Shown here: positions 1 to 64,000 of the stretch, in pieces
Layout of the letters: each line of letters starts with the position of its first letter
How positions within the stretch are numbered: position 1 is the stretch's first letter
From: Vibrio tarriae
Lineage (GTDB): Bacteria > Pseudomonadota > Gammaproteobacteria > Enterobacterales > Vibrionaceae
Length of the DNA stretch: 64,000 nucleotides
Direction: 5' to 3'
Assembly (NCBI RefSeq): GCF_002216685.1
Contig: NZ_CP022352.1
Span: 62,001 to 126,000 of the forward strand
Made by a program: the position numbers and the translations under genes
Notes under the pieces: model-generated
What the model saw: the letters and a program-made list of their open reading frames with translations, nothing else
What the model was told of the DNA's origin: nothing
Database searches by the model: none

Positions 1-994
1 GTGAGTAGAGCAACAACAGGCGCAGAGCGTGATTAATCATCACAAACGCGGGCTCCATTCCGAGCAGTAGGGCGACGGCGGTCATGGCTTCTACACTGCC
101 GGGAACCCAAGAAAGCAGCAGCACGACCCATGATTTATCGATCAAAATAGAAAAGACGCCGGAGACACCCACCGCGACCAAAAGGCCAATCATGGTGACC
201 ATTACCCCTGCGCGGGAATACGCCATGGCTTCGCGCAGTGTGGTATCGGCAATGCGTGAGCCGATCAAAATGCCGAGTAAAGCGGTGGCGAATATCACCA
301 TCCATTTCGGCAGTTGCATATCAATGCCAGTGGCAAAGCCATTAAAGCTGGCGGTGGTGAGTAACGCTGCCAACATATAAGGCGCAGGAATGCCGAGTAA
401 GGTGGAAGCTTTACCCAGTAGCAAACTCATCAGCGCCAGAGCCAAGAAAATAAGCCAAGCGTAAACGGTCAGGCTGCCGTCTACGGATGCGCTATCTGGC
501 GCGCTGTTGGAGATCAACAGTGCCAACAAAGTGAGGATCATCAGTCGCACAGAGTGGGAATAGACCACTTTGGCGGAAGGCTTTTCGCTTGATTCGCTGA
601 TCACCAAAATCGCGGCCATGGCACCCGGTACGGCACCGAGTAGAGATTCAAACGGCGTCCAACCCTCTTTTTTGGTAAGCCACAAATAGCTACTGATGAT
701 TTGCAGCGTTAAACAGCACACCAACCCCACGATCACTGGCAAGGTTAAGGTGGTACCTAGCTCACTCAAACTGATGGTCGCGCCGACACTGATCCCAAGC
801 ACGACTTGCACAAACAGCAGCAGCCACGGCGGCGTATAAATAGTTAGCCAACGCTTCTTGTGCAGCACAATAACCAAACCCGAGGCAATAAACATTTCAG
901 AAAGTGGGATGGAGAGTAGCGTCCCTGTCCCCGCAGCCACGGCGGCGATAATCAATATTTGAATAAAGAGTGTGAAAGAAACTCTTTCGAACAT
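1..994 (-). CDS. AbrB-family membrane protein (3' end outside window)
   Basis: Reading the minus strand from the ATG at 992-994 gives one open frame that runs off the left edge, so at least 331 residues are present and the C-terminus is missing. It begins MFERVSFTLF and is almost continuously hydrophobic, with repeated membrane segments separated by short loops. The motif ESLLGAVPGAMAAI followed later by SWVPGSVEAM is an internal repeat typical of the AbrB/ammonia-monooxygenase-like transporter family, whose substrate is unclear. The start lies 12 bases after the stop of the upstream dehydrogenase gene, so the two are probably one operon. The open frames on the plus strand here are antisense shadows. 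Confidence 0.75.
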   Translation of the reverse strand, partial: MFERVSFTLFIQILIIAAVAAGTGTLLSIPLSEMFIASGLVIVLHKKRWLTIYTPPWLLLFVQVVLGISVGATISLSELGTTLTLPVIVGLVCCLTLQIISSYLWLTKKEGWTPFESLLGAVPGAMAAILVISESSEKPSAKVVYSHSVRLMILTLLALLISNSAPDSASVDGSLTVYAWLIFLALALMSLLLGKASTLLGIPAPYMLAALLTTASFNGFATGIDMQLPKWMVIFATALLGILIGSRIADTTLREAMAYSRAGVMVTMIGLLVAVGVSGVFSILIDKSWVVLLLSWVPGSVEAMTAVALLLGMEPAFVMINHALRLLLLYS

Positions 995-1006
995 GCTGTG
1001 TTTCCT

Positions 1007-1978
1007 TTAGGCCTTATCGCTCAATGACGCTTTCGTGGTCGAGCGAGCAAACTTGACCACATTCTCAAACGCGGCCTGAAAGTAGATCTCGTAGCTGTTT
1101 TTTTCCACATAACCCAGATGCGGCGCGCACAGCACATTGGGCAAACTCAGCAGCGGCTCATTGCTGGGTAACGCGGGCTCGTTTTCGTATACATCGACCG
1201 CAGCTTGGCGCGTTGGGTTAGCCTGCATCACTGAGTAGAGTGCGCCCGATTCCACTAACTCCGCTCGGCTGGTATTCACAAACAGCGAATCGGCTTTCAT
1301 GGCAAGCAGATCTTGCTTGGTCACAATGCCACGCGTGACGTTATTCAAACGTAAGTGCAGTGAAAGTACGTCGGCTTTAGCAAAAAATTCGGCTTTATTT
1401 GCGGCGGCTTGATAACCCAACTCAAGCGCTTTTTGCCGCGAGGCTTCACTGCCCCACACCAAGATTGGCATACCAAATACGTGACCAAATTGAGCAATGC
1501 GCTGACCGATTTTGCCTAACCCCCAAATGCCCAAGGTGCGACCAGAGAGGGTTCGACCTAACCCTAATCCGCCATTTTGCTGCCAATGGCCTGCGTGTAC
1601 ATGCTCGATATAACTTGGCAAATGGCGCGAAGCGGCAAGGATTAAACCCCAGCACAGCTCCGCTGGGGCAACGGGAGAACCGATGCCTTCTAACACGGTC
1701 ACGCCATAACGCTCACACAGAGGCACATCAATATGGTTGCTGACTTTTCCGGTCTGGCCGATGAGTTTCAAATTCGGCAGATGAGCCAAAAGATTTTCAG
1801 TGATTGGGGTGCGCTCGCGGATCAGCACCAAAGCCTCAAATGGTTTCAGACGCTCAATCAATACCGTTTCATCACTCAGGCTGTCATTGAATACGGTGAC
1901 GTCATGCCCTTGTAAGCATTGAAAGGCGTTTAAGCCACGCACCACATTTTGGTAATCATCCAGAACAGCGATTTTCAT
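1007..1978 (-). CDS. D-2-hydroxyacid dehydrogenase family protein
   Basis: The 323-residue product matches the D-isomer 2-hydroxyacid dehydrogenase family in length and layout. A Rossmann NAD-binding motif GIWGLGKIGQRIA sits near residue 150. The catalytic triad residues are visible as Arg in NTSRAELVE (about 235), Glu in YENEP (about 265) and His in APHLGYV (about 287). Members reduce 2-keto acids to D-2-hydroxy acids with NAD(P)H in the cytoplasm; the substrate cannot be read from the sequence. It is the first gene of a probable two-gene operon with the AbrB-like membrane protein, which suggests the transporter could handle the hydroxy acid or keto acid, but that link is inference. Confidence 0.85.
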   Translation of the reverse strand: MKIAVLDDYQNVVRGLNAFQCLQGHDVTVFNDSLSDETVLIERLKPFEALVLIRERTPITENLLAHLPNLKLIGQTGKVSNHIDVPLCERYGVTVLEGIGSPVAPAELCWGLILAASRHLPSYIEHVHAGHWQQNGGLGLGRTLSGRTLGIWGLGKIGQRIAQFGHVFGMPILVWGSEASRQKALELGYQAAANKAEFFAKADVLSLHLRLNNVTRGIVTKQDLLAMKADSLFVNTSRAELVESGALYSVMQANPTRQAAVDVYENEPALPSNEPLLSLPNVLCAPHLGYVEKNSYEIYFQAAFENVVKFARSTTKASLSDKA

Positions 1979-2014
1979 TGTTTGTTCTCTTCCTTGCTGT
2001 GAATTTGTCCTGTT

Positions 2015-2704
2015 TTAGATCTTCAACCAACGGAATGAATGGCGCAGAAACTCTACGGCCTGTTCTTTTATCCATTCACCATGCGCTAAAACAATTTGCT
2101 TTGGTTCCCAACTCAGAATGATCGACATATGGCGACTGGCCTCAGTTTTGTTTAAATAGAAAGTGAGTCGCCAATCGAGCGGAGTTTGTCCGTTTGGAGC
2201 CATAACACCTGCCCAACGGGCAATTCGTTGTCGCCAACCCGTAATCGCCGAGGGCGAAAAGTTTTCAATCAGATCAGTCAGGATCAAGGTGTGTGACAGA
2301 GGGTGAAAGAAAACACTCTCTTGCATGACTTTTGAGCCAGTAAAGAGCAGATAAGCGATCTCATCACCCCAAGGAACTGCAAAATCCGAAGTTAACAAAC
2401 CATCAAAATGAAGATCAGGCCGTTTTTTTGCCACTTCTTGTGTACCAAATGTTCGGGCTTGCGGAAACGCATCTTGCCAATCTTTGATAAACAGATGATG
2501 CAAATGATTTGGAGCGATCAGATAAGCGATGTCTCCCAAAGAATCGACTTCTGTTTTTAAGGTATCCGTCAGTCGAATCGGGCTGTGTACCCATAACCGC
2601 CCATCATTCAGCTTGATAATGGTCATTCGTGTCGTGTACGGCATATTGAAAAACGGCACGGCCTCACCATCAAAAATCCAAATTCGCTCGCCAATCAATT
2701 GCAT
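2015..2704 (-). CDS. DUF4336 domain protein
   Basis: A 229-residue soluble protein that begins MQLIGERIWIFDGEAVPFF and contains LWVHSPIRL, LIAPNHLHHLF and LAHGEWI. This pattern is that of DUF4336 proteins, which resemble metallo-beta-lactamase folds: the HLHH stretch near residue 88 and the late His are the possible metal ligands. The function of the family is not established. It lies 36 bases after the next gene upstream in the same direction, but I see no shared role with its neighbours. Confidence 0.7.
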   Translation of the reverse strand: MQLIGERIWIFDGEAVPFFNMPYTTRMTIIKLNDGRLWVHSPIRLTDTLKTEVDSLGDIAYLIAPNHLHHLFIKDWQDAFPQARTFGTQEVAKKRPDLHFDGLLTSDFAVPWGDEIAYLLFTGSKVMQESVFFHPLSHTLILTDLIENFSPSAITGWRQRIARWAGVMAPNGQTPLDWRLTFYLNKTEASRHMSIILSWEPKQIVLAHGEWIKEQAVEFLRHSFRWLKI

Positions 2705-2738
2705 CCTGTCTCTCCTTATTGAGTTGTGAATGCTTCGT

Positions 2739-3260
2739 TCATTCTTTTAAATCAATCCAGTAGCGTGTCAGTAAAGAGGGGAAATACTCTCCGGTGATCG
2801 TGCTTTCAAACACACCGCCGTTACGTTCAATCACGCGGCGTGATGCGTGAATATCGCTATCGGCAACCAGCAACACGCGTTTTAAGCCTAAGCGTTTGGC
2901 TTCTATCAATCCAAGACGCAGCATTTCGCGGCCAATGCCCTTGCGGCGTGCACTGGGTGCAACATCGTAGCCAATATGCCCCGCTTCGTTAGTAAGAAAT
3001 GGCGTATCAATGTGGTGGCGCAAACGCAGCGCACCCAAAATCTTGCCTTGTTGGTCCTGATACCAAAAATAGCTGCAAGGCACGTAGCCACAAGGCAGGT
3101 TTTGGCCGTGGGCGTGGTCATCCAACAGCTGCACATAGTCGGCAAAGTTTTCATCGCCTTGGCGGTAAAAATCACAGTTGATCGGATCGTTGCGCTGAAA
3201 ATCTTGGAAGAACTCGGCAAAAGCCGTTTCATCCTGCAAAGTTAATCGAGTTAACGGCAT
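2739..3260 (-). CDS. GNAT family N-acetyltransferase
   Basis: The 173-residue protein has the acetyl-CoA-binding motif A of GNAT enzymes as VAPSARRKGIGREML at about residues 105-119, followed by a helix and the RVLLVADSDIHASRRVIERNGG segment typical of motif B. It would transfer an acetyl group from acetyl-CoA to an amine; the acceptor is unknown. It sits between a NUDIX gene and the DUF4336 gene, all on the minus strand, with gaps of about 30 bases, so the three may be co-transcribed. Confidence 0.85.
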   Translation of the reverse strand: MPLTRLTLQDETAFAEFFQDFQRNDPINCDFYRQGDENFADYVQLLDDHAHGQNLPCGYVPCSYFWYQDQQGKILGALRLRHHIDTPFLTNEAGHIGYDVAPSARRKGIGREMLRLGLIEAKRLGLKRVLLVADSDIHASRRVIERNGGVFESTITGEYFPSLLTRYWIDLKE

Positions 3261-3292
3261 AGTCTCTCCTTGACGAATGATTGAGCGCGAAT

Positions 3293-3760
3293 TTAAAGCG
3301 CCAGATAGCGTGGATACAGGCGTTGGAACTCTTGAATCGCGATTTTATCGGCAATGGTTTCCACCGCACTTGGCGCAATCGGCGTCCAAAAAACTTCGTC
3401 CGCTTCGTGGCAGGCAATCTCACCTTGCCATTGATCCACCACGTAATAGTGCAGCAGTTGCAGCTCAAATTCTGTCGGATGATAAAGCGAGCAGAGATAA
3501 ACGCTGCGCATGGCGTCTACGCCTAACTCTTCTTGCACTTCACGCTGCAACGCTTGCGATTGGTTTTCTCCCGCTTCGATATGCCCACCGGGGATCGCGA
3601 TGATATTAGGATCGCTCGCTTTGGTTGCTGAGCGACGTTCGAGCAGACAACTGCCCTCTTTGATCAGCAAAAAAGAGACACATTCGGCCACGGGCAATCT
3701 TGTTGGCGATTTCTCTACAGACACGTTTTTTTCTACAGACTCAGTTTTTTCTACAGACAC
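3293..3760 (-). CDS. NUDIX hydrolase
   Basis: A 155-residue protein with a complete Nudix box, beginning GGHIEAGENQSQALQREV and ending QEELG, at about residues 56-78. It carries the glutamates that bind magnesium in this family. Nudix enzymes hydrolyse nucleoside diphosphates linked to another group; the substrate is not readable here. The N-terminus is unusual: the first ~18 residues are an imperfect triple repeat (SVEKTE, SVEKNV, SVEKSP) encoded by a repeated TTTTCTACAGAC block at about 3712-3763. The true start could instead lie after the repeat, near the conserved RLPVAECVS. Confidence 0.85.
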   Translation of the reverse strand: MSVEKTESVEKNVSVEKSPTRLPVAECVSFLLIKEGSCLLERRSATKASDPNIIAIPGGHIEAGENQSQALQREVQEELGVDAMRSVYLCSLYHPTEFELQLLHYYVVDQWQGEIACHEADEVFWTPIAPSAVETIADKIAIQEFQRLYPRYLAL

Positions 3761-3799
3761 AGCTTTCTCCTTAAATCCGTTTCATGATGGCGAGTGAGC

Positions 3800-4150
3800 T
3801 TAGGCCATGCTCGGGTGTAAACGAGTCCAACCCACCAGTAAAAGTGCAGCAAACACCAGCCAAACCAAGGTGGCACAGACCAGAGTGCCAGTAAGGCTCA
3901 GGCGGTAACTAAAGTAATACACCGCAAGAAGATACGCCGCATACGGGATAAGCGAATACAGCCCAAACAGCGCGGTAGTGCGCAAATCTTCTATGGTGCG
4001 TTCGGTGCCAACAATGTAATGGGCGATTAAAGCAAAGGTGGGAAATAGCGGCACAAGGCCGGAAATAAAAAAGCTTTTGGTTTTGGATAACAGGGCAATG
4101 ATCAACACCGCAAGCGCTCCGAGCAAGCACTTGAAAAACAGAGCCGCCAT
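3800..4150 (-). CDS. glpM: GlpM family inner-membrane protein
   Basis: A 116-residue, four-helix membrane protein. The stretch GLVPLFPTFALIAHYIVGTER near residues 31-51 is characteristic of GlpM, a small protein first linked to alginate and glycerol metabolism genes in Pseudomonas, whose role is still unclear. The start ATG at 4150 is followed at once by a hydrophobic helix. The upstream 190-base gap separates it from the divergent methyltransferase gene and should hold both promoters; I could not pick out convincing -35/-10 boxes. Confidence 0.7.
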   Translation of the reverse strand: MAALFFKCLLGALAVLIIALLSKTKSFFISGLVPLFPTFALIAHYIVGTERTIEDLRTTALFGLYSLIPYAAYLLAVYYFSYRLSLTGTLVCATLVWLVFAALLLVGWTRLHPSMA

Positions 4151-4341
4151 GACATTTCCTTTTGTCAGAACAGGTTACAGGCAACCACTATAAATCACTC
4201 TCCCGTTAAGAAGAACTGCTCATTAACCAGTTTGTTAATTTCTCTGCAACATTTTTCCGAACCTGAGTAAAATGGCCGCCTCTGTTTTGATTCGGCAGCC
4301 GATAGCGGCGGCTTCTTTTAGTTACGGCATGTAGGTACGGC

Positions 4342-5067
4342 ATGAAATTAGGAAAACGGCTGACTCAGTTAGTCCAACACGTAAAGCGCGACTACGACCA
4401 TATTTGGGATTGCTGCTGCGACCACGGCTTACTCGGCGCAGCGTTGCTCAAACAGCACCCAAGCAGCACAGTGCATTTTGTCGATATCGTTCCGTCTTTG
4501 ATTGAGAAGGTGACGATCGATTTAACCCGCTATTTTCCTGCCACGACCGATTCACCGCGCTGGCACACATACTGCCTTGATGTGCGCGATTTGCCACTCG
4601 AAGCGAACTCCGGATCGCATCTCGTCATCATCGCCGGAGTAGGCGGAGATTTGATGACGGAATTTATTGCCGAGCTTGCCAAGCGTCATCCAAGCATGAC
4701 GTTTGATCTGCTGCTGTGCCCGGTTCACCACACTTACACCTTGCGCGAGCAGTTAATCGCGCTTAATGCGGAGCTGAAAAGCGAGCGTTTAGTGGAAGAG
4801 AATCAGCGCATTTATGAGCTACTGCATGTGCAGATCTCTCCCAGTTCGGGGGCTTGCTCTCACCCTCTCTCTTTGGTCGGTGAATCGCTGTGGCAAGTCA
4901 GCGGCACAGATCAATCAAAGATCGCGCAGCGTTATTTACAGCAGTTGCAGCAGCACTATCAGCGCAAAGCGCAAGGCGGTGATGCAGGTGCAGAGCAGTG
5001 TTGGCAAGCGTATCAAGCCGTGGAGATCATTCAGCACATGGATGCCTCTCTAGAACTCGCTCAATAG
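4342..5067 (+). CDS. TrmK-type tRNA (adenine-N1) methyltransferase family protein
   Basis: A 241-residue protein with an N-terminal SAM-binding motif, WDCCCDHGLLGAALL (about residues 22-36), an acidic strand end VHFVDIVPSLIEK and a VIIAGVGGDLM motif IV. This is the COG2384/TrmK family, which in Bacillus methylates N1 of A22 in some tRNAs. Assignment to the family is firm; the exact tRNA target in Vibrio is not known to me. It is followed 9 bases later by a LysR-type regulator on the same strand, which suggests co-transcription. Confidence 0.75.
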   Translation: MKLGKRLTQLVQHVKRDYDHIWDCCCDHGLLGAALLKQHPSSTVHFVDIVPSLIEKVTIDLTRYFPATTDSPRWHTYCLDVRDLPLEANSGSHLVIIAGVGGDLMTEFIAELAKRHPSMTFDLLLCPVHHTYTLREQLIALNAELKSERLVEENQRIYELLHVQISPSSGACSHPLSLVGESLWQVSGTDQSKIAQRYLQQLQQHYQRKAQGGDAGAEQCWQAYQAVEIIQHMDASLELAQ

Positions 5068-5076
5068 GCTAGAAAG

Positions 5077-6018
5077 ATGAAAGCACTCAATGATTTGAAT
5101 TTGTTTGTCGAAACGGCGCGCCAAGGCAGTTTTTCTAAAGCGGCCAACAGCCTATCACTTACAACCGCCGCCGTGAGCGCTGCGATCCGCCGCTTGGAAG
5201 AGCAAGTGCAATTTCCGCTGTTTGTGCGCTCAACGCGACATATTCGTTTAACTCATGAGGGTGAAATCTTTCTCGCGAAAACCCAAACCGCGCTGGCCAC
5301 CTTGCAAGAGGGTTTGGATCAGATCGCTTGTGCGCGTGGCCAGTTGGCTGGACAACTGCACATCAGCACGCCTTCCGATTTAGGGCGTAATTTGCTGCTC
5401 GACTGGATTGATGAATTTATCGCGCTGCACCCTAATGTCACCGTGAAACTGGATCTCTCCGATCGTCTGACGGATATGTACGCCAATCCGGTCGATATCG
5501 CGATTCGTTATGGTCAGCCCGCCGATTCCAATTTAGTCGCCATGTTGCTGTGCGATTCTAACGAGCGCGTATTGTGTGCTTCGCCAGAGTATTTGGCCAC
5601 TCACCCGCCCATTCTGCATCCTGACGATTTACAGCATCACAACTGTCTGTGCTTTATGTTGGCCGATACGCTACACAACAAATGGATTTTGAGTCGCAAT
5701 GGTGAAACGCACAGTGTGGTGGTGCAAGGCAACCCTGCCTGTAATGATGGCGAAGTGGTACACAGATTGGCGGTAAAAGGCAAAGGGATTGCCAATAAAT
5801 CGCTGATGGACATCAGTCAGGACATTATTGATGGGCGTTTAGTGCGGATTTTGCCGGAATGGGAAAGCGGCCCAGTACCCATTTATATGGTGTGTGCCGA
5901 TCGCCGTTTGATCACCCCAACCATTCGCGCTTTTCAGGAGTTCATTCGTGAAAAAGGCTGCCAACAACGACGTGCGGTGCTGACAGCCATTCAAGAGCGA
6001 GAGCAAAATCCTCGTTAG
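5077..6018 (+). CDS. LysR-family transcriptional regulator
   Basis: A 313-residue protein with the N-terminal winged helix-turn-helix of LysR regulators (LNLFVETARQGSFSKAANSL, then TAAVSAAIRRLEEQ) and a LysR substrate domain from about residue 90. The domain contains the usual HPNVTVKLDLSDR and DIAIRYG landmarks. The ligand and targets are unknown. It ends tail-to-tail with the quinol-monooxygenase gene, overlapping it by 4 bases, so it probably does not share a promoter with the nitroreductase pair but could control it. Confidence 0.9.
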   Translation: MKALNDLNLFVETARQGSFSKAANSLSLTTAAVSAAIRRLEEQVQFPLFVRSTRHIRLTHEGEIFLAKTQTALATLQEGLDQIACARGQLAGQLHISTPSDLGRNLLLDWIDEFIALHPNVTVKLDLSDRLTDMYANPVDIAIRYGQPADSNLVAMLLCDSNERVLCASPEYLATHPPILHPDDLQHHNCLCFMLADTLHNKWILSRNGETHSVVVQGNPACNDGEVVHRLAVKGKGIANKSLMDISQDIIDGRLVRILPEWESGPVPIYMVCADRRLITPTIRAFQEFIREKGCQQRRAVLTAIQEREQNPR

Positions 6019-6305
6019 CCAACAAAAGTCAGTGGGCGTAACTGGAGGTATTCCAACATCTCGCGCTCACCGATCTTTTGCTGAAAATGCTGGAAATGGT
6101 CGCTCTGTTGGTGCTTTTGCAAGCTCTCTTCCGAGCACCAAATTTCCTGCATTAAAAACAGCCCCTCAATCGAGTTGTCACGATACAGCTCATATTGGCA
6201 GCACCCCTCTTCATTACGACTAGGCTCAAGGAGCGCTTCGAGCAGAGCTTGCACTTGCTGCGCCGAATCAGGGAAGGCTTTGATTTCTGCGAGTAAATGG
6301 ATCAT
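6015..6305 (-). CDS. Putative quinol monooxygenase (ABM domain)
   Basis: A 96-residue ABM-fold protein: MIHLLAEIKA at the start, EGCCQYELYRD in the middle and LFLMQEIWCSEESLQKHQQS near residue 55. This is the layout of YgiN-type quinol monooxygenases, ferredoxin-like dimers that act on quinols or have unknown substrates. It lies 3 bases after the nitroreductase gene on the same strand, so the two form an operon that fits a role in quinone and nitroaromatic redox chemistry. Confidence 0.75.
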   Translation of the reverse strand: MIHLLAEIKAFPDSAQQVQALLEALLEPSRNEEGCCQYELYRDNSIEGLFLMQEIWCSEESLQKHQQSDHFQHFQQKIGEREMLEYLQLRPLTFVG

Positions 6306-6308
6306 AAC

Positions 6309-6962
6309 TTACAGCTCGGTAAAGACCGCTTCCGCAGGCCAACGTGATTTAGGTAGTTTGGCGTTGAAGTCGTCTTCACTGTGGAATCCTAGTGGTACAA
6401 TCACCACGCTGTTGAAGCCTTTTTCGGTTAAGCCAAACTCTTCGTTCAGCACTTGAGCATCAAAGCCTTCAATCGGAACCGCATCAATCCCCATCGCCGC
6501 AGCACCCAGTAGCAGTGTACCCACGTTGAGGTAAACTTGTTTTTGCATCCAGTGCTCAGCATCGTTCAGGGTCTCACGGTGTAGATTAACGAAATAGCTG
6601 CGTCCGCCATGCATGCCATTTTTTGCTTCTTCATTCGCAAAACGGCCATCTTTATCTTCGTTCTCCAGCAGTGAGAGCAGATAAGCATCATCAATGCTGG
6701 TTTTGGCACAAAACACCATCACGTGCGATGCATCTAAAATTTTGCGCTCGTTAAACGAAAAACCGCCTTGCGTTGCTTTGGCAATGCGTGCTTTGCCTTC
6801 ATCACTGCCGGCCAGAATAAAATGCCAAGGTTGCGAGTTCACGCTAGAGGCACTCATGCGTACCAACTCTTTCAAATCTGCAACTTGCTGTTCAGACAGC
6901 TTGCGGCTAGCGTCAAACGCTTTAGTGGAATAGCGAGACTGCGACGCTTGTACAATATTCAT
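6309..6962 (-). CDS. nfsB: Oxygen-insensitive NAD(P)H nitroreductase
   Basis: The 217-residue protein fits the NfsB/FRase I family in length and motifs: SRYSTKAFD near the start (FMN phosphate contacts), SSVNSQPWHFILA at about residues 38-50, and a C-terminal VIVPLGFHSEDDFN followed by KLPKSRWP. These flavoenzymes reduce nitroaromatics and quinones by two-electron steps using NAD(P)H. It is the first gene of a two-gene operon with the quinol monooxygenase. The RND pump operon lies further upstream on the same strand but is separated by a good terminator. Confidence 0.85.
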   Translation of the reverse strand: MNIVQASQSRYSTKAFDASRKLSEQQVADLKELVRMSASSVNSQPWHFILAGSDEGKARIAKATQGGFSFNERKILDASHVMVFCAKTSIDDAYLLSLLENEDKDGRFANEEAKNGMHGGRSYFVNLHRETLNDAEHWMQKQVYLNVGTLLLGAAAMGIDAVPIEGFDAQVLNEEFGLTEKGFNSVVIVPLGFHSEDDFNAKLPKSRWPAEAVFTEL

Positions 6963-7155
6963 GTTTCACTCCTAAGGAAATTGCCTGTGACCTGCCATTG
7001 CAAGTCGTCTGTGTAAAGATGAGGTTTAAGATGGCGCTAAGATATCTGACTGACACACAACAAGAAACCACCTGCTGCTTGAATCATTTTCAAAAATTTT
7101 TTGATAATCCAACCTTGAATAGGCCAGCTACATGTTTGGGACAGCGAATAGCACC

Positions 7156-7188
7156 TAAAAAAGAGGCTGACCTGTGCGATCAGCCTCT
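7156..7188 (-). terminator. Rho-independent terminator of the RND operon
   Basis: On the minus strand a 9-bp perfect stem, AGAGGCTGA/TCAGCCTCT, with a 9-base loop is followed directly by TTTTTT. It lies 28 bases after the pump stop codon and should end the vexLM transcript before the nitroreductase operon. Confidence 0.85.
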
Positions 7189-7215
7189 ATCCATAAATTG
7201 TCTCGTCACTCTGAG

Positions 7216-10200
7216 TTAATGTGCCGAGAAGCGTTTACGCATCACCACGTAATAGAGCACCGGAATCACCAACAAGGTCAGTACAGTTGAGACGAAAATC
7301 CCGAAGATCAAGCTGATCGCCAGACCATTGAAGATAGGATCATCGAGGATAAATACTGCGCCAATCATGGCCGCCAAGGCGGTCAGCATGATCGGTTTGG
7401 CTCTCACTGCCGCCGACTGAATCACGGCTTCTGAGAAGGCCATGCCCTGCTCGACCTGTTGGTTAATAAAGTCCACCAACAAGATGGAGTTACGCACAAT
7501 GATCCCCGCCAACGCAATCATCCCAATCATGGAGGTGGCGGTAAATTGCGCGCCCAACAACGCATGGCCGGGCATCACGCCAATGATGGTCAGTGGGATT
7601 GGAGCCATGATAATCAGCGGCACCAGATAAGATTTAAACTGCGCAACCACCAGCAGATAAATCAGCACCATACCCACTGCGTAAGCAATACCCATATCGC
7701 GGAAGGTTTCGTAAGTCACCGTCCATTCGCCATCCCATGCCACCGCAACACCGCTTAGGCCATCGGGTTGATGGATGTAGTACTGCGCCAATCCCATTTG
7801 CTCATCCAGCGCAAAACCAATCTCAAACATGCCGTACAGTGGGCTATCCAGCTCGCCTGACATATCGCCGACCACCATCACCATAGGCACCAAGTTTTTG
7901 TGCACGATGTAGTCGTCCATACGGGTTTGGCGCACCTCAACCAGATCGGAAAGCGGATAAGCGTGACCGTTTGGGCTACCGACTTTCATATTCAGCACCT
8001 GCTCTAAACGCACCTTTGCGGTTTCAATGGCTTGAATCTGGATCGGAATCGGGTACTTGCTGTGTTCACTGTGCAAGTAAGTGATGGGTTTGCCGCCCAC
8101 CGCGGTCGCCAACGCATCGACAATTGAGGCATAAGGCACTTGCAGATGCGCAGCCTTGCTGCGATCAATCACCACCTGCCATTTCTCATGCCTTTCCGGC
8201 AAGTACATATCCACATCAACAATATCTTTCGTTTCACGGAAAATTTCACGCACTTGGCGTGCGGCTTCGTTACGAATTTCTTGAGTTGGGCCATACACTT
8301 CCGCCAGAATCGGCGACCAAACTGGCGGCCCTGGCGGCACTTCTACCACTTTGACTTTGCCGCCAAAACGCTGCGCAATTTCATTCAGTTGTGGGCGCAG
8401 TTGACTAGCAATGGTGTGGCTATCGCGATGGCGCTCTTTGCGCCCCAGCAAGTTGACTTGAATATCGCCTTGGTTGGCTTGGTTACGCATAAAGTAATGG
8501 CGCACTAAACCGTTGAAGTTAATTGGTGCAGCCGTGCCGGCATAAATTTGGTAATCCCGCACTTCAGGAACGTCATTCAGCGCCACCCCCATCTCAAACA
8601 GCACCCGTTGTGTTTTTTCTAGCGAACTGCCTTCGGGCATATCGAGCACAATCTGGAATTCCGATTTGTTATCAAACGGCAGCATTTTCAACACTACGGC
8701 TTGGAACACTGGTAGCATTACGGAACCGGCAATCAGAGCCAGAATGGTCAGCAGCAAAAACAGTCGGTTACGCCCCTGTTTTGGTGCAGTGACAAAAGGC
8801 GACATAATTTTGTGGAAAATGCCATTCGCCGCTTTGCCTTCTTCATGATGATGCCCCGCCTTGAGGAATTTACCCGCCAGCCAAGGAGAAAGTACAAAGG
8901 CTACCGCAAGGGAAATCAGCATCCCCATTGACGCGTTAATTGGAATTGGGCTCATGTACGGCCCCATCAAACCTGACACAAACGCCATCGGCAACAAGGC
9001 CGCAATAACAGTTAGGGTAGCAAGAATGGTTGGCCCACCGACTTCATCTACCGCAGGGGGAATGAGTTCCGACAACTTGCGTTTGCCCATCGCCATATGC
9101 CGGTGAATGTTCTCCACCACCACAATCGCATCATCGACCAAGATACCGATGGAGAAAATCAGCGCGAACAATGAGACTCGGTTGAGAGTAAAACCCCATG
9201 CCCAAGACGCAAACAGGGTAATCATCAGGGTAACGATGATGGCCATACCAACCACAATGGATTCACGCCAGCCCATGGTCAGCAGCACCAAAATCACCAC
9301 TGCCGTGGTGGCGAAAGCGAGTTTACCAATCAAAGTATTGCTTTTATCGGCGGCAGTTTGTCCGTAATCACGAGTGATATCCACATCAATCCCTTGCGGG
9401 ATCAGTTGGTTTTCAAGGCTGACTAGGCGAGCTTCCACCGCTTTGGCGACATCGACCGCGTTTTCTCCCCCTTTCTTAGCCACCGCAATCGTAACTGCAG
9501 GATGAATACCGTCGCGATCGCCTGTCCATACATTTTGAGTGGGCGTGTTGACGCCAAAGGAAACGGTCGCAATATCGTCCAGATAAACGGGCTTGCCGTT
9601 ATGTAACCCAACCACCAGTTGTTTGACCTCTTCCACCCGAGTTAAAAACTGGCCAACTTGCACCGGGAACTCTTGGTTATCATGGGTTAAACGCAGCATC
9701 GGTGAGCTTTGATTCGCCGCCGGCAGACTTTGATTGAGTTGATCTAAGGTGATGCCAAAGCCGTTCATTTTGGCGGGATCCAGTCGAACATCGACAATGG
9801 TGTTCTGCCCGCCGATGGTATAAATATCGCGTGTACCGGGAATGCGCTTAAGCTCGGTTTCTAAACCGTGCGCCACTTGCGTCAGTTGCTGCTGATCGAA
9901 GCGATCACTCTTATCTGCCAAGGTGATGGTGACAATCGGGACATCTTCAATTCCTTTCGGTTTGATAATGGGCTCACCCACGCCAACACCTTGCGGCATC
10001 CAATCTTTATTGGAATAGAGTTTGTTGTAGATGCGCACCACCGCATCATTACGTGGCACACCCACTTTGAAAATGGCAACGATCATCGCGCCATCCGGTT
10101 GAGAGAATGAGTAGATCTTATCGATCCCTTCAATCTCTGAGATAACTTGCTCTGCTGGCGTTGTCACCAAACTTTCCACTTCACGAGGGGAAGCGCCGGG

Positions 10201-10383
10201 AAACGGAATATAGACATCCGCAAACGTCACATCAATCTGCGGCTCTTCTTCTTTCGGCGTCACCATAACCGCAAATAACCCCATCAGCAAACCGACTAAG
10301 GCAAGCAGTGGTGTCATGGCTGAATTTTGAAAGGCCGCAGCGATGCGACCCGAAATACCGAGTCGACTATCCATGTCATTCAC
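7216..10383 (-). CDS. vexM: RND efflux pump, inner-membrane permease
   Basis: A 1055-residue protein of the resistance-nodulation-division type: one N-terminal membrane helix, a large periplasmic loop, a block of helices around residues 340-500 containing FSIGILVDDAIVVVENIHR (the proton-relay Asp pair of helix 4), a second periplasmic loop and a final helix block with IIVRNSILLVDF. These pumps export drugs, bile salts or solvents with proton uptake through an outer-membrane channel. The gene overlaps its adaptor gene by 8 bases, so the two are translationally coupled. From memory this pair corresponds to VexLM of V. cholerae; the symbol rests on that recollection. Confidence 0.85.
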   Translation of the reverse strand: MNDMDSRLGISGRIAAAFQNSAMTPLLALVGLLMGLFAVMVTPKEEEPQIDVTFADVYIPFPGASPREVESLVTTPAEQVISEIEGIDKIYSFSQPDGAMIVAIFKVGVPRNDAVVRIYNKLYSNKDWMPQGVGVGEPIIKPKGIEDVPIVTITLADKSDRFDQQQLTQVAHGLETELKRIPGTRDIYTIGGQNTIVDVRLDPAKMNGFGITLDQLNQSLPAANQSSPMLRLTHDNQEFPVQVGQFLTRVEEVKQLVVGLHNGKPVYLDDIATVSFGVNTPTQNVWTGDRDGIHPAVTIAVAKKGGENAVDVAKAVEARLVSLENQLIPQGIDVDITRDYGQTAADKSNTLIGKLAFATTAVVILVLLTMGWRESIVVGMAIIVTLMITLFASWAWGFTLNRVSLFALIFSIGILVDDAIVVVENIHRHMAMGKRKLSELIPPAVDEVGGPTILATLTVIAALLPMAFVSGLMGPYMSPIPINASMGMLISLAVAFVLSPWLAGKFLKAGHHHEEGKAANGIFHKIMSPFVTAPKQGRNRLFLLLTILALIAGSVMLPVFQAVVLKMLPFDNKSEFQIVLDMPEGSSLEKTQRVLFEMGVALNDVPEVRDYQIYAGTAAPINFNGLVRHYFMRNQANQGDIQVNLLGRKERHRDSHTIASQLRPQLNEIAQRFGGKVKVVEVPPGPPVWSPILAEVYGPTQEIRNEAARQVREIFRETKDIVDVDMYLPERHEKWQVVIDRSKAAHLQVPYASIVDALATAVGGKPITYLHSEHSKYPIPIQIQAIETAKVRLEQVLNMKVGSPNGHAYPLSDLVEVRQTRMDDYIVHKNLVPMVMVVGDMSGELDSPLYGMFEIGFALDEQMGLAQYYIHQPDGLSGVAVAWDGEWTVTYETFRDMGIAYAVGMVLIYLLVVAQFKSYLVPLIIMAPIPLTIIGVMPGHALLGAQFTATSMIGMIALAGIIVRNSILLVDFINQQVEQGMAFSEAVIQSAAVRAKPIMLTALAAMIGAVFILDDPIFNGLAISLIFGIFVSTVLTLLVIPVLYYVVMRKRFSAH

Positions 10384-11380
10384 CTTTTGCTGTTACTGCT
10401 CGTGTAGCAACCACATCACCTTGTTCAAGGCCAGAAAGCACTTCAACGTAGTCGCCATAATTTTGCCCCAAACGGACTGGGTTAAGTGCACGTTGGCCGT
10501 TATTCACTCGGTACACGGCACTCAATTCGGCACGGCGCAAAACGGCGCTGTTTGGAACCACTAAGACTTCTCGTTGACCATAATTGAATTCGGTTTTTAC
10601 CCACATACCAGGGACAAGTGCAGCAGTTTTCTCCGGCAGCTCAAGCCGAGTTTTGAAGGTATGTGATTGCGGATCGGCATAGCTAAACAAACTAAATTCT
10701 GTTGGCTTGAGTTGCTCACCTTGCGCGGTACGCACAGTAAATTGATCGACTTGAGAAACAAAAGGTTGATAGCGCTGAGGAATTTCCGTTTCCACTCGCA
10801 GTTCATCGAGCGAAAAACCACTAAGCAGTGGCGTACCCGGTGCAACGGTTTCACCCAATTCCACCATGCGCTTGGTAACAATGCCATCATAAGGTGCGGT
10901 GATATTAGTGTAACCCAAAGACTCTTTGGCTTGCTCCACCGCAGCTTGTGCCGATTTCACTGCGGCATCCGCACTGCGCGCGCGCGCTTCGGCACTGTCC
11001 ATTTGATCTTTGGAAATCGCCCCTTTGGGAAAAAGTTGGCGATAGCGGTTTAGCTGCGCTTGCGCTTCACGGTTTTGCGCATTGGCGCTCGCCAATTGAG
11101 CTTTAGCCGCATCAAGCGAAGCCGATTGTTGAACCGCACTGATTTCTAGCAGCACTTGGCCTTTCTTGACATAGTCATTGACATCGACATATAAGCTAAC
11201 CACTCGTCCCGAGGTTTGCGCCGCTAAAGAACCCTGATTGACAGGTTGCACAACGCCATCTAATTCGACCACCTGCGAGATCGACTCTGTTTTCACGGTA
11301 AACAGTTCGTTACTGTCTTGATTTTGAGCATAGCCCGAACTGGCGAGCACCAGTGCGATACTCCAACTTAACGCTTTCAT
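10376..11380 (-). CDS. vexL: RND efflux periplasmic adaptor (membrane fusion protein)
   Basis: A 334-residue protein with an N-terminal signal peptide (MKALSWSIALVLASSGYAQ), a lipoyl half-motif GRVVSLYVDVNDYVKKGQ near residue 52, a long coiled-coil hairpin rich in Ala/Gln (about 80-160) and the second lipoyl half NITAPYDGIVTKRMVELGE. This is the HlyD/AcrA adaptor layout that bridges an RND pump to an outer-membrane channel. It is the first gene of the pump operon. I see no dedicated regulator gene beside it, and no outer-membrane channel gene, so the pump probably uses TolC. Confidence 0.85.
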   Translation of the reverse strand: MKALSWSIALVLASSGYAQNQDSNELFTVKTESISQVVELDGVVQPVNQGSLAAQTSGRVVSLYVDVNDYVKKGQVLLEISAVQQSASLDAAKAQLASANAQNREAQAQLNRYRQLFPKGAISKDQMDSAEARARSADAAVKSAQAAVEQAKESLGYTNITAPYDGIVTKRMVELGETVAPGTPLLSGFSLDELRVETEIPQRYQPFVSQVDQFTVRTAQGEQLKPTEFSLFSYADPQSHTFKTRLELPEKTAALVPGMWVKTEFNYGQREVLVVPNSAVLRRAELSAVYRVNNGQRALNPVRLGQNYGDYVEVLSGLEQGDVVATRAVTAKGE

Positions 11381-11467
11381 CCTCTTCCCTCGCAGATTCT
11401 ACTTTCCCGCTTGTTGTCACACGGTATCGCGAACGCTTCAAGCGGGTCAGAGAGTGATTTCCTAGAT

Positions 11468-11498
11468 ACTGCCTAATAGACTAGTTGCATTAGGCAGT
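11468..11498 (-). terminator. Hairpin at end of the YedE operon
   Basis: A 10-bp perfect inverted repeat, ACTGCCTAAT at 11468-11477 and ATTAGGCAGT at 11489-11498, with an 11-base loop that overlaps the stop codon of the second YedE gene. There is no clear U-tract, so it may be a weak or factor-dependent terminator, or simply an mRNA-stabilising hairpin. Confidence 0.5.
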
Positions 11499-11948
11499 TT
11501 GTGTCTGAATTTCTTTACGATTTTTAATACAGATCAATAAATTAGTAACACCTAAGCCAAGCATCATTGCGGGAAAAAAGACCCATGCCCCTAAATTCCC
11601 TAACGCTAAGCTGGAAACAATCGGCCCCGGACAGATGCCAACCAATCCCCACCCTAAACCGAAGATCACAGATCCTGAGATCAAGCGACGATCAATCTTG
11701 GTGTTATTGGCCAAACAAAACACTTTGGCATTAACTGGCTTGGCTTTCGGTTTGATCAGCAAGAAATAAGCAGGCATGAAGACCACTAACGCGCCGCCCA
11801 TCACAAACATCAAACTGGGATCCCAAGCTCCTGCCACATCCAGAAACCCGATCACTTTTGCGGGATCCGCCATGCCAGATACCACCATTCCTAAGCCAAA
11901 TAACAGACCAGCGACGAGTGAAGTCACACGAAATAATACGTTATGCAT
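11490..11948 (-). CDS. YedE/YeeE-family transporter half (second)
   Basis: A 152-residue, four-helix membrane protein with FGLGMVVSGMADPAKVIGFL and GLGWGLVGICPGPIVSSLALG, the conserved features of YeeE/YedE (sulf_transp) half-proteins; the Cys in GICPGP is the conserved thiol. Related proteins take up thiosulfate or other sulfur species. It follows the first half-gene by 10 bases, so the two would form a pair like PmpA/PmpB. The ArsR-type gene upstream suggests control by reactive sulfur. Confidence 0.8.
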   Translation of the reverse strand: MHNVLFRVTSLVAGLLFGLGMVVSGMADPAKVIGFLDVAGAWDPSLMFVMGGALVVFMPAYFLLIKPKAKPVNAKVFCLANNTKIDRRLISGSVIFGLGWGLVGICPGPIVSSLALGNLGAWVFFPAMMLGLGVTNLLICIKNRKEIQTQTA

Positions 11949-11958
11949 ACCAACCCAC

Positions 11959-12378
11959 TTACATCAGATGAAGACGAACGAAAACCGTAATAGCAGCAAC
12001 CACCATAAACACACAGGTCGCAACGATGGAACGCTTAGAGAAGCGACCAATCCCGCAGATACCGTGTCCACTGGTACAGCCATTCGCCAGTCGTGTACCC
12101 ACGCCAACCAATAAACCTGCGGTCGCAAGCACAATACCACTTACACCAAAATCGGTAGGGACATGATGACCGAAGAGTCTTACGCCCATCACACCACCGG
12201 AAACCATGCCAACCACAAATAGCAGTCGCCATGCAAAATCCCGCGATTTAGGCGTCAGTAAGCCCGTCAAAATACCACTGATTCCGGCAATTTTTCCGTT
12301 CATCAGCAACATCAATGTCGCTGAAATCCCTAAAAGCATCCCTCCAATTAACGAGTCCCAAGGAATAGAAAACGTCAT
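11959..12378 (-). CDS. YedE/YeeE-family transporter half (first)
   Basis: A 139-residue, four-helix membrane protein. It carries VGVGTRLANGCTSGHGICGIGR at about residues 91-112, the signature of the other YeeE/YedE half, with two conserved cysteines thought to handle sulfur species in thiosulfate transporters of this family. It lies 16 bases after the ArsR-type gene and 10 bases before its partner, so all three are one transcript. Confidence 0.8.
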   Translation of the reverse strand: MTFSIPWDSLIGGMLLGISATLMLLMNGKIAGISGILTGLLTPKSRDFAWRLLFVVGMVSGGVMGVRLFGHHVPTDFGVSGIVLATAGLLVGVGTRLANGCTSGHGICGIGRFSKRSIVATCVFMVVAAITVFVRLHLM

Positions 12379-12394
12379 ACTTTCCTCTACTTAA

Positions 12395-12712
12395 TTATCG
12401 ACAAAACACATTCTGTAAACTTTGAATCAACGCGGTGATTCGGCTGTCAGCTAGGCTATAGAAAACTTGTTGTGATTCTTTACGCGCCTGAATAATGCCG
12501 TGTTTACGCAGCACGGTAAGATGCTGAGAAAACGCAGACTGACTCAATGTTGAACCTTGTTGTAACTGCCCAACCCCCATCTCGCGATTGGTCAGTTGGC
12601 ACAACACCATTAACCGTTCCGGATGAGCCATCACGCGCAGTAGCTCAGCAACTTCCACGGCATTACTCTTCATTTGTTCAATTTCAATGTGGTCATTGGC
12701 TTGCTTAGTCAT
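12395..12712 (-). CDS. bigR: ArsR-family repressor, probable persulfide sensor (BigR-like)
   Basis: A 105-residue winged-helix repressor with the recognition helix LSQSAFSQHLTVLRKHG. It lacks the usual ArsR metal site but has exactly two cysteines, Cys38 (LMVLCQL) and Cys104 (third-last region, NVFCR). That arrangement is the dithiol switch of the BigR/SqrR/YgaV/HlyU group, which sense hydrogen sulfide-derived persulfides by forming a tetrasulfide link. Its neighbours fit: two YedE-like sulfur transporters downstream and, divergently, a DUF2892 protein and a CoA-disulfide-reductase/rhodanese fusion. From memory this is the V. cholerae BigR homologue, a paralogue of HlyU; I have not compared sequences. 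Confidence 0.75.
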   Translation of the reverse strand: MTKQANDHIEIEQMKSNAVEVAELLRVMAHPERLMVLCQLTNREMGVGQLQQGSTLSQSAFSQHLTVLRKHGIIQARKESQQVFYSLADSRITALIQSLQNVFCR

Positions 12713-12750
12713 GGCTTATCCTCTAACTAAAATTTAACGAGATCATACAA

Positions 12751-12821
12751 ATATATTTATATTAGTCAATTCTTATTTAGCCACAATCAATTTAGATAAA
12801 ATTACATTAGACATACCTAAT
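12751..12821. promoter_or_regulatory. Candidate operators in the bigR divergent promoter region
   Basis: The 154-base gap between the divergent genes is very AT-rich and holds two short inverted repeats: ATATATTTATAT at 12751-12762 and ATTAG-ACATAC-CTAAT at 12806-12821. AT-rich dyads of this size are what BigR/SqrR-type repressors bind, so these are candidate sites for control of both transcripts. No footprint or consensus comparison was possible. Confidence 0.45.
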
Positions 12822-12866
12822 TTAGAGGCGTATAGTTTTGAACAAACAACAACGGAGGTTACCAAC

Positions 12867-13052
12867 ATGACGATTGAAAACGGTGTAAGAGTATTAGCTG
12901 GCAGCATGATTCTGCTTTCAGTCATTCTCACTTGGTTTGTTCACCCTAATTTTCTGTGGCTAACAGTATTTGTGGGCGTAAACCTGATCCAAAGCGCATT
13001 CACAGGATTTTGTCCTGCCGTCTTCTTTCTTAAGAAACTAGGATTACGTTAA
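12867..13052 (+). CDS. DUF2892 (YgaP-like) membrane protein
   Basis: A 61-residue protein made of two membrane helices around FVHPNFLWLTVFVGVNLIQSA, ending with FTGFCPAVFFLKKLGLR. This is the DUF2892 family, often found alone or fused to rhodaneses such as YgaP. The start is supported by GGAGG 9 bases upstream. It is followed 69 bases later by the rhodanese-containing reductase, which suggests that a membrane anchor and a sulfur-handling enzyme work together. Confidence 0.8.
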   Translation: MTIENGVRVLAGSMILLSVILTWFVHPNFLWLTVFVGVNLIQSAFTGFCPAVFFLKKLGLR

Positions 13053-13121
13053 CGACAGCCCAACACACTCTGCCTCATCGAGCTTGTGTGTTGGGATCTA
13101 GCAACTGATTTGGAGTAACTC

Positions 13122-14825
13122 ATGACGAAAATAGTGATTATTGGTGGTGTTGCAGGTGGTGCATCCGCAGCGGCTCGTGCTCGTCGACTCAGCGAAGACG
13201 CTGAAATCATCATGTTTGAACGCGGCCCCTATGTCTCTTTTGCCAACTGTGGCTTGCCATATCACATTGGTGGCGACATCAAAGAACGCAGCAATTTGCT
13301 GCTGCAAACGCCAGAGAGTTTTTTAGCGCGTTTTAATGTGGATGTGCGCACCATGAATGAAGTGTTGCGCGTGAATCGTGCGGCAAAAACCATTACCGTA
13401 CGTAATCTGCTCGACCAATCTGAGTATGATGAAAGCTATGATTTTCTTCTGCTTTCTCCTGGTGCTGGCCCAATCGTGCCACCTATCCCAGGGATTCAAA
13501 ACCCACTGACTCATTCGCTGCGTAACATTCCAGATATGGATAAGATCATCCAAACGCTGCAAATGAATAAACCAGAACATGCCACCGTGGTTGGCGGTGG
13601 TTTTATCGGGTTGGAAATGATGGAAGCCTTTCACCAACTGGGCATCAAAACCACGCTGATTGAAATGGCCGAACAAGTGATGACACCGGTCGATCGCGAA
13701 ATGGCGGGCTTTGCTCACGCTGAAATTCGCGCCAAAGGTATCGACCTGCGTTTAGGCGTGGCTTTGAAATCGGTCGAATACAGACCCGCAGCCACCTTAC
13801 CGAGCACGGAATCGGGTGAATCCCTTGAGCATAAACACGTGGAAGGCGAACTGGATTTGGTGCTCAGTAATGGTGACACCCTAACTACCGACATTTTGAT
13901 CATGGCGATTGGTGTACGCCCAGAAACCAAACTGGCCGCGGAAGCCGGTTTGCAGCTCGGTGAACTTGGCGGCATTTGGGTCAACGAGCAGATGCAAACC
14001 AGCGATCCGGCAATTTACGCGGTCGGTGATGCGGTTGAAGAGAAAGATTTTGTTACAGGTAAACAAACGCTGGTTCCACTGGCGGGGCCTGCTAACCGTC
14101 AAGGTCGTATGGCCGCAGATAACATGCTTGGTCGTAATGAAAGTTACCAAGGTACGCAAGGCACCGCGATTTGTAAGATCTTCGATTTAGCGGTGGCTTC
14201 GACCGGTAAAAACGAGAAACAGCTTAAACGTGAAGGCATTGCTTACGAAAAAGTGTATGTGCACACCGCAAGCCATGCGAGCTACTATCCGGGGGCGGAA
14301 GTAGTGTCGTTCAAGATGTTGTTTGATCCACAGACAGGCAAAATCTTCGGCGCACAGGCCGTGGGTAAAGATGGCATTGATAAGCGTATCGATGTGATGG
14401 CGGTTGCACAACGTGCAGGCATGACGGTTGAGCAGTTACAGCACCTTGAACTGACCTACGCTCCCCCATTTGGTAGTGCGAAAGATGTGATTAACCAAGC
14501 CGCCTTTGTCGCCACCAATCTGATGAAAGGTGATGCCAAAGCGATCCATTTTGATGAGATTGATAGCCTCACCGCAGATCAAGTGTTGCTTGATGTACGT
14601 AACCCGATGGAGCTACAAAACGTGGGTTACTTGCCCGGCGCAATCAATATCCCTGTTGACCAGTTGCGCCAGCGCATGAACGAGCTGCCGAATGACAAAG
14701 AGATTGTGATTTATTGCCAAGTAGGGTTACGCGGTAACGTAGCGTACCGTCAACTGGTCAATAACGGTTTTAAAGCACGCAACTTGATTGGTGGTTATCG
14801 TACTTATGTATATGCCCAAATGTAA
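13122..14825 (+). CDS. CoA-disulfide reductase / rhodanese fusion
   Basis: A 567-residue flavoprotein. It has an N-terminal FAD motif (IIGGVAGGASAAARARRL), the single active-site cysteine in SFANCGLPYHIGG (residue 43), an NAD(P)H-binding VVGGGFIGLEM, and the second FAD motif AIYAVGDAVEEKD. The last ~95 residues are a rhodanese domain with the catalytic loop IYCQVGLRGN. This is the CoADR-Rhd architecture, which reduces CoA disulfide, CoA persulfide or polysulfides. Its position beside the BigR-like repressor and sulfur transporters supports a role in persulfide removal. An old annotation name for such proteins is NADH oxidase. Confidence 0.85.
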   Translation: MTKIVIIGGVAGGASAAARARRLSEDAEIIMFERGPYVSFANCGLPYHIGGDIKERSNLLLQTPESFLARFNVDVRTMNEVLRVNRAAKTITVRNLLDQSEYDESYDFLLLSPGAGPIVPPIPGIQNPLTHSLRNIPDMDKIIQTLQMNKPEHATVVGGGFIGLEMMEAFHQLGIKTTLIEMAEQVMTPVDREMAGFAHAEIRAKGIDLRLGVALKSVEYRPAATLPSTESGESLEHKHVEGELDLVLSNGDTLTTDILIMAIGVRPETKLAAEAGLQLGELGGIWVNEQMQTSDPAIYAVGDAVEEKDFVTGKQTLVPLAGPANRQGRMAADNMLGRNESYQGTQGTAICKIFDLAVASTGKNEKQLKREGIAYEKVYVHTASHASYYPGAEVVSFKMLFDPQTGKIFGAQAVGKDGIDKRIDVMAVAQRAGMTVEQLQHLELTYAPPFGSAKDVINQAAFVATNLMKGDAKAIHFDEIDSLTADQVLLDVRNPMELQNVGYLPGAINIPVDQLRQRMNELPNDKEIVIYCQVGLRGNVAYRQLVNNGFKARNLIGGYRTYVYAQM

Positions 14826-14844
14826 TTGCTATTAAGAAAATTGG

Positions 14845-14868
14845 TAGCCAGCAATATATTGCTGGCTA
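14845..14868 (+). terminator. Hairpin after the CoADR-rhodanese gene
   Basis: A 24-base perfect palindrome, TAGCCAGCAATA/TATTGCTGGCTA, lies 19 bases after the stop codon. The following sequence (TTGCGT) is not a strong U-tract. It is the last recognisable chromosomal element before the array. Confidence 0.6.
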
Positions 14869-14896
14869 TTGCGTACTTGACTGTGTCTACACACGG

Positions 14897-14950
14897 CCCA
14901 TTGGGACTGGAAACGCCACGTGATGACAGTCCCTCTTAAGGCGTTTGTTA
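14897..14950 (-). repeat. Half VCR at the array end
   Basis: Only the inverse-core half of a VCR is present: similarity starts abruptly at CCCATTGGGACTGG and runs to GCGTTTGTTA. The core-site half (TAACGCCCGCC...) is missing and unrelated sequence takes its place at about 14896. It closes the DMT-transporter cassette (end repeats GTTAAGT/ACTTAAC). Without a core site it should not recombine. Confidence 0.85.
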
Positions 14951-14953
14951 AGT

Positions 14954-15835
14954 TCACCGTTTTACAAACCTTCGGCGGCTGATTAACACAATAAAAATCC
15001 CACCAAGAACAAGTATGCATGCAATAACTAATCGTATATCGATTGATTCAGAAACAAATAAAACACCACCAATAGCCGCTATAACAGGAACGGATAACTG
15101 AACCACTGCAGCTTCAATCTCTGTTAAACCACTTAGTGCGATATACCAAATCGTATAGCCTAACGCTGAAGCAAACGCCCCCGAAGCAACGGCCAATATC
15201 GCTCCATAAAATGAAATATCCATTAATGGAAAAGTAATTACAATCAAAGCCATTATTAAAGGAACTGTGTACTTAAAGTTAGAGGCAGTATCTCTCATCG
15301 GATCAATTGAACCACGACCAACCGATGTGTACATTCCCCAGGCAATACCAGATAGTCCCATTAGAATAAATCCAGAGAGACTAGGAGCAGTTAGCGTTGG
15401 ATATACTAAGTAAGCAAGACCCGAAAAAGAAATGCAAACCCCTAGCCACTCTGATATATGCAATATTTTCCCCTTAAAGACACTGCTAGTTATCATTGTT
15501 AGCTGGACGGCACCAAATAGAACTAGCGCCCCTGTCCCTGTATCCAAGGAGGTGTAAGCATATGAAAATGTAATTGCATAAACAAATAGCATTAATGCAG
15601 ATTTCCAGTTACCAGATCTTTTTTCTGAAGTATTTGTTGATTGCTTAGCTTTAAAACTCAATAAAACTAGAAACATTAAAACGCCAGATAAAAGACGAAT
15701 CGCAGTAAAACTTGGTGCATCAATGACATCATCTTTCAACGCAATTCGGCACAATACAGAATTTGCAGCAAACGCAATTAATGCTATGACGGTATAGCAT
15801 ATCGTCTGGATATTTTTATTTACTGTTTTCATCAA
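14954..15835 (-). CDS. EamA/DMT-family transporter (last cassette gene)
   Basis: A 293-residue protein with ten predicted membrane helices in two EamA repeats; ALVLFGAVQLTMITSSVF (near residue 108) and ALGYTIWYIALSGLTEIEAAVVQLSVPV (about 227-254) are typical. Drug/metabolite transporters export varied small molecules, and the substrate is not readable. The stop lies 4 bases before the half VCR, and the cassette start (GGGACTTAACG at 15849) pairs with its end, so this is a complete integron cassette gene and the last one of the array. Confidence 0.85.
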   Translation of the reverse strand: MMKTVNKNIQTICYTVIALIAFAANSVLCRIALKDDVIDAPSFTAIRLLSGVLMFLVLLSFKAKQSTNTSEKRSGNWKSALMLFVYAITFSYAYTSLDTGTGALVLFGAVQLTMITSSVFKGKILHISEWLGVCISFSGLAYLVYPTLTAPSLSGFILMGLSGIAWGMYTSVGRGSIDPMRDTASNFKYTVPLIMALIVITFPLMDISFYGAILAVASGAFASALGYTIWYIALSGLTEIEAAVVQLSVPVIAAIGGVLFVSESIDIRLVIACILVLGGIFIVLISRRRFVKR

Positions 15836-15854
15836 ATAAATGCCTATTGGGACT

Positions 15855-15916
15855 TAACGCCCGCCTAATAGACTGGAAACGCCACGCGTTGACAGCCCAT
15901 AATGAGGTGTCTGTTA
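15855..15916 (-). repeat. Short 62-bp VCR derivative
   Basis: The site keeps both outer ends, TAACGCCCGCCTAA and a diverged TGAGGTGTCTGTTA, plus the GACTGGAAACGCCACGCGTTGACAGCCC hairpin segment in shortened form, but lacks about 60 internal bases. It closes the decayed recurring cassette at its right. Core and inverse core still match the consensus, so it could be a natural mini-attC. Confidence 0.75.
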
Positions 15917-16099
15917 GCTTCATAACCTATTGTTTAACAATGATTTTTAAACGACTTTTGTTGAAGGGCATTTTACGCAAAGGCATCAAGCAAACACACA
16001 TCCAACACCAAAAGCTGTGGAGTTATGAAAGCTGAATGCTAAGAGCTAAATTTTCACGACAAATGAGCTTAGATTCTGATGACTTTTGTTTCAAGAAGC
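15917..16099 (-). repeat. Decayed recurring (DUF645-like) cassette r1
   Basis: This stretch starts GCTTCATAACCTATTGTTTAACAATGA and ends TTTCAAGAAGC, the ends of the recurring cassette described at 24441, but about 230 internal bases are deleted. No conserved reading frame remains. The terminal repeat GTTAGCTTC/GAAGCTAAC is intact. Confidence 0.75.
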
Positions 16100-16221
16100 T
16101 AACACATGTTTAAAGGCTGCAGAGTACCACAAAACTCATTTACAGTAGCCATATAACCATCGCAGCTCAAAAAGGGAGAAAATGTACTCGCTAGCAACCC
16201 TTTTTGAGCTATTTGTATGCT
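16100..16221 (-). repeat. Strongly decayed VCR with a 13-bp dyad
   Basis: VCR-like pieces are visible (TAACACATGTTTAAAGGCTG, ACCACAAAACTCA, ATAACCATCGCAGCTCAA), but the right half is replaced by a 13-bp perfect inverted repeat: AGCTCAAAAAGGG at 16164-16176 and CCCTTTTTGAGCT at 16198-16210. It follows the stop of the choloylglycine-hydrolase gene, so the dyad could also act as a transcription terminator. Confidence 0.6.
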
Positions 16222-16238
16222 GATGCCTAAGATGCGCT

Positions 16239-17369
16239 CTACATCTGAATTGGGGTGACATCCTCAATGTCTTCAGCCTTTACTCTGTCGAGAGGAATTA
16301 GAATTGGCTTACGCAATGAAACGAAGTCAATTTTGCTTACATCAATTGAGCGAACCCGTCTATTATGCTGTGTGTGGTAATACAAGGTTTTGTTCTTCGT
16401 ATCATAAATCGTGGTCCAGATAGTAGAGCTTCGCATGATGTCCTTCGTTTCTTTTGCTTCCTTCTCACCCTCACCGGCGCCTTCAGCGGCTCCAAGTGGC
16501 AAGTTGAAATTATCTAATATACGGAACAATTCGTAGACCGTCTCAGACCCAGTTGCTGTAGACCGAGCAGTCTGAGAAAAAGCGACAGCACGAACGAATC
16601 GCGAAGGAGGCGTATTATCTCCGGGCAATCCGATCATACCGCTTCCGGCACCTAGTGGAGAAAAATCCATATTTTCAATTCTCTTGGTCGGCAAGGATAC
16701 ATGCGATAAGTTGAGATAATTCCGCAGGTTGGTCATATGCCAATCATAGTTTGGAGCATTGGTTATAACACCAAGAGGGGCTTCAAAGATCGTAAGTTCA
16801 CCCTTTATATATTCGATCACAACAGCTTTTCCACTAGGCTCTGTGATGATGTAATGTGCGGGCGGAGCAAAACCAAGAGATGGTGAGATTACTGGCGTTA
16901 CATACACTTTGGTGAGTGCAAGTTTAGCTTCATCTATCGTTTCAGAAGTAGAAAGTAAATAAGGTATTACATCTCCGGGACCTATACTTACATTCGACTT
17001 GGCTGGATCATATTGCTGATACTGGGTAAACCCTGGAAGATAGAACCCATTGACAGTGAGTCCCTTCTCATTCATACCATCAAGAATCAGTCCCTCCCCC
17101 ATAGCTGGAGCATCCAAGCCTATAAAGCCATGTTGAGCTTTCCAGTTTAAGCCGGGCTTACTGTCAGGAGTCTGACCGGAGAATTGGTGTCCACGGGGAA
17201 CAATTACAACTCTGGATTGAAGATCGAAGGAACCCCATTCCATGGTGCGACCAAAAACTACCGCTCCATCTTGTGACTTTAGGGTAACTCCAGTGCAAGC
17301 ATCGGCAACCGATGTTATAGAAAAAGTAGCAATTACAGACAGCAACGCTACGAGTGGTCTCGTCAACAT
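16239..17369 (-). CDS. Choloylglycine hydrolase / penicillin V acylase family protein
   Basis: A 376-residue protein with a signal peptide ending ADA, directly followed by Cys25 in ACTGVTL. In this Ntn-hydrolase family the cysteine after processing is the nucleophile. Further family landmarks are VVFGRTMEWGSFD, the Asn in VITNAPNYDWHM and the Arg near SRFVRAVAFSQTA. Members hydrolyse conjugated bile acids, penicillin V or acyl-homoserine lactones, usually from the periplasm in Gram-negative bacteria. It lies between two decayed VCR-like sites, so it is probably an old cassette, though its end repeats are no longer clear. Confidence 0.8.
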   Translation of the reverse strand: MLTRPLVALLSVIATFSITSVADACTGVTLKSQDGAVVFGRTMEWGSFDLQSRVVIVPRGHQFSGQTPDSKPGLNWKAQHGFIGLDAPAMGEGLILDGMNEKGLTVNGFYLPGFTQYQQYDPAKSNVSIGPGDVIPYLLSTSETIDEAKLALTKVYVTPVISPSLGFAPPAHYIITEPSGKAVVIEYIKGELTIFEAPLGVITNAPNYDWHMTNLRNYLNLSHVSLPTKRIENMDFSPLGAGSGMIGLPGDNTPPSRFVRAVAFSQTARSTATGSETVYELFRILDNFNLPLGAAEGAGEGEKEAKETKDIMRSSTIWTTIYDTKNKTLYYHTQHNRRVRSIDVSKIDFVSLRKPILIPLDRVKAEDIEDVTPIQM

Positions 17370-17417
17370 TTGAATTTCCTTTGGTTTTGGTTAAGGCACA
17401 TGACAATGATAGTAGGC

Positions 17418-17513
17418 TAACTCCCGCCTAAGGGATTAATACATTACACAGAATTTAATCACAACACCACAGACAGAGAATGCCATATTTGCAACACCTT
17501 CTCAGGTATTTTC
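17418..17513 (-). repeat. Strongly decayed VCR
   Basis: TAACTCCCGCCTAAGGGATTAATACATTACACAGAATTTAATCACAACACCA is recognisable as a VCR core half. The right half has decayed beyond alignment by eye and ends near TTTTCTAGCTTCG. Confidence 0.6.
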
Positions 17514-17690
17514 TAGCTTCGTAAGCATCATTTGACAATGATTTTTATATACTTTTTTTGAAAATGATTTTATTAAAAAGTGCCAGATAAACATACGCCC
17601 AACACCAGAAGTTGTGAAGTGAACGACTAATGCCAGACGCACAGAAGGTAAATTGTAAAACTTGAACGCTAAAAACTGATTTTTAAGCTG
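17514..17690 (-). repeat. Decayed recurring (DUF645-like) cassette r2
   Basis: Scattered matches to the recurring cassette (CTAGCTTCGTAAGCATCATTTGACAATGATTTTT, CCCAACACCAGAAGTTGTGAAGTGA, CTTGAACGCTAAAAACTGATTTTT) occur in the right order with large deletions. Its right end is lost at the IS30-type element. Confidence 0.65.
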
Positions 17691-17699
17691 GATTCATAT

Positions 17700-18573
17700 A
17701 CTAAGTGCAACACTAAAAAATAAAACGGTGAGCCGTCATAATCCCTATTTTTCCTCCCGCCAAGAAGTGAAAAAGAATGACTTATAAACAGCTCACCGAG
17801 GGTGAGAGATATACAATCGCGGCCTATAAAAAGCAAGGTCTCAGCTATACCCATATCGCCAAACTCACCGGAGGACATAAGAGTACGATTTCTCGCGAAA
17901 TTGCTCGCAACCGTTGTGCTTACGATGGAGCCTACCAGGCTTTTAAAGCCGACCAACGCACTCGGACAAGACGAAGTAAATCTAGGCGCAATCAGCGCAT
18001 TACTCAGCAGCAATATAACCAAGTCGTGCACTTTATTAAAAAAGACTGGAGCCCTGCTCAAGTGGTCGGAAGAATGAAACGATATAAACAACCCACCATT
18101 AGCCATGAGTCCATTTACCAGTACATCTGGCGAGATAAAGCCAATGGAGGCACGCTTTGGAAGCATCTAAGGCAATCAACCAAACAGCGGCGAAAGCGTT
18201 ATGCAGCCTACGATAGTCGAGGCTCGCCAATAAACGACATATCTCGGAACGACCCAAAAGTGTCGAAACACGTAAAACGCGTGGACACTGGGAAATTGAT
18301 ACGGTTATGGGGAAAGGCTCTAAACACTGTATCGTGACACTCGTTGAGCGCATGACCGGCTACACCCTGATTGGGCAAATGGACGACCGAACAACCGCAT
18401 CACTTAACCGGCGAACCATTCAGCTTATGAGTCGATTTGATGGTCTGTTTACCACCATTACCGCCGATAATGGCACTGAGTTTAACCAATATGAGCTTAT
18501 CGAAGCCGCCACCGATACTCGATTTTATTTTGCTAACCCACACCACTTTCATGTCAATATGTTTCGGCTCTGA
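17700..18573 (+). mobile_element. Truncated IS30-family element
   Basis: It contains a broken IS30-type transposase gene. The left part begins around GTGCAACACTAAAAAATAAAACGG, a plausible terminal repeat, but the right end is cut off inside the transposase at about 18573. It has removed the attC that should close the DUF1289 cassette. Confidence 0.7.
17777..18573 (+). pseudogene. IS30-family transposase, frameshifted and truncated
   Basis: The first 150 codons read MTYKQLTEGERYTIAAYKK, then the helix-turn-helix THIAKLTGGHKSTISREIARN and ISHESIYQYIW, all typical of IS30 transposases. Near 18222 the frame breaks: coding continues in another frame as LANKRHISERPKSVET, then HWEIDTVMGKG (first catalytic Asp) and TITADNGTEFNQYE (second Asp). 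It stops before the third acidic residue, with a few unrelated codons after NPHHFHV. It cannot make an active enzyme. Confidence 0.85.
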
Positions 18574-18612
18574 ACTCTAGCTAAGCTATTGATTAATATC
18601 TCTTGTTTTTCG

Positions 18613-18777
18613 CTATTTGTTATTTGTTGCACTACTCCAACGACATATCTCGTCAAGAGTCCTGCCACAACCTATGCAGATGTCTTTGTCATCTAAACAA
18701 CAATGACGAACACAAGGACTTTTATATGAACAAGTTTCAATTGGTTCAGCTCTTTTAACTTTTTGATTTTCAGACAT
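18613..18777 (-). CDS. DUF1289 small cysteine-rich protein
   Basis: A 54-residue protein from the ATG at 18777. It carries SPCVRHCCLDDKDICIGCGR and TLDEICRW, the DUF1289 signature with four spaced cysteines that suggest a bound metal. The longer frame reaching back to 18837 starts in the upstream leader and is less likely. Function of the family is unknown. It is a cassette gene whose own attC has been replaced by the IS30 fragment. Confidence 0.75.
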   Translation of the reverse strand: MSENQKVKRAEPIETCSYKSPCVRHCCLDDKDICIGCGRTLDEICRWSSATNNK

Positions 18778-18836
18778 AGTGCACCTCACGTCTGAATTAT
18801 AAGCGCAGAGCTGTGAAAATTTTTCAGAAAAACACA

Positions 18837-18959
18837 TAACGCCCGCCTAAGGGGCTGACAACGCATTACCACAAAACTCAAACACAACAGCCATAACCAC
18901 CGCGGCTCAATGGGACTGGAAACGCCGCGCGTTGACAGTCCCTCTTGAGGCGTTTGTTA
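18837..18959 (-). repeat. VCR attC
   Basis: Closes the interrupted DUF2867-like cassette; its final TAA is that gene's stop codon. The cassette-end sequence GTTATGCCTGTGCC has no full partner, because the IS3-family copy removed the cassette start. Confidence 0.95.
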
Positions 18960-19157
18960 TGCCTGTGCCAATGTTTTCAATGAACTAGGGACAATAAGCT
19001 TGTGAACTGGAGCAACAAAAAACATGTACACCTTACCAAACAAGTTATGTACGTGTACTACTGTGGTTGCATGTACTGTGATTTTGTCGCCAACTCGATC
19101 CAGCAGAAATGACACTCTTACATCAAGATGCTTGTCACTGTCCTCTAAGACAATTTC
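18957..19157 (-). pseudogene. DUF2867-like protein, C-terminal fragment
   Basis: About 66 codons remain, with EIVLEDSDKHLDVRVSFLLD and VGDKITVHATTVVHVHN near the end, which resemble the C-terminal half of DUF2867 proteins (normally about 150 residues). The N-terminal half is missing because an IS3-family element lies directly upstream; the apparent ATG falls inside the IS end. It uses the VCR TAA as stop. Function of the family is unknown. Confidence 0.6.
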
Positions 19158-19190
19158 TGGTGTACCCCACAAAAAGTAGACAGCACATAA

Positions 19191-20042
19191 CTACCTACTT
19201 TCGTACTCAACTGGGCTGACATACCCCAACGCTGAGTGTCTTCTTCTGCGATTGTAAAATACCTCGATGTATTCGAAGATGCCCATCCGAGCTTCTTCAA
19301 CAGTTTGATAGTCTTCTGCGTATATCAGTTCGACTTTCAGTCGACTGTAGAACGACTCCATCACCGCATTATCCCAACAGTTGCCCTGTCGACTCATGCT
19401 CGGTACACCTCCATGCTTGCGCATGAAGTCTTGATATTTATAGGCCCTGTATTGTACACCTCGGTCCGAGTGAATAATGACTCCCTTAGGCGGCTTACGT
19501 GACTCGAACGCCATTTTTAGAGCATTGGTGATGAGCTCGACTGTCATCGTTGTTTCTAGCGACCAACCCACAATGCGTCTTGAATGCAAGTCCATCACTG
19601 TCGCCAAGAAGAGCCAACGACTCTTCACCCAGATATACGTAATGTCCGTGACCCACTTCTGATTGGGTGTCTCTGATTCAAAGTCTCTTCGCAGTAAATT
19701 GTCGGCAACATTCGTCATAGCCGCTACATCCTTGCTGTATTTAAACCCTTTACCATTACGTGCCATGATACCTTTTTCCTTCATGATATCAGCCACATAG
19801 TTCACGCAGCAGGCATAGCCTGCTTCGTTTAGCTCTTCGGCTATGCGCACTGAACCGTAACGCGCCCGATATTGGGCAAAGGTACACATCACTAGCTGTT
19901 CAAAGCGCTCTCGCCGCTTTGAACGCTCACTCGGCGTATGATGACACCATTTATAGTAACCGCCTCGACTCACTTCTAAGGTGCGGCACATTAAGCTAAT
20001 CGAGTACTCGCCGGTGTAGCTTTCAATGAACTCGTACTTCAC
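19191..20042 (-). CDS. IS3-family transposase OrfB (copy 1)
   Basis: Protein of 283 residues identical to the copy-2 OrfB at 22319, where motifs are described. Reads from a GTG that overlaps the OrfA stop. Confidence 0.95.
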   Translation of the reverse strand: MKYEFIESYTGEYSISLMCRTLEVSRGGYYKWCHHTPSERSKRRERFEQLVMCTFAQYRARYGSVRIAEELNEAGYACCVNYVADIMKEKGIMARNGKGFKYSKDVAAMTNVADNLLRRDFESETPNQKWVTDITYIWVKSRWLFLATVMDLHSRRIVGWSLETTMTVELITNALKMAFESRKPPKGVIIHSDRGVQYRAYKYQDFMRKHGGVPSMSRQGNCWDNAVMESFYSRLKVELIYAEDYQTVEEARMGIFEYIEVFYNRRRRHSALGYVSPVEYESR

Positions 20043-20347
20043 TCTTGCTGCTTCGCGAAGTACGCCGAGACCTTTTTTAGGAATTCCATTTCATCTTTGA
20101 GCCGCTTGTTCTCGCGCCTTAGCGCTCGAAGCTCTTCGGACTCTTTCTTCGAATAATCGACACCATCTAAGGTGTTAAACTGTTTATCAGATAGGCGTGT
20201 GAACTGGCGCTTCCAGTTCCGGATCTGCTGGGCACTGATACCCAGCTCTTTAGCAACAGAGACGGCAGTTCGGCCGGGAAGGCTGGCCAGCCGAACTGCT
20301 TCTTTGCGAAACTCTTCGGTGTACGCTGGATTACGATGTTTAGCCAT
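20039..20347 (-). CDS. IS3-family transposase OrfA (copy 1)
   Basis: Protein of 102 residues identical to OrfA of copy 2 at 22014. Confidence 0.95.
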   Translation of the reverse strand: MAKHRNPAYTEEFRKEAVRLASLPGRTAVSVAKELGISAQQIRNWKRQFTRLSDKQFNTLDGVDYSKKESEELRALRRENKRLKDEMEFLKKVSAYFAKQQE

Positions 20348-20438
20348 AAATCACCTCTCAATTAGACCCTAGATCTAACTTAGTAAAGTGTCTACTAAAC
20401 GTGGGGTACTCGGGCCAATTATGAACAAGGAAGTTCAG

Positions 20439-20891
20439 ATGAAAGTGATTGAAGCGAGTGTTTCAAATTTAGATGACATTGCGATCTTATTTGATGCCTA
20501 TCGTCAGTTTTATGAGCAAGAAAGTGATATTCAAGGCGCTAGAAATTTTATCGAGATGCACATGAAAAATGGTGACTCAGTGATTTTTCTAGCCTTATCA
20601 GAAGGTAATGAGCCTCTAGGTTTTGCGCAGCTATATCCTTCCTTTTCCTCAGTTGCGATGAAAAGGATGTGGTATTTAAACGATCTGTATGTGTCTGAGA
20701 ATGCACGTAAAAAAGGTGTCAGCAGAGCTTTACTACAGAAAGTTGCTTCTTTTGCCAAAGACACAGACGCGATAACAGTCAAACTGGCGACAGCGGTATC
20801 CAATGAAAAAGCTAAATCGCTTTATGAGTCTGAAGGTTATGTGAAAGTCACAGCCTTTGAACATTACACTCAACGGGTAAAATTGGCATAA
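20439..20891 (+). CDS. GNAT N-acetyltransferase, inverted cassette
   Basis: A 150-residue GNAT protein: MKVIEASVSNLDDIAILFDAY at the start and the acetyl-CoA motif SENARKKGVSRALLQKV at about residues 85-101. I chose the ATG at 20439 because AAGGAAG lies 6-12 bases upstream; the ATG at 20421 is possible, and a still longer frame starts inside the IS and is an artefact. The stop is the TAA of the following VCR. The leader GCCAATT pairs with AATTGGCATAAC before its attC, which shows that only GTTAT of the cassette start is missing at the IS border. Confidence 0.85.
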   Translation: MKVIEASVSNLDDIAILFDAYRQFYEQESDIQGARNFIEMHMKNGDSVIFLALSEGNEPLGFAQLYPSFSSVAMKRMWYLNDLYVSENARKKGVSRALLQKVASFAKDTDAITVKLATAVSNEKAKSLYESEGYVKVTAFEHYTQRVKLA

Positions 20892-21011
20892 CAAACGCCT
20901 CAAGAGGGACTGTCAACGCGCGGCGTTTCCAGTCCCATTGAGCCGCGGTGGTTCCGGCTGTTGTGTTTGAGTTTAGTGGTAATGCGTTGCCAGCCCCTTA
21001 GGCGGGCGTTA
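20889..21011 (+). repeat. VCR attC, inverted orientation
   Basis: Reads TAACAAACGCCTC...GGCGGGCGTTA on the plus strand, opposite to the main array. Closes the GNAT cassette at 20439. Confidence 0.97.
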
Positions 21012-21085
21012 TGCTTATGCACCATGAGGAGTATCGTAGTATGATGCACGTTACAAATATTCGAATATTAATAAAAAGGTGAGAG

Positions 21086-21805
21086 TTGAATAATCCCGCT
21101 GAAAAAATGTTGTTAGTTGCATTACAACTAAGAGATCATAGATATAGTCAAACTAAAATTCGTAATATTTGGCAAGAGGTTCTGGATGTGAAGGATGGTT
21201 CAACATCTGATCTCTATCGTGAAATCGCAGCTATATTTGATTTGCCAGAATTTATTCGAGAGGCACTTAATGCTATTGATTACCCAGTAGAAACACTCGA
21301 GCCACCATTGAAAAAGCTAGATCATTTGTTCGATAACTTAGAGTTCAATAGTTCGGGAAGTATATTCATACAGCAAATAAGTGATGATGTCATAAGGTCT
21401 TTAGAACAAGCTAAGTGGATCATTGATCACCCAAATTTCAGTAAATTTAGCGCAAGCGAATTGACAACTTTGAACGAGCTTTGTGATGAATTGAAGACCT
21501 TATTTGAAAGTATTTCAGATATCGAAAACTTAGACGTTGAACTGAAAGAGTTCTTAGATATATACATTGCTCAATTAATATCTGGGATTGAAGAATATTT
21601 AACGACTAATAATGTTCAGAGTTTAAAAATTGCTGCTACATCTGCCTTTTCTGTATTAGGTTTAGAGCGTTCAATTCTTGATGCAGCACAAACAACCCAG
21701 GAAGGTGTGATTTTTCGAACAGTGTTATTCAAAATACTCGATTTTATCGGGTACGGTAATGACATTAAGCAACTTGCTGATAACCTTCAACTTTTGACGG
21801 GCTAG
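21086..21805 (+). CDS. Hypothetical cassette protein, inverted cassette
   Basis: I do not recognise this 239-residue protein. It is mostly helical and acidic, without signal peptide, and has one moderately hydrophobic stretch (SLKIAATSAFSVLGLERSIL) near residue 180. The proposed start is TTG at 21086 behind AAGGTGAG; an alternative ATG lies 7 codons later at MLLVALQ. The first 40 residues (LLVALQLRDHRYSQTKIRNIWQ) may be a small helical domain. Its cassette is complete, with end repeats GTTATGCTT/AAGCATAAC. Confidence 0.7.
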   Translation: MNNPAEKMLLVALQLRDHRYSQTKIRNIWQEVLDVKDGSTSDLYREIAAIFDLPEFIREALNAIDYPVETLEPPLKKLDHLFDNLEFNSSGSIFIQQISDDVIRSLEQAKWIIDHPNFSKFSASELTTLNELCDELKTLFESISDIENLDVELKEFLDIYIAQLISGIEEYLTTNNVQSLKIAATSAFSVLGLERSILDAAQTTQEGVIFRTVLFKILDFIGYGNDIKQLADNLQLLTG

Positions 21806-21818
21806 TGCAAAATAAGCA

Positions 21819-21941
21819 TAACAAACGCCTCAAGAGGGACTGTCAACGCGTGGCGTTTCCAGTCCCATTGAGTCGAAGTGGTTACGGTTGTTGTGTTTGA
21901 GTTTAGTGGTAGTGCGTTGTCAGCCCCTTAGGCGGGCGTTA
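21819..21941 (+). repeat. VCR attC, inverted orientation
   Basis: Closes the cassette of the 239-residue protein. It is followed by GTTATGCGAC, the start of another cassette that the IS cuts off after six bases. Confidence 0.97.
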
Positions 21942-22013
21942 TGCGACCCGAGTACCCCACGTTTAGTAGACACTTTACTAAGTTAGATCTAGGGTCTAAT
22001 TGAGAGGTGATTT

Positions 22014-22322
22014 ATGGCTAAACATCGTAATCCAGCGTACACCGAAGAGTTTCGCAAAGAAGCAGTTCGGCTGGCCAGCCTTCCCGGCCGAACTGCCGTC
22101 TCTGTTGCTAAAGAGCTGGGTATCAGTGCCCAGCAGATCCGGAACTGGAAGCGCCAGTTCACACGCCTATCTGATAAACAGTTTAACACCTTAGATGGTG
22201 TCGATTATTCGAAGAAAGAGTCCGAAGAGCTTCGAGCGCTAAGGCGCGAGAACAAGCGGCTCAAAGATGAAATGGAATTCCTAAAAAAGGTCTCGGCGTA
22301 CTTCGCGAAGCAGCAAGAGTGA
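22014..22322 (+). CDS. IS3-family transposase OrfA (copy 2)
   Basis: A 102-residue protein with a helix-turn-helix (RTAVSVAKELGISAQQIRNW) that binds the IS ends, and a C-terminal leucine-zipper-like helix. Near its end lies A AAA AAG at 22283-22289, the classic -1 slippery heptamer of IS3 elements, in the correct frame. A -1 shift there would fuse OrfA to OrfB and make the active OrfAB transposase. GAGAGG lies upstream of the ATG. Confidence 0.95.
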   Translation: MAKHRNPAYTEEFRKEAVRLASLPGRTAVSVAKELGISAQQIRNWKRQFTRLSDKQFNTLDGVDYSKKESEELRALRRENKRLKDEMEFLKKVSAYFAKQQE

Positions 22323-23170
22323 AGTACGAGTTCATTGAAAGCTACACCGGCGAGTACTCGATTAGCTTAATGTGCCGCACCTTAGAAGTGAGTCGAGGCG
22401 GTTACTATAAATGGTGTCATCATACGCCGAGTGAGCGTTCAAAGCGGCGAGAGCGCTTTGAACAGCTAGTGATGTGTACCTTTGCCCAATATCGGGCGCG
22501 TTACGGTTCAGTGCGCATAGCCGAAGAGCTAAACGAAGCAGGCTATGCCTGCTGCGTGAACTATGTGGCTGATATCATGAAGGAAAAAGGTATCATGGCA
22601 CGTAATGGTAAAGGGTTTAAATACAGCAAGGATGTAGCGGCTATGACGAATGTTGCCGACAATTTACTGCGAAGAGACTTTGAATCAGAGACACCCAATC
22701 AGAAGTGGGTCACGGACATTACGTATATCTGGGTGAAGAGTCGTTGGCTCTTCTTGGCGACAGTGATGGACTTGCATTCAAGACGCATTGTGGGTTGGTC
22801 GCTAGAAACAACGATGACAGTCGAGCTCATCACCAATGCTCTAAAAATGGCGTTCGAGTCACGTAAGCCGCCTAAGGGAGTCATTATTCACTCGGACCGA
22901 GGTGTACAATACAGGGCCTATAAATATCAAGACTTCATGCGCAAGCATGGAGGTGTACCGAGCATGAGTCGACAGGGCAACTGTTGGGATAATGCGGTGA
23001 TGGAGTCGTTCTACAGTCGACTGAAAGTCGAACTGATATACGCAGAAGACTATCAAACTGTTGAAGAAGCTCGGATGGGCATCTTCGAATACATCGAGGT
23101 ATTTTACAATCGCAGAAGAAGACACTCAGCGTTGGGGTATGTCAGCCCAGTTGAGTACGAAAGTAGGTAG
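22319..23170 (+). CDS. IS3-family transposase OrfB (copy 2)
   Basis: A 283-residue catalytic subunit. It starts at a GTG overlapping the OrfA stop, in the -1 frame relative to OrfA. It has the HTH_21 segment (about residues 45-105) and an rve integrase core with the DDE residues in WVTDITYIW, IIHSDRGVQY and DNAVMESFYSRLK. The protein is identical in all four copies, which indicates recent spread in this genome. Confidence 0.95.
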   Translation: MKYEFIESYTGEYSISLMCRTLEVSRGGYYKWCHHTPSERSKRRERFEQLVMCTFAQYRARYGSVRIAEELNEAGYACCVNYVADIMKEKGIMARNGKGFKYSKDVAAMTNVADNLLRRDFESETPNQKWVTDITYIWVKSRWLFLATVMDLHSRRIVGWSLETTMTVELITNALKMAFESRKPPKGVIIHSDRGVQYRAYKYQDFMRKHGGVPSMSRQGNCWDNAVMESFYSRLKVELIYAEDYQTVEEARMGIFEYIEVFYNRRRRHSALGYVSPVEYESR

Positions 23171-23203
23171 TTATGTGCTGTCTACTTTTTGTGGGGTACA
23201 CCA

Positions 23204-23588
23204 GATCCCATTTGTTTCCATAAAGATCTTGGAACACAACCACTATCCCATACTCTTCTACTCGTGGTTCTTCATTAAAAACAACACCATTGGTCTTCAT
23301 CAACTCATAATCTCGCCAGAAGTTATTCGTTTGTAGAAACAGAAAAACACGACCTCCAGTCTGATTACCTACAAATTGAGCTTGCTCTTCGGTACTTGCT
23401 TGAGCAAGAAGTAGGTTCGTTCCATTCGAGTTTGGCGGCGAAACTTGAACCCAACGTTTACCACCACCCAAATCGGTATCTTCAACCAAACTGAACTGAA
23501 GCTTTTTTGTATAGAACTCAATGGCATCATCGTAGTTTTCTACGACAAGTGCGATATTGCCGATTTGCTGTTGAACGACTTTAGACAT
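23204..23588 (-). pseudogene. VOC (glyoxalase/bleomycin-resistance fold) protein, truncated by IS
   Basis: The first ~128 codons are nearly identical to the intact genes at 37490 and 42345, beginning MSKVVQQQIGNIALVVEN. At GNKWDL the frame enters the IS3-family copy and adds about 20 foreign residues, so the last few native residues and its attC are missing. Most of the VOC fold remains, so partial function cannot be excluded. Confidence 0.85.
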
Positions 23589-23652
23589 GCTGATTTCTCA
23601 AGATTTCAAAAGCTGAATTCTACACTACTTCGAGATTTTTCGAGAAAGCACA

Positions 23653-23774
23653 TAACGCCCGCCTAAGGGGCTGGCAACGCATGCCACTAAACTCAAACAC
23701 AACAACGGCAACCACCGCGGCTCATTGGGACTGGAAACGCCGCGCGTTGACAGTCCCTCTTGAGGCGTTTGTTA
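23653..23774 (-). repeat. VCR attC
   Basis: Closes the ClbS/DfsB-family cassette; end repeats GTTATGTGAAT/ATTCACATAAC. Confidence 0.97.
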
Positions 23775-23784
23775 TGTGAATTAC

Positions 23785-24312
23785 CTACCGAAGCCTGTTG
23801 TTTTTGTTAAAGCGCCTAACTTTGGCTCGCATATTCTTCATTGGTGATGACGTGTTGAACTGGATCATTCGACCAAATGTCCATTGTTCATACCACGTCG
23901 TTTCATACAATTCTTCATTGCTTAAACTTGTGACTAACAAGATAAGCTTGTTTATTGTTGAGTCTAACTCCTGAAGTAAGTCCTCGTATTGCCAATCACG
24001 GTACTGATCGTGAAAACTGACTGCCAACAATCCAAGCTGATTCCATTTATAACCCGTGTCAGGAAAATCGACTGGCAAACCTTGAGACTTCAAACTGTGC
24101 CATTTCAAAACCAAGTTTCCCCAACCAACAAGATAAGCGACTGTGTCACAAACGCTAATTTGTGTTCCTTTTACGTTACCCTCAATTTCACACTGACGTG
24201 CCATTGATGCTGGAACGCTCCGATAGTCGTCCATAAGTTTCGGGAATATAGAATTTATCGCTGTGAGCAACTCATCTTTTGATTCTGGAACTGAAGACAT
24301 TATTTTCTCCAT
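23785..24312 (-). CDS. ClbS/DfsB family four-helix protein
   Basis: A 175-residue soluble protein. SKDELLTAINSIFPKLMDDY, ISVCDTVAYLVGWGNLVLKWH and YKWNQLGLLAVSFHDQYRD follow the ClbS/DfsB (DinB-like bundle) family pattern. ClbS protects cells from colibactin; for this homologue no substrate is known. A second in-frame ATG (MSSVPESK, 24300) is equally likely as the start. Complete cassette. Confidence 0.7.
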   Translation of the reverse strand: MEKIMSSVPESKDELLTAINSIFPKLMDDYRSVPASMARQCEIEGNVKGTQISVCDTVAYLVGWGNLVLKWHSLKSQGLPVDFPDTGYKWNQLGLLAVSFHDQYRDWQYEDLLQELDSTINKLILLVTSLSNEELYETTWYEQWTFGRMIQFNTSSPMKNMRAKVRRFNKNNRLR

Positions 24313-24317
24313 TCACA

Positions 24318-24440
24318 TAACGCCCGCCTAAGGGGCTGACAACGCATTACCACTAAACTCAAACACAACAACTGCAACCACCGCGGCTCATTGGGACTGG
24401 AAACGCCGCGCGTTGACAGTCCCTCTTGAGGCGTTTGTTA
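24318..24440 (-). repeat. VCR attC
   Basis: Closes recurring cassette c1; end repeats GTTAGTTTC/GAAACTAAC. Confidence 0.97.
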
Positions 24441-24853
24441 GTTTCGTAGCCCATTGTTTAGCAATAAGTTTTTAAACACATTTGCTAGAAAGTGATTTTA
24501 CGCAAATGCATCAAACAAACACACGTCCAACGCCAAAAGCTGTGAAGTTGGCTGCCAAAACTCAAAACGGTCAAGGTTAAGTTGGCCACTTACCGAATCA
24601 ACGACAAAGAAAGCACGCTCACAGCAATGATGCCGCTTTTGTGAAACCAAACTTGCAGTGTGGAACATCCAACAACGTTGAAGCATCGAGGCTTGTTAGT
24701 TTTCAGCAACTTTGAAACTGCTGAACTTCCAACACTTTCTACCGAATCAGCATCAGACTTAAACCCAAAAGCCAAATTGTGCAGCTTGAACGATAAAGGC
24801 TGAATTTTCAGAATCTTGCGCGTGAATTTTTGATAATTTTTCCTGATAGAAAC
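24441..24853 (-). repeat. Recurring DUF645-like cassette c1
   Basis: First full copy of a ~410-bp cassette found 19 times in the window. On the minus strand a frame of 62 codons (24498-24686) starts MLQRCWMFHTASLVSQ and ends SQLLALDVCLFDAFA. Only the last ~30-45 codons of this frame are conserved between copies; the rest shifts frame by small indels. The ending resembles DUF645, a family I recall only from V. cholerae integrons. Whether it is translated is unclear. Near the left end lies the conserved TCGTAGCC(C/T)ATTGTTT block. Confidence 0.7.
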
Positions 24854-24976
24854 TAACGCCCGCCTAAGGGGCTGACAACGCATTACCACCAAATTCAAAC
24901 ACAACAACTGCAACCACCACGGCTCAATGGGACTGGAAACGCTACGCGTTGACAGTCCCTCTTGAGGCGTTTGTTA
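24854..24976 (-). repeat. VCR attC
   Basis: Closes recurring cassette c2; end repeats GTTAGCTTC/GAAGCTAAC. Confidence 0.97.
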
Positions 24977-25389
24977 GCTTCGTAGCCCATTGTTTACCAA
25001 TGACTTTTTAAACACATTTGCTTGAAATGCATTTTACGCAAAAGCATCACTCAAACACACGTCAAACGCCAAAAGCTGTGAAGTGAGCTGCCAAAACTTG
25101 CAGTGATCAAGGTTAAGTTGGCCACTTACTGCATTTCCGACAAAGAACGCGCGATTTCAGCGACGATGCTGCTTTTTGTGAAACCAAGCTGCCAGTGTTG
25201 AACATCCAACAACATTGAAGCATCGAGACTTGATGGTTTTCAGCGACTTTGAAACTGCTGAGCATTCAACACTTTCTACCAAGTCAGAATCCGACAAACT
25301 CGGAAGCCAACTTGTGCAATTTGAACGCTAAAAGCTTATTTTTCAGAACGATTGAGTTTGGATTTTGATGATTCCAGCCTTTAAGAAGC
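24977..25389 (-). repeat. Recurring DUF645-like cassette c2
   Basis: The conserved frame is open over its last ~42 codons (RAFFVGNAVSGQLNL... to FDVCLSDAFA) behind a TGA, with no obvious start codon. Very similar to c15 at 55310. Confidence 0.7.
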
Positions 25390-25512
25390 TAACGCCCGCC
25401 TAAGGGGCTGACAACGCATTACCACTGAACTCAAACATAACAGCCATAACCACCGCGGCTCAATGGGACTGGAAACGCCACGCGTTGACAGTCCCTCTTG
25501 AGGCGTTTGTTA
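25390..25512 (-). repeat. VCR attC
   Basis: Closes the HNH-like cassette; end repeats GTTATGTGC/GCACATAAC. Confidence 0.97.
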
Positions 25513-25525
25513 TGTGCGCACTAAA

Positions 25526-26389
25526 TTAGAGCTTGGAACTTAGAATAGCCCGACCTATAGGACTACTAACGAGATTTTCTGGTTGTTGTTTAGCAAGGTT
25601 GCTCTTAATGATGCTCTGCTGTTTATCACTAATATCTGTACGACTAGCAACCATTCTTCGAGCGCCATCCAACATACGATGAAGAACATAATCGTTCAAT
25701 TCAATTGAACAAGGCTTGAGAACACCACTTTGATGATTAATACGTGAACTACGCCAACCTTTTTGAGTTTTTGTATAAACTGGGCAAAGAACCAAAAACT
25801 TGAGGAACTTAATGTATACGAATATTACAATATCACTTGCTACCACATCGTATTCAATTGCTCTAGTTGTATATAAATTAAACTCTGACTCTTTAATCCC
25901 ATTAATATAGCCTGAGCTTGAATGAGCTGTATCCAATAGAATCATATGCTGACGCTGTTCATTTGGGTGAGGAATTTCACCCAAGAGATAACGAGACAAA
26001 TTATTAAGAGCTTTGGGTACATATGAAATCAAACTATTTTCAATATAACTTAATCTATTTTCTACGTATGAAAGCTTCAAGCAGCGAAACGATAGTGAAG
26101 CTAAGAACTTTGATAAGTCTGAGTCATATGAAAATTCAGATTTCTCACCCTTCTCATAAGGGTAGAAAATATTGTTTGCAAACGAAGTTTCCCAACGACT
26201 AAATAAGTCTTCACATTCACCGCAAAGAAACGGCACTTTCTCACCATCTTGAACTATACGATTCGGGTTCACAACTGAGCGGATGTTACCAGTCGGTGAG
26301 CTCTTTTTTTGATAACGGAACAGGAACTTGGGCAAAATATGGCTAAGTTCTAGCTCTGCTTCACAACTACATAATGAACACTTACTCAT
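25526..26389 (-). CDS. HNH-like zinc-finger protein, possible defence nuclease
   Basis: A 287-residue protein whose N-terminus holds two CxxC pairs around a histidine: MSKCSLCSCEAELELSHILP and, at about residues 55-60, FLCGECEDLF. This is the metal-binding frame of HNH/ENDOVII-type nucleases. The remaining 220 residues are helical with a hydrophobic middle (DIVIFVYIKFLKFLVLCPVY) and are not recognisable to me. Similar HNH-headed proteins occur in phage-defence islands, so a defence role is plausible but inferred. Its cassette is complete. Confidence 0.6.
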   Translation of the reverse strand: MSKCSLCSCEAELELSHILPKFLFRYQKKSSPTGNIRSVVNPNRIVQDGEKVPFLCGECEDLFSRWETSFANNIFYPYEKGEKSEFSYDSDLSKFLASLSFRCLKLSYVENRLSYIENSLISYVPKALNNLSRYLLGEIPHPNEQRQHMILLDTAHSSSGYINGIKESEFNLYTTRAIEYDVVASDIVIFVYIKFLKFLVLCPVYTKTQKGWRSSRINHQSGVLKPCSIELNDYVLHRMLDGARRMVASRTDISDKQQSIIKSNLAKQQPENLVSSPIGRAILSSKL

Positions 26390-26408
26390 AATTCAGCCTC
26401 AAAGCACA

Positions 26409-26530
26409 TAACGCCCGCCTAAGGGGCTGGCAACGCATTATCACTAAACTCAAACACAACAACCATAACCACCGCGGCTCATTAGGACTGGAAACGCTAC
26501 GCGTTGACAGTCCCTTTGAGGCGTTTGTTA
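26409..26530 (-). repeat. VCR attC
   Basis: Closes recurring cassette c3; end repeats GTTAGCTTC/GAAGCTAAC. One base shorter than usual in CCCTTTGAGG. Confidence 0.97.
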
Positions 26531-26945
26531 GCTTCGTAGCCTATTGTTTACCAATGACCTTTTTAACACTTTTAGTTGAAAAGCATTTTACGAAAATGCA
26601 TCGGACAAGCACATGTCCAACGCCAAAAGCTGTGAAGTTGGCAACCAAAATTTAAAATGATCAAGGTTGAGTTGACCACGGTTAAGAGTCCGCGACAAAG
26701 AAAGCCAGATCACAGCGATGATGCAGCCTTTTGTGAAACCAGGCTTTGAGTGTTGAACATCCAACAACGTTGAAGCATCGAGGCTTGCTAGTTTTCAGCG
26801 ACTTTGAAATCACGGAACTTTCAACACTTTCTACCAAATATTCATCAGGCTAAAACACAGAACCAAATCGGGCAACTTGAACGCTAAAAGCTGCATGTTC
26901 AGCGCAACTAAGGTTAGATATTGATAATTTTCCGCTTCAAGAAGC
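26531..26945 (-). repeat. Recurring DUF645-like cassette c3
   Basis: Conserved frame intact: LSLSRTLNRGQLNL to LDMCLSDAFS. Confidence 0.7.
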
Positions 26946-27066
26946 TAACGCCCGCCTAAGGGGCTGACAACGCATAACACAAAACTCAAACACAACAACT
27001 GCAACCACCGCGGCTCATTGGGACTGGAAACACCACGCGTTGACAGTCCCTTTGAGGCGTTTGTTA
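26946..27066 (-). repeat. VCR attC
   Basis: Closes the small-membrane-protein cassette at 27096; end repeats GTTATGTGTTT/AAACACATAAC. Confidence 0.97.
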
Positions 27067-27095
27067 TGTGTTTGAACTCTAAGCTAAAGTTAGCC

Positions 27096-27353
27096 TCACC
27101 CAAACATGCTACGCGATATTTTATGACCCACTGCAAAGCAAACCACAGCAACACCTATGAAAACTAGGATTGAGAGTAAATATCCAACCGTCGCTGATAC
27201 GCCAAAGCCCCAAACAAACGAAAATACTAAACCTTGATATGCTTCGTATGGCCATTCAATTACTGGAAAGTGTGAACCGTCCATAACAGTAAAGATTAAA
27301 GCTGCCAATCCTAATAGTGATGCCACAATCCCAAATATGCTTGATCTATTCAT
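27096..27353 (-). CDS. Small two-helix membrane protein
   Basis: An 85-residue protein with an N-terminal helix (IFGIVASLLGLAALIFTVM), a short exposed loop (SHFPVIEWPYEAYQG) and a second long hydrophobic region ending in GHKISRSMFG. No family is recognised. The start ATG at 27353 is the first in the cassette with a leader of normal length. Confidence 0.65.
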   Translation of the reverse strand: MNRSSIFGIVASLLGLAALIFTVMDGSHFPVIEWPYEAYQGLVFSFVWGFGVSATVGYLLSILVFIGVAVVCFAVGHKISRSMFG

Positions 27354-27426
27354 GCTGAAAACTAAGTTGGAAACAAGTCTGCCAATTCTATGTGCTTGAT
27401 TCGATTGGGACTAGTTAAAAAACACA

Positions 27427-27548
27427 TAACGCCCGCCTAAGGGGCTGGCAACGCATACCACTAAACCCAAACACAACAACCGAAACCACCGCGGCTCAAT
27501 GGGACTGGAAACGCCGCGCGTTGACAGTCCCTCTTGAGGCGTTTGTTA
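27427..27548 (-). repeat. VCR attC
   Basis: Closes recurring cassette c4; end repeats GTTAGTTTC/GAAACTAAC. Confidence 0.97.
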
Positions 27549-27960
27549 GTTTCGTAGCCTATTGTTTTCCAATGACTTATTTAACAAATTTCTTTGAAAG
27601 CCATTTTACGTAAATGCATCAAACAAACACACGTCCAACACCAAAAGCTGTGAAGTTGGCAGCCAAAATTTAAAACGATCAAGGTTGAGTTGACCACGGT
27701 TAAGAGTCCGCGACAAAGAAAACCAGATCACTGCAATGATGCAGCCTTTATGAAGCCAAATCTTCCTCGTGGAACATCCAAGAATATTGAAGCTTCGAGG
27801 CTTGTTGGTTTTCAGCGACTTTGAACCAGCTGAATTTTCAACACATTCTACCAAATCAGCATCAGGCAAAACTCAAAAGCTAAATTGTGCAACTTGTACG
27901 CTTAAAGCTGATTTTTCAGAACGTTGAACCTGAGCTTTTGATGATTTTTTAGATAGAAAC
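27549..27960 (-). repeat. Recurring DUF645-like cassette c4
   Basis: Longest form of the frame: 87 codons at 27606-27869, from MPDADLVECVENSAGSKSLK through STRKIWLHKGC to LDVCLFDAFT, without interruption. Confidence 0.7.
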
Positions 27961-28083
27961 TAACGCCCGCCTAAGGGGCTGGCAACGCATAACCACTAAA
28001 CTCAAACACAACAACTGCAACCACCGCGGCTCAATGGGACTGGAAACGCCACGCGTTGACAGTCCCTCTTGAGGCGTTTGTTA
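27961..28083 (-). repeat. VCR attC
   Basis: Closes recurring cassette c5; end repeats GTTAGTTTC/GAAACTAAC. Confidence 0.97.
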
Positions 28084-28496
28084 GTTTCGTAGCCTATTGT
28101 TTAACAATGACTTTTTAAACTCATTTGCTTGAAAGTGATTTTACGTAAAAGCATCACGCAAACACACTTCCAACGCCAAAAGCTGTGAGGTTGGCTGCCA
28201 AAACTTAAAACGACCAAGGTTAGTTTGGCCACGGTTAAGAGTCCGCGACAAAGAAAACCAGATCACAGCGATGATGCTGCCTTTTGTGAAACCAAACTTT
28301 CCGTGTGGAACATCCGACAACATGAAGCATCGAGGTTTTTGAGCTTTCAGCGACTTTGAAATAATTGAACTTTCAACGCTTTCTACCAAATCAGTATCAA
28401 ACAAAACTCAAAAACCTAATTGTGCAACTTGAACGCTAAAAGCTGAATTTTCAGAACATTGTGCGTGAATTATTGATAATTTTTCCTGAGAGAAAC
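28084..28496 (-). repeat. Recurring DUF645-like cassette c5
   Basis: 87-codon frame at 28141-28404. Its middle reads VPHGKFGFTKGS, the same DNA that gives STRKVWFHKG in c13 and c18, because of small indels. Confidence 0.7.
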
Positions 28497-28618
28497 TAAC
28501 GCCCGCCTAAGGGGCTGGCAACGCATACCACTGAACTCAAACACAACAACCGAAACCACCGCTGCTCAATGGGACTGGAAACGCCGCGCGTTGACAGTCC
28601 CTCTTGAGGCGTTTGTTA
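28497..28618 (-). repeat. VCR attC
   Basis: Closes the 28641 cassette; end repeats GTTAGCCGTGC/GCACGGCTAAC. Confidence 0.97.
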
Positions 28619-28640
28619 GCCGTGCGAAACATTATCTAGA

Positions 28641-29006
28641 TTAGTCCGCCATGAATGACGCTTTACTATGCGCATCTGCGTCTGCTTGGCCTTGACAACT
28701 TTCACAATACGCACCGTCATTTTGATAATACGCAACCAAGTCATCGTCATCTAAGATATTGGGGCATTCTTGATGTTCTTCTTCAAATTCATGCGTATAG
28801 CCTGAGCATTGGACATCTTCGATCAAATGTCGGATTGATTTATCAAAGTGATACTTCTGACTTTCAGACAGAGCCTCATAACCATTTCGACAGGAAAACT
28901 CTGCTATTCCCATAATTACCCTTTCATCGGCACCGTTGCTACGAGCAGATTCTTCAAGAATAACTGGGCAATTATCAATAATTTCTTTTAATGCTTCTAA
29001 GTTCAT
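28641..29006 (-). CDS. Hypothetical acidic protein with a CESC motif
   Basis: A 121-residue protein starting MNLEALKEIIDNCPVILEES, with TAGGTAGGA in front of the ATG at 29006; the longer frame from 29042 lacks a ribosome-binding site. It is acidic, helical at the N-terminus, and has a cysteine- and histidine-containing C-terminal half (QCSGYTHEFEEEHQECPNIL, YCESCQGQADADAH) that could bind a metal. The protein family is not recognised. Confidence 0.65.
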   Translation of the reverse strand: MNLEALKEIIDNCPVILEESARSNGADERVIMGIAEFSCRNGYEALSESQKYHFDKSIRHLIEDVQCSGYTHEFEEEHQECPNILDDDDLVAYYQNDGAYCESCQGQADADAHSKASFMAD

Positions 29007-29052
29007 TTTTATCCTACCTATTACTTTTAACGTTGAATTCAAATAGCACGGC

Positions 29053-29174
29053 TAACGCCCGCCTAAGGGGCTGACAACGCATTACCACTAAACTCAAACA
29101 CAACAACGGTAACCACCGCGGCTCAATGGGACTGAAAACGCCACGCGTTGGCAGTCCCTTTGAGGCGTTTGTTA
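29053..29174 (-). repeat. VCR attC, AA/GG variant
   Basis: Closes the VOC cassette at 29186; end repeats GTTATAGC/GCTATAAC. Carries ACTGAAAACG with TTGGCAGT instead of ACTGGAAACG with TTGACAGT. Confidence 0.97.
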
Positions 29175-29185
29175 TAGCGGTGCTT

Positions 29186-29575
29186 TTAGTTACCCGTGGA
29201 CATATGATGTGTTGCACATAGCTTATTGCCTGCTGGATCTCGTAAATAAGCTAAATACATTTTTCTTTGTCCACTCGTTCTGATACCCGGAGGATCTTCA
29301 CAAGCAACACCACCATTTCCTAAACCGGCTGCATGCCATGCTTCTACTAACTCTGGACTACTAACTTTAAAACCAATTGTCATCCCATTACCATGCGTCG
29401 CAGGTTCACCATTCACTGGTTTCGTAATACCAAGTACACCGTCTTGGTTTATGTAGAGACAGCGGCCTTTAGCGTCAATAACACCCGCCGGATAACCTAA
29501 CACTGACAATATTGCATCATAGAAAACCTTTGACTTTTCAATGTCATTTGAGCCGATCATGATGTGACTAAACAT
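29186..29575 (-). CDS. VOC family protein
   Basis: A 129-residue protein from MFSHIMIGSNDIEKSKVFYD, the first beta-strand and helix of the vicinal-oxygen-chelate fold. KMYLAYLRDPAGNKLCATHH is the usual C-terminal metal-site strand. Such cassette proteins may be lyases or binding proteins for drugs or other small molecules; the ligand is unknown. The ATG at 29575 is preceded by AAAGGAACAAGT. Confidence 0.8.
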   Translation of the reverse strand: MFSHIMIGSNDIEKSKVFYDAILSVLGYPAGVIDAKGRCLYINQDGVLGITKPVNGEPATHGNGMTIGFKVSSPELVEAWHAAGLGNGGVACEDPPGIRTSGQRKMYLAYLRDPAGNKLCATHHMSTGN

Positions 29576-29659
29576 ACTTGTTCCTTTTGTTGAGCAAAGT
29601 CGGAATTTACTCTGAGGCATCGATTGAGCAATGTCTAGGTTGAAATGTGAGATAAGCTA

Positions 29660-29782
29660 TAACGCCCGCCTAAGGGGCTGGCAACGCATTACCACTAAAC
29701 TCAAACACAACAACCGTAACCACCGCGGCTCAATGGGACTGGAAACGCTACGCGTTGACAGTCCCTCTTGAGGCGTTTGTTA
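29660..29782 (-). repeat. VCR attC
   Basis: Closes nucleotidyltransferase cassette A; its TAA is the gene's stop. End repeats GTTATGGCGCAA/TTGCGCCATAAC. Confidence 0.97.
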
Positions 29783-30316
29783 TGGCGCAATTCTCAAGTT
29801 AGGCCACACAGCCAGCCAACCCTTTGACTTTACTCGATTTTCGAAGATTCCATATGCTCGTTTAGGATTATGTGTGATGAATCCTTGAAATAAACTCTCG
29901 AAACCAAAGGCTGATATACATTCGTAACGATCATGCTCGACTTTTCTCACCGCTACCGCCGTTTCTTTTTCAGGCCAATAGCTCATGGCATCCAATATGC
30001 TTTGGTAAGCATTGTCGCCATTTTGTAAGTGCATCTTAGCTTGATTTTTCACTTGCCAATTGAGCTGGGGCATTTGCTCCGACAACTTGAGCTCAAGTGA
30101 TTTTTCATAATCTGAATCTAAACGATCGGCATCGAAGAAAATGACATCAATGTCGTTTAATGGCGTCAGCTTTACGTTGTGATGTAAAGAGTCCCAGACA
30201 AGATTTCGCACAAAACCTGCGGCTATGTAGCATTGAGGCAGTTCAAGCTGGTAGACACATTCTAGTGCTTCAAGTCGAATGGGATCTTTTCTAATTAAAT
30301 CAACGATACCTTTCAT
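29780..30316 (-). CDS. Nucleotidyltransferase family protein (DUF925-like), copy A
   Basis: A 178-residue protein from MKGIVDLIRKDPIRLEALEC. It has YIAAGFVRNLVWD followed by PLNDIDVIFFDADRL, the GG/GS-type turn and DxD metal-binding carboxylates of a nucleotidyltransferase fold. The whole matches the DUF925 group. Targets are unknown. The reading frame stays open upstream into the VCR (MRCQPLRRAL...), but the internal ATG is the usual start. A near-identical copy lies at 44270. Confidence 0.75.
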   Translation of the reverse strand: MKGIVDLIRKDPIRLEALECVYQLELPQCYIAAGFVRNLVWDSLHHNVKLTPLNDIDVIFFDADRLDSDYEKSLELKLSEQMPQLNWQVKNQAKMHLQNGDNAYQSILDAMSYWPEKETAVAVRKVEHDRYECISAFGFESLFQGFITHNPKRAYGIFENRVKSKGWLAVWPNLRIAP

Positions 30317-30331
30317 TTTCACCTTGCGCCA

Positions 30332-30453
30332 TAACGCCCGCCTAAGGGGCTGGCAACGCATAACACTAGACTAAAACGCAACAACCGTAACCACTGCAGC
30401 TCAATAGGACTGGAAACGCCACGCGTTGACAGTCCCGCTTGAGGCGTTTGTTA
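30332..30453 (-). repeat. VCR attC
   Basis: Closes the ParDE cassette, whose genes run the other way; end repeats GTTATGCGC/GCGCATAAC. Confidence 0.97.
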
Positions 30454-30477
30454 TGCGCGCCTTGCCCAAAATGCCAT

Positions 30478-30507
30478 TTGATACCATAATTAGGTACTTT
30501 TTGGTAT
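30478..30507 (+). promoter_or_regulatory. Candidate parDE promoter/operator
   Basis: TTGATA at 30478-30483 could be a -35 box for the reversed toxin-antitoxin genes, with a weak TGGTAT at 30502. ATACC at 30481-30485 and GGTAT at 30503-30507 form a short dyad that overlaps it, where an autoregulating antitoxin could bind. Evidence is sequence pattern only. Confidence 0.3.
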
Positions 30508-30523
30508 TTATGGAGATGGGCTC

Positions 30524-30766
30524 ATGGCTAAAAACACAAGTATCACTCTTGGTGAACACTTCGATGTCTTTATTACAAGCCAAATACAAAGTGGACGTTA
30601 CGGCTCAGCAAGTGAAGTCATTCGCTCTGCGCTACGTCTACTCGAGAACCAAGAAACCAAACTACAGTCACTCCGTCAATTACTCGTTGAAGGTGAGCAA
30701 AGTGGTGATGCTGATTATGACCTTGATAGCTTCATCAATGAACTCGATAGTGAAAACATTCGATGA
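30524..30766 (+). CDS. parD: ParD-type antitoxin
   Basis: An 80-residue protein: MAKNTSITLGEHFDVFITSQ and GRYGSASEVIRSALRLLENQE form the ribbon-helix-helix DNA-binding domain of ParD, followed by an acidic tail (DADYDLDSFINELDSENIR) that would wrap the toxin. GGAG lies 9 bases upstream. It overlaps the toxin gene by 4 bases. The pair runs opposite to the cassette direction, so it must have its own promoter. It should stabilise the array against cassette loss. Confidence 0.9.
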   Translation: MAKNTSITLGEHFDVFITSQIQSGRYGSASEVIRSALRLLENQETKLQSLRQLLVEGEQSGDADYDLDSFINELDSENIR

Positions 30767-31062
30767 AACCATTTAATCTTACTGTCGCCGCTAAAGCCGA
30801 TTTACGGGATATTGCTTTATTCACTCAACGACGCTGGGGAAAAGAGCAGCGAAATGTTTATTTAAAGCAATTCGATGATTCCTTTTGGCTTTTAGCGGAA
30901 AATCCCGACATCGGTAAATCATGCGATGAAATTCGAGAGGGATACAGAAAATTTCCCCAAGGGAGCCACGTCATCTTTTATCAGCAAATCGGCAGCCAAC
31001 AAATCAGGGTGATCCGAATTCTTCATAAGAGCATGGATGTGAACCCAATATTTGGCGCATAA
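30763..31062 (+). CDS. parE: ParE-type toxin
   Basis: A 99-residue RelE/ParE-fold protein: MKPFNLTVAAKADLRDIALF at the start, RRWGKEQRNVYLKQFDDSFWLLAENP, then HVIFYQQIGSQQIRVIRILH near the end. ParE toxins poison DNA gyrase; RelE relatives cleave mRNA. Pairing with a ParD-type antitoxin favours the gyrase type. Its stop codon is the TAA of the core site of the next attC at 31060-31062. Confidence 0.9.
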   Translation: MKPFNLTVAAKADLRDIALFTQRRWGKEQRNVYLKQFDDSFWLLAENPDIGKSCDEIREGYRKFPQGSHVIFYQQIGSQQIRVIRILHKSMDVNPIFGA

Positions 31063-31182
31063 CGCCCGCCTAAGGGGCTGACAACGCATAACAACCAAAC
31101 TCAAACACAACAACCGTAACCACCGCGGCTCAATGGGACTGGAAACGCCACGCGTTGACAGTCCCTCTTGAGGCGTTTGTTA
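31060..31182 (-). repeat. VCR attC shared as stop by two genes
   Basis: Its right-hand TAA (minus) ends the GNAT gene at 31180 and its left-hand TAA (plus) ends parE. Closes the GNAT cassette; end repeats GTTAGGCAAAAT/ATTTTGCCTAAC. Confidence 0.97.
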
Positions 31183-31620
31183 GGCAAAATTCAACCGCTT
31201 CACGTAAACGTGCGATGTTTTGGAATGTGTAAAACCTATCGAACGATAAAACACATGCGATTCTTCTCGAGATACATTAGACCGAACCACGATTTGTTTT
31301 AACCCCTGGCTACTCGCCCATTTTTCGGCAGCATTCACTAATGCTTCGGCGATTCCATTGCGTCGATATTCTGCGCCAACAATAAGTCCAGTAATTTCTG
31401 CTATAAAGCCTGATTCTAGGAATACGCGTTTTTCGACGACTATCCAACCACAAACATTCAAATCTGAAACAGCAACAAAAACAAAATGCAAAGGTGAGCT
31501 TATTAATTCACTTAACCAATTCTCTGTTTCCTTGTGACTAGCTTTATAACCCAATTCGGATGTCAATTGAGCTAGATCTTTTGAAATATCCATTTTTGCT
31601 TGAACAGCTTCAAACCGCAT
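31180..31620 (-). CDS. GNAT N-acetyltransferase
   Basis: A 146-residue GNAT protein with ITGLIVGAEYRRNGIAEALV (motif A, about residues 75-94), then EKWASSQGLKQIVVRSNV and the FYRSIGFTHSKTSHVYVK C-terminal strand. It resembles aminoglycoside 6'-acetyltransferases in length and in the ending, but resistance is not implied. GGAGAG precedes the ATG. Stop from the VCR. Confidence 0.85.
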   Translation of the reverse strand: MRFEAVQAKMDISKDLAQLTSELGYKASHKETENWLSELISSPLHFVFVAVSDLNVCGWIVVEKRVFLESGFIAEITGLIVGAEYRRNGIAEALVNAAEKWASSQGLKQIVVRSNVSREESHVFYRSIGFTHSKTSHVYVKRLNFA

Positions 31621-31640
31621 GAAGAACTCTCCATTTTGCC

Positions 31641-31763
31641 TAACGCCCGCCTAAGGGGCTGGCAACGCATTACCACTAAACTGAAACACAGCAACCGTAA
31701 CCACCGCGGCTCAATGGGACTGGAAACGCCGCGCGTTGACAGTCCCTCTTGAGGCGTTTGTTA
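31641..31763 (-). repeat. VCR attC
   Basis: Closes the cassette with the in-frame amber codon; end repeats GTTAGCCAGAT/ATCTGGCTAAC. Confidence 0.97.
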
Positions 31764-32099
31764 GCCAGATAGTCCAACCAAGAGCGACCCTACAGCTAGC
31801 AAACCTGATATTACAATCGCAGCTATAGATACTCTATGAGCTCGATTAGCTGTTTCAATTGCGTGTTGATATTGACAATACTGCTAGTAATTAAAATAAC
31901 TCTGAGGACTAACTTTCCATTCAAAGCTCTCATGTTTAGCAATGGGTTTCTCTTGTGCGGCGCTCAGAATAAAAATGTCATGTCGAATAAAGTCAAACTC
32001 AACTGAAGACAAACCACACTTGTTACAAGCTTGTTCTTTGGAAAAGTTTTTGTTCTCTAATGCGTATTCGATTAATTTTATATACGCATGTTTGTCCAT
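31761..32099 (-). pseudogene. Small membrane-anchored protein with an in-frame TAG
   Basis: From the ATG at 32099 the frame reads MDKHAYIKLIEYALENKNFS, then SPQSYFNY, then TAG at 31884-31886. Reading on in the same frame gives QYCQYQHAIETANRAHRVSI and a membrane helix (AAIVISGLLAVGSLLVGLSG) ending at the VCR TAA. The 112-codon product with an N-terminal helical domain and a C-terminal helix looks like one original gene broken by a nonsense mutation. Alternatively the truncated 71-residue protein is used. No family name is known to me. Confidence 0.7.
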
Positions 32100-32116
32100 G
32101 ATTATCTCCATCTGGC

Positions 32117-32238
32117 TAACGCCCGCCTAAGGGGCTGGCAACGCATAACACTAAACTCAAACACAACAACCAAAACCACCGCGGCTCATTGGGACTGGAA
32201 ACGCCACGCGTTGACAGTCCCTCTTGAGGCGTTTGTTA
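32117..32238 (-). repeat. VCR attC
   Basis: Closes recurring cassette c6; end repeats GTTAGCTTC/GAAGCTAAC. Confidence 0.97.
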
Positions 32239-32652
32239 GCTTCGTAGCCTATTGTTTAACAATGATTTTTTTAAACACATTTGCTTGAAAGGCATTTTAC
32301 GCAAAAGCATCATACAAACACACGTCCAACGCCAAAAGCTGTGAAGTTGGCTGCCAAAACTTAAAACGATCTAGGCTAAGTTGGCCACGGTTAAGAGTCC
32401 GCGACAAAGAAAACCAGATCACAGCGATGATGCAGCCTTTTGTGAAACCAAACTTGCCGTGTGGAACATTCAACAACCTTGAAGCATCGAGGCTTGTGGG
32501 TTTTCAGCGGCTTTGAACCTGCTGAACTTTCAACACTTTCTACCAAATCGGCATCAGAAACACTCGAAAGCCAAGTTGTGAAATTTGAATGCTAAAAGCT
32601 GAATTTTCACAACAAATGAGCTTGGATTTTGATGATTTTTGCTTCAAGAAGC
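32239..32652 (-). repeat. Recurring DUF645-like cassette c6
   Basis: Conserved frame intact: SRTLNRGQLSLDRFKFW to LDVCLYDAFA. Confidence 0.7.
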
Positions 32653-32774
32653 TAACGCCCGCCTAAGGGGCTGGCAACGCATAACACTAAACTCAAACAC
32701 AACAACCGTAACCACCGCGGCTCAATGGGACTGGAAACGCCACGCGTTGACAGTCCCTCTTGAGGCGTTTGTTA
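32653..32774 (-). repeat. VCR attC
   Basis: Closes the IS-interrupted GNAT cassette; end repeats GTTATGTTT/AAACATAAC, the second half lying on the other side of IS copy 3. Confidence 0.97.
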
Positions 32775-32882
32775 TGTTTCTGGCCACGATGTACGACTTA
32801 AGCCATAAACCGCATGATCTACGACACGACCATTTAAATTTTCTGCACGAGTAATTGTCCCCTCAAGCACGAATCCTAAACG
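32772..32882 (-). pseudogene. GNAT acetyltransferase, C-terminal 36 residues
   Basis: The frame RLGFVLEGTITRAENLNGR followed by VVDHAVYGLSR is the C-terminus of a RimJ/RimL-type acetyltransferase. All upstream codons are missing at the IS3-family copy. It still ends at the VCR TAA. Confidence 0.75.
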
Positions 32883-32915
32883 TGGTGTACCCCACAAAAA
32901 GTAGACAGCACATAA

Positions 32916-33767
32916 CTACCTACTTTCGTACTCAACTGGGCTGACATACCCCAACGCTGAGTGTCTTCTTCTGCGATTGTAAAATACCTCGATGTATTCG
33001 AAGATGCCCATCCGAGCTTCTTCAACAGTTTGATAGTCTTCTGCGTATATCAGTTCGACTTTCAGTCGACTGTAGAACGACTCCATCACCGCATTATCCC
33101 AACAGTTGCCCTGTCGACTCATGCTCGGTACACCTCCATGCTTGCGCATGAAGTCTTGATATTTATAGGCCCTGTATTGTACACCTCGGTCCGAGTGAAT
33201 AATGACTCCCTTAGGCGGCTTACGTGACTCGAACGCCATTTTTAGAGCATTGGTGATGAGCTCGACTGTCATCGTTGTTTCTAGCGACCAACCCACAATG
33301 CGTCTTGAATGCAAGTCCATCACTGTCGCCAAGAAGAGCCAACGACTCTTCACCCAGATATACGTAATGTCCGTGACCCACTTCTGATTGGGTGTCTCTG
33401 ATTCAAAGTCTCTTCGCAGTAAATTGTCGGCAACATTCGTCATAGCCGCTACATCCTTGCTGTATTTAAACCCTTTACCATTACGTGCCATGATACCTTT
33501 TTCCTTCATGATATCAGCCACATAGTTCACGCAGCAGGCATAGCCTGCTTCGTTTAGCTCTTCGGCTATGCGCACTGAACCGTAACGCGCCCGATATTGG
33601 GCAAAGGTACACATCACTAGCTGTTCAAAGCGCTCTCGCCGCTTTGAACGCTCACTCGGCGTATGATGACACCATTTATAGTAACCGCCTCGACTCACTT
33701 CTAAGGTGCGGCACATTAAGCTAATCGAGTACTCGCCGGTGTAGCTTTCAATGAACTCGTACTTCAC
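32916..33767 (-). CDS. IS3-family transposase OrfB (copy 3)
   Basis: Identical 283-residue protein to the copy at 22319. Confidence 0.95.
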   Translation of the reverse strand: MKYEFIESYTGEYSISLMCRTLEVSRGGYYKWCHHTPSERSKRRERFEQLVMCTFAQYRARYGSVRIAEELNEAGYACCVNYVADIMKEKGIMARNGKGFKYSKDVAAMTNVADNLLRRDFESETPNQKWVTDITYIWVKSRWLFLATVMDLHSRRIVGWSLETTMTVELITNALKMAFESRKPPKGVIIHSDRGVQYRAYKYQDFMRKHGGVPSMSRQGNCWDNAVMESFYSRLKVELIYAEDYQTVEEARMGIFEYIEVFYNRRRRHSALGYVSPVEYESR

Positions 33768-34072
33768 TCTTGCTGCTTCGCGAAGTACGCCGAGACCTTT
33801 TTTAGGAATTCCATTTCATCTTTGAGCCGCTTGTTCTCGCGCCTTAGCGCTCGAAGCTCTTCGGACTCTTTCTTCGAATAATCGACACCATCTAAGGTGT
33901 TAAACTGTTTATCAGATAGGCGTGTGAACTGGCGCTTCCAGTTCCGGATCTGCTGGGCACTGATACCCAGCTCTTTAGCAACAGAGACGGCAGTTCGGCC
34001 GGGAAGGCTGGCCAGCCGAACTGCTTCTTTGCGAAACTCTTCGGTGTACGCTGGATTACGATGTTTAGCCAT
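33764..34072 (-). CDS. IS3-family transposase OrfA (copy 3)
   Basis: Identical 102-residue protein to the copy at 22014. Confidence 0.95.
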   Translation of the reverse strand: MAKHRNPAYTEEFRKEAVRLASLPGRTAVSVAKELGISAQQIRNWKRQFTRLSDKQFNTLDGVDYSKKESEELRALRRENKRLKDEMEFLKKVSAYFAKQQE

Positions 34073-34143
34073 AAATCACCTCTCAATTAGACCCTAGATC
34101 TAACTTAGTAAAGTGTCTACTAAACGTGGGGTACTCGGAAACA

Positions 34144-34265
34144 TAACGCCCGCCTAAGGGGCTGGCAACGCATAACACTAAACTCAAACACAACAACCAT
34201 AACCACCGCGGCTCAATGGGACTGGAAACGCCACGCGTTGACAGTCCCTCTTGAGGCGTTTGTTA
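34144..34265 (-). repeat. VCR attC
   Basis: Closes the MmcQ/YjbR cassette and supplies its stop; end repeats GTTATGAGGC/GCCTCATAAC. Confidence 0.97.
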
Positions 34266-34649
34266 TGAGGCGGATTCACCATCTGCTCTTGGCGTAATTC
34301 CCAACTCTTTCTGTAACCTTTTACTAAGCCCGAGCACAACAAGACGGTAGGACTCAGACAAGTAATACTTCAACTCTTCGTCTAATACACCTGACGTCTC
34401 CGTTTGTTGGATCCACTTCATCCCTCGGTTGGCAAAGTAAGGGGCGGGAATATAACCATCGTGCTCACTCAGATACTCAAAGTTCAAATCCGATGTTTTG
34501 AAAGTAAAAACGGGTTGCTGATCCTTGCCGATACTACCAATAGAAAACACTTTTCCAGCCACTTTCCAAACATGAGAGCCACCCCATTGCACTACGTATG
34601 TAGTAGCAGGAAAGGATCGACAAAACTGGTTGAACTCATCGTGATTCAT
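34263..34649 (-). CDS. MmcQ/YjbR family protein
   Basis: A 128-residue protein: MNHDEFNQFCRSFPATTYVV, VWKVAGKVFSIG, PAPYFANRGMKWIQ and LKYYLSESYRLVVLGLSKR follow the MmcQ/YjbR (DUF419) family, a CyaY-like or double-wing fold suggested to bind DNA. No pathway can be assigned. Complete cassette. Confidence 0.8.
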   Translation of the reverse strand: MNHDEFNQFCRSFPATTYVVQWGGSHVWKVAGKVFSIGSIGKDQQPVFTFKTSDLNFEYLSEHDGYIPAPYFANRGMKWIQQTETSGVLDEELKYYLSESYRLVVLGLSKRLQKELGITPRADGESAS

Positions 34650-34669
34650 CTTGTTTTCCTATAGCCTCA

Positions 34670-34791
34670 TAACGCCCGCCTAAGGGGCTGGCAACGCATA
34701 ACACTAAGCTCAACCACAACAACCGAAACCACCGCGGCTCATTGGGACTGGAAACGCCACGCGTTGACAGTCCCTCTTGAGGCGTTTGTTA
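34670..34791 (-). repeat. VCR attC
   Basis: Closes recurring cassette c7; end repeats GTTAGCTTC/GAAGCTAAC. Confidence 0.97.
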
Positions 34792-35204
34792 GCTTCGTAG
34801 CCTATTGTTTCCCAATAACTTTTAAACACCTTTGCTTGAAAGCGATTTTACGAAAAAGCATCACGCAAACACACATCCAACGCCAAAAGCTGTGAAGTTG
34901 GCAGTCAAAACTCAAAACGGTCAAGGCTAAGTTGACCACGGTTAAGAGTCCGCGACAAAGAAAGCAAGATCACAGCGATAATGCAGCCTTTTGTGAAACC
35001 AAACTTGCCGTATTGAATATCCAACAACATTGAAGCATCGAGACTTGATGATTTTCAGCGACTTTGAAACTACTGAACATTCAACACTTTTTACCAAGTC
35101 AGCATCCGAAAGACTCGAAAGCCAAGTTGTGAAATTTGAACGCTAAAAGCTGATTTTTCAGAACGATTGAGTTTGGATTTTGATGATTCCAGCCTTTAAG
35201 AAGC
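34792..35204 (-). repeat. Recurring DUF645-like cassette c7
   Basis: Conserved frame broken: the Trp codon of RFEFW is TGA here (GAGTTTTGACTGCC). Confidence 0.7.
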
Positions 35205-35326
35205 TAACGCCCGCCTAAGGGGCTGACAACGCACTACCACTAAACTCAAACACAACAACCATAACCACTACGGCTCATTGGGACTGAAAACGCCACGCGT
35301 TGGCAGTCCCTTTGAGGCGTTTGTTA
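35205..35326 (-). repeat. VCR attC, AA/GG variant
   Basis: Closes the GNAT cassette at 35324; end repeats GTTATAGGGAT/ATCCCTATAAC. Identical to the site at 63641. Confidence 0.97.
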
Positions 35327-35812
35327 TAGGGATTTTGCCAGCTTATTCAAATCATTACCTTCAAATCGGTAATACTCTTTTTCTCTAATCAAACTGGCTC
35401 CGATTGATTTGTAAAACTTTCCTGCTGTCGGATTCGTACTCTCTGCTGTCCAATCTAGGCGCTGACAGTTATGAGTAATAGCGATAGCAGCCAAGTGTTT
35501 CATCAATTGAAGTCCGATACCTTTACCACGAGCAGAGGAAGATACAAACAGGTCTTTCATATACATCTGGCCTGATAATTTTGGTGCCGGAAACATTATT
35601 GTGTAAGTTGCAAAACCTAAAATCTTATCGTGTTCAAAGGCTGCGATCACTTTTACGCCTGAGTGCTCAGAAAATACTTGATGACTAAGATAGTTGGCTA
35701 AGTCCTGCTCTGATGCAGCCTTATCACCGAAATAGTACTGCTCAAGTTCAATGAAGATCCCAACTAAATCAAGGCAATGGTGTTTATCAACTCTTTTGAT
35801 TTCTACAGACAT
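35324..35812 (-). CDS. GNAT N-acetyltransferase (duplicated cassette, copy A)
   Basis: A 162-residue GNAT protein with MKDLFVSSSARGKGIGLQLM at about residues 84-103 (acetyl-CoA motif) and WTAESTNPTAGKFYKSIGAS near the end. The pattern is that of polyamine or small-amine acetyltransferases; the substrate is not known. Stop from the VCR. The cassette is repeated, identical as far as visible, at the right edge of the window. Confidence 0.85.
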   Translation of the reverse strand: MSVEIKRVDKHHCLDLVGIFIELEQYYFGDKAASEQDLANYLSHQVFSEHSGVKVIAAFEHDKILGFATYTIMFPAPKLSGQMYMKDLFVSSSARGKGIGLQLMKHLAAIAITHNCQRLDWTAESTNPTAGKFYKSIGASLIREKEYYRFEGNDLNKLAKSL

Positions 35813-35823
35813 TTACATCCCTA

Positions 35824-35946
35824 TAACGCCCGCCTAAGGGGCTGGCAACGCATTACCACTAAACTCAAACACAACAACTGCAACCACCGCGGCTCATTGG
35901 GACTGGAAACGCCACGCGTTGACAGTCCCTCTTGAGGCGTTTGTTA
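35824..35946 (-). repeat. VCR attC
   Basis: Closes the GNAT cassette at 35944; end repeats GTTAGGCACAGG/CCTGTGCCTAAC. Confidence 0.97.
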
Positions 35947-36426
35947 GGCACAGGATGCCCGCTGTAGCACCCATTTTTCCAATTTTTCATTGTCGCTATC
36001 AACCACAAAACCAATGAAAACAAAGTGGTTGGCTCGTACGACATTCAACGAAGCGAGGTTCGCCGATGAAATCAAAGCCACAACACTTTCAATTGAATCC
36101 ACATTAAACGCTAACTGACAAAGTTGATTGACTGCCAATTTTGCAAATCCTCGACCTTTTTTATAAGGCGAAACATTGTATCCAATTTCAACTTCACCAT
36201 CTTGAGGTTCATCTTTGAAGCCACAGAAACCAACGACATTATTGTCCACTGACATCATGTAGGGTAATGACCAAATTTCAGCTTTTGAGTTTTGGAGCTG
36301 CTCATAAGAACGGATCAGAACATGCTTTGGTGGCAAAGCCCCTTCACAAAACGTCAATTCTGAGTCAAGTTCAACATGGTCGAGCAAGCATTTTAGATGG
36401 CGCTGATTTAACTGTTGTAGTTCCAA
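35944..36426 (-). CDS. GNAT N-acetyltransferase, RimJ/RimL-like
   Basis: A 160-residue protein with VVGFCGFKDEPQDGEVEIGY, then VSPYKKGRGFAKLAVNQLC (acetyl-CoA motif, about residues 88-106) and SSANLASLNVVRANHFVFIG. The order is typical of RimJ/RimL-type acetyltransferases. The substrate is not readable. Stop from the VCR; the cassette start is followed by a non-VCR attC of the neighbouring cassette. Confidence 0.85.
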   Translation of the reverse strand: MELQQLNQRHLKCLLDHVELDSELTFCEGALPPKHVLIRSYEQLQNSKAEIWSLPYMMSVDNNVVGFCGFKDEPQDGEVEIGYNVSPYKKGRGFAKLAVNQLCQLAFNVDSIESVVALISSANLASLNVVRANHFVFIGFVVDSDNEKLEKWVLQRASCA

Positions 36427-36442
36427 TTTTCCACCCTGTGCC

Positions 36443-36562
36443 TAACGCCCAATTAAGGTGTGAACCACGCGATCACAAAACTCAACCAGAGCACCTTAAT
36501 CACTAAACTAGCCCCAAACCAAAAATGCCAAGCGTGGTGAATCACTCTTAAATTGTTTGTTA
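36443..36562 (-). repeat. attC of non-VCR type A
   Basis: 120 bp. Shares TAACGCCC and TTTGTTA ends, but the inner sequence differs: AATTAAGGTGTGAACCACGC on one side and GCGTGGTGAATCACTCTTAAATTG on the other. It closes the broken reverse-transcriptase cassette; end repeats GTTAGGCGAGT/ACTCGCCTAAC. The site at 40680 is of the same type. Confidence 0.9.
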
Positions 36563-36796
36563 GGCGAGTGTTTTCGACCAACTAGTATGACAATGCATTC
36601 TTCTTAAATAATTCAACCTCAGACGGTTGAATTACCTCTGCGGTATCTCTAGCGTCCGATATAACAATTAGCTTTGTATCCAATGCCTTAAGTAGTTTTT
36701 TTGCTTGATGTCCATTCAGTATTCCACAAAGGATGATGCTTGCCGTCTACAATTTGACACAAGGGTTCGTCACTTTCAAAATCAACGCCAACACTC
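36563..36796 (-). pseudogene. Unrecognised gene remnant
   Basis: Between the reverse-transcriptase fragment and the attC, one frame reads KPKSVGVDFESDEPLCQIVDG and, after a shift near 36735, another reads ASIILCGILNGHQAKKLL followed by KALDTKLIVISDARDTAE up to a TAG near the attC. The second part looks like an alpha/beta protein. It is probably the 3' end of another gene with a frameshift. I do not recognise it. Confidence 0.4.
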
Positions 36797-37315
36797 TTAG
36801 GCTTGGATAGAACCATAACAGTCCGTTACATCTGTATGTAACACGTTGCTATATTCTAGTGAGTACATTAAAGATTTTTGCTCTACAGCTTGCCACCAGT
36901 TTTTCACTTGTGCAGCTTGATCTTTATCCGTATTTAGAGACAACACAGGCAGGCTGCAGCACTCAATGAGACTATCTTCAAACTCTTTGAATCGCTTAAC
37001 TATAAATTCCCAATTTTCTTGGGCACAAATGACATCGAGCAAAGCGACATAAATAATTGGATGAATTAATTCATATGGTCGCCAAGATAACTTACCGTCT
37101 TTATTCGTGATCAAGCTATAGTTTACGTCATCGCAATCAGAAGGTGATTTTCCATTTTTAAACTGAAGGAATGGTCTTTTGTTTAACTCAGCATCAACTT
37201 GCTCTAATACTGGTGCAAAACTAATGTAATTAGGTAAATCGCCATTGAAATAACTGCTGTCTTTGAGGAAGTGTTATTTAGCCTCATCGTGCTTCAAATC
37301 TAATAATTGCTTCAT
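36797..37315 (-). pseudogene. Reverse transcriptase, N-terminal fragment with internal stop
   Basis: From the ATG at 37315 the frame reads MKQLLDLKHDEAK, then TAA (37274-37276), then continues in the same frame as HFLKDSSYFNGDLPNYISFA and WRPYELIHPIIYVALLD. It ends with VLHTDVTDCYGSIQA. TDxTDCYGSIYTHSI is the catalytic motif A of a group of bacterial reverse transcriptases linked to phage defence; here the protein stops right after it, and the YxDD motif is missing. So two lesions: a nonsense codon and a loss of the C-terminal two thirds. Confidence 0.6.
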
Positions 37316-37358
37316 CTATGTAACCTCAAAATACATGCCTAACTTCAAATAACTCGCC

Positions 37359-37481
37359 TAACGCCCGCCTAAGGGGCTGACAACGCATTAACACTAAACT
37401 CAAACACAACAACCATAACCACCGCGGCTCAATGGGACTGGAAACGCCACGCGTTGACAGTCCCTCTTGAGGCGTTTGTTA
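37359..37481 (-). repeat. VCR attC
   Basis: Closes the VOC cassette at 37490; end repeats GTTATGTGC/GCACATAAC. Confidence 0.97.
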
Positions 37482-37489
37482 TGTGCGTG

Positions 37490-37903
37490 CTATTTGTGAG
37501 CCTTGTTCAGTTGCAATAAATCCCATTTGTTTCCATAAAGATCTTGGAACACAACAACTGTCCCATACTCTTCAACTCGTGGTTCTTCGTTGAAGACAAC
37601 ACCATTGGCCTTCATTAACTCATAATCTCGCCAGAAGTCATTCGTTTGTAGAAACAGAAAAACACGGCCTCCAGTTTGATTACCTACAAATTGAGCTTGT
37701 TCTTCGGTACTTGCTTGAGCAAGAAGTAGGTTCGTTCCATTCGAGTTTGGCGGCGAAACTTGAACCCAACGTTTACCACCACCCAAATCGGTATCTTCAA
37801 CCAAACTGAACTGAAGCTTTTTTGTATAGAACTCAATAGCATCATCGTAGTTTTCTACGACAAGCGCGATATTGCCGATTTGCTGTTGAACGACTTTAGA
37901 CAT
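37490..37903 (-). CDS. VOC family protein (copy B)
   Basis: A 137-residue VOC-fold protein: MSKVVQQQIGNIALVVENYD, then YTKKLQFSLVEDTDLGGGKRW and a C-terminal VVVFQDLYGNKWDLLQL, the two metal-site strands of the glyoxalase/bleomycin-resistance fold. Three near-identical genes occur in the window (truncated at 23204, intact here and at 42345). The ligand is unknown. Complete cassette. Confidence 0.85.
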   Translation of the reverse strand: MSKVVQQQIGNIALVVENYDDAIEFYTKKLQFSLVEDTDLGGGKRWVQVSPPNSNGTNLLLAQASTEEQAQFVGNQTGGRVFLFLQTNDFWRDYELMKANGVVFNEEPRVEEYGTVVVFQDLYGNKWDLLQLNKAHK

Positions 37904-37967
37904 GCTGACTTCTCAAGATTTCAAAAGCTGAATTCTACACTACTTCGAGATTTTTCGAGAAAGCACA

Positions 37968-38088
37968 TAACGCCCGCCTAAGGGGCTGGCAACGCATAAC
38001 ACTAAACTCAAACAAACAGCCGTAACCACTTCGGCTCAATGGGACTGGAAACGCCACGCGTTGACAGTCCCTCTTGAGGCGTTTGTTA
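37968..38088 (-). repeat. VCR attC
   Basis: Closes the secreted-protein cassette and supplies its stop; end repeats GTTATGTGTTT/AAACACATAAC. Confidence 0.97.
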
Positions 38089-38442
38089 TGTGTTTTTTGC
38101 ACCACAAATTTTTTGTAATACTGCCTCAATGACATTTTCACTGATTTGCAGCTCCACTTCTGATGATGAAATCGGGTCGGAAGTATAAAGAAACCCATTC
38201 CCTGTCACTGTAAATTTTCTAGTTTTACAATCAATACTGACTGGAGCTGATAAATCACCAGATTTACCGTCCCTTCTTATATGTACGTTCTTCAGATCTG
38301 TTAAATCACCATCAATAAACCATTGATCTGAATAGGGTCGCATCTCCAACGGTTCGTCATAAACATAAAGGCTATTAATGTCTGATGAACTATGGCAAAA
38401 GAAACTAACAAAGACGAAAGCTGTCAATACACTTCTATACAT
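38086..38442 (-). CDS. Hypothetical exported protein
   Basis: A 118-residue protein from MYRSVLTAFVFVSFFCHSSS, which is a signal peptide, followed by a soluble beta-rich domain (NVHIRRDGKSGDLSAPVSID, FTVTGNGFLYTS). Two cysteines (DCKTRK and KICGAKNT) could pair in the periplasm. The ATG at 38442 follows AGGAAAGATA; a longer frame through the VCR is unlikely to be used. The family is not recognised. Confidence 0.7.
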   Translation of the reverse strand: MYRSVLTAFVFVSFFCHSSSDINSLYVYDEPLEMRPYSDQWFIDGDLTDLKNVHIRRDGKSGDLSAPVSIDCKTRKFTVTGNGFLYTSDPISSSEVELQISENVIEAVLQKICGAKNT

Positions 38443-38478
38443 TATCTTTCCTGAGTGAACCGTAAATAGATAAACACA

Positions 38479-38600
38479 TAACGCCCGCCTAAGGGGCTGG
38501 CAACGCATAACACCAAACTCAAACACAACAACCGTAACCACCGCGGCTCAATGGGACTGGAAACGCCACGCGTTGACAGTCCCTCTTGAGGCGTTTGTTA
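38479..38600 (-). repeat. VCR attC
   Basis: Closes recurring cassette c8; end repeats GTTAGCTTC/GAAGCTAAC. Confidence 0.97.
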
Positions 38601-39013
38601 GCTTCGTAGCCTATTGTTTAGCAATGATTTTTTAACACATTTACTTGAAATGCATTTTACGCAAAAGCATCACTCAAACACACGTCCAGAGCCAAAAGCT
38701 GTGAAGTTGGCTGCCAAAACTCAAAACGGTCAAGGCTAAGTTAACCACGGTTAAGAGTCCGCGACAAAAAAAGCCAGATCACAGTGATGATGCAGCCTTT
38801 TGTGAAACTAAACTTTGAGTGTTGAACATCCAACAGCGTTGAAGCATCTAGGCTTGCTAGTTTTCAGCGACTTTGAAACCACTGAACTTTCAACACGCTC
38901 GACCAAATCGGCATCAGAAAATCTCGCAAGCCAAGTTGTCAAATTTGAACGCTAAAAGCTGAATTTTCACAGCAAATGAGCTTAGATTTTGATGGTTCTA
39001 GCCTTTAAGAAGC
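38601..39013 (-). repeat. Recurring DUF645-like cassette c8
   Basis: Conserved frame broken: the Gln of NRGQL is TAA (CGTGGTTAACTT). Confidence 0.7.
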
Positions 39014-39136
39014 TAACGCCCGCCTAAGGGGCTGGCAACGCACTACCACTAAACTCAAACACAATAACCGTAACCCCCGCGGCTCATTGGGACTGGAAAC
39101 GCTACGCGTTGACAGTCCCTCTTGAGGCGTTTGTTA
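39014..39136 (-). repeat. VCR attC
   Basis: Closes the GNAT cassette at 39134; end repeats GTTATGCGAT/ATCGCATAAC. Confidence 0.97.
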
Positions 39137-39604
39137 TGCGATTTTTCCACGCATGATGTGTTGTGGGCCAGCTGGACCACTCAAATACTGTTCACCATTA
39201 TCTTCAAAGCCGCCTTTAAGATAACAAGCTCTTGCAGCTGGATTCTTACAGTTAACTGTCAAATAGACACTCTTAAAACTTGGATAGCTCTTTTTCAGAT
39301 AATCAAACAGCGCTTTCACCGCTTTCGTCCCAAAGCCTTTACCTTGTTGCGACTTGTCTATAACGAAAAATCTTAAACCGAGCCCGTCAGATGGACAAAA
39401 TTGATAACTTTCGGAGTAAGCAATGTCCAACTTGAAGAAGCCAACAATTGAACCATCATGCTTGATGACATGGAGATGAGCTGTATCACTGCCATCTTGA
39501 AGAAATTCCTCTGCTGTCCCAGCAAATCTTAACTGTTCATCTTCAACGCTCACTTTTTTGAGTGCATTGATATGTGATTCATTAAGTTTTTCAATTTCCA
39601 ACAT
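39134..39604 (-). CDS. GNAT N-acetyltransferase
   Basis: A 156-residue GNAT protein from MLEIEKLNESHINALKKVSV. GLRFFVIDKSQQGKGFGTKA (about residues 75-94) is the acetyl-CoA motif, followed by YLTVNCKNPAARACYLKGGF. The longer upstream frame comes from reading through the VCR. Stop from the VCR. Substrate unknown. Confidence 0.85.
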   Translation of the reverse strand: MLEIEKLNESHINALKKVSVEDEQLRFAGTAEEFLQDGSDTAHLHVIKHDGSIVGFFKLDIAYSESYQFCPSDGLGLRFFVIDKSQQGKGFGTKAVKALFDYLKKSYPSFKSVYLTVNCKNPAARACYLKGGFEDNGEQYLSGPAGPQHIMRGKIA

Positions 39605-39629
39605 TAGCCGATGATTCCCTCTAATCGCA

Positions 39630-39751
39630 TAACGCCCGCCTAAGGGGCTGACAACGCATACCGCTAAACTCAAACACAACAACCATAACCACCGCGGCTC
39701 ATTGGGACTGGAAACGCCACGCGTTGACAGTCCCTCTTGAGGCGTTTGTTA
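39630..39751 (-). repeat. VCR attC
   Basis: Closes the VOC cassette at 39749; end repeats GTTATGCGC/GCGCATAAC. Confidence 0.97.
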
Positions 39752-40108
39752 TGCGCGTGCTTCAGACCAAACAGCAAATTCATTTCCACTTGGCTCTGCA
39801 AAATGAAAACGACAACCACCAGGAAACTCAAAGATAGGACGGATGATATGACCGCCATTTTTCACGACTTTTTCTAAAGTTGCTTCAATGTCTGAACTGT
39901 AGAAAATTAACAGTGCGCCACCATTTTCAGTCCGACTACAAAGCTCAGCCTTGAAAAAACCACCGTCTAAGCCTTCATTTGAGAAAGCTGTATATTCAGG
40001 TCCATAGTCAACAAAACTCCAGCCAAAAGTCTTTGAAAAGAACGCTTTCGTTGACTCTAAGTCGTTCGCTGCAAACTCCACATAATTAAGCTTTTCATGC
40101 TGGTTCAT
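39749..40108 (-). CDS. VOC family protein
   Basis: A 119-residue single VOC unit: KLNYVEFAANDLESTKAFFS at the start, FGWSFVDYGPEYTAF, GALLIFYSSDIEATLEKVV in the middle, and a C-terminal GCRFHFAEPSGNEFAVWS metal-site strand with Glu. It is unrelated in detail to the triplicated VOC cassette. GGAG lies 9 bases upstream of the ATG. Stop from the VCR. Confidence 0.85.
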   Translation of the reverse strand: MNQHEKLNYVEFAANDLESTKAFFSKTFGWSFVDYGPEYTAFSNEGLDGGFFKAELCSRTENGGALLIFYSSDIEATLEKVVKNGGHIIRPIFEFPGGCRFHFAEPSGNEFAVWSEARA

Positions 40109-40141
40109 TGTTAACTCCTGTCAATTTTTCCAATTAGCGCA

Positions 40142-40264
40142 TAACGCCCGCCTAAGGGGCTGGCAACGCATGACAACCAAACTCAAACACAACAACCGAT
40201 ACCACCGCGGCTCAATGGGACTGGAAACGCCACGCGTTGACAGTCCCTCTTGAGGCGTTTGTTA
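40142..40264 (-). repeat. VCR attC
   Basis: Closes recurring cassette c9; end repeats GTTAGCTTC/GAAGCTAAC. Confidence 0.97.
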
Positions 40265-40679
40265 GCTTCGTAGCCTATTGTTTAGCAATGATTTTTCAAA
40301 CACATTTGCTTGAAAGTCATTTTACGCAAAAGCATCAAGCAAACACACATCCAGCGCCAAAAGCTGTGAAGTGAGCTGCCAAAACTCACAGCGTTCAAGG
40401 TTAAATTGGCCACTAACCGAATTTCCAACAAAGAAAGCACGATTTCAGCGACGATGCTGCCTTTTGTGAAATCAAGCTGACCGCATTGAACATCCAACAA
40501 CATTGAAGCATCGAAACTTGTTTGTTTTCAGCGCCTTTGAAATTGCTGAATTTTCGACGTTTTCTACCACGTAAATATTCGATTGAAACGCAAAGGCCGA
40601 TTCATGAACTTTCAAAATATGAGGCTGATTTTTCAAGAACATTGAACTCAAGATTTTGATGATTCTTACTTCAAGAAGC
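40265..40679 (-). repeat. Recurring DUF645-like cassette c9
   Basis: Conserved frame intact (AFFVGNSVSGQFNLERCEFW to LDVCLLDAFA). The longest ATG-started frame in this copy lies in another phase. Confidence 0.7.
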
Positions 40680-40799
40680 TAACGCCCAATTAAGGTGTGA
40701 AGCACGCTACCACGATACTTAATTTAGCCACCTTAAACACTGAACTAAACCCAAACCGAAAATGCCAAGCGTGCTGAATCACTCTTAAATTGTTTGTTA
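40680..40799 (-). repeat. attC of non-VCR type A
   Basis: Same type as 36443: CAATTAAGGTGTGAAGCACGC and GCGTGCTGAATCACTCTTAAATTG. The inner stem base differs in both arms in a matched way (CCACGC/GCGTGG there, GCACGC/GCGTGC here). Closes the DUF2806 cassette; end repeats GTTAGGCAA/TTGCCTAAC. Confidence 0.9.
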
Positions 40800-41654
40800 G
40801 GCAATTAAACTCGATAACACTAAGTTTTGTTTCGATAGTTCAGAAACAGCGTATTCATAGAACTCTTGGTTACGTTGAGCGCCGCAGATTTTTATCAACT
40901 CTAGCCCAGCCTTAGTGAGCAAAACTTTTCCAGTCCGAACTTCGTTGCCATTGTCATTTGGGAACTCTACCAATGTAGGGCGCCCAAAATAGAAAAATAC
41001 TGCTTTTTTAGGTAAACCGTAACGCCTATAACTTGATGCAGTCTCAAATGAGATTAAGCCGATTGCATCAAGATGCTTTAACGAGCCAAAGTCGATACCA
41101 TGTTTCCGATAGATATCATTCTCAATGTCAAATATTAGTGGCGTTGCGTCACCAACCATCCATATAAATTGGCAGAAACTAGTAAAAAGTTCTGCGTCCT
41201 TTTTGTCCATGGTTGCAACAAAATCTACAGTTCGCTTCGAATATGTACCTGGATTTGCAGCCTCACCAGCAAGTAAGCCCGACCAAAGCGTTTGCATTTC
41301 TTTGTCTGAAACTTTGTCACACTTATCGAAGAAATGAGCTATCCAATCTTCCTCAAGCTCATCAGTTTTAGCTGATTCATTTAGCTGTGATACAGCCTGA
41401 GCAGTAATTGATTCAATATTTTCCTGTTTTCTCGCTTCTTGGTGAACTAACCTTTCTATGCCTCTCTGTTGAATTTCACTTAATTCAATGCCTGCGAGTA
41501 CTTTTATTTTTTCTGCTTCAGCCTCAGCTTCTGCTTTCTTACGGATTCGCCTTGGCTCATAAAGCACACCAACAGCATTCGAAACTTTTTCAATCAACAC
41601 TGTTGCTGGTTTAGCCAAATCACCAAAATTTATAACAGAATTACCGTCTGACAC
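40797..41654 (-). CDS. DUF2806 domain protein
   Basis: A 285-residue protein. A coiled coil at about residues 35-95 (rich in KAEAEAEAEKIKV and similar) leads to EEDWIAHFFDKCDKVSDKEM, LWSGLLAGEAANPGTYSKRT and ELFTSFCQFIWM, the hallmarks of DUF2806. The last third is a winged-helix-like region (LLTKAGLELIKICG). Proteins of this kind appear in mobile defence loci, but no activity is known to me. Its stop is the attC TAA. Confidence 0.75.
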   Translation of the reverse strand: MSDGNSVINFGDLAKPATVLIEKVSNAVGVLYEPRRIRKKAEAEAEAEKIKVLAGIELSEIQQRGIERLVHQEARKQENIESITAQAVSQLNESAKTDELEEDWIAHFFDKCDKVSDKEMQTLWSGLLAGEAANPGTYSKRTVDFVATMDKKDAELFTSFCQFIWMVGDATPLIFDIENDIYRKHGIDFGSLKHLDAIGLISFETASSYRRYGLPKKAVFFYFGRPTLVEFPNDNGNEVRTGKVLLTKAGLELIKICGAQRNQEFYEYAVSELSKQNLVLSSLIA

Positions 41655-41674
41655 GAATGCCTCCTTTACTTGCC

Positions 41675-41796
41675 TAACGCCCGCCTAAGGGGCTGACAAC
41701 GCATACCACCAAACTCAAACACAACAACTGCAACCACCGCGGCTCATTGGGACTGGAAACGCCACGCGTTGACAGTCCCTCTTGAGGCGTTTGTTA
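41675..41796 (-). repeat. VCR attC
   Basis: Closes recurring cassette c10; end repeats GTTAGCTTC/GAAGCTAAC. Confidence 0.97.
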
Positions 41797-42213
41797 GCTT
41801 CGTAGCCTATTGTTTAGAAATGACTTTTTAACAAACTTGCTTGAAAGTCATTTTACGCAAATGCATCGAACAAACACACGTCCAGCGCCAAAAGCTGTGA
41901 AGTTGGCAGCCAAAACTTAAAACGATCAAGGTTAAGTTGACCACGGTTAAGAGTCCGCGACAAAGAAAACCAGATCACAGCGATGATGCAGCCTTTTGTG
42001 AAACCAAACTTTCCGTGTGGAACATCCAACAACATTGAAGCATCGAGATTTGTTAGCTTACGGCGGCTTTGAAACTGCTGAACGTTCAACGCTTTCTACC
42101 AAGTCAGCATTAAAGAAAAACAACAAAAAGCCAATTTGTGAAAGTTGACCGCTAAATGATGAGTTTTCAATGCAAATTAGCTTATATTTTGATGATTCTT
42201 GCCTTTAAGAAGC
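41797..42213 (-). repeat. Recurring DUF645-like cassette c10
   Basis: 78-codon frame at 41853-42089, ending SQLLALDVCLFDAFA, uninterrupted; the middle is in the VPHGKFGFTKG phase. Confidence 0.7.
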
Positions 42214-42336
42214 TAACGCCCGCCTAAGGGGCTGGCAACGCATTAACACTAAACTCAAACACAACAACCATAACCACCGCGGCTCATTGGGACTGGAAAC
42301 GCCACGCGTTGACAGTCCCTCTTGAGGCGTTTGTTA
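42214..42336 (-). repeat. VCR attC
   Basis: Closes the VOC cassette at 42345; end repeats GTTATGTGC/GCACATAAC. Confidence 0.97.
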
Positions 42337-42344
42337 TGTGCGTG

Positions 42345-42758
42345 CTATTGGTGAGCCTTGTTCAACTCCAAAAGATCCCATTTGTTTCCATAAAGATCTT
42401 GGAACACAACCACTGTTCCATACTCTTCAACTCGTGGTTCTTCATTAAAAACAACACCATTGGACTTCATCAACTCATAATCTCGCCAGAAGTCATTCGT
42501 TTGTAGAAACAGAAAAACACGACCTCCTGCCTGATTACCTACAAATTGAGCTTGCTCTTCGGTACTTGCTTGAGCAAGAAGTAGGTTCGTTCCATTCGAG
42601 TTTGGCGGCGAAACTTGAACCCAACGTTTACCACCACCCAAATCGGTATCTTCAACCAAACTGAACTGAAGCTTTTTTGTATAGAACTCAATAGCATCAT
42701 CGTAGTTTTCTACGACAAGCGCGATATTGCCGATTTGCTGTTGAACGACTTTAGACAT
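42345..42758 (-). CDS. VOC family protein (copy C)
   Basis: Differs from copy B at 37490 by only a few residues (for example GNQAGG for GNQTGG, MKSNG for MKANG, NKAHQ for NKAHK). The leader upstream of the ATG is the same. A complete cassette. Confidence 0.85.
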   Translation of the reverse strand: MSKVVQQQIGNIALVVENYDDAIEFYTKKLQFSLVEDTDLGGGKRWVQVSPPNSNGTNLLLAQASTEEQAQFVGNQAGGRVFLFLQTNDFWRDYELMKSNGVVFNEEPRVEEYGTVVVFQDLYGNKWDLLELNKAHQ

Positions 42759-42822
42759 GCTGACTTCTCAAGATTTCAAAAGCTGAATTCTACACTACTT
42801 CGAGATTTTTCGAGAAAGCACA

Positions 42823-42944
42823 TAACGCCCGCCTAAGGGGCTGGCAACGCATAACACCAAACTCAAACACAGCAACCGTAACCACCGCAGCTCAATTGGA
42901 CTGGAAACGCCGCGCGTTGACAGTCCCTCTTGAGGCGTTTGTTA
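42823..42944 (-). repeat. VCR attC
   Basis: Closes the 42942 membrane-protein cassette; end repeats GTTAGGGCA/TGCCCTAAC. Confidence 0.97.
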
Positions 42945-43595
42945 GGGCAATCTAAACTCTGACGCCTCGTCTATCGCTTGCTCAAGACGGAGAATATAGT
43001 TCTGTAATGTATCAATTATTGATTTGATTAATAACATCCCAATGTACAACCCCCCTAGAAATGATAGAGCCCAAATCTGGGCGAGATTTAACGTGTTATT
43101 TTCTATTTTTGGTAGTTGCGTATATGTGTAATACAACATGAACAAAGCAGGAAAAACCCCCAGTTTATCCATAGCTCCAACTAGAAAGCTCGCTCGCCCC
43201 GTTAGAAATGCAATGTGCTTTTCAAATAAACATTTCACATACTTTAATGACTCAACTTTATATTTCGCAAGTTCATGAACCAACCCAGAAGATGACTCGT
43301 TGTTAATTTTAATGGCATTCAACACACTACGCTTAGCTGAAAATATGAATGTAAACGCCCCTACTGCCGTTGATAAAACATACGCGAAAACAAATAGATA
43401 ACATAGGATAAGAAAATATATTGAATAACCCTTACATCCTAAAAACAAAAGAATTATTGCTGTCACCAAAGATAAGATCGCCAATAATAATGACCATTTT
43501 TCAAAGGAAGACTCAAATAAATAAATTCTCCATGATCTAAATCTTGCTTCTCTGGTAATAAACAAGTCAATTATTTCATTAACGTCTGAACTCAT
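42942..43595 (-). CDS. Hypothetical four-helix membrane protein
   Basis: A 217-residue protein with two helices at about residues 33-85 (LLLAILSLVTAIILLFLGCK, IYFLILCYLFVFAYVLSTAV) and two at about 140-195. Between them a ~60-residue helical region (KINNESSSGLVHELAKYKVE...) lies on one side of the membrane. Soluble ends are short. I do not recognise the family. Stop from the VCR. Confidence 0.65.
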   Translation of the reverse strand: MSSDVNEIIDLFITREARFRSWRIYLFESSFEKWSLLLAILSLVTAIILLFLGCKGYSIYFLILCYLFVFAYVLSTAVGAFTFIFSAKRSVLNAIKINNESSSGLVHELAKYKVESLKYVKCLFEKHIAFLTGRASFLVGAMDKLGVFPALFMLYYTYTQLPKIENNTLNLAQIWALSFLGGLYIGMLLIKSIIDTLQNYILRLEQAIDEASEFRLP

Positions 43596-43612
43596 ACTCT
43601 CCTCGAATGCCC

Positions 43613-43735
43613 TAACGCCCGCCTAAGGGGCTGACAACGCATTAACACTAAACTCAAACACAACAACCATAACCACCACGGCTCATTGGGACTGGAAACG
43701 CCGCGCGTTGACAGTCCCTCTTGAGGCGTTTGTTA
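43613..43735 (-). repeat. VCR attC
   Basis: Closes recurring cassette c11; end repeats GTTAGCTTC/GAAGCTAAC. Confidence 0.97.
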
Positions 43736-44149
43736 GCTTCGTAGCCTATTGTTTCACAATGACTTTTCAAACACATTTGCTTGAAAACGATTTTACGCAA
43801 ATGCATTAGACAAACACACGTCCAACATCAAAAGCTGTGACGTGAGCAGCCAAAACTTACAGCGTTCAAGGTTGAGTTGGCCACGGTTAAGAGTCCGCAA
43901 CAACGAAAGCCAGATCACAGCAATGATGCTGCCTTTTGTGAAACAAAACTTCCCGTGTGGAACATCCAAAAAAAGTGAAGCATCGAGGTTTGATGGTTTT
44001 CAGCGACTTTGAAACTGCTGAACTTTCACTCTTTCTACCAGATCAGCATCAAGCAATACTCAAAAACCAAATTGTGCAATTTGAACGCTAAAAGCTAATT
44101 TTTCACAACAAATGAGCTTAGATTTTGATGATTCTAGCCTTTAAGAAGC
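43736..44149 (-). repeat. Recurring DUF645-like cassette c11
   Basis: Conserved frame intact: LLRTLNRGQLNLERCKFW to LDVCLSNAFA. Confidence 0.7.
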
Positions 44150-44272
44150 TAACGCCCGCCTAAGGGGCTGACAACGCATTACCACTAAACTCAAACACAA
44201 CAACCGAAACCACCGCGGCTCAATGGGACTGGAAACGCTACGCGTTGACAGTCCCTCTTGAGGCGTTTGTTA
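44150..44272 (-). repeat. VCR attC
   Basis: Closes nucleotidyltransferase cassette B; end repeats GTTATGGCGCAA/TTGCGCCATAAC. Confidence 0.97.
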
Positions 44273-44806
44273 TGGCGCAACTCTCAAGTTAGGCCACATA
44301 GTCAACCAACCCTTTGACTTTACTCGATTTTCGAAGATTCCATATGCTCGCTTAGGGTTATATGTGATGAATCCTTGAAATAAACTCTCGAAACCAAAGG
44401 CTGATATACATTCGTAACGATCGTGCTCGACTTTTCTCACTGCTACCGCCGTTTCTTTTTCAGGCCAATAACTCATGGCATCCAATGTGCTTTGGTAAGG
44501 ATTGTCGCCATTTTGTAAGTGCATCTTAGCTTGATTTTTCACTTGCCAATTGAGCTCGGGCATTTGCTCCGACAACTTGAGCTCAAGTGATTTTTCATAA
44601 TCTGAATCTAAACGATCGGCATCGAAGAAAATGACATCAATGTCGTTTAATGGCGTCAGCTTTACGTTGTGATGTAAAGAGTCCCAGACAAGATTTCGCA
44701 CAAAACCTGCGGCTATATAGCATTGAGGCAATTCAAGCTGATAAACACATTCTAGTGCTTCAAGTCGAATGGCATCTTTTCTAATTAAATCAACGATGGC
44801 TTTCAT
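44270..44806 (-). CDS. Nucleotidyltransferase family protein (DUF925-like), copy B
   Basis: 178 residues, differing from copy A at 29780 at only about nine positions (for example KAIVD for KGIVD, DAIRLE for DPIRLE, PELNW for PQLNW). All catalytic-site residues (PLNDIDVIFFDAD) are kept. The substitutions suggest divergence under selection after duplication. Stop from the VCR. Confidence 0.75.
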   Translation of the reverse strand: MKAIVDLIRKDAIRLEALECVYQLELPQCYIAAGFVRNLVWDSLHHNVKLTPLNDIDVIFFDADRLDSDYEKSLELKLSEQMPELNWQVKNQAKMHLQNGDNPYQSTLDAMSYWPEKETAVAVRKVEHDRYECISAFGFESLFQGFITYNPKRAYGIFENRVKSKGWLTMWPNLRVAP

Positions 44807-44821
44807 TTTCACCTTGCGCCA

Positions 44822-44944
44822 TAACGCCCGCCTAAGGGGCTGGCAACGCATTACCACCAAACTCAACCACAACAACTGCAACCACCGCGGCTCAATGGGA
44901 CTGGAAACGCCACGCGTTGACAGTCCCTCTTGAGGCGTTTGTTA
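44822..44944 (-). repeat. VCR attC
   Basis: Closes recurring cassette c12; end repeats GTTAGCTTC/GAAGCTAAC. Confidence 0.97.
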
Positions 44945-45357
44945 GCTTCGTAGCCCATTGTTTACCAATGACTTTTTAAACACATTTGCTTGAAATGTAT
45001 TTTACGCAAAAGCATCACCCAAACACACGTCCAACGCCAAAAGCTGTGACGTGAGCTGCCAAAACTTGCAGCGATCAAGGTTAAGTTGGCCACTTACCGC
45101 ATTTTCGACAAAGAAAGCGCGATTTCAGCGACGATGCTGCTTTTTGTGAAACCAAGTTGACCGAATTGAACATCCAACAACTTTGAAGCATCGAGACTTG
45201 TTGGCTTTCAGCGGCTTTGAAACTGCGGAACTTCCAGCACTTTCTACCAAAACAGCATCTAGCAAAATTCAAATGCCAAATTGTGCAATTTGAACACTAA
45301 AAGCTGATTTTTCAGAACAAGAAGTTTGGATTTTGATGATTTTAGCCTTTAAGAAGC
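44945..45357 (-). repeat. Recurring DUF645-like cassette c12
   Basis: Conserved frame intact over GQLNLDRCKFWQLTS to LDVCLGDAFA. The ATG-started frame at 45081-45272 is in a different phase and ends before this region. Confidence 0.7.
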
Positions 45358-45478
45358 TAACGCCGCGTTAAGTAGTGAGCAACGCTACCACCTACCTTAA
45401 ACTATTGTGCCGTAAACACTAAAGCCGATTAAAACCAAAAATACTACGCGTTGCGAATCTGCCTTAAACGCTTTGTTA
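45358..45478 (-). repeat. attC of non-VCR type B
   Basis: 121 bp: TAACGCCGCGTTAAGTAGTGAGCAACGC on one side and GCGTTGCGAATCTGCCTTAAACGCTTTGTTA on the other. Closes the SMI1/KNR4 cassette; end repeats GTTAGAACTA/TAGTTCTAAC. Confidence 0.9.
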
Positions 45479-45481
45479 GAA

Positions 45482-46072
45482 CTATTCTTCAAATATACCT
45501 GGATTGTGCTTTTTCCATATTTTCATTTCTATATCTGCTGGAATATAAGACTCTTCAGTTGACCAAGTTGGGTATTGTATACATTCGATTACCGTTTTAA
45601 CCATTTTGTCAATTGAGTGATAATATAGATCAATACCTTGAAAAATACATATAACTGGCTCATCAAAACTATTTGACCACTTGTTCTTACTTGCAGGAAT
45701 GACAAACCAACCACCATTAAAAGCAGCAAATGGAAAGCAGTCTTTTATTAGGACACCGTCTTCTTCTAATGTATTTTCAAAACCATAAGACTGGTTCATT
45801 GATTCATATTCTGCTTCAGCCTGATCTAGACTAATAAAGCTCATATCCCGAAACAAAAATGGAAACTCTTCTTCCCATGCATTATGTCCTTGCCCACCTT
45901 TCCATGTATAAAGATCTTTTATGGCAGTCGGAATTTCACCTGGAAACCAGCTTGCACATTTAGCTTCAGGCTCCTTTTCAGTCAAAGGTGCTAGTAATGA
46001 TGAAGCAACCAAGTGCCCTTTACTTTCAAAACAGGCACAAAGCTCGTTTAGAAGGTGATGTAAATCTTTCAT
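45482..46072 (-). CDS. SMI1/KNR4 family protein
   Basis: A 196-residue protein from MKDLHHLLNELCACFESKGH. IPTAIKDLYTWKGGQGHNAW, FPFLFRDMSFISLDQAEAEY and FPFAAFNGGWFVIPASKNK are the successive blocks of the SMI1/KNR4 (SUKH) fold, widely used as immunity proteins against toxins. No toxin gene is adjacent, so a role as an orphan immunity protein is possible but inferred. Confidence 0.8.
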   Translation of the reverse strand: MKDLHHLLNELCACFESKGHLVASSLLAPLTEKEPEAKCASWFPGEIPTAIKDLYTWKGGQGHNAWEEEFPFLFRDMSFISLDQAEAEYESMNQSYGFENTLEEDGVLIKDCFPFAAFNGGWFVIPASKNKWSNSFDEPVICIFQGIDLYYHSIDKMVKTVIECIQYPTWSTEESYIPADIEMKIWKKHNPGIFEE

Positions 46073-46087
46073 AACTATCCCTAGTTC

Positions 46088-46210
46088 TAACGCCCGCCTA
46101 AGGGGCTGGCAACGCATTAACACTAAACTCAAACACAACAACTGTAACCAACGCGGCTCATTGGGACTGGAAACGCCACGCGTTGACAGTCCCTCTTGAG
46201 GCGTTTGTTA
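46088..46210 (-). repeat. VCR attC
   Basis: Closes the lipoprotein cassette at 46238; end repeats GTTATGCCGAA/TTCGGCATAAC. Confidence 0.97.
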
Positions 46211-46237
46211 TGCCGAATTTCAGCTATAAACGAAATT

Positions 46238-46918
46238 TTAATTTGTAACCTCAAAGTTTTCTCTAAAATGCTTTTTAACTATAAATTCGATAGATGTATT
46301 ATCATACGACAAGACTTCTATCACTGACCCTTTATAATTAATAATTTTAGACTTTTTCATGTCATACTCAACATTATTGGTGAATGAGTCCCTAGCCATT
46401 CCATTGGAAAACTCTCTATAGGAAATATTTATTTTATTACCTACCGAGCCATTATAAATCAATGTTTGCTTAAATGAGCTTTCACCATGTACTGTCTTGT
46501 TTTGGATTTTAGCAATACCTTCATAACACTGTGCAGGTTGATAAGAAACTGTTGTTACACAAATCTTCCCGGCTTCTAGCGATAATGCCAAAGGGGGCTC
46601 AAACAGGCCTGCAATAAAGCTAACATTCGTCTTTCCTTCAGAAGAAGTTGCAAAGTATTCAATACCTTTATAATTACCAATCTGGACATAACTACCTTTA
46701 GGAATATCATAAGCAGCACCATCAATAGTGTTACTAATTGTTAGATATTTCATTGTTGTAGCCACACCTTGATCTACCATGTGATCACCAACATATGATT
46801 TAGTAACAACTCCTAACTCAGGTAATGAATAATGATTTTGTGATACTTCAGAACCATAATTAATAGTAGTGCAACCAGACATAAACACTGCAAATATAAT
46901 TGGAATAGATTTTCTCAT
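46238..46918 (-). CDS. Hypothetical lipoprotein
   Basis: A 226-residue protein with a lipoprotein signal: MRKSIPIIFAVFMSGC, with Cys16 in the lipobox. The rest is beta-rich with no recognisable motif; KICVTTVSYQPAQCYEG contains a possible disulfide pair. Base composition is more AT-rich than in neighbouring genes. The residue after the Cys is Thr, not Asp, which favours outer-membrane sorting. Confidence 0.7.
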   Translation of the reverse strand: MRKSIPIIFAVFMSGCTTINYGSEVSQNHYSLPELGVVTKSYVGDHMVDQGVATTMKYLTISNTIDGAAYDIPKGSYVQIGNYKGIEYFATSSEGKTNVSFIAGLFEPPLALSLEAGKICVTTVSYQPAQCYEGIAKIQNKTVHGESSFKQTLIYNGSVGNKINISYREFSNGMARDSFTNNVEYDMKKSKIINYKGSVIEVLSYDNTSIEFIVKKHFRENFEVTN

Positions 46919-46999
46919 CGTTAATTACTCAAAATAAATTAAAGGAATTAGATTAAACTATTAAACATTATGACACAACACGAATACTCATCTTCGGCA

Positions 47000-47122
47000 T
47001 AACGCCCGCCTAAGGGGCTGACAACGCATTATCACAAAACTCAAACACAATAACCGTAACCACCGCGGCTCAATGGGACTGGAAACGCTACGCGTTGACA
47101 GTCCCTCTTGAGGCGTTTGTTA
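47000..47122 (-). repeat. VCR attC
   Basis: Closes the 47139 cassette; end repeats GTTATGTGTA/TACACATAAC. Confidence 0.97.
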
Positions 47123-47138
47123 TGTGTAAAGGAGGCCA

Positions 47139-47450
47139 CTATGAATTTAAGAGTGCTCCTACAATAACGCCAACGACTCCAAAGATTGCTGATGTAAGAG
47201 CACTAACATATGTCGCGTTGCTTTGAATTTTAGCTAACCTTTGCTGCAACATATACTCAGCGACTATTTTACGTTCGTCCCTTTGTGAGCTGATTGACCC
47301 ATCACAAATAACTTCAGCTAGTTCCCATACGTCCATTTTTCTGAGCTTCTTTTCTTCATCGGTAAAGTGATTAAACCAATATTCTTCTGGATTTCTTGAA
47401 ACAAAGCCTCTGAACCTTTCCCACATAGTAATTTTCAAATCTAACTCCAT
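47139..47450 (-). CDS. Hypothetical protein with C-terminal membrane anchor
   Basis: A 103-residue protein: a soluble, charged N-terminal part (MELDLKITMWERFRGFVSRN, WELAEVICDGSISSQRDERK) and a helix at about residues 78-101 (YVSALTSAIFGVVGVIVGAL) ending a few residues before the C-terminus. It would be a tail-anchored inner-membrane protein. No family is recognised. Confidence 0.65.
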   Translation of the reverse strand: MELDLKITMWERFRGFVSRNPEEYWFNHFTDEEKKLRKMDVWELAEVICDGSISSQRDERKIVAEYMLQQRLAKIQSNATYVSALTSAIFGVVGVIVGALLNS

Positions 47451-47475
47451 AGACGTTTGGAAACAGACCTACACA

Positions 47476-47598
47476 TAACGCCCGCCTAAGGGGCTGACAA
47501 CGCATTAACACTAAACTCAAACAAAACAACCGAAACCACCGCGGCTCAATGGGACTGGAAACGCTGCGCGTTGACAGTCCCTCTTGAGGCGTTTGTTA
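47476..47598 (-). repeat. VCR attC
   Basis: Closes the RRM cassette, whose gene runs the other way; end repeats GTTATGCA/TGCATAAC. Confidence 0.97.
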
Positions 47599-47711
47599 TG
47601 CAATTGGTTGCCATAAATGCTGCTATTTTACGGTAAAACTAAACTATCGCTTGGTAGCCACTGCCTTTATTGAGACAATCCTCACCGTTATTTCTACATC
47701 AACGGACAACT

Positions 47712-47949
47712 ATGAAACTCTTAGTTCGCAACCTTGCTCGCACCACAACTGAGCACGACATTCGTAAACTGTTTTCTGAACACGGCTCTGTTACAGAATG
47801 CACTCTCGTTTTAGACCAAGAAACCGGTCTATCGAAAGGCTTTGCTTTCGTCGAAATGCCAGATGCTTCAGAAGCAAAAAACTGCAATTGCAGCGCTGAA
47901 TATGGCAAGCGTTGCCAAAAGCAAGATCCGAGTCAAAGCAGCTCAATAA
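47712..47949 (+). pseudogene. RRM RNA-binding protein with a +1 shift in an A run
   Basis: The ATG at 47712 starts MKLLVRNLARTTTEHDIRKL, with RNP-2 (LLVRNL) and RNP-1 (KGFAFVEM) of a single RNA-recognition motif. After DASEAK a run of six A at about 47876-47881 breaks the frame; with one A fewer, coding goes on as TAIAALNMASVAKSKIRVKA to a TAA at 47947-47949, giving a normal ~79-residue protein. Uncorrected, the frame runs to 48017 inside the attC. It lies opposite to the cassette direction. Slippage could restore the protein; a simple mutation or sequencing error is equally possible. Confidence 0.75.
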
Positions 47950-47961
47950 AGCAAATTCTAA

Positions 47962-47990
47962 AGCCAGTTGAAAATGCTGGTTTTTTATTG
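47962..47990 (+). terminator. Terminator of the RRM gene
   Basis: AGCCAG...CTGGTT stem (with one G-U pair) followed by TTTTTTATT, 13 bases after the corrected stop codon. Shows that the reversed gene is its own transcription unit. Confidence 0.65.
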
Positions 47991-48003
47991 CCCAAAAACT
48001 GCA

Positions 48004-48126
48004 TAACGCCCGCCTAAGGGGCTGGCAACGCATTATCACTAAACCCAAACACAACAACTGCAACCACCGCGGCTCATTAGGACTGGAAACGCCACGCGTT
48101 GACAGTCCCTCTTGAGGCGTTTGTTA
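48004..48126 (-). repeat. VCR attC
   Basis: Closes recurring cassette c13; end repeats GTTAGCTTC/GAAGCTAAC. Confidence 0.97.
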
Positions 48127-48537
48127 GCTTCGTAGCCTATTGTTTCAAAATGACTTTTAACCACTTTTGCTTGAAATGCATTTTACGCAAAAGCATCACA
48201 CAAACACACGTCCAGAGCCAAAAGCTGTGAAGTTGGCGGCCAAAACTCAAAAAGATCAAGGTTAAGTTGGCCACGGCTACGAGTCCGCGACAAAGAAAAA
48301 ACACTTTCAGCGATGATGTGGCCTTTGTGAAACCAAACTTTCCGAGTTGAGCATCCAACAACATTGAAGCATCGAGGTTTGATGGTTTTCAGCGACTTTG
48401 AAACCACTGAACTTTCAACATGTTCGACCAAATCCGCATCAGAAAACCCCGCAAGCCAAGTTGTGAGATTTGAATGCTAAAAACTGATTTTCACAACAAA
48501 TGAACTTAGATTTTGATGATTCTAGCCTTTAAGAAGC
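48127..48537 (-). repeat. Recurring DUF645-like cassette c13
   Basis: 82-codon frame at 48183-48431, uninterrupted, with the middle in the STRKVWFHKG phase and ending LDVCLCDAFA. Confidence 0.7.
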
Positions 48538-48660
48538 TAACGCCCGCCTAAGGGGCTGACAACGCATTACCACAAAACTCAATCACAACAACCGAAACCA
48601 CCGCGGCTCAATGGGACTGGAAACGCTACGCGTTGACAGTCCCTCTTGAGGCGTTTGTTA
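48538..48660 (-). repeat. VCR attC
   Basis: Closes the HD-domain cassette; end repeats GTTAGCTGTAT/ATACAGCTAAC. Confidence 0.97.
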
Positions 48661-49314
48661 GCTGTATGGCTCGATTTCCATTCCCAACTGAATTAAGTAA
48701 GCTTTCATAAATTTCATTCTCTTTTCAGCCTCTGCCTTTGCTGACGCTGTATGCATTATTTCAGACAATTTAAATAGCTTAGTGTAGAAATGATCTACCG
48801 TATTCACTCGATCATTCGGCTCACGTGTACCGCAAAAGGGGTCAGTTGCGTCATATAAACCCACGCCTAAATTTGTGCTCACCTGAATGCAACGAGCAAT
48901 CCCAATTGCACCTAGAGCATCGAGTCTATCAGCGTCCTGTACGACCTTTGCTTCAAGCGTATCAGGTTGAACATTGGCGCTAAAACTATGAGCAATAATT
49001 GCGTGCTTTATAGCCCCGTAATATTCCTTCGGATAACCAATCTCATTAAGAAACTCCAGTGCCTTATCTGCTGCAATACGAGAGCTTTCACTTTTATGAG
49101 GATGATTCTTGGGAAATGAAAAACAATCGTGGAGATACGCTGCAGGTAAAACAACCTCAAGCATCGCACCTTCAATTTTGCTCAACAGCTTGGCCATTTT
49201 GACAACACGAAATATATGGTTTAAGTCATGCGCCAAATCTTGCTCCATTTCAGACTCAACGAAAGTTACAAATTGAGCCTCATAGTTTTCTACCACATTA
49301 CTTCCTTGGTTCAT
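48658..49314 (-). CDS. HD-domain phosphohydrolase
   Basis: A 218-residue protein with the HD metal site: DLNHIFRVVKMA (first His), AAYLHDCFSFPKNHPH (the HD pair), HAIIAHSF, and VVQDADRLDALGAIGIARC (last Asp). This matches the YedJ/YpgQ type of HD phosphohydrolases, some of which hydrolyse nucleoside triphosphates. The substrate is not proven. Stop from the VCR. Confidence 0.85.
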   Translation of the reverse strand: MNQGSNVVENYEAQFVTFVESEMEQDLAHDLNHIFRVVKMAKLLSKIEGAMLEVVLPAAYLHDCFSFPKNHPHKSESSRIAADKALEFLNEIGYPKEYYGAIKHAIIAHSFSANVQPDTLEAKVVQDADRLDALGAIGIARCIQVSTNLGVGLYDATDPFCGTREPNDRVNTVDHFYTKLFKLSEIMHTASAKAEAEKRMKFMKAYLIQLGMEIEPYS

Positions 49315-49324
49315 CGTATACAGC

Positions 49325-49446
49325 TAACGCCCGCCTAAGGGGCTGACAACGCATACCACCAAACTCAAACACAACAACTGCAACCACCGCGACTCATTGG
49401 GACTGGAAACGCCACGCGTTGACAGTCCCTCTTGAGGCGTTTGTTA
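49325..49446 (-). repeat. VCR attC
   Basis: Closes the 49461 cassette; end repeats GTTATGTGCT/AGCACATAAC. Confidence 0.97.
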
Positions 49447-49460
49447 TGTGCTAGTTGAGG

Positions 49461-50126
49461 TTAGAAGCCTACTGAAACCATTAACATCCAGCTAATTTCA
49501 TCTTCTTCATCAAACTGAATATCATCGTATCGAGCAGGCAGAGCCTCTCCCTCTCTTATACCGTCAGCCAAAACCCTTGTACGGTGCCATACGGGACCAA
49601 CGCCAATGTTAATAGAATCAGCAATACTGCCTTCAGGTTTAGGAGTACTTAGAGCCGACCTCTTAAACGACCACATAAGACCTAGGCTAAATGCTTGAAA
49701 TACATCAGAGTCAGGACCTAAAAGCCTAGCGCCTACATAAAAGCCTGGTGCAGAATGAGTAAATCCCAAGTCCTCGCCGATACCATCCCAAATGTAGTGG
49801 GTCTCAAGCCATATAGATGGTTTGTAATCTTGCCTATCACTTATTCGTACAATTCGGTCACTCCCTACAATTTGCGCTTCATTAATAAATGAATCTTTGT
49901 AGTGCTCATAACCTATAGCAACTCCAAATTTAAAACGGTCAACAACAGAGCTTATAGAGCGATTATTTTCTTCTATTTTCGATAACTTTTCCTTAGAACA
50001 TTTTCCATCAATACATTCTTTCTTAAGTTCTTCGTTTTCCTTTTCTAAATCTAAAACACTAGAGCTTGCGAGTGACGACATTGGCAACAAACTTATCGTT
50101 ATCAGCATGTACTTAATCAGTTTCAT
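49461..50126 (-). CDS. Probable outer-membrane beta-barrel protein
   Basis: A 221-residue protein with a signal peptide (MKLIKYMLITISLLPMSSLA), a short Glu/Lys-rich coiled region with two cysteines (LKKECIDGKCSKEKLS), then alternating strands (FKFGVAIGYEHY, SIWLETHYIWD, FYVGARLLG, FSLGLMWSF) and a C-terminal SWMLMVSVGF. A terminal Phe is the usual signal for assembly of outer-membrane barrels. The function is unknown. Confidence 0.7.
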   Translation of the reverse strand: MKLIKYMLITISLLPMSSLASSSVLDLEKENEELKKECIDGKCSKEKLSKIEENNRSISSVVDRFKFGVAIGYEHYKDSFINEAQIVGSDRIVRISDRQDYKPSIWLETHYIWDGIGEDLGFTHSAPGFYVGARLLGPDSDVFQAFSLGLMWSFKRSALSTPKPEGSIADSINIGVGPVWHRTRVLADGIREGEALPARYDDIQFDEEDEISWMLMVSVGF

Positions 50127-50219
50127 AAGAATCTCCTAGTCCTAATCAACTCACAAAAGATAGCTGAAAACATAAATATAACAGGCACTATCAGCGCCTC
50201 AGATGTGAGAACAAGCACA

Positions 50220-50341
50220 TAACGCCCGCCTAAGGGGCTGGCAACGCATAACACGAAACTCAAACACAACAACCGTAACCACCGCGGCTCAATGGGACTG
50301 GAAACGCCACGCGTTGACAGTCCCTCTTGAGGCGTTTGTTA
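50220..50341 (-). repeat. VCR attC
   Basis: Closes the Fic cassette and supplies its stop; end repeats GTTAGCCGA/TCGGCTAAC. Confidence 0.97.
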
Positions 50342-51052
50342 GCCGATTTTCAGATCCAGTTTGAAATTACGGATGATTTTCTCATCCAAACAGCTTCGCA
50401 AAAACTTATTCATCGCTGTCATATCATTGGAGCTGTAAAAATCGAGCATCAGCGTATTAAACTCTTGTTGACGCTTTGCTTGAACATTGATGATCGGAAA
50501 ACCATTAGCTAAAAGGATCCCATTCATCATAAAACGGCCAGTACGCTTATTGACGTCCCAAAAAAATTGGGCTCGGGCCATTTGTAAAAATGCAGTGATC
50601 GCCTGATCGTAAATATCAGCCTCATTGCCTACTTGTTGCTCAACCTCAATCCACTTTGCATCCAACTCATCCGGAGCTGGAGGTTCATACTCAGAGCCCG
50701 TTATAGAAACATAACCCGAACGGAATTTTCCCCACTCCAATGCCTCTTCTTGCCCGGCGATGTTGTGAATTTTTAAGGCTATTTCTTTAGTAAATTTAAA
50801 CTCTCCACGATCGACTAAAGCAAAGATAAATTCCCATGCTTTAGCTTGGTTCATGGCCATGTTTTGATCACTGATTCGATGACCACCGACAGTGATCCCA
50901 TCAAGGATGGTTTGTACCTCTGGCAAAGTCATTGCAACACCTTCAAGGTTCACCGCATCATAAACCAGAGCAGGCACATCTCTTTTAGCAAGCTGCTTAG
51001 CCAAAGCTATATTTGGCTTCATATGCCAAGTGTTATCTGAAAATGCTGTCAT
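50339..51052 (-). CDS. Fic-family protein with altered catalytic motif
   Basis: A 237-residue protein from MTAFSDNTWHMKPNIALAKQ. It has YDAVNLEGVAMTLPEVQTIL, similar to the alpha-helix that regulates Fic enzymes, and a Fic core at about residues 172-188: AQFFWDVNKRTGRFMMNG. In active Fic proteins this motif is HxFxDGNGRxxR; here the His is Gln and the DG is DV. The first change should weaken AMP transfer, so it may be inactive or use another chemistry. The ATG at 51052 is chosen because the upstream extension is hydrophobic and lacks a ribosome-binding site. Confidence 0.75.
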   Translation of the reverse strand: MTAFSDNTWHMKPNIALAKQLAKRDVPALVYDAVNLEGVAMTLPEVQTILDGITVGGHRISDQNMAMNQAKAWEFIFALVDRGEFKFTKEIALKIHNIAGQEEALEWGKFRSGYVSITGSEYEPPAPDELDAKWIEVEQQVGNEADIYDQAITAFLQMARAQFFWDVNKRTGRFMMNGILLANGFPIINVQAKRQQEFNTLMLDFYSSNDMTAMNKFLRSCLDEKIIRNFKLDLKIG

Positions 51053-51125
51053 AGCGATATTCTTCAATTTAAGTAAAACTAGGCCAAGTATACACTTGTG
51101 AGCAGACAAGGTGGTAGAAGTCGGC

Positions 51126-51248
51126 TAACGCCCGCCTAAGGGGCTGGCAACGCATTACCACTAAACTCAAAAACAACAACTGCAACCACCGCGGCTCATT
51201 GGGACTGGAAACGCTACGCGTTGACAGTCCCTCTTGAGGCGTTTGTTA
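51126..51248 (-). repeat. VCR attC
   Basis: Closes recurring cassette c14; end repeats GTTAGTTTC/GAAACTAAC. Confidence 0.97.
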
Positions 51249-51651
51249 GTTTCGTAGCCCATTGTGTAACAATGATTTTTTAACACGTTTGCTTGAAAGT
51301 CATTTTATGCAAATGCATCACACAAACACACATCCAACGCCAAAGCTGTGAAGTTGGCTGCCAAAACTCAAATCGATCAAGGTTAAGTTGACCATGGTTA
51401 AGAGTCCGCGACAAAGAAAGCATAATTTCAGCGGTGATGAAGCCCTTTGTGAAACTAAGCTGACCGTGTGAACATCCGACAACATTGAAACTTCGAGGCT
51501 TGTTGGCTTTCAGCGACTTTGAAATAGCTGAACTTTCAACACTTTCTACTTCAGGCAAAACTCAAAAGCCAAATAGTGCGACTTGAACACTTAAGGCTGA
51601 CTTTTCAGAGGATTGAATCTGAGCTTTTGATGATTTTTTCTAGATAGAAAC
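51249..51651 (-). repeat. Recurring DUF645-like cassette c14
   Basis: Conserved frame broken by loss of one A in CGCCAAAGCTG (others have CGCCAAAAGCTG), which replaces the LALDVC ending by another phase. Confidence 0.7.
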
Positions 51652-51771
51652 TAACGCCCGCTTAAGGGGCAGCCAACGCCACGACCAACTTTCCGCATAA
51701 CAACGTAACCACAAAAACCAACGCATTATAAAAATGCCACGCGTTGGCTGTCCCTCTTGAAGCGTTTGTTA
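51652..51771 (-). repeat. attC of non-VCR type C
   Basis: 120 bp: TAACGCCCGCTTAAGGGGCAGCCAACGCCACGACC on one side and GCGTTGGCTGTCCCTCTTGAAGCGTTTGTTA on the other. It is closer to VCR than types A and B but has a distinct central part. Closes non-coding cassette n1; end repeats GTTATGCTTAA/TTAAGCATAAC. Confidence 0.85.
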
Positions 51772-52121
51772 TGCTTAAGCTTCAATGACTTACGTTTTAC
51801 CTAAACCAAGATTAACTCAGCTTTGATACACGAACAAAACCCAAAAACCAAAAAACTGAAATGACTCATGATTTTGAAAATCAGACTTTGAACTTTGGCA
51901 GCTAAAACGAAAAAACCTAAGATCAAGTTGCTGATGGAGCCAACTGGCCTAATCTCGTGCTTGCCCGAAAATTGACTGAGGCAACTCTCAGAATTTTTAG
52001 CGCCCAAGAATGGATGTCCAGAAAACAGCGCCCGCTGAAGCCAATTTGCCGACGAGCACGAAACTCACAAGCCAAGGGAATAAAGAACAATCATAAACCA
52101 CTGATTTTGGGTGATTAAGCA
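51772..52121 (-). other. Non-coding cassette n1
   Basis: 350 bases without a convincing gene; a 68-codon frame (51801-52007) has no ribosome-binding site or family. Its left end (CTTAAGCTTCAA) and right end (CTGATTTTGGGTGATTAAGC) are shared with cassette n2 at 55845, so the two belong to a second family of recurring cassettes. Confidence 0.6.
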
Positions 52122-52243
52122 TAACGCCCGCCTAAGGGGCTGGCAACGCATAACACCAAACTCAAACACAACAACCATAACCACCGCGGCTCATTGGGAC
52201 TGGAAACGCCGCGCGTTGACAGTCCCGCTTGAGGCGTTTGTTA
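52122..52243 (-). repeat. VCR attC
   Basis: Closes the RelBE cassette; end repeats GTTAGTTGCC/GGCAACTAAC. Confidence 0.97.
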
Positions 52244-52299
52244 GTTGCCCTACACCAACACCAGTGCTAACATTCGTACACACAACAAAGGAGCTCACA

Positions 52300-52584
52300 A
52301 TGGATACTAGAATTCAATTTCGTGTAGACGAAGAAACAAAACGTTTAGCTCAACAAATGGCTGAAAGCCAAGGTCGAACTCTTAGCGATGCTTGTCGTGA
52401 ACTCACTGAACAATTAGCTGAGCAACAACGCAAGGCATTATCTCACGATACATGGCTAACTGAACAAGTGAATCAAGCATTTGAGAAGTTCGACTCAGGA
52501 AAAGCAGTATTCATTGAACATGACATCGCCAAAGCACGAATGGCTGAACGTAAAGCTAAAATCCGAAATCGAGGCCACGCATGA
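52300..52584 (+). CDS. relB: RelB/DinJ-type antitoxin
   Basis: A 94-residue protein: MDTRIQFRVDEETKRLAQQM and GRTLSDACRELTEQLAEQ form the ribbon-helix-helix domain of RelB/DinJ antitoxins, and the basic C-terminal tail (ARMAERKAKIRNRGHA) would cover the toxin. AAAGGAG lies 6 bases before the ATG at 52300. It runs opposite to the cassette direction and overlaps the toxin gene by 4 bases. Confidence 0.9.
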   Translation: MDTRIQFRVDEETKRLAQQMAESQGRTLSDACRELTEQLAEQQRKALSHDTWLTEQVNQAFEKFDSGKAVFIEHDIAKARMAERKAKIRNRGHA

Positions 52585-52859
52585 TTTTCTGGGAAGAAGC
52601 ATCTCTCAATGATCGTGAGAAAATTTTCGAATTTCTCTACGACTTTAACCCAGCAGCCGCTGAAAAAACGGACGAGCTCATAGAAGCCAAAGTCGAAAAT
52701 TTGCTTGAGCAACCACTAATGGGTGTTCAGCGTGATGGCATTAGAGGCAGATTGCTTATTATCCCTGAGATATCAATGATTGTTTCGTATTGGGTTGATG
52801 GTTCTAAAATTCGAATAATGCGTGTACTACATCAGAAACAAAAATTTCCAAACGAATGA
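52581..52859 (+). CDS. relE: RelE/ParE-superfamily toxin
   Basis: A 92-residue protein starting MIFWEEASLNDREKIFEFLY, with LLEQPLMGVQRDGIRGRLLI and IVSYWVDGSKIRIMRVLHQK, the core strands of RelE/ParE toxins. Pairing with a RelB/DinJ-type antitoxin suggests a ribosome-dependent mRNA endonuclease, although ParE-like action cannot be excluded. Unlike parE at 30763, it has its own stop codon 20 bases before the attC. Confidence 0.85.
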   Translation: MIFWEEASLNDREKIFEFLYDFNPAAAEKTDELIEAKVENLLEQPLMGVQRDGIRGRLLIIPEISMIVSYWVDGSKIRIMRVLHQKQKFPNE

Positions 52860-52878
52860 TTTGTTGCTGATTGGCAAC

Positions 52879-53000
52879 TAACGCCCGCCTAAGGGGCTGG
52901 CAACGCATAACACTAAACTCAATCACAACAACCGAAACCACCGCGGCTCATTGGGACTGGAAACGCCACGCGTTGACAGTCCCTCTTGAGGCGTTTGTTA
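52879..53000 (-). repeat. VCR attC
   Basis: Closes the sugar-acetyltransferase cassette; end repeats GTTATGAGCAGC/GCTGCTCATAAC. Confidence 0.97.
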
Positions 53001-53018
53001 TGAGCAGCTAGCTAAAGG

Positions 53019-53555
53019 TTACTCGATTACTTTTAACACTCGTGCTGGATTACCACCAATGACAACATTGCTACCAAAACTCTTTGTTACAACGGCTCCT
53101 GAGGCAACAACAACATTGTCACCTAACGTCACTCCTGGGTTGATCGTTGCATGACCTCCAATCCAACAGTTGTTACCTATTCTGATTGGCTTTCCAAACT
53201 CTAACCCATTGTTTCTCTGAATCGGATCGATTGGATGAGTTGCCGTATAAATTCCGACCTGTGGTGCTATAAAACAGTTATCACCAATACGAACTTCTGC
53301 TACGTCCAAAATGACACAGCCAAAATTGGCATAGAAATTCTCACCAACGTGTATATTCAGCCCGTAATCGCAGTTGAAAGTAGATTCAATGTGAATACTA
53401 TTTCCTGTAGAACCCAGCAAGGATTTGATTATCTCTACTCTTTTATCTGGGCAACTTACACTTGTTTGATTTAGCTTCTCTGTGAGTAAACGCGCCTCAA
53501 GACGCGACTTGACGAGCTCAGCGTCACTCGGATCGTAATACTCACCAGAGAGCAT
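53019..53555 (-). CDS. Sugar O-acetyltransferase (maltose/NodL type)
   Basis: A 178-residue protein: MLSGEYYDPSDAELVKSRLE is the N-terminal Mac domain, followed by left-handed beta-helix hexapeptide repeats (for example VRIGDNCFIAPQVGIYTATH, with the catalytic His, and IRIGNNCWIGGHATINPGVT). These enzymes acetylate maltose, galactosides or Nod-factor sugars with acetyl-CoA. The substrate is not known. Complete cassette. Confidence 0.9.
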   Translation of the reverse strand: MLSGEYYDPSDAELVKSRLEARLLTEKLNQTSVSCPDKRVEIIKSLLGSTGNSIHIESTFNCDYGLNIHVGENFYANFGCVILDVAEVRIGDNCFIAPQVGIYTATHPIDPIQRNNGLEFGKPIRIGNNCWIGGHATINPGVTLGDNVVVASGAVVTKSFGSNVVIGGNPARVLKVIE

Positions 53556-53605
53556 TTTTCTCTTTCTGTCATATACAACTCAGTTCTAAATTTTACTGCT
53601 GCTCA

Positions 53606-53728
53606 TAACGCCCGCCTAAGGGGCTGGCAACGCATTAACACTAAACTCAAACACAACAACTGCAACCACCGCAGCTCAATGGGACTGGAAACGCCGCGCG
53701 TTGACAGTCCTTCTTGAGGCGTTTGTTA
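53606..53728 (-). repeat. VCR attC
   Basis: Closes the GNAT cassette at 53741; end repeats GTTATAAGCC/GGCTTATAAC. Confidence 0.97.
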
Positions 53729-53740
53729 TAAGCCCGAACC

Positions 53741-54175
53741 CTAGACTTCCGGGTTGCCCGAACTGTTGTACGAAAACATTCGGATTTCATCTCTCGGATA
53801 CCAATCTAACTTGGTATAGAAGTTCTGTGCCGCAACATTCTCAATCAACACAAACAAATGCGTCTTAGAAATGCCTATTCTTGATAATGCATCTGTCGCT
53901 TTTTGAATTAAAGACTTACCAATCCCTTGGCCTCGAAAGTCAGATGATACCGCCAGATGTTGTACGTAACCTCGCCTACCGTCTGTACCAACCAAAACAG
54001 TACCAATCACAAGAGAGTCTGAAACTGCGACAAAGCTTAAACCTTGATTTCTTTTCAAATAAGCTTCGATGTTTGGCTGAGAATCGGCATCTCTGAGGGA
54101 TAAGTTTTCAGTAGTAGACCATAAAGCGATCACTTCGTTGTAATCGGAAATATCCATTTCCCTAAATGTAACCAC
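53741..54175 (-). CDS. GNAT N-acetyltransferase
   Basis: A 144-residue GNAT protein: MVTFREMDISDYNEVIALWS, VQHLAVSSDFRGQGIGKSLI (acetyl-CoA motif at about residues 71-90) and HLFVLIENVAAQNFYTKLDW. Layout fits small cassette-borne or RimI-like acetyltransferases. Substrate unknown. Confidence 0.85.
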   Translation of the reverse strand: MVTFREMDISDYNEVIALWSTTENLSLRDADSQPNIEAYLKRNQGLSFVAVSDSLVIGTVLVGTDGRRGYVQHLAVSSDFRGQGIGKSLIQKATDALSRIGISKTHLFVLIENVAAQNFYTKLDWYPRDEIRMFSYNSSGNPEV

Positions 54176-54192
54176 AATTTCTCCTTGGCTTA

Positions 54193-54315
54193 TAACGCCC
54201 GCCTAAGGGGCTGGCAACGCATCACCACTAAACTCAAACACAACAACTGCAACCACCGCGGCTCAATGGGACTGGAAACGCCGCGCGTTGACAGTCCCTC
54301 TTGAGGCGTTTGTTA
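54193..54315 (-). repeat. VCR attC
   Basis: Closes the YkgJ cassette; end repeats GTTATGGCTA/TAGCCATAAC. Confidence 0.97.
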
Positions 54316-54351
54316 TGGCTAGCAACCCAATGATTTATTGCGTAAAACCAT

Positions 54352-54642
54352 TTAAGGATGTTCTAACCTTTCATCTCGACATTCGTAAGAGCCCATTTCG
54401 AATTCTCGACAAATCCAAGGGCGATTTTCGTAAATTGTACACATAAACGTTTCGCGATTTAGAGCTGAGCACCAGCCATCCGCCAAACGCAGCATTGTCT
54501 CGCCACCCCATTCGTCGAATGCAATGTGCTGCTTTGGCACACCTGTATCGGTAATGATCATGACCTCTAAACGACAACAACAGGCATGGCAGTTTGAGCA
54601 AGATATTTCAGGATTTAAAACATTTTTAATTGGGATTGTCAT
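54352..54642 (-). CDS. YkgJ-family cysteine-cluster protein
   Basis: A 96-residue protein from MTIPIKNVLNPEISCSNCHA. CSNCHACCCRLEV, GWCSALNRETFMCTIYENRP and WICREFEMGSYEC carry the spaced cysteines of the YkgJ/Fe-S-binding zinc-or-iron cluster family (UPF0153). A role in redox or metal binding is likely; no more can be said. The ATG at 54642 fits the family length better than the upstream one. Confidence 0.8.
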   Translation of the reverse strand: MTIPIKNVLNPEISCSNCHACCCRLEVMIITDTGVPKQHIAFDEWGGETMLRLADGWCSALNRETFMCTIYENRPWICREFEMGSYECRDERLEHP

Positions 54643-54729
54643 CGAGTTCTTCTGCGAATTTAATTGCAGCATAGTACTCCAATTTAAATCCACTTATCGA
54701 CATTCGTGATGAACTCAATTTGATAGCCA

Positions 54730-54852
54730 TAACGCCCGCCTAAGGGGCTGGCAACGCATTAACACAAAACTCAATCACAACAACCGAAACCACCGCAGCT
54801 CAATGGGACTGGAAACGCCACGCGTTGACAGTCCCTCTTGAGGCGTTTGTTA
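54730..54852 (-). repeat. VCR attC
   Basis: Closes the ABM cassette and supplies its stop; end repeats GTTATGCGC/GCGCATAAC. Confidence 0.97.
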
Positions 54853-55134
54853 TGCGCAACTCACCGTAACTTCATAATTACGTTCAACATTAACGGAAAC
54901 TTTACCCCACGTAGATGATTTAACTCTTAGCTGATGCCTATCAAAAGCAGTTTGATCTCTAAACTCTTCATAAACATCGAATCGACATGGGTTTTCTTCG
55001 TTTTGCGTGACTTCAAAAATCAGACAACCATCCTCTAATCTCGTCAAACGAATATGATTTTCTAGCTCGCTGATAACCGCTGTTAGTTCTGCTTGTGGAA
55101 CAATAATGTAGCCTTTTAGAATTACCTTGCTCAA
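54850..55134 (-). CDS. Antibiotic-biosynthesis-monooxygenase (ABM) domain protein
   Basis: A 94-residue protein: VILKGYIIVPQAELTAVISE, TRLEDGCLIFEVTQNEENPC and RFDVYEEFRDQTAFDRHQLR are the strands and helix of the ABM ferredoxin-like fold. It is related in fold to the chromosomal protein at 6015 but not close in sequence. Substrate unknown. Stop from the VCR. Confidence 0.75.
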   Translation of the reverse strand: MSKVILKGYIIVPQAELTAVISELENHIRLTRLEDGCLIFEVTQNEENPCRFDVYEEFRDQTAFDRHQLRVKSSTWGKVSVNVERNYEVTVSCA

Positions 55135-55186
55135 TTTCTATCCTTTTAAATTTTGCAGATATAGCTGATTTTTCATGATAGGCGCA

Positions 55187-55309
55187 TAACGCCCGCCTAA
55201 GGGGCTGACAACGCATTACCACCAAATTCAAACACAACAACTGCAACCACCGCGGCTCAATGGAACTGGAAACGCTACGCGTTGACAGTCCCTCTTGAGG
55301 CGTTTGTTA
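55187..55309 (-). repeat. VCR attC
   Basis: Closes recurring cassette c15; end repeats GTTAGCTTC/GAAGCTAAC. Confidence 0.97.
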
Positions 55310-55722
55310 GCTTCGTAGCCCATTGTTTACCAATGACTTTTTAAACACATTTGCTTGAAATGCATTTTACGCAAAAGCATCACTCAAACACACGTCCAAC
55401 GCCAAAAGCTGTGAAGTGAGCTGCCAAAACTTGCAGTGACCAAGGTTAAGTTGGCCACTTACTGCATTTCCGACAAAGAACGCGTGATTTCAGCGACGAT
55501 GCTGCTTTTTGTGAAACCAAGCTGCCAGTGTTGAACATCCAACAACATTGAAACATCGAGACTTGATGGTTTTCAGCGACTTTGAAACTGCTGAGCATTC
55601 AACACTTTCTACCAAGTCAGAATCCGACAAACTCGGAAGCCAACTTGTGCAATTTGAACGCTAAAAGCTTATTTTTCAGAACGATTGAGTTTGGATTTTG
55701 ATGATTCCAGCCTTTAAGAAGC
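55310..55722 (-). repeat. Recurring DUF645-like cassette c15
   Basis: Conserved frame intact over GQLNLGHCKFWQLTS to LDVCLSDAFA. Close relative of c2. Confidence 0.7.
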
Positions 55723-55844
55723 TAACGCCCGCCTAAGGGGCTGACAACGCATAACACAAAACTCAAACACAACAACCATAACCACCACGGCTCAATGGGA
55801 CTGGAAACGCCGCGCGTTGACAGTCCCTCTTGAGGCGTTTGTTA
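55723..55844 (-). repeat. VCR attC
   Basis: Closes non-coding cassette n2; end repeats GTTATGCTTAA/TTAAGCATAAC. Confidence 0.97.
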
Positions 55845-56358
55845 TGCTTAAGCTTCAACACTTTACATTTGAACCAACTCAAGAATAACCCACTGAAATC
55901 ATTGGCCAAACTCGAATTTTCTTGAACTAGAACTGACTCAAATTTTACCTATGAACTGACCAATGCAGGCTTTCATTTAGCAACTAGGCCAATGTAGAAA
56001 ACCTCTCCGACAAACTCACTCACCACGCATGGGCACGATAACTCAATGAGGCAATCACACTGAAACTTACAGCGACAGACACATTGCCGTTTCATTAGGC
56101 AGCGCAAAACAATATTCAATTGCCGACAGACTTTAAGCCTGTAAGTAAAGGCACCAAACTGCTCAAAGCGACTTGAGAGAGCAAAAGTCACCTCGCGTGG
56201 ACTCAAAAATCCAATGAGGCAATCACTCAGAATTTACAGCGCCAGATACATTGCCGCTTCATTAGGCAGCGAAAAACAATATTGAATTGCCGACAAAACC
56301 AGAACGAAATGCTAAAGGAATCGACAATCACAACCTGCTGATTTTTATGGATTAAGCA
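55845..56358 (-). other. Non-coding cassette n2 with an internal direct repeat
   Basis: 514 bases with no convincing gene. It holds an imperfect ~87-bp direct repeat: about 56043-56128 and 56210-56296, both with CAATGAGGCAATCAC near the start and TTCATTAGGCAGCG later, 168 bases apart. Its ends match cassette n1. The short frames at 55973 and 56227 are two readings of the same repeat. Confidence 0.65.
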
Positions 56359-56480
56359 TAACGCCCGCCTAAGGGGCTGGCAACGCATAACACTAAACTC
56401 AAACGCAACAACTGAAACCACCGCGGCTCAATGGGACTGGAAACGCCACGCGTTGACAGTCCCGCTTGAGGCGTTTGTTA
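56359..56480 (-). repeat. VCR attC
   Basis: Closes recurring cassette c16; end repeats GTTAGCTTC/GAAGCTAAC. Confidence 0.97.
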
Positions 56481-56892
56481 GCTTCGTAGCCCATTGTTTA
56501 CCAATGATTTTTTAAACACATTTGCTTGAAATGCATTTTACGCAAAAGCATCAAGCAAACACACATCCAGCGCCAAAAGCTGTGAAGTGAGCTGTCAAAA
56601 CTTACAGCGTTCAAGGTTGAGTTGGCCACTTACCGAATTTCCGACAAAGAAAGCGCTATTTCAGCGACGATGCAGCCTTTTGTGAAACAAAGTTGACCGT
56701 GTTGAACATCCAACAACTTTGAAGCATTGAGACTTGTTGGCTTTCAGCGGCTTTGAAACTGCGGAACTTCCAACACTTTCTACCAAATCAGCATTTAGCA
56801 AAATTCAAATGCCAAATTGTGCAATTTGAACACTAAAAGCTGATTTTTCAGAACAAGAAGTTGGGATTTTATGATTTTAGCCTTTAAGAAGC
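56481..56892 (-). repeat. Recurring DUF645-like cassette c16
   Basis: Conserved frame broken: the Trp of CKFW is TGA (AAGTTTTGACAGCTC), as in c7. Confidence 0.7.
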
Positions 56893-57014
56893 TAACGCCC
56901 GCCTAAGGGGCTGGCAACGCATACCACAAAACTCAAACACAACAACTGCAACCACCGCGGCTCAATGGGACTGGAAACGCCGCGCGTTGACAGTCCCTCT
57001 TGAGGCGTTTGTTA
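56893..57014 (-). repeat. VCR attC
   Basis: Closes the 57012 cassette and supplies its stop; end repeats GTTATGTAC/GTACATAAC, the second half at 58677 beyond IS copy 4. Confidence 0.97.
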
Positions 57015-57404
57015 TGTACGACGCTCCAACAATTGTTGCCAATGTTCATGGCTTAGCGCATTTTTCGGAATGTAAATACTACGTTTCTGCATAGTCTCTT
57101 CAAAATATGAGATCTTTATGGTTGAGCCTATTCCTAACGGCAGAAAGTTATACAACAAAGTTACATCGCACGCTAAACCTTTGAAAAATAACTGCCCACC
57201 TAATATTTTTAGAGAGCCTTGCCGAAACTTATTCCATAACATAAGGATCCTAGTAGCTGCACCACAACACATTATTAATGTAAGTAATTGTATCCATTGA
57301 TGATTACCACTTGAAAGCCAATATAAGACAAGCCACAAAAACACGATATAAGTGAGCTCTGTGAACACATATCTGTACATATTCAATCTAATGTTATTGT
57401 TCAT
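57012..57404 (-). CDS. Hypothetical membrane protein (tandem copy 1)
   Basis: A 130-residue protein with two N-terminal helices (YIVFLWLVLYWLSSG and IQLLTLIMCCGAATRILML, about residues 18-57), then a ~70-residue soluble part with FFKGLACDVTLLYNFLPLGI and KRSIYIPKNALSHEHWQQLL. The C-terminal part resembles PH-like domains of small bacterial membrane proteins, but I cannot name the family. Identical to the gene at 58801. Confidence 0.65.
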   Translation of the reverse strand: MNNNIRLNMYRYVFTELTYIVFLWLVLYWLSSGNHQWIQLLTLIMCCGAATRILMLWNKFRQGSLKILGGQLFFKGLACDVTLLYNFLPLGIGSTIKISYFEETMQKRSIYIPKNALSHEHWQQLLERRT

Positions 57405-57453
57405 TTTTTCTACCTAGTACTGGTGTACCCCACAAAAAGTAGACAGCACATAA

Positions 57454-58305
57454 CTACCTACTTTCGTACTCAACTGGGCTGACATACCCCAACGCTGAGT
57501 GTCTTCTTCTGCGATTGTAAAATACCTCGATGTATTCGAAGATGCCCATCCGAGCTTCTTCAACAGTTTGATAGTCTTCTGCGTATATCAGTTCGACTTT
57601 CAGTCGACTGTAGAACGACTCCATCACCGCATTATCCCAACAGTTGCCCTGTCGACTCATGCTCGGTACACCTCCATGCTTGCGCATGAAGTCTTGATAT
57701 TTATAGGCCCTGTATTGTACACCTCGGTCCGAGTGAATAATGACTCCCTTAGGCGGCTTACGTGACTCGAACGCCATTTTTAGAGCATTGGTGATGAGCT
57801 CGACTGTCATCGTTGTTTCTAGCGACCAACCCACAATGCGTCTTGAATGCAAGTCCATCACTGTCGCCAAGAAGAGCCAACGACTCTTCACCCAGATATA
57901 CGTAATGTCCGTGACCCACTTCTGATTGGGTGTCTCTGATTCAAAGTCTCTTCGCAGTAAATTGTCGGCAACATTCGTCATAGCCGCTACATCCTTGCTG
58001 TATTTAAACCCTTTACCATTACGTGCCATGATACCTTTTTCCTTCATGATATCAGCCACATAGTTCACGCAGCAGGCATAGCCTGCTTCGTTTAGCTCTT
58101 CGGCTATGCGCACTGAACCGTAACGCGCCCGATATTGGGCAAAGGTACACATCACTAGCTGTTCAAAGCGCTCTCGCCGCTTTGAACGCTCACTCGGCGT
58201 ATGATGACACCATTTATAGTAACCGCCTCGACTCACTTCTAAGGTGCGGCACATTAAGCTAATCGAGTACTCGCCGGTGTAGCTTTCAATGAACTCGTAC
58301 TTCAC
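57454..58305 (-). CDS. IS3-family transposase OrfB (copy 4)
   Basis: Identical 283-residue protein to the copy at 22319. Confidence 0.95.
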   Translation of the reverse strand: MKYEFIESYTGEYSISLMCRTLEVSRGGYYKWCHHTPSERSKRRERFEQLVMCTFAQYRARYGSVRIAEELNEAGYACCVNYVADIMKEKGIMARNGKGFKYSKDVAAMTNVADNLLRRDFESETPNQKWVTDITYIWVKSRWLFLATVMDLHSRRIVGWSLETTMTVELITNALKMAFESRKPPKGVIIHSDRGVQYRAYKYQDFMRKHGGVPSMSRQGNCWDNAVMESFYSRLKVELIYAEDYQTVEEARMGIFEYIEVFYNRRRRHSALGYVSPVEYESR

Positions 58306-58610
58306 TCTTGCTGCTTCGCGAAGTACGCCGAGACCTTTTTTAGGAATTCCATTTCATCTTTGAGCCGCTTGTTCTCGCGCCTTAGCGCTCGAAGCTCTTC
58401 GGACTCTTTCTTCGAATAATCGACACCATCTAAGGTGTTAAACTGTTTATCAGATAGGCGTGTGAACTGGCGCTTCCAGTTCCGGATCTGCTGGGCACTG
58501 ATACCCAGCTCTTTAGCAACAGAGACGGCAGTTCGGCCGGGAAGGCTGGCCAGCCGAACTGCTTCTTTGCGAAACTCTTCGGTGTACGCTGGATTACGAT
58601 GTTTAGCCAT
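58302..58610 (-). CDS. IS3-family transposase OrfA (copy 4)
   Basis: Identical 102-residue protein to the copy at 22014. Confidence 0.95.
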   Translation of the reverse strand: MAKHRNPAYTEEFRKEAVRLASLPGRTAVSVAKELGISAQQIRNWKRQFTRLSDKQFNTLDGVDYSKKESEELRALRRENKRLKDEMEFLKKVSAYFAKQQE

Positions 58611-58681
58611 AAATCACCTCTCAATTAGACCCTAGATCTAACTTAGTAAAGTGTCTACTAAACGTGGGGTACTCGGGTACA

Positions 58682-58803
58682 TAACGCCCGCCTAAGGGGC
58701 TGGCAACGCATACCACAAAACTCAAACACAACAACTGCAACCACCGCGGCTCAATGGGACTGGAAACGCCGCGCGTTGACAGTCCCTCTTGAGGCGTTTG
58801 TTA
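58682..58803 (-). repeat. VCR attC
   Basis: Closes the second tandem copy of the membrane-protein cassette; same sequence as the site at 56893. End repeats GTTATGTAC/GTACATAAC. Confidence 0.97.
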
Positions 58804-59193
58804 TGTACGACGCTCCAACAATTGTTGCCAATGTTCATGGCTTAGCGCATTTTTCGGAATGTAAATACTACGTTTCTGCATAGTCTCTTCAAAATATGAG
58901 ATCTTTATGGTTGAGCCTATTCCTAACGGCAGAAAGTTATACAACAAAGTTACATCGCACGCTAAACCTTTGAAAAATAACTGCCCACCTAATATTTTTA
59001 GAGAGCCTTGCCGAAACTTATTCCATAACATAAGGATCCTAGTAGCTGCACCACAACACATTATTAATGTAAGTAATTGTATCCATTGATGATTACCACT
59101 TGAAAGCCAATATAAGACAAGCCACAAAAACACGATATAAGTGAGCTCTGTGAACACATATCTGTACATATTCAATCTAATGTTATTGTTCAT
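58801..59193 (-). CDS. Hypothetical membrane protein (tandem copy 2)
   Basis: Identical to the 130-residue protein at 57012. The two cassettes, including their VCRs, are direct tandem copies, separated only by IS copy 4. Stop from the VCR. Confidence 0.65.
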   Translation of the reverse strand: MNNNIRLNMYRYVFTELTYIVFLWLVLYWLSSGNHQWIQLLTLIMCCGAATRILMLWNKFRQGSLKILGGQLFFKGLACDVTLLYNFLPLGIGSTIKISYFEETMQKRSIYIPKNALSHEHWQQLLERRT

Positions 59194-59210
59194 TTTTTCT
59201 ACCTAGTACA

Positions 59211-59333
59211 TAACGCCCGCCTAAGGGGCTGACAACGCATAACAACCAAACTCAAACACAACAACCGTAACCACCGCGGCTCAATGGGACTGGAAACGCC
59301 ACGCGTTGACAGTCCCTCTTGAGGCGTTTGTTA
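59211..59333 (-). repeat. VCR attC
   Basis: Closes recurring cassette c17; end repeats GTTAGTTTC/GAAACTAAC. Identical to the site at 62158. Confidence 0.97.
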
Positions 59334-59734
59334 GTTTCGTAGCCTATTGTTTAGCAATGATTTTTTAACACATTTACTTGAAAGTAATTTTACGCAAAAG
59401 CATCACGCAAGCACACGTCCAACGCCAAAAGCTGTGAAGTTGGCTGCCAAAACTTAAACCGTTCAGGCCGCTTAAGAGTCCGCTACAAAGAAAGCCAGAT
59501 CACAGCGATGATGCAGCTTTTTATGAAACAAAACTGATCAAGTTGAACGTCCGACAACATTGAAGCATCAAAACTTGTTGGTTATCAGCGATTTTGAAAC
59601 CGCTGAACGTTCAACGCGTTCTACCAAATCAGCATCAGGAAAAACCCAAAAGCCAAATTGTGCACTTTGAACGATAAAGGCTGAATTATCAGAACCTTGT
59701 GCGTGAATTTTTGATGATTTTTCCTGAGAGAAAC
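59334..59734 (-). repeat. Recurring DUF645-like cassette c17
   Basis: Shorter version: a 15-nt in-frame loss in the conserved part (RTLKRPERFKFW) and a TAG just upstream (TTGTAGCGGACT). The ending LDVCLRDAFA is kept. Identical to c19. Confidence 0.7.
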
Positions 59735-59856
59735 TAACGCCCGCCTAAGGGGCTGGCAACGCACACCACAAAACTCAAACACAGCAACCGAAACCACCAC
59801 AGCTCATTGGGACTGAAAACGCTACGCGTTGGCAGTCCCTCTTGAGGCGATTGTTA
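59735..59856 (-). repeat. VCR attC, AA/GG variant
   Basis: Closes recurring cassette c18; end repeats GTTAGTTTC/GAAACTAAC. Inverse-core side reads GAGGCGATTGTTA instead of GAGGCGTTTGTTA. Confidence 0.97.
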
Positions 59857-60269
59857 GTTTCGTAGCCTATTGTTTGCCAATGACTTTTTTAACACATTTG
59901 CTTGAAAGCCATTTTATGTAAATCCATCACACAAACACACGTCCAACGCCAAAAGCTGTGAAGTTGACTACCAAAATTTAAAACGATCAAGGTTGAGTTG
60001 ACCACGGTTAAGAGTCCGCGACAAAGAAAACCAGATCACAGCGATGATGCAGCCTTTATGAAACCAAACTTTCCGTGTGGAGCATCCAACAATATTGAAG
60101 CATCGAGGCTTGTTGGCTTTCAGCGACTTTGAAATAGCTGAACTTTCAACACTTTCTACCAAATCAGCATCAGGCAAAACTCAAAAGCCAAATAATTCGA
60201 CTTGAACGCTTAAAGCTGACTTTTCAGAACGTTAAACCTGAGCTTTTGATGATTTTTCTAGATAGAAAC
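59857..60269 (-). repeat. Recurring DUF645-like cassette c18
   Basis: 69-codon frame at 59968-60177 starts MPDADLVESVESSAISKSLK but ends early at RFKFW because the next codon is TAG. Confidence 0.7.
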
Positions 60270-60392
60270 TAACGCCCGCCTAAGGGGCTGACAACGCATT
60301 ACCACCAAACTCAAATACAACAACTGCAACCACCGCGGCTCAATGGGACTGGAAACGCCACGCGTTGACAGTCCCTCTTGAGGCGTTTGTTA
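60270..60392 (-). repeat. VCR attC
   Basis: Closes the DUF3800 cassette and supplies its stop; end repeats GTTAAGTGC/GCACTTAAC. Confidence 0.97.
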
Positions 60393-61181
60393 AGTGCGTA
60401 TTGGAAGCGGATACTTTAGCCTAACATCTTTTGTCTCTAACTCTCGGGGCCCTTTAGTCGGATCGTGGAAATACCAAATATTAAACTTTCGCTCATGTGG
60501 CTTGGTGTCATGCTGTAAGGAATCCCAACCCAAGTAACTCGCAATATTATCAGCAACTTTTAATTTTGCTGGTGAACTGGCTTTACCTTGAAATGCACTC
60601 ATAACTGCACCCAGTAAAAAGTCGGCTATCTGAATTTGTTCAGACTCTTTAGAATCTTTTGTGACTACTGAGCGAATAGGCACTTCACCACCAAATTGCT
60701 TTTTAAGCATATTGTTTGCAATTTTATGGAAGGCTTCATCAGCTTTCTTATACCGAGATGGTAAAGGGTCAACCTCTATGCGGAATTCACATTGTCTTTG
60801 CGGATGAGCTTTATGGATAGCGCTAATTTTGGTTTGAATTAGTTTTGTGAAATGCTTACGCATTGCCAAGTCATAATCACCATCATGGTATTTTTTATCC
60901 ACGATTCCTTTTCTGATAACAATACAATGGAATGCTAGCCATTGATGTTTAAAGAACATTTCAATCAGATCTTCATAAAAATCTGCATAATGCTTTTTAT
61001 GAGCTTTTTGCCACTTAATCTCGTTTAAATAATTATGCTTTTCTCTTAACTCTCTAATGATCCGAACGAAGTCGCCCCTCCTTTGGTACTTCATCCAGAG
61101 TGAGCCAAAACCATAATATTGCTGCCCGTCAACACCAGATTCATCGCATGCAACATGCCAAATCAATTTACCGTTTTGCAT
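60390..61181 (-). CDS. DUF3800 domain protein
   Basis: A 263-residue protein. WHVACDESGVDGQQYYGFGS near the start supplies the first acidic residue of an RNase-H-like fold, EIKWQKA and RIEVDPLPSRYKKADEAF follow, and QIQIADFLLGAVMSAF (with the Asp) is the C-terminal motif of DUF3800. The family is found in many defence and mobile regions and is thought to be nuclease-like. GGAGGTG stands directly before the ATG at 61181. Stop from the VCR. Confidence 0.8.
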   Translation of the reverse strand: MQNGKLIWHVACDESGVDGQQYYGFGSLWMKYQRRGDFVRIIRELREKHNYLNEIKWQKAHKKHYADFYEDLIEMFFKHQWLAFHCIVIRKGIVDKKYHDGDYDLAMRKHFTKLIQTKISAIHKAHPQRQCEFRIEVDPLPSRYKKADEAFHKIANNMLKKQFGGEVPIRSVVTKDSKESEQIQIADFLLGAVMSAFQGKASSPAKLKVADNIASYLGWDSLQHDTKPHERKFNIWYFHDPTKGPRELETKDVRLKYPLPIRT

Positions 61182-61215
61182 TTCACCTCCAATGTACCAA
61201 TGTTCTGAGAGCACT

Positions 61216-61337
61216 TAACGCCCGCCTAAGGGGCTGGCAACGCATACCACTAAACTCAAACACAACAACCGTAACCACCGCGGCTCTATGGGACTGGAAA
61301 CGCTACGCGTTGACAGTCCCTCTTGAGGCGTTTGTTA
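61216..61337 (-). repeat. VCR attC
   Basis: Closes the 61335 cassette and supplies its stop; end repeats GTTAGGGCT/AGCCCTAAC. Confidence 0.97.
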
Positions 61338-62141
61338 GGGCTTAGTTGAGTTGAATTCGATTCTCAAAGGAAGGTCCGTCATTGCATAGTGAATGAATTG
61401 CTGACCCAAAGCTGTAAGTTCATACCCTTCCTCATCATCAAAAGCTGATACAAGAGGTTTGGGACCATTTCCTTTGGGTCTACGTTGCGGAGTCTTAGCT
61501 ACAAAATTTCCGAAATAATCTGTTTCTCTGTATTGCCGAATAACTCCACCAGTACTTAAATCACGAATTAAAAGTTTATATAGATCTGCATCAGCAGAAT
61601 CTTCACGGACAGTGCCTTTGCCAATTTTATGCCAAATCTGCCCTCTCGTGATGCCATTACTGTTGTAAATAGCAGCTATTACTTGGAAGTGCATTTCTGA
61701 ATATTGATTAATCCAATCAATGAACATACGAATAACGTCATCACTTGAAACTGTACTACTTGCAGCATTAGCCAAAATATTTCTGATATATTCCCGCTTT
61801 TCTTCACTTTCCGCACAAGACCATTCTCTAAATGTTTTCTTGACTAATGACTGATATGAACGACTATCAACACGCTCAGAGATTGCTTGATCCTGCAAGT
61901 CTAAACGCGCCATTATTTCTACAATAGTTTCTTCTTTTTCTTTCAACTCATCTTCTAACATTTGGACCCAGTGCTGAAAGAATTTGTTTACTTTGTCTTG
62001 TTCATTTTCAGACCAAGCACCAGCTATCGCAGAGAAAACACCACCAACAAATGGAACAACTCCGCCCGCAGCTTGAAGAGCACCTCTAACAACTTTGCTT
62101 CCCTTCCCAGATTCTGGCATTTCATTTTCAACATCACTCAT
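61335..62141 (-). CDS. Hypothetical protein with N-terminal hydrophobic hairpin
   Basis: A 268-residue protein. The stretch VRGALQAAGGVVPFVGGVFS followed by AIAGAWSENEQDKVN at about residues 19-53 is glycine-rich and could insert in membranes. A coiled coil (QMLEDELKEKEETIVEIMAR) and an all-helical region (KKTFREWSCAESEEKREYIR, AAIYNSNGITRGQIWHKIGK) follow. I do not know the family by name, but the layout, a possible pore-forming head with a winged-helix-like C-terminal part, resembles effector proteins of defence systems. That is inference. Confidence 0.6.
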   Translation of the reverse strand: MSDVENEMPESGKGSKVVRGALQAAGGVVPFVGGVFSAIAGAWSENEQDKVNKFFQHWVQMLEDELKEKEETIVEIMARLDLQDQAISERVDSRSYQSLVKKTFREWSCAESEEKREYIRNILANAASSTVSSDDVIRMFIDWINQYSEMHFQVIAAIYNSNGITRGQIWHKIGKGTVREDSADADLYKLLIRDLSTGGVIRQYRETDYFGNFVAKTPQRRPKGNGPKPLVSAFDDEEGYELTALGQQFIHYAMTDLPLRIEFNSTKP

Positions 62142-62157
62142 ATTTCCTCCTGAGCCC

Positions 62158-62280
62158 TAACGCCCGCCTAAGGGGCTGACAACGCATAACAACCAAACTC
62201 AAACACAACAACCGTAACCACCGCGGCTCAATGGGACTGGAAACGCCACGCGTTGACAGTCCCTCTTGAGGCGTTTGTTA
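62158..62280 (-). repeat. VCR attC
   Basis: Closes recurring cassette c19; end repeats GTTAGTTTC/GAAACTAAC. Confidence 0.97.
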
Positions 62281-62681
62281 GTTTCGTAGCCTATTGTTTA
62301 GCAATGATTTTTTAACACATTTACTTGAAAGTAATTTTACGCAAAAGCATCACGCAAGCACACGTCCAACGCCAAAAGCTGTGAAGTTGGCTGCCAAAAC
62401 TTAAACCGTTCAGGCCGCTTAAGAGTCCGCTACAAAGAAAGCCAGATCACAGCGATGATGCAGCTTTTTATGAAACAAAACTGATCAAGTTGAACGTCCG
62501 ACAACATTGAAGCATCAAAACTTGTTGGTTATCAGCGATTTTGAAACCGCTGAACGTTCAACGCGTTCTACCAAATCAGCATCAGGAAAAACCCAAAAGC
62601 CAAATTGTGCACTTTGAACGATAAAGGCTGAATTATCAGAACCTTGTGCGTGAATTTTTGATGATTTTTCCTGAGAGAAAC
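62281..62681 (-). repeat. Recurring DUF645-like cassette c19
   Basis: Exact repeat of c17 at 59334 including the TAG and the 15-nt loss. Confidence 0.7.
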
Positions 62682-62803
62682 TAACGCCCGCCTAAGGGGC
62701 TGGCAACGCATACCACTAAACTCAAACAAAACAACCGTAACCGCCACGGCTCATTGGGACTGGAAACGCCACGCGTTGACAGTCCCTCTTGAGGCGTTTG
62801 TTA
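62682..62803 (-). repeat. VCR attC
   Basis: Closes the PhzF cassette and supplies its stop; end repeats GTTATGCGATTTT/AAAATCGCATAAC, the longest seen (13 nt). Confidence 0.97.
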
Positions 62804-63601
62804 TGCGATTTTCATTCGACCAGACAAGATCGTTACTGCTTGACCAGATAGCTTCACTTGGTTTGGATTGAGTAGTTCCACATCCACAAAACCACCTCTC
62901 TTTGAGGCCTGATAACCTTTGAGCTGAAACTTACCAAGCCTTTTCGACCAGTAAGCACACAAAGCACAATGTGCAGAGCCTGTCACGGGATCCTCATTGA
63001 CTCCAACCCACGGCGCAAAATAGCGCGATACAAAATCTACACCAGAGTCTGACTTAGCCGTAACTAAAACACCGCGACCCTTCAATTTTGATAGTCCGCT
63101 GAAATCCGGGGAAAGACCGTTGAGTAAGGACTCATTATCAATGACGATGATCTGCTTGTTATCAAACTGACCGTAAGCGATTAAGTTTGATTGTGCCAAC
63201 CCTAAGAAATTGAGCATATCTATGTTTGGGGACACTTTCATATCAAGCATTGGAGTTGGGAAAACCAAGTGGATGCTATTTTCGTCTAAATGGGCAGTCA
63301 AAATGCCCGATAGAGTTTTAAACTCAAGAACATCACCCGTTTTATAAATCCCCTGCTCTTTTAAAACATGAGCTACAGCTAAAGTACCGTGGCCACATAG
63401 GCTCACTTCAATTTCTGGTGTAAACCAACGCAGTTGCATCGTGCTCAGCGATAAAAACGCCGTTTCAGACACTGCCATTTCAGCAGCAATTGCTCGCATT
63501 GTCGCTTCATCAAGGCTAGTTTCTGTAATGCATACCCCAGCAGGATTGCCCTTAAACACTTCTGATGTAAACGAATCTACCTGAAAAATACTGACTTCCA
63601 C
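62801..63601 (-). CDS. PhzF-family isomerase/epimerase
   Basis: A 266-residue protein: VDSFTSEVFKGNPAGVCITE at the start, MAVSETAFLS with the catalytic Glu (about residue 46), VSLCGHGTLAVAHVL in the first half and EDPVTGSAHCALCAYW in the second. These are the matched halves of the PhzF (DAP-epimerase-like) fold. Members isomerise small acids, as in phenazine synthesis; no phenazine genes are nearby, so the substrate is unknown. Slightly shorter than typical (about 280). Confidence 0.85.
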   Translation of the reverse strand: MEVSIFQVDSFTSEVFKGNPAGVCITETSLDEATMRAIAAEMAVSETAFLSLSTMQLRWFTPEIEVSLCGHGTLAVAHVLKEQGIYKTGDVLEFKTLSGILTAHLDENSIHLVFPTPMLDMKVSPNIDMLNFLGLAQSNLIAYGQFDNKQIIVIDNESLLNGLSPDFSGLSKLKGRGVLVTAKSDSGVDFVSRYFAPWVGVNEDPVTGSAHCALCAYWSKRLGKFQLKGYQASKRGGFVDVELLNPNQVKLSGQAVTILSGRMKIA

Positions 63602-63640
63602 TCGATATCCTTAATTTCTTATGATGTCAGAAAAATCGCA

Positions 63641-63762
63641 TAACGCCCGCCTAAGGGGCTGACAACGCACTACCACTAAACTCAAACACAACAACCATAA
63701 CCACTACGGCTCATTGGGACTGAAAACGCCACGCGTTGGCAGTCCCTTTGAGGCGTTTGTTA
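63641..63762 (-). repeat. VCR attC, AA/GG variant
   Basis: Closes the second copy of the GNAT cassette; identical to the site at 35205. Confidence 0.97.
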
Positions 63763-64000
63763 TAGGGATTTTGCCAGCTTATTCAAATCATTACCTTCAA
63801 ATCGGTAATACTCTTTTTCTCTAATCAAACTGGCTCCGATTGATTTGTAAAACTTTCCTGCTGTCGGATTCGTACTCTCTGCTGTCCAATCTAGGCGCTG
63901 ACAGTTATGAGTAATAGCGATAGCAGCCAAGTGTTTCATCAATTGAAGTCCGATACCTTTACCACGAGCAGAGGAAGATACAAACAGGTCTTTCATATAC
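63760..64000 (-). CDS. GNAT N-acetyltransferase (duplicated cassette, copy B, 5' end outside window)
   Basis: The C-terminal 79 codons are visible and identical to those of the gene at 35324, including MKDLFVSSSARGKGIGLQLM. The start and upstream attC lie beyond the right edge. Confidence 0.85.
   Translation of the reverse strand, partial: YMKDLFVSSSARGKGIGLQLMKHLAAIAITHNCQRLDWTAESTNPTAGKFYKSIGASLIREKEYYRFEGNDLNKLAKSL

What the first reader, a model, noticed from the sequence alone, without database searches (positions are those of the whole stretch)
24441..62681. A ~410-bp recurring cassette occurs 19 times, with two more decayed copies, and its coding status is unclear
The copies share both ends, TCGTAGCC(C/T)ATTGTTT near one side and AAAATCAGC/TTAGCGTTCAA blocks near the other, and make up about a third of the cassettes in the window. 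Seen: on the minus strand about 12 copies keep an open frame over GQLNLDRFKFW to LDVCLFDAFA, but c7, c8, c14, c16 and c18 have stops or a frameshift there, c17/c19 have a stop plus a 15-nt loss, and upstream of the last ~45 codons the phase changes between copies. This resembles DUF645 as I recall it. A cassette that spreads without a stable gene could be a structured RNA, a site-providing spacer, or a selfish cassette with a very short peptide. Its abundance in one array deserves an explanation.
Basis: partly seen in the sequence, partly recalled or inferred. Interest (0 to 1): 0.75.

Follow-up and report, generated by a model that had tools for sequence, protein, structure and literature searches.

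The report
Often-broken, high-copy integron gene cassette
About a quarter of the gene cassettes in this Vibrio integron are copies of one small gene of unknown function (DUF645); about half of the copies examined are clearly broken, they swap pieces with each other, no conserved RNA fold was found, and lasting selection shows mainly on the gene's last few dozen bases and on the cassette ends used for movement.

Summary
In detail: 19 full-length copies of a ~417-nt cassette lie in the window, 28 in the array, plus two fragments. It is Pfam DUF645, between VCR-type attC sites. I aligned 110 distinct copies, later 44 more. No conserved RNA structure was found on either strand. 80 of 154 copies are open over the last 46 codons; 8 of 154 have a start-initiated frame of 80 codons or more. 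Linkage falls with distance, so copies recombine. Conservation sits at the cassette ends, which pair in the excised circle (columns 5-417, r2 0.97), and in the last ~50 nt of the frame, in broken and open copies alike. In the last 30 codons old pairs of copies show a synonymous excess (40 of 93 changes), recent pairs do not (3 of 18). Best reading: an old cassette gene amplified by the integron, now a recombining pool in which most resident copies are relics (the last step is inferred). A nucleotide-level signal or a very short peptide in the tail is not excluded. Structured RNA is not supported.

The parts
24440..24856 (-). DUF645 cassette body, copy 1 (net -2 nt in the tail region; last 46 codons open)
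24976..25392 (-). copy 2 (allele with a 1-nt shorter, diverged middle segment; tail open for 40 codons, only start is the tail TTG)
26530..26948 (-). copy 3 (last 46 codons open)
27548..27963 (-). copy 4 (one open frame, 87 codons from a TTG)
28083..28499 (-). copy 5 (one open frame, 87 codons from a TTG)
32238..32655 (-). copy 6 (tail open; 59 codons from a TTG)
32294..32344 (-). slow core (alignment columns 314-364) as it lies in copy 6, from TCACAGCTTTTGG to just past the stop codon
34791..35207 (-). copy 7 (in-frame stop)
38600..39016 (-). copy 8 (in-frame stop)
40264..40682 (-). copy 9 (shorter-middle allele)
41796..42216 (-). copy 10 (78 codons from a TTG; best DUF645 score)
43735..44152 (-). 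copy 11 (tail open)
44944..45360 (-). copy 12 (shorter-middle allele)
48126..48540 (-). copy 13 (open, 82 codons from a start)
51248..51654 (-). copy 14 (frameshift in the tail)
55309..55725 (-). copy 15 (shorter-middle allele)
56480..56895 (-). copy 16 (shorter-middle allele plus stop)
59333..59737 (-). copy 17 (net 12-nt loss and stop)
59856..60272 (-). copy 18 (in-frame stop)
62280..62684 (-). copy 19 (same sequence as copy 17)
15916..16102 (-). fragment: 5' piece next to 3' piece of the cassette
17515..17628 (-). fragment: 3' piece only

Best explanation
This is an old integron cassette that carried a small protein gene (DUF645) and was amplified until it made up about a quarter of the array. 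Shown: the copies recombine with each other, so they evolve as a pool; about half are broken in the last 46 codons and few have a long frame with a start; no conserved RNA structure was found. Inferred: it was amplified through its attC site; most resident copies are relics that do nothing as individuals; lineages that last and spread are filtered over long times at two places, the cassette ends that build the attC stem in the excised circle (needed for movement) and the last ~30 codons (protein-level selection on the few working copies, passed to broken copies by exchange). What the protein does is unknown.
For: DUF645 match; cassette limits at attC sites. Breakage: 80 of 154 distinct copies open over the last 46 codons, 114 over 29 (by length), 148 over 15; 8 of 154 have a start-initiated frame of 80 codons or more, 32 an ATG-started frame of 50 or more, 0 an ATG-started frame of 80. 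A sense frame of at least half the body is found in 7 of 24 DUF645 cassettes (three compound ones left out) against 22 of 37 others of 330-500 nt. Recombination: mean r2 falls from 0.175 (under 10 nt) to 0.031 (200-300 nt), 0 of 200 permutations as steep, then 0.066 at 300-420 nt, where the paired ends lie; same trend in the 44 new copies. Column 417 has r2 0.97 with its stem partner column 5, 400 nt away, and 0.00 with column 407, 10 nt away. Age dependence, 72 of 77 independent pairs (5 lie below the lowest bin): core-to-neutral ratio 0.46, 0.62, 0.44, 0.24 from recent to old; changes in codons 272-358 S/N/stop 3/14/1, 12/20/2, 37/59/7, 40/48/5. Common variants in columns 272-313 in the tail frame: S 10 against 10.6 expected, N 15 against 33.3; the other two frames do not show this. 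Copies lie scattered (5 adjacent pairs, 6.4 expected).
Against: The core is slower than neutral even in the most recent pairs (6 against 13.1 expected, p 0.02), and in broken copies about as much as in open ones (one block, 330-343, is less slow on broken branches, 0.54 against 0.33), which plain relics would not show. Synonymous changes are depleted too in columns 314-361 (7 against 15.7 expected among common variants), and TCACAGCTT has no synonymous change on the tree of 110 copies, so protein-level selection is not the whole story. In the 110 copies alone S/N does not differ between rare and commoner variants (Fisher p 0.19 in columns 314-361 and 0.25 in 272-313, tail frame). The six-frame scan gives ratios as low elsewhere: 0.68 and 0.67 at 241-330 in frames with 4 and 2 stops, and 0.64, with the lowest p of the scan, in an antisense frame at 181-270, so single S/N values are noisy. 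Tree-based counts assume a tree that recombination violates.
Confidence: 0.52

Rival explanations
1. The last ~50 nt (columns 314-364) act as a nucleotide-level signal, a DNA site, a promoter element or an unstructured RNA segment, that copies keep whether or not the frame above it is intact.
For: Columns 314-325 have 0 changes against 11.5 expected in the 19 distinct copies of the shorter-middle allele, 16 of which have no start codon in frame above the tail TTG; similar slowness on branches of broken and open copies; depletion of synonymous common variants, 7 against 15.7; the 13-mer TCACAGCTTTTGG occurs 26 times in the genome, 26 of 26 in these cassettes.
Against: Old changes in codons 272-358 have a synonymous excess (40 of 93), and in columns 314-361 the tail frame shows it (w 0.49) while the other two sense frames do not (0.85 and 1.17). 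No sigma-70-like site stands out from column shuffles on either strand.
Confidence: 0.22
2. A very short peptide (12 to 16 residues, from the TTG in the tail) is made from nearly every copy.
For: 148 of 154 copies keep at least 15 open codons before the stop; an in-frame stop is expected in 26% of copies if neutral and seen in 4 of 154. Synonymous excess also in copies with a broken upstream frame (w 0.31; 0.14 in the shorter-middle allele).
Against: No Shine-Dalgarno-like sequence stands before that TTG (read by eye). The same pattern follows if tails are exchanged between working and broken copies. The expected stop fraction ignores shared ancestry and the general slowness of the stretch.
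Confidence: 0.12
3. An ordinary small functional gene, with a few dead duplicates.
For: Homologous proteins of about 59 to 98 residues in records named V. cholerae, V. mimicus, V. metoecus, V. vulnificus and Shewanella (120 of 1028 matches listed; sequences of 17 read).
Against: Only 8 of 154 copies have a start-initiated frame of 80 codons or more; dN/dS-like ratios of 0.7 to 1.2 over most of the frame; AlphaFold2 on a natural 98-residue member with 27 sequences: mean pLDDT 59.3, pTM 0.28, which is no proof against a fold.
Confidence: 0.09
4. A structured non-coding RNA on either strand.
For: None beyond the high copy number; some linked complementary pairs exist (such as 11-42 and 230-292) but no more than chance gives.
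Against: RNAalifold z-scores between -1.91 and 0.87 in all windows tried, 24 copies; linked pairs are not enriched for complementarity; no Rfam match in 24300-35300 at E up to 1 and only V_AS7, elsewhere, at gathering level in the whole window.
Confidence: 0.03

Closest known systems
DUF645 (PF04875)
   Same: Sequence family; matches far above the cut-off.
   Different: Pfam treats it as a protein family; here about half of the copies are broken in the last 46 codons, and conserved words upstream of the last ~30 codons do not stay in one frame.
Highly paralogous non-coding cassettes of vibrio integrons (PMC1382264; passages and section 7 read)
   Same: Tens of copies in one array; gene conversion and selfish spread are proposed there.
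   Different: Those were described as without protein matches and not pseudogenes; this one matches a protein family and looks like a decayed gene. Exchange between copies is tested here.
Gene-less promoter cassettes (PMC11014356; abstract, sections 20, 24, 27 and passages read)
   Same: Cassettes of similar size in Vibrio arrays, some derived from degenerate genes.
   Different: Promoter activity was measured there; here a sigma-70 scan gives nothing above chance. Whether any cassette tested there is a DUF645 copy I could not establish.

Membership tests
DUF645 (PF04875) | profile match over the curated cut-off | tested here: met
   37 matches in the own genome, 36 over the cut-off, best 138.9 bits against 27; 5 of 5 window ORFs tested match
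DUF645 (PF04875) | intact protein-coding gene | tested here: inconclusive
   met by a minority of copies only: 8 of 154 with a start-initiated frame of 80 codons or more, 32 of 154 with an ATG-started frame of 50 or more
Integron gene cassette | one unit between attC sites, attC at the 3' end | tested here: met
   VCR-type sites on both sides of 27 bodies, three of which are compound
Integron gene cassette | cassette ends complementary in the excised circle | tested here: met
   8-nt complement in 24 of 27, mean 7.5; 83 other cassettes mean 8.9; columns 5-417 C-G 96, T-A 57, C-A 1 of 154
Structured non-coding RNA | covariation or unusually stable consensus fold | tested here: not met
Promoter cassette | promoter activity | not testable with these tools
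   only a sequence scan was run, nothing above column shuffles
Non-coding paralogous cassette (PMC1382264 definition) | no ORF over 150 bp and no BLASTX match | tested here: not met
   DUF645 matches and ORFs up to 87 codons
Anti-phage defence | match in PADLOC-DB | tested here: not met
   0 families at E up to 1 for 3 proteins
Type I toxin-antitoxin | toxic peptide with antisense RNA | not tested
   needs expression data

The most novel reading that the evidence does not exclude
The cassette is a selfish unit that has shed its gene: what spreads and is kept is the attC-stem ends plus a ~50-nt tail that works as a nucleotide-level signal or a 12-16-residue peptide in nearly every copy, so that the annotated DUF645 'gene' is mostly a by-product.
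Probability: 0.22. Interest if true: 0.75.

Novelty: new member of a known kind. Interest (0 to 1): 0.42.

Why it matters
The most frequent cassette family found in this array, named in databases as a protein family, is broken in about half of the copies examined and recombines as a pool. [quoted passage not shown] this family looks like a large exception. It also offers, within one genome, a replicated system for asking what keeps cassettes in integrons.

Tried and rejected
Other-end pattern: joined wrongly, 0 hits. Structured RNA. Antisense coding: a low ratio (0.64) at 181-270 in one antisense frame; that frame is free of in-column stops in 128 of 154 copies but 65 of 154 have a net frameshift there; not pursued further. 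Sigma-70 promoter: best sense site mean 6.41 against a null maximum of 5.75, sd 1.09, from 40 shuffles of a quarter of the copies. Better attC as the reason for abundance: rejected for the own array, DUF645 ends are less complementary and the folded site weaker than in other cassettes (7.5 against 8.9 nt; energy with RNA parameters as a stand-in). Tandem clustering: none. Mutational cold spot: rare variants in the tail of the 154 copies reach 47 against 55.2 expected, but that comparison favours conserved columns, and in the 44 new copies alone they are depleted (26 against 49.4); I rest on the pairwise test. The singleton counts and the first pairwise run were set aside for the same reason and for small numbers; they pointed to near-neutral recent change. 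Short matches outside the family in four genomes are 25-36 nt and are not counted as the cassette. Literature: DUF645 appears in 4 papers, none on vibrio integrons by title (listing only); further searches are. A paper on a type I toxin-antitoxin cassette of this superintegron, recalled, was not found.
Full report
Setting. The window is part of a superintegron whose cassettes read on the minus strand. I infer V. cholerae or a very close relative from named homologues; the genome itself is unnamed. Paired attC motifs give 111 VCR-type sites in the window and its flanks. Of the 110 intervals between them, three with bodies over 2000 nt were left out; of the 107 bodies kept, 27 form the DUF645 family, 19 of them in the window. 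Three of the 27 are compound cassettes, of which only the last 425 nt were aligned. A profile from these finds 138 matches in the stretches then held, 120 full length and 110 distinct; 18 partial matches were set aside. In the own array 28 are full length, 27 distinct, mean pairwise identity 0.82.

Distribution. PF04875 is found in 10 of 247 Vibrionaceae genomes, own included, and in 4 of 394 of the order sample, own included; both calls score a capped number of candidates in each genome. A DNA search finds 19 of 227 genus genomes; four of these are matches of 25-36 nt that I do not count, leaving 15. Shares of VCR-type sites that go with the cassette, in the stretches fetched: 28 of 111 (own), 37 of 160 (G223), 27 of 125 (G173). 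Database proteins named DUF645 also come from Shewanella records.

Coding status. In the frame of the tail, 58 of 110 copies are open for 46 codons. From further genomes, 56 full-length copies were found, 12 already held, 44 new; with them the figures are 80 of 154 open over 46 codons, 114 over 29 by length and 148 over 15. Two common middle alleles differ by 1 nt in length, so upstream and downstream parts lie in different frames in different copies. ATG-started frames of 50 codons or more exist in 32 of 154, start-initiated frames of 80 or more in 8 of 154. Parsimony-based dN/dS-like ratios are 0.7 to 1.2 over most of the frame and 0.49 in columns 314-361 after leaving out the hypervariable codon 344-346. 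The six-frame scan shows equally low values elsewhere, among them frames with stops and one antisense stretch, so these ratios alone do not decide.

Slow blocks. Corrected for base mutability, the slowest separate 10-mers start at columns 409, 314, 1, 330, 227, 247, 210 and 355. On branches of broken copies they are about as slow as on those of open copies; 330-343 is somewhat less so. In the shorter-middle allele (19 distinct copies, 16 without a start in frame above the tail TTG) columns 314-325 have 0 changes against 11.5 expected, while 224-281 is only weakly slow.

Recombination. Mean r2 between biallelic sites falls from 0.175 under 10 nt to 0.031 at 200-300 nt and is 0.066 at 300-420 nt; the 44 new copies behave likewise. 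The rise at the far end fits the pairing of the two ends: columns 5 and 417 (C-G 96, T-A 57, C-A 1) lie in the attC stem of the excised circle, r2 0.97, while column 407 is unlinked to both. This shows exchange inside the cassette together with maintenance of the stem. That cassette ends match in the circle is established knowledge on integrons (recalled); other cassettes of the array do the same.

Time scale of selection. 77 independent closest pairs were taken among the 154 copies. They were chosen on half of the neutral columns and on columns 161-313; neutral change was measured on the other half, and the core (columns 314-364 without the variable ones) was not used for choosing, but codons 272-313 were. 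The core-to-neutral ratio is 0.46 (22 pairs), 0.62 (14), 0.44 (20) and 0.24 (16) from recent to old; 5 pairs fell below the lowest bin. Changes in codons 272-358 (hypervariable codon left out) are S/N/stop 3/14/1, 12/20/2, 37/59/7 and 40/48/5; about a quarter synonymous is expected without selection (26.3 of about 104 in the common-variant model). The synonymous share thus rises with age, as expected if nonsynonymous changes are removed slowly from the pool. In the oldest bin pairs of broken copies show it as well (15/13/3) and so do pairs of open copies (18/23/0). I read this as exchange with working copies or recent breakage; selection on the tail in broken copies is the alternative. By bin and class the ratios scatter (both broken 0.41, 0.19, 1.30, 0.31; both open 0.76, 1.07, 0.28, 0.23), on few pairs each.

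RNA. RNAalifold on 24 diverse copies, sliding windows, both strands, 60 shuffles each: z from -1.91 to 0.87. Linked pairs (r2 at least 0.4, 277 pairs) are complementary in 9.7%, all 19,246 pairs in 14.4%. Rfam: one gathering-level hit in the window, elsewhere; none at E up to 1 in 24300-35300, the only stretch searched at that level.

Controls. Other cassettes of 330-500 nt: 22 of 37 have a sense frame of at least half the body, DUF645 7 of 24. Other multi-copy groups in the array are at least 91% identical, DUF645 copies of the own array average 82%, so the DUF645 family looks older. The attC sites of DUF645 in the own array are not stronger than others.

Protein. For three proteins, no NCBIfam family over its cut-off and no PADLOC family; for one of them no PDB relative by sequence. 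AlphaFold2 on a natural 98-residue member: pLDDT 59.3, pTM 0.28, three predicted helices; no fold search was made.

Literature seen. PMC11014356: abstract, sections 20, 24, 27 and passages. PMC1382264: passages and section 7. PMC4032106: parts 1 and 2 of 3 of the text. PMC5963079: passages. The DUF645 search listed 4 papers, none on vibrio integrons by title. That I found nothing on DUF645 decay in print rests only, in an open-licence library.

Noticed in passing
29663-30334, 44153-44824; 35208-35826, 63644-64000; 62685-63643: Other multi-copy cassettes in the same array have no frame longer than about 47 codons on either strand: gene-less repeated cassettes with further copies outside the window.
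   Followed up: no
19191-20347, 22014-23170, 32916-34072, 57454-58610: A 102-codon plus 283-codon frame pair recurs four times; it looks like one insertion sequence, not tested.
   Followed up: no
13144-13312: Rfam V_AS7 antisense RNA on the minus strand, 186.7 bits.
   Followed up: no
L089, L090: The 3' non-coding part of the cassette (columns 375-410) matches at 92% and 89% over 36 nt a stretch in two other Vibrio genomes that reads like a LuxR-type gene (by eye); chance or a trace of origin.
   Followed up: partly
L093: A DUF645 copy with a large internal deletion that keeps both ends and part of the tail.
   Followed up: partly
alignment columns 344-346 (codon before DAFA): One codon is hypervariable (53 nonsynonymous, 14 synonymous, 1 stop change on the tree) between conserved neighbours.
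   Followed up: no
alignment columns 181-270, antisense: One antisense frame has the lowest p of the six-frame scan (ratio 0.64) and is free of in-column stops in 128 of 154 copies, though 65 have a net frameshift there.
   Followed up: partly
alignment columns 5, 407, 417: Column 417 is linked to column 5 (r2 0.97) across the attC junction but not to column 407 ten nt away.
   Followed up: yes
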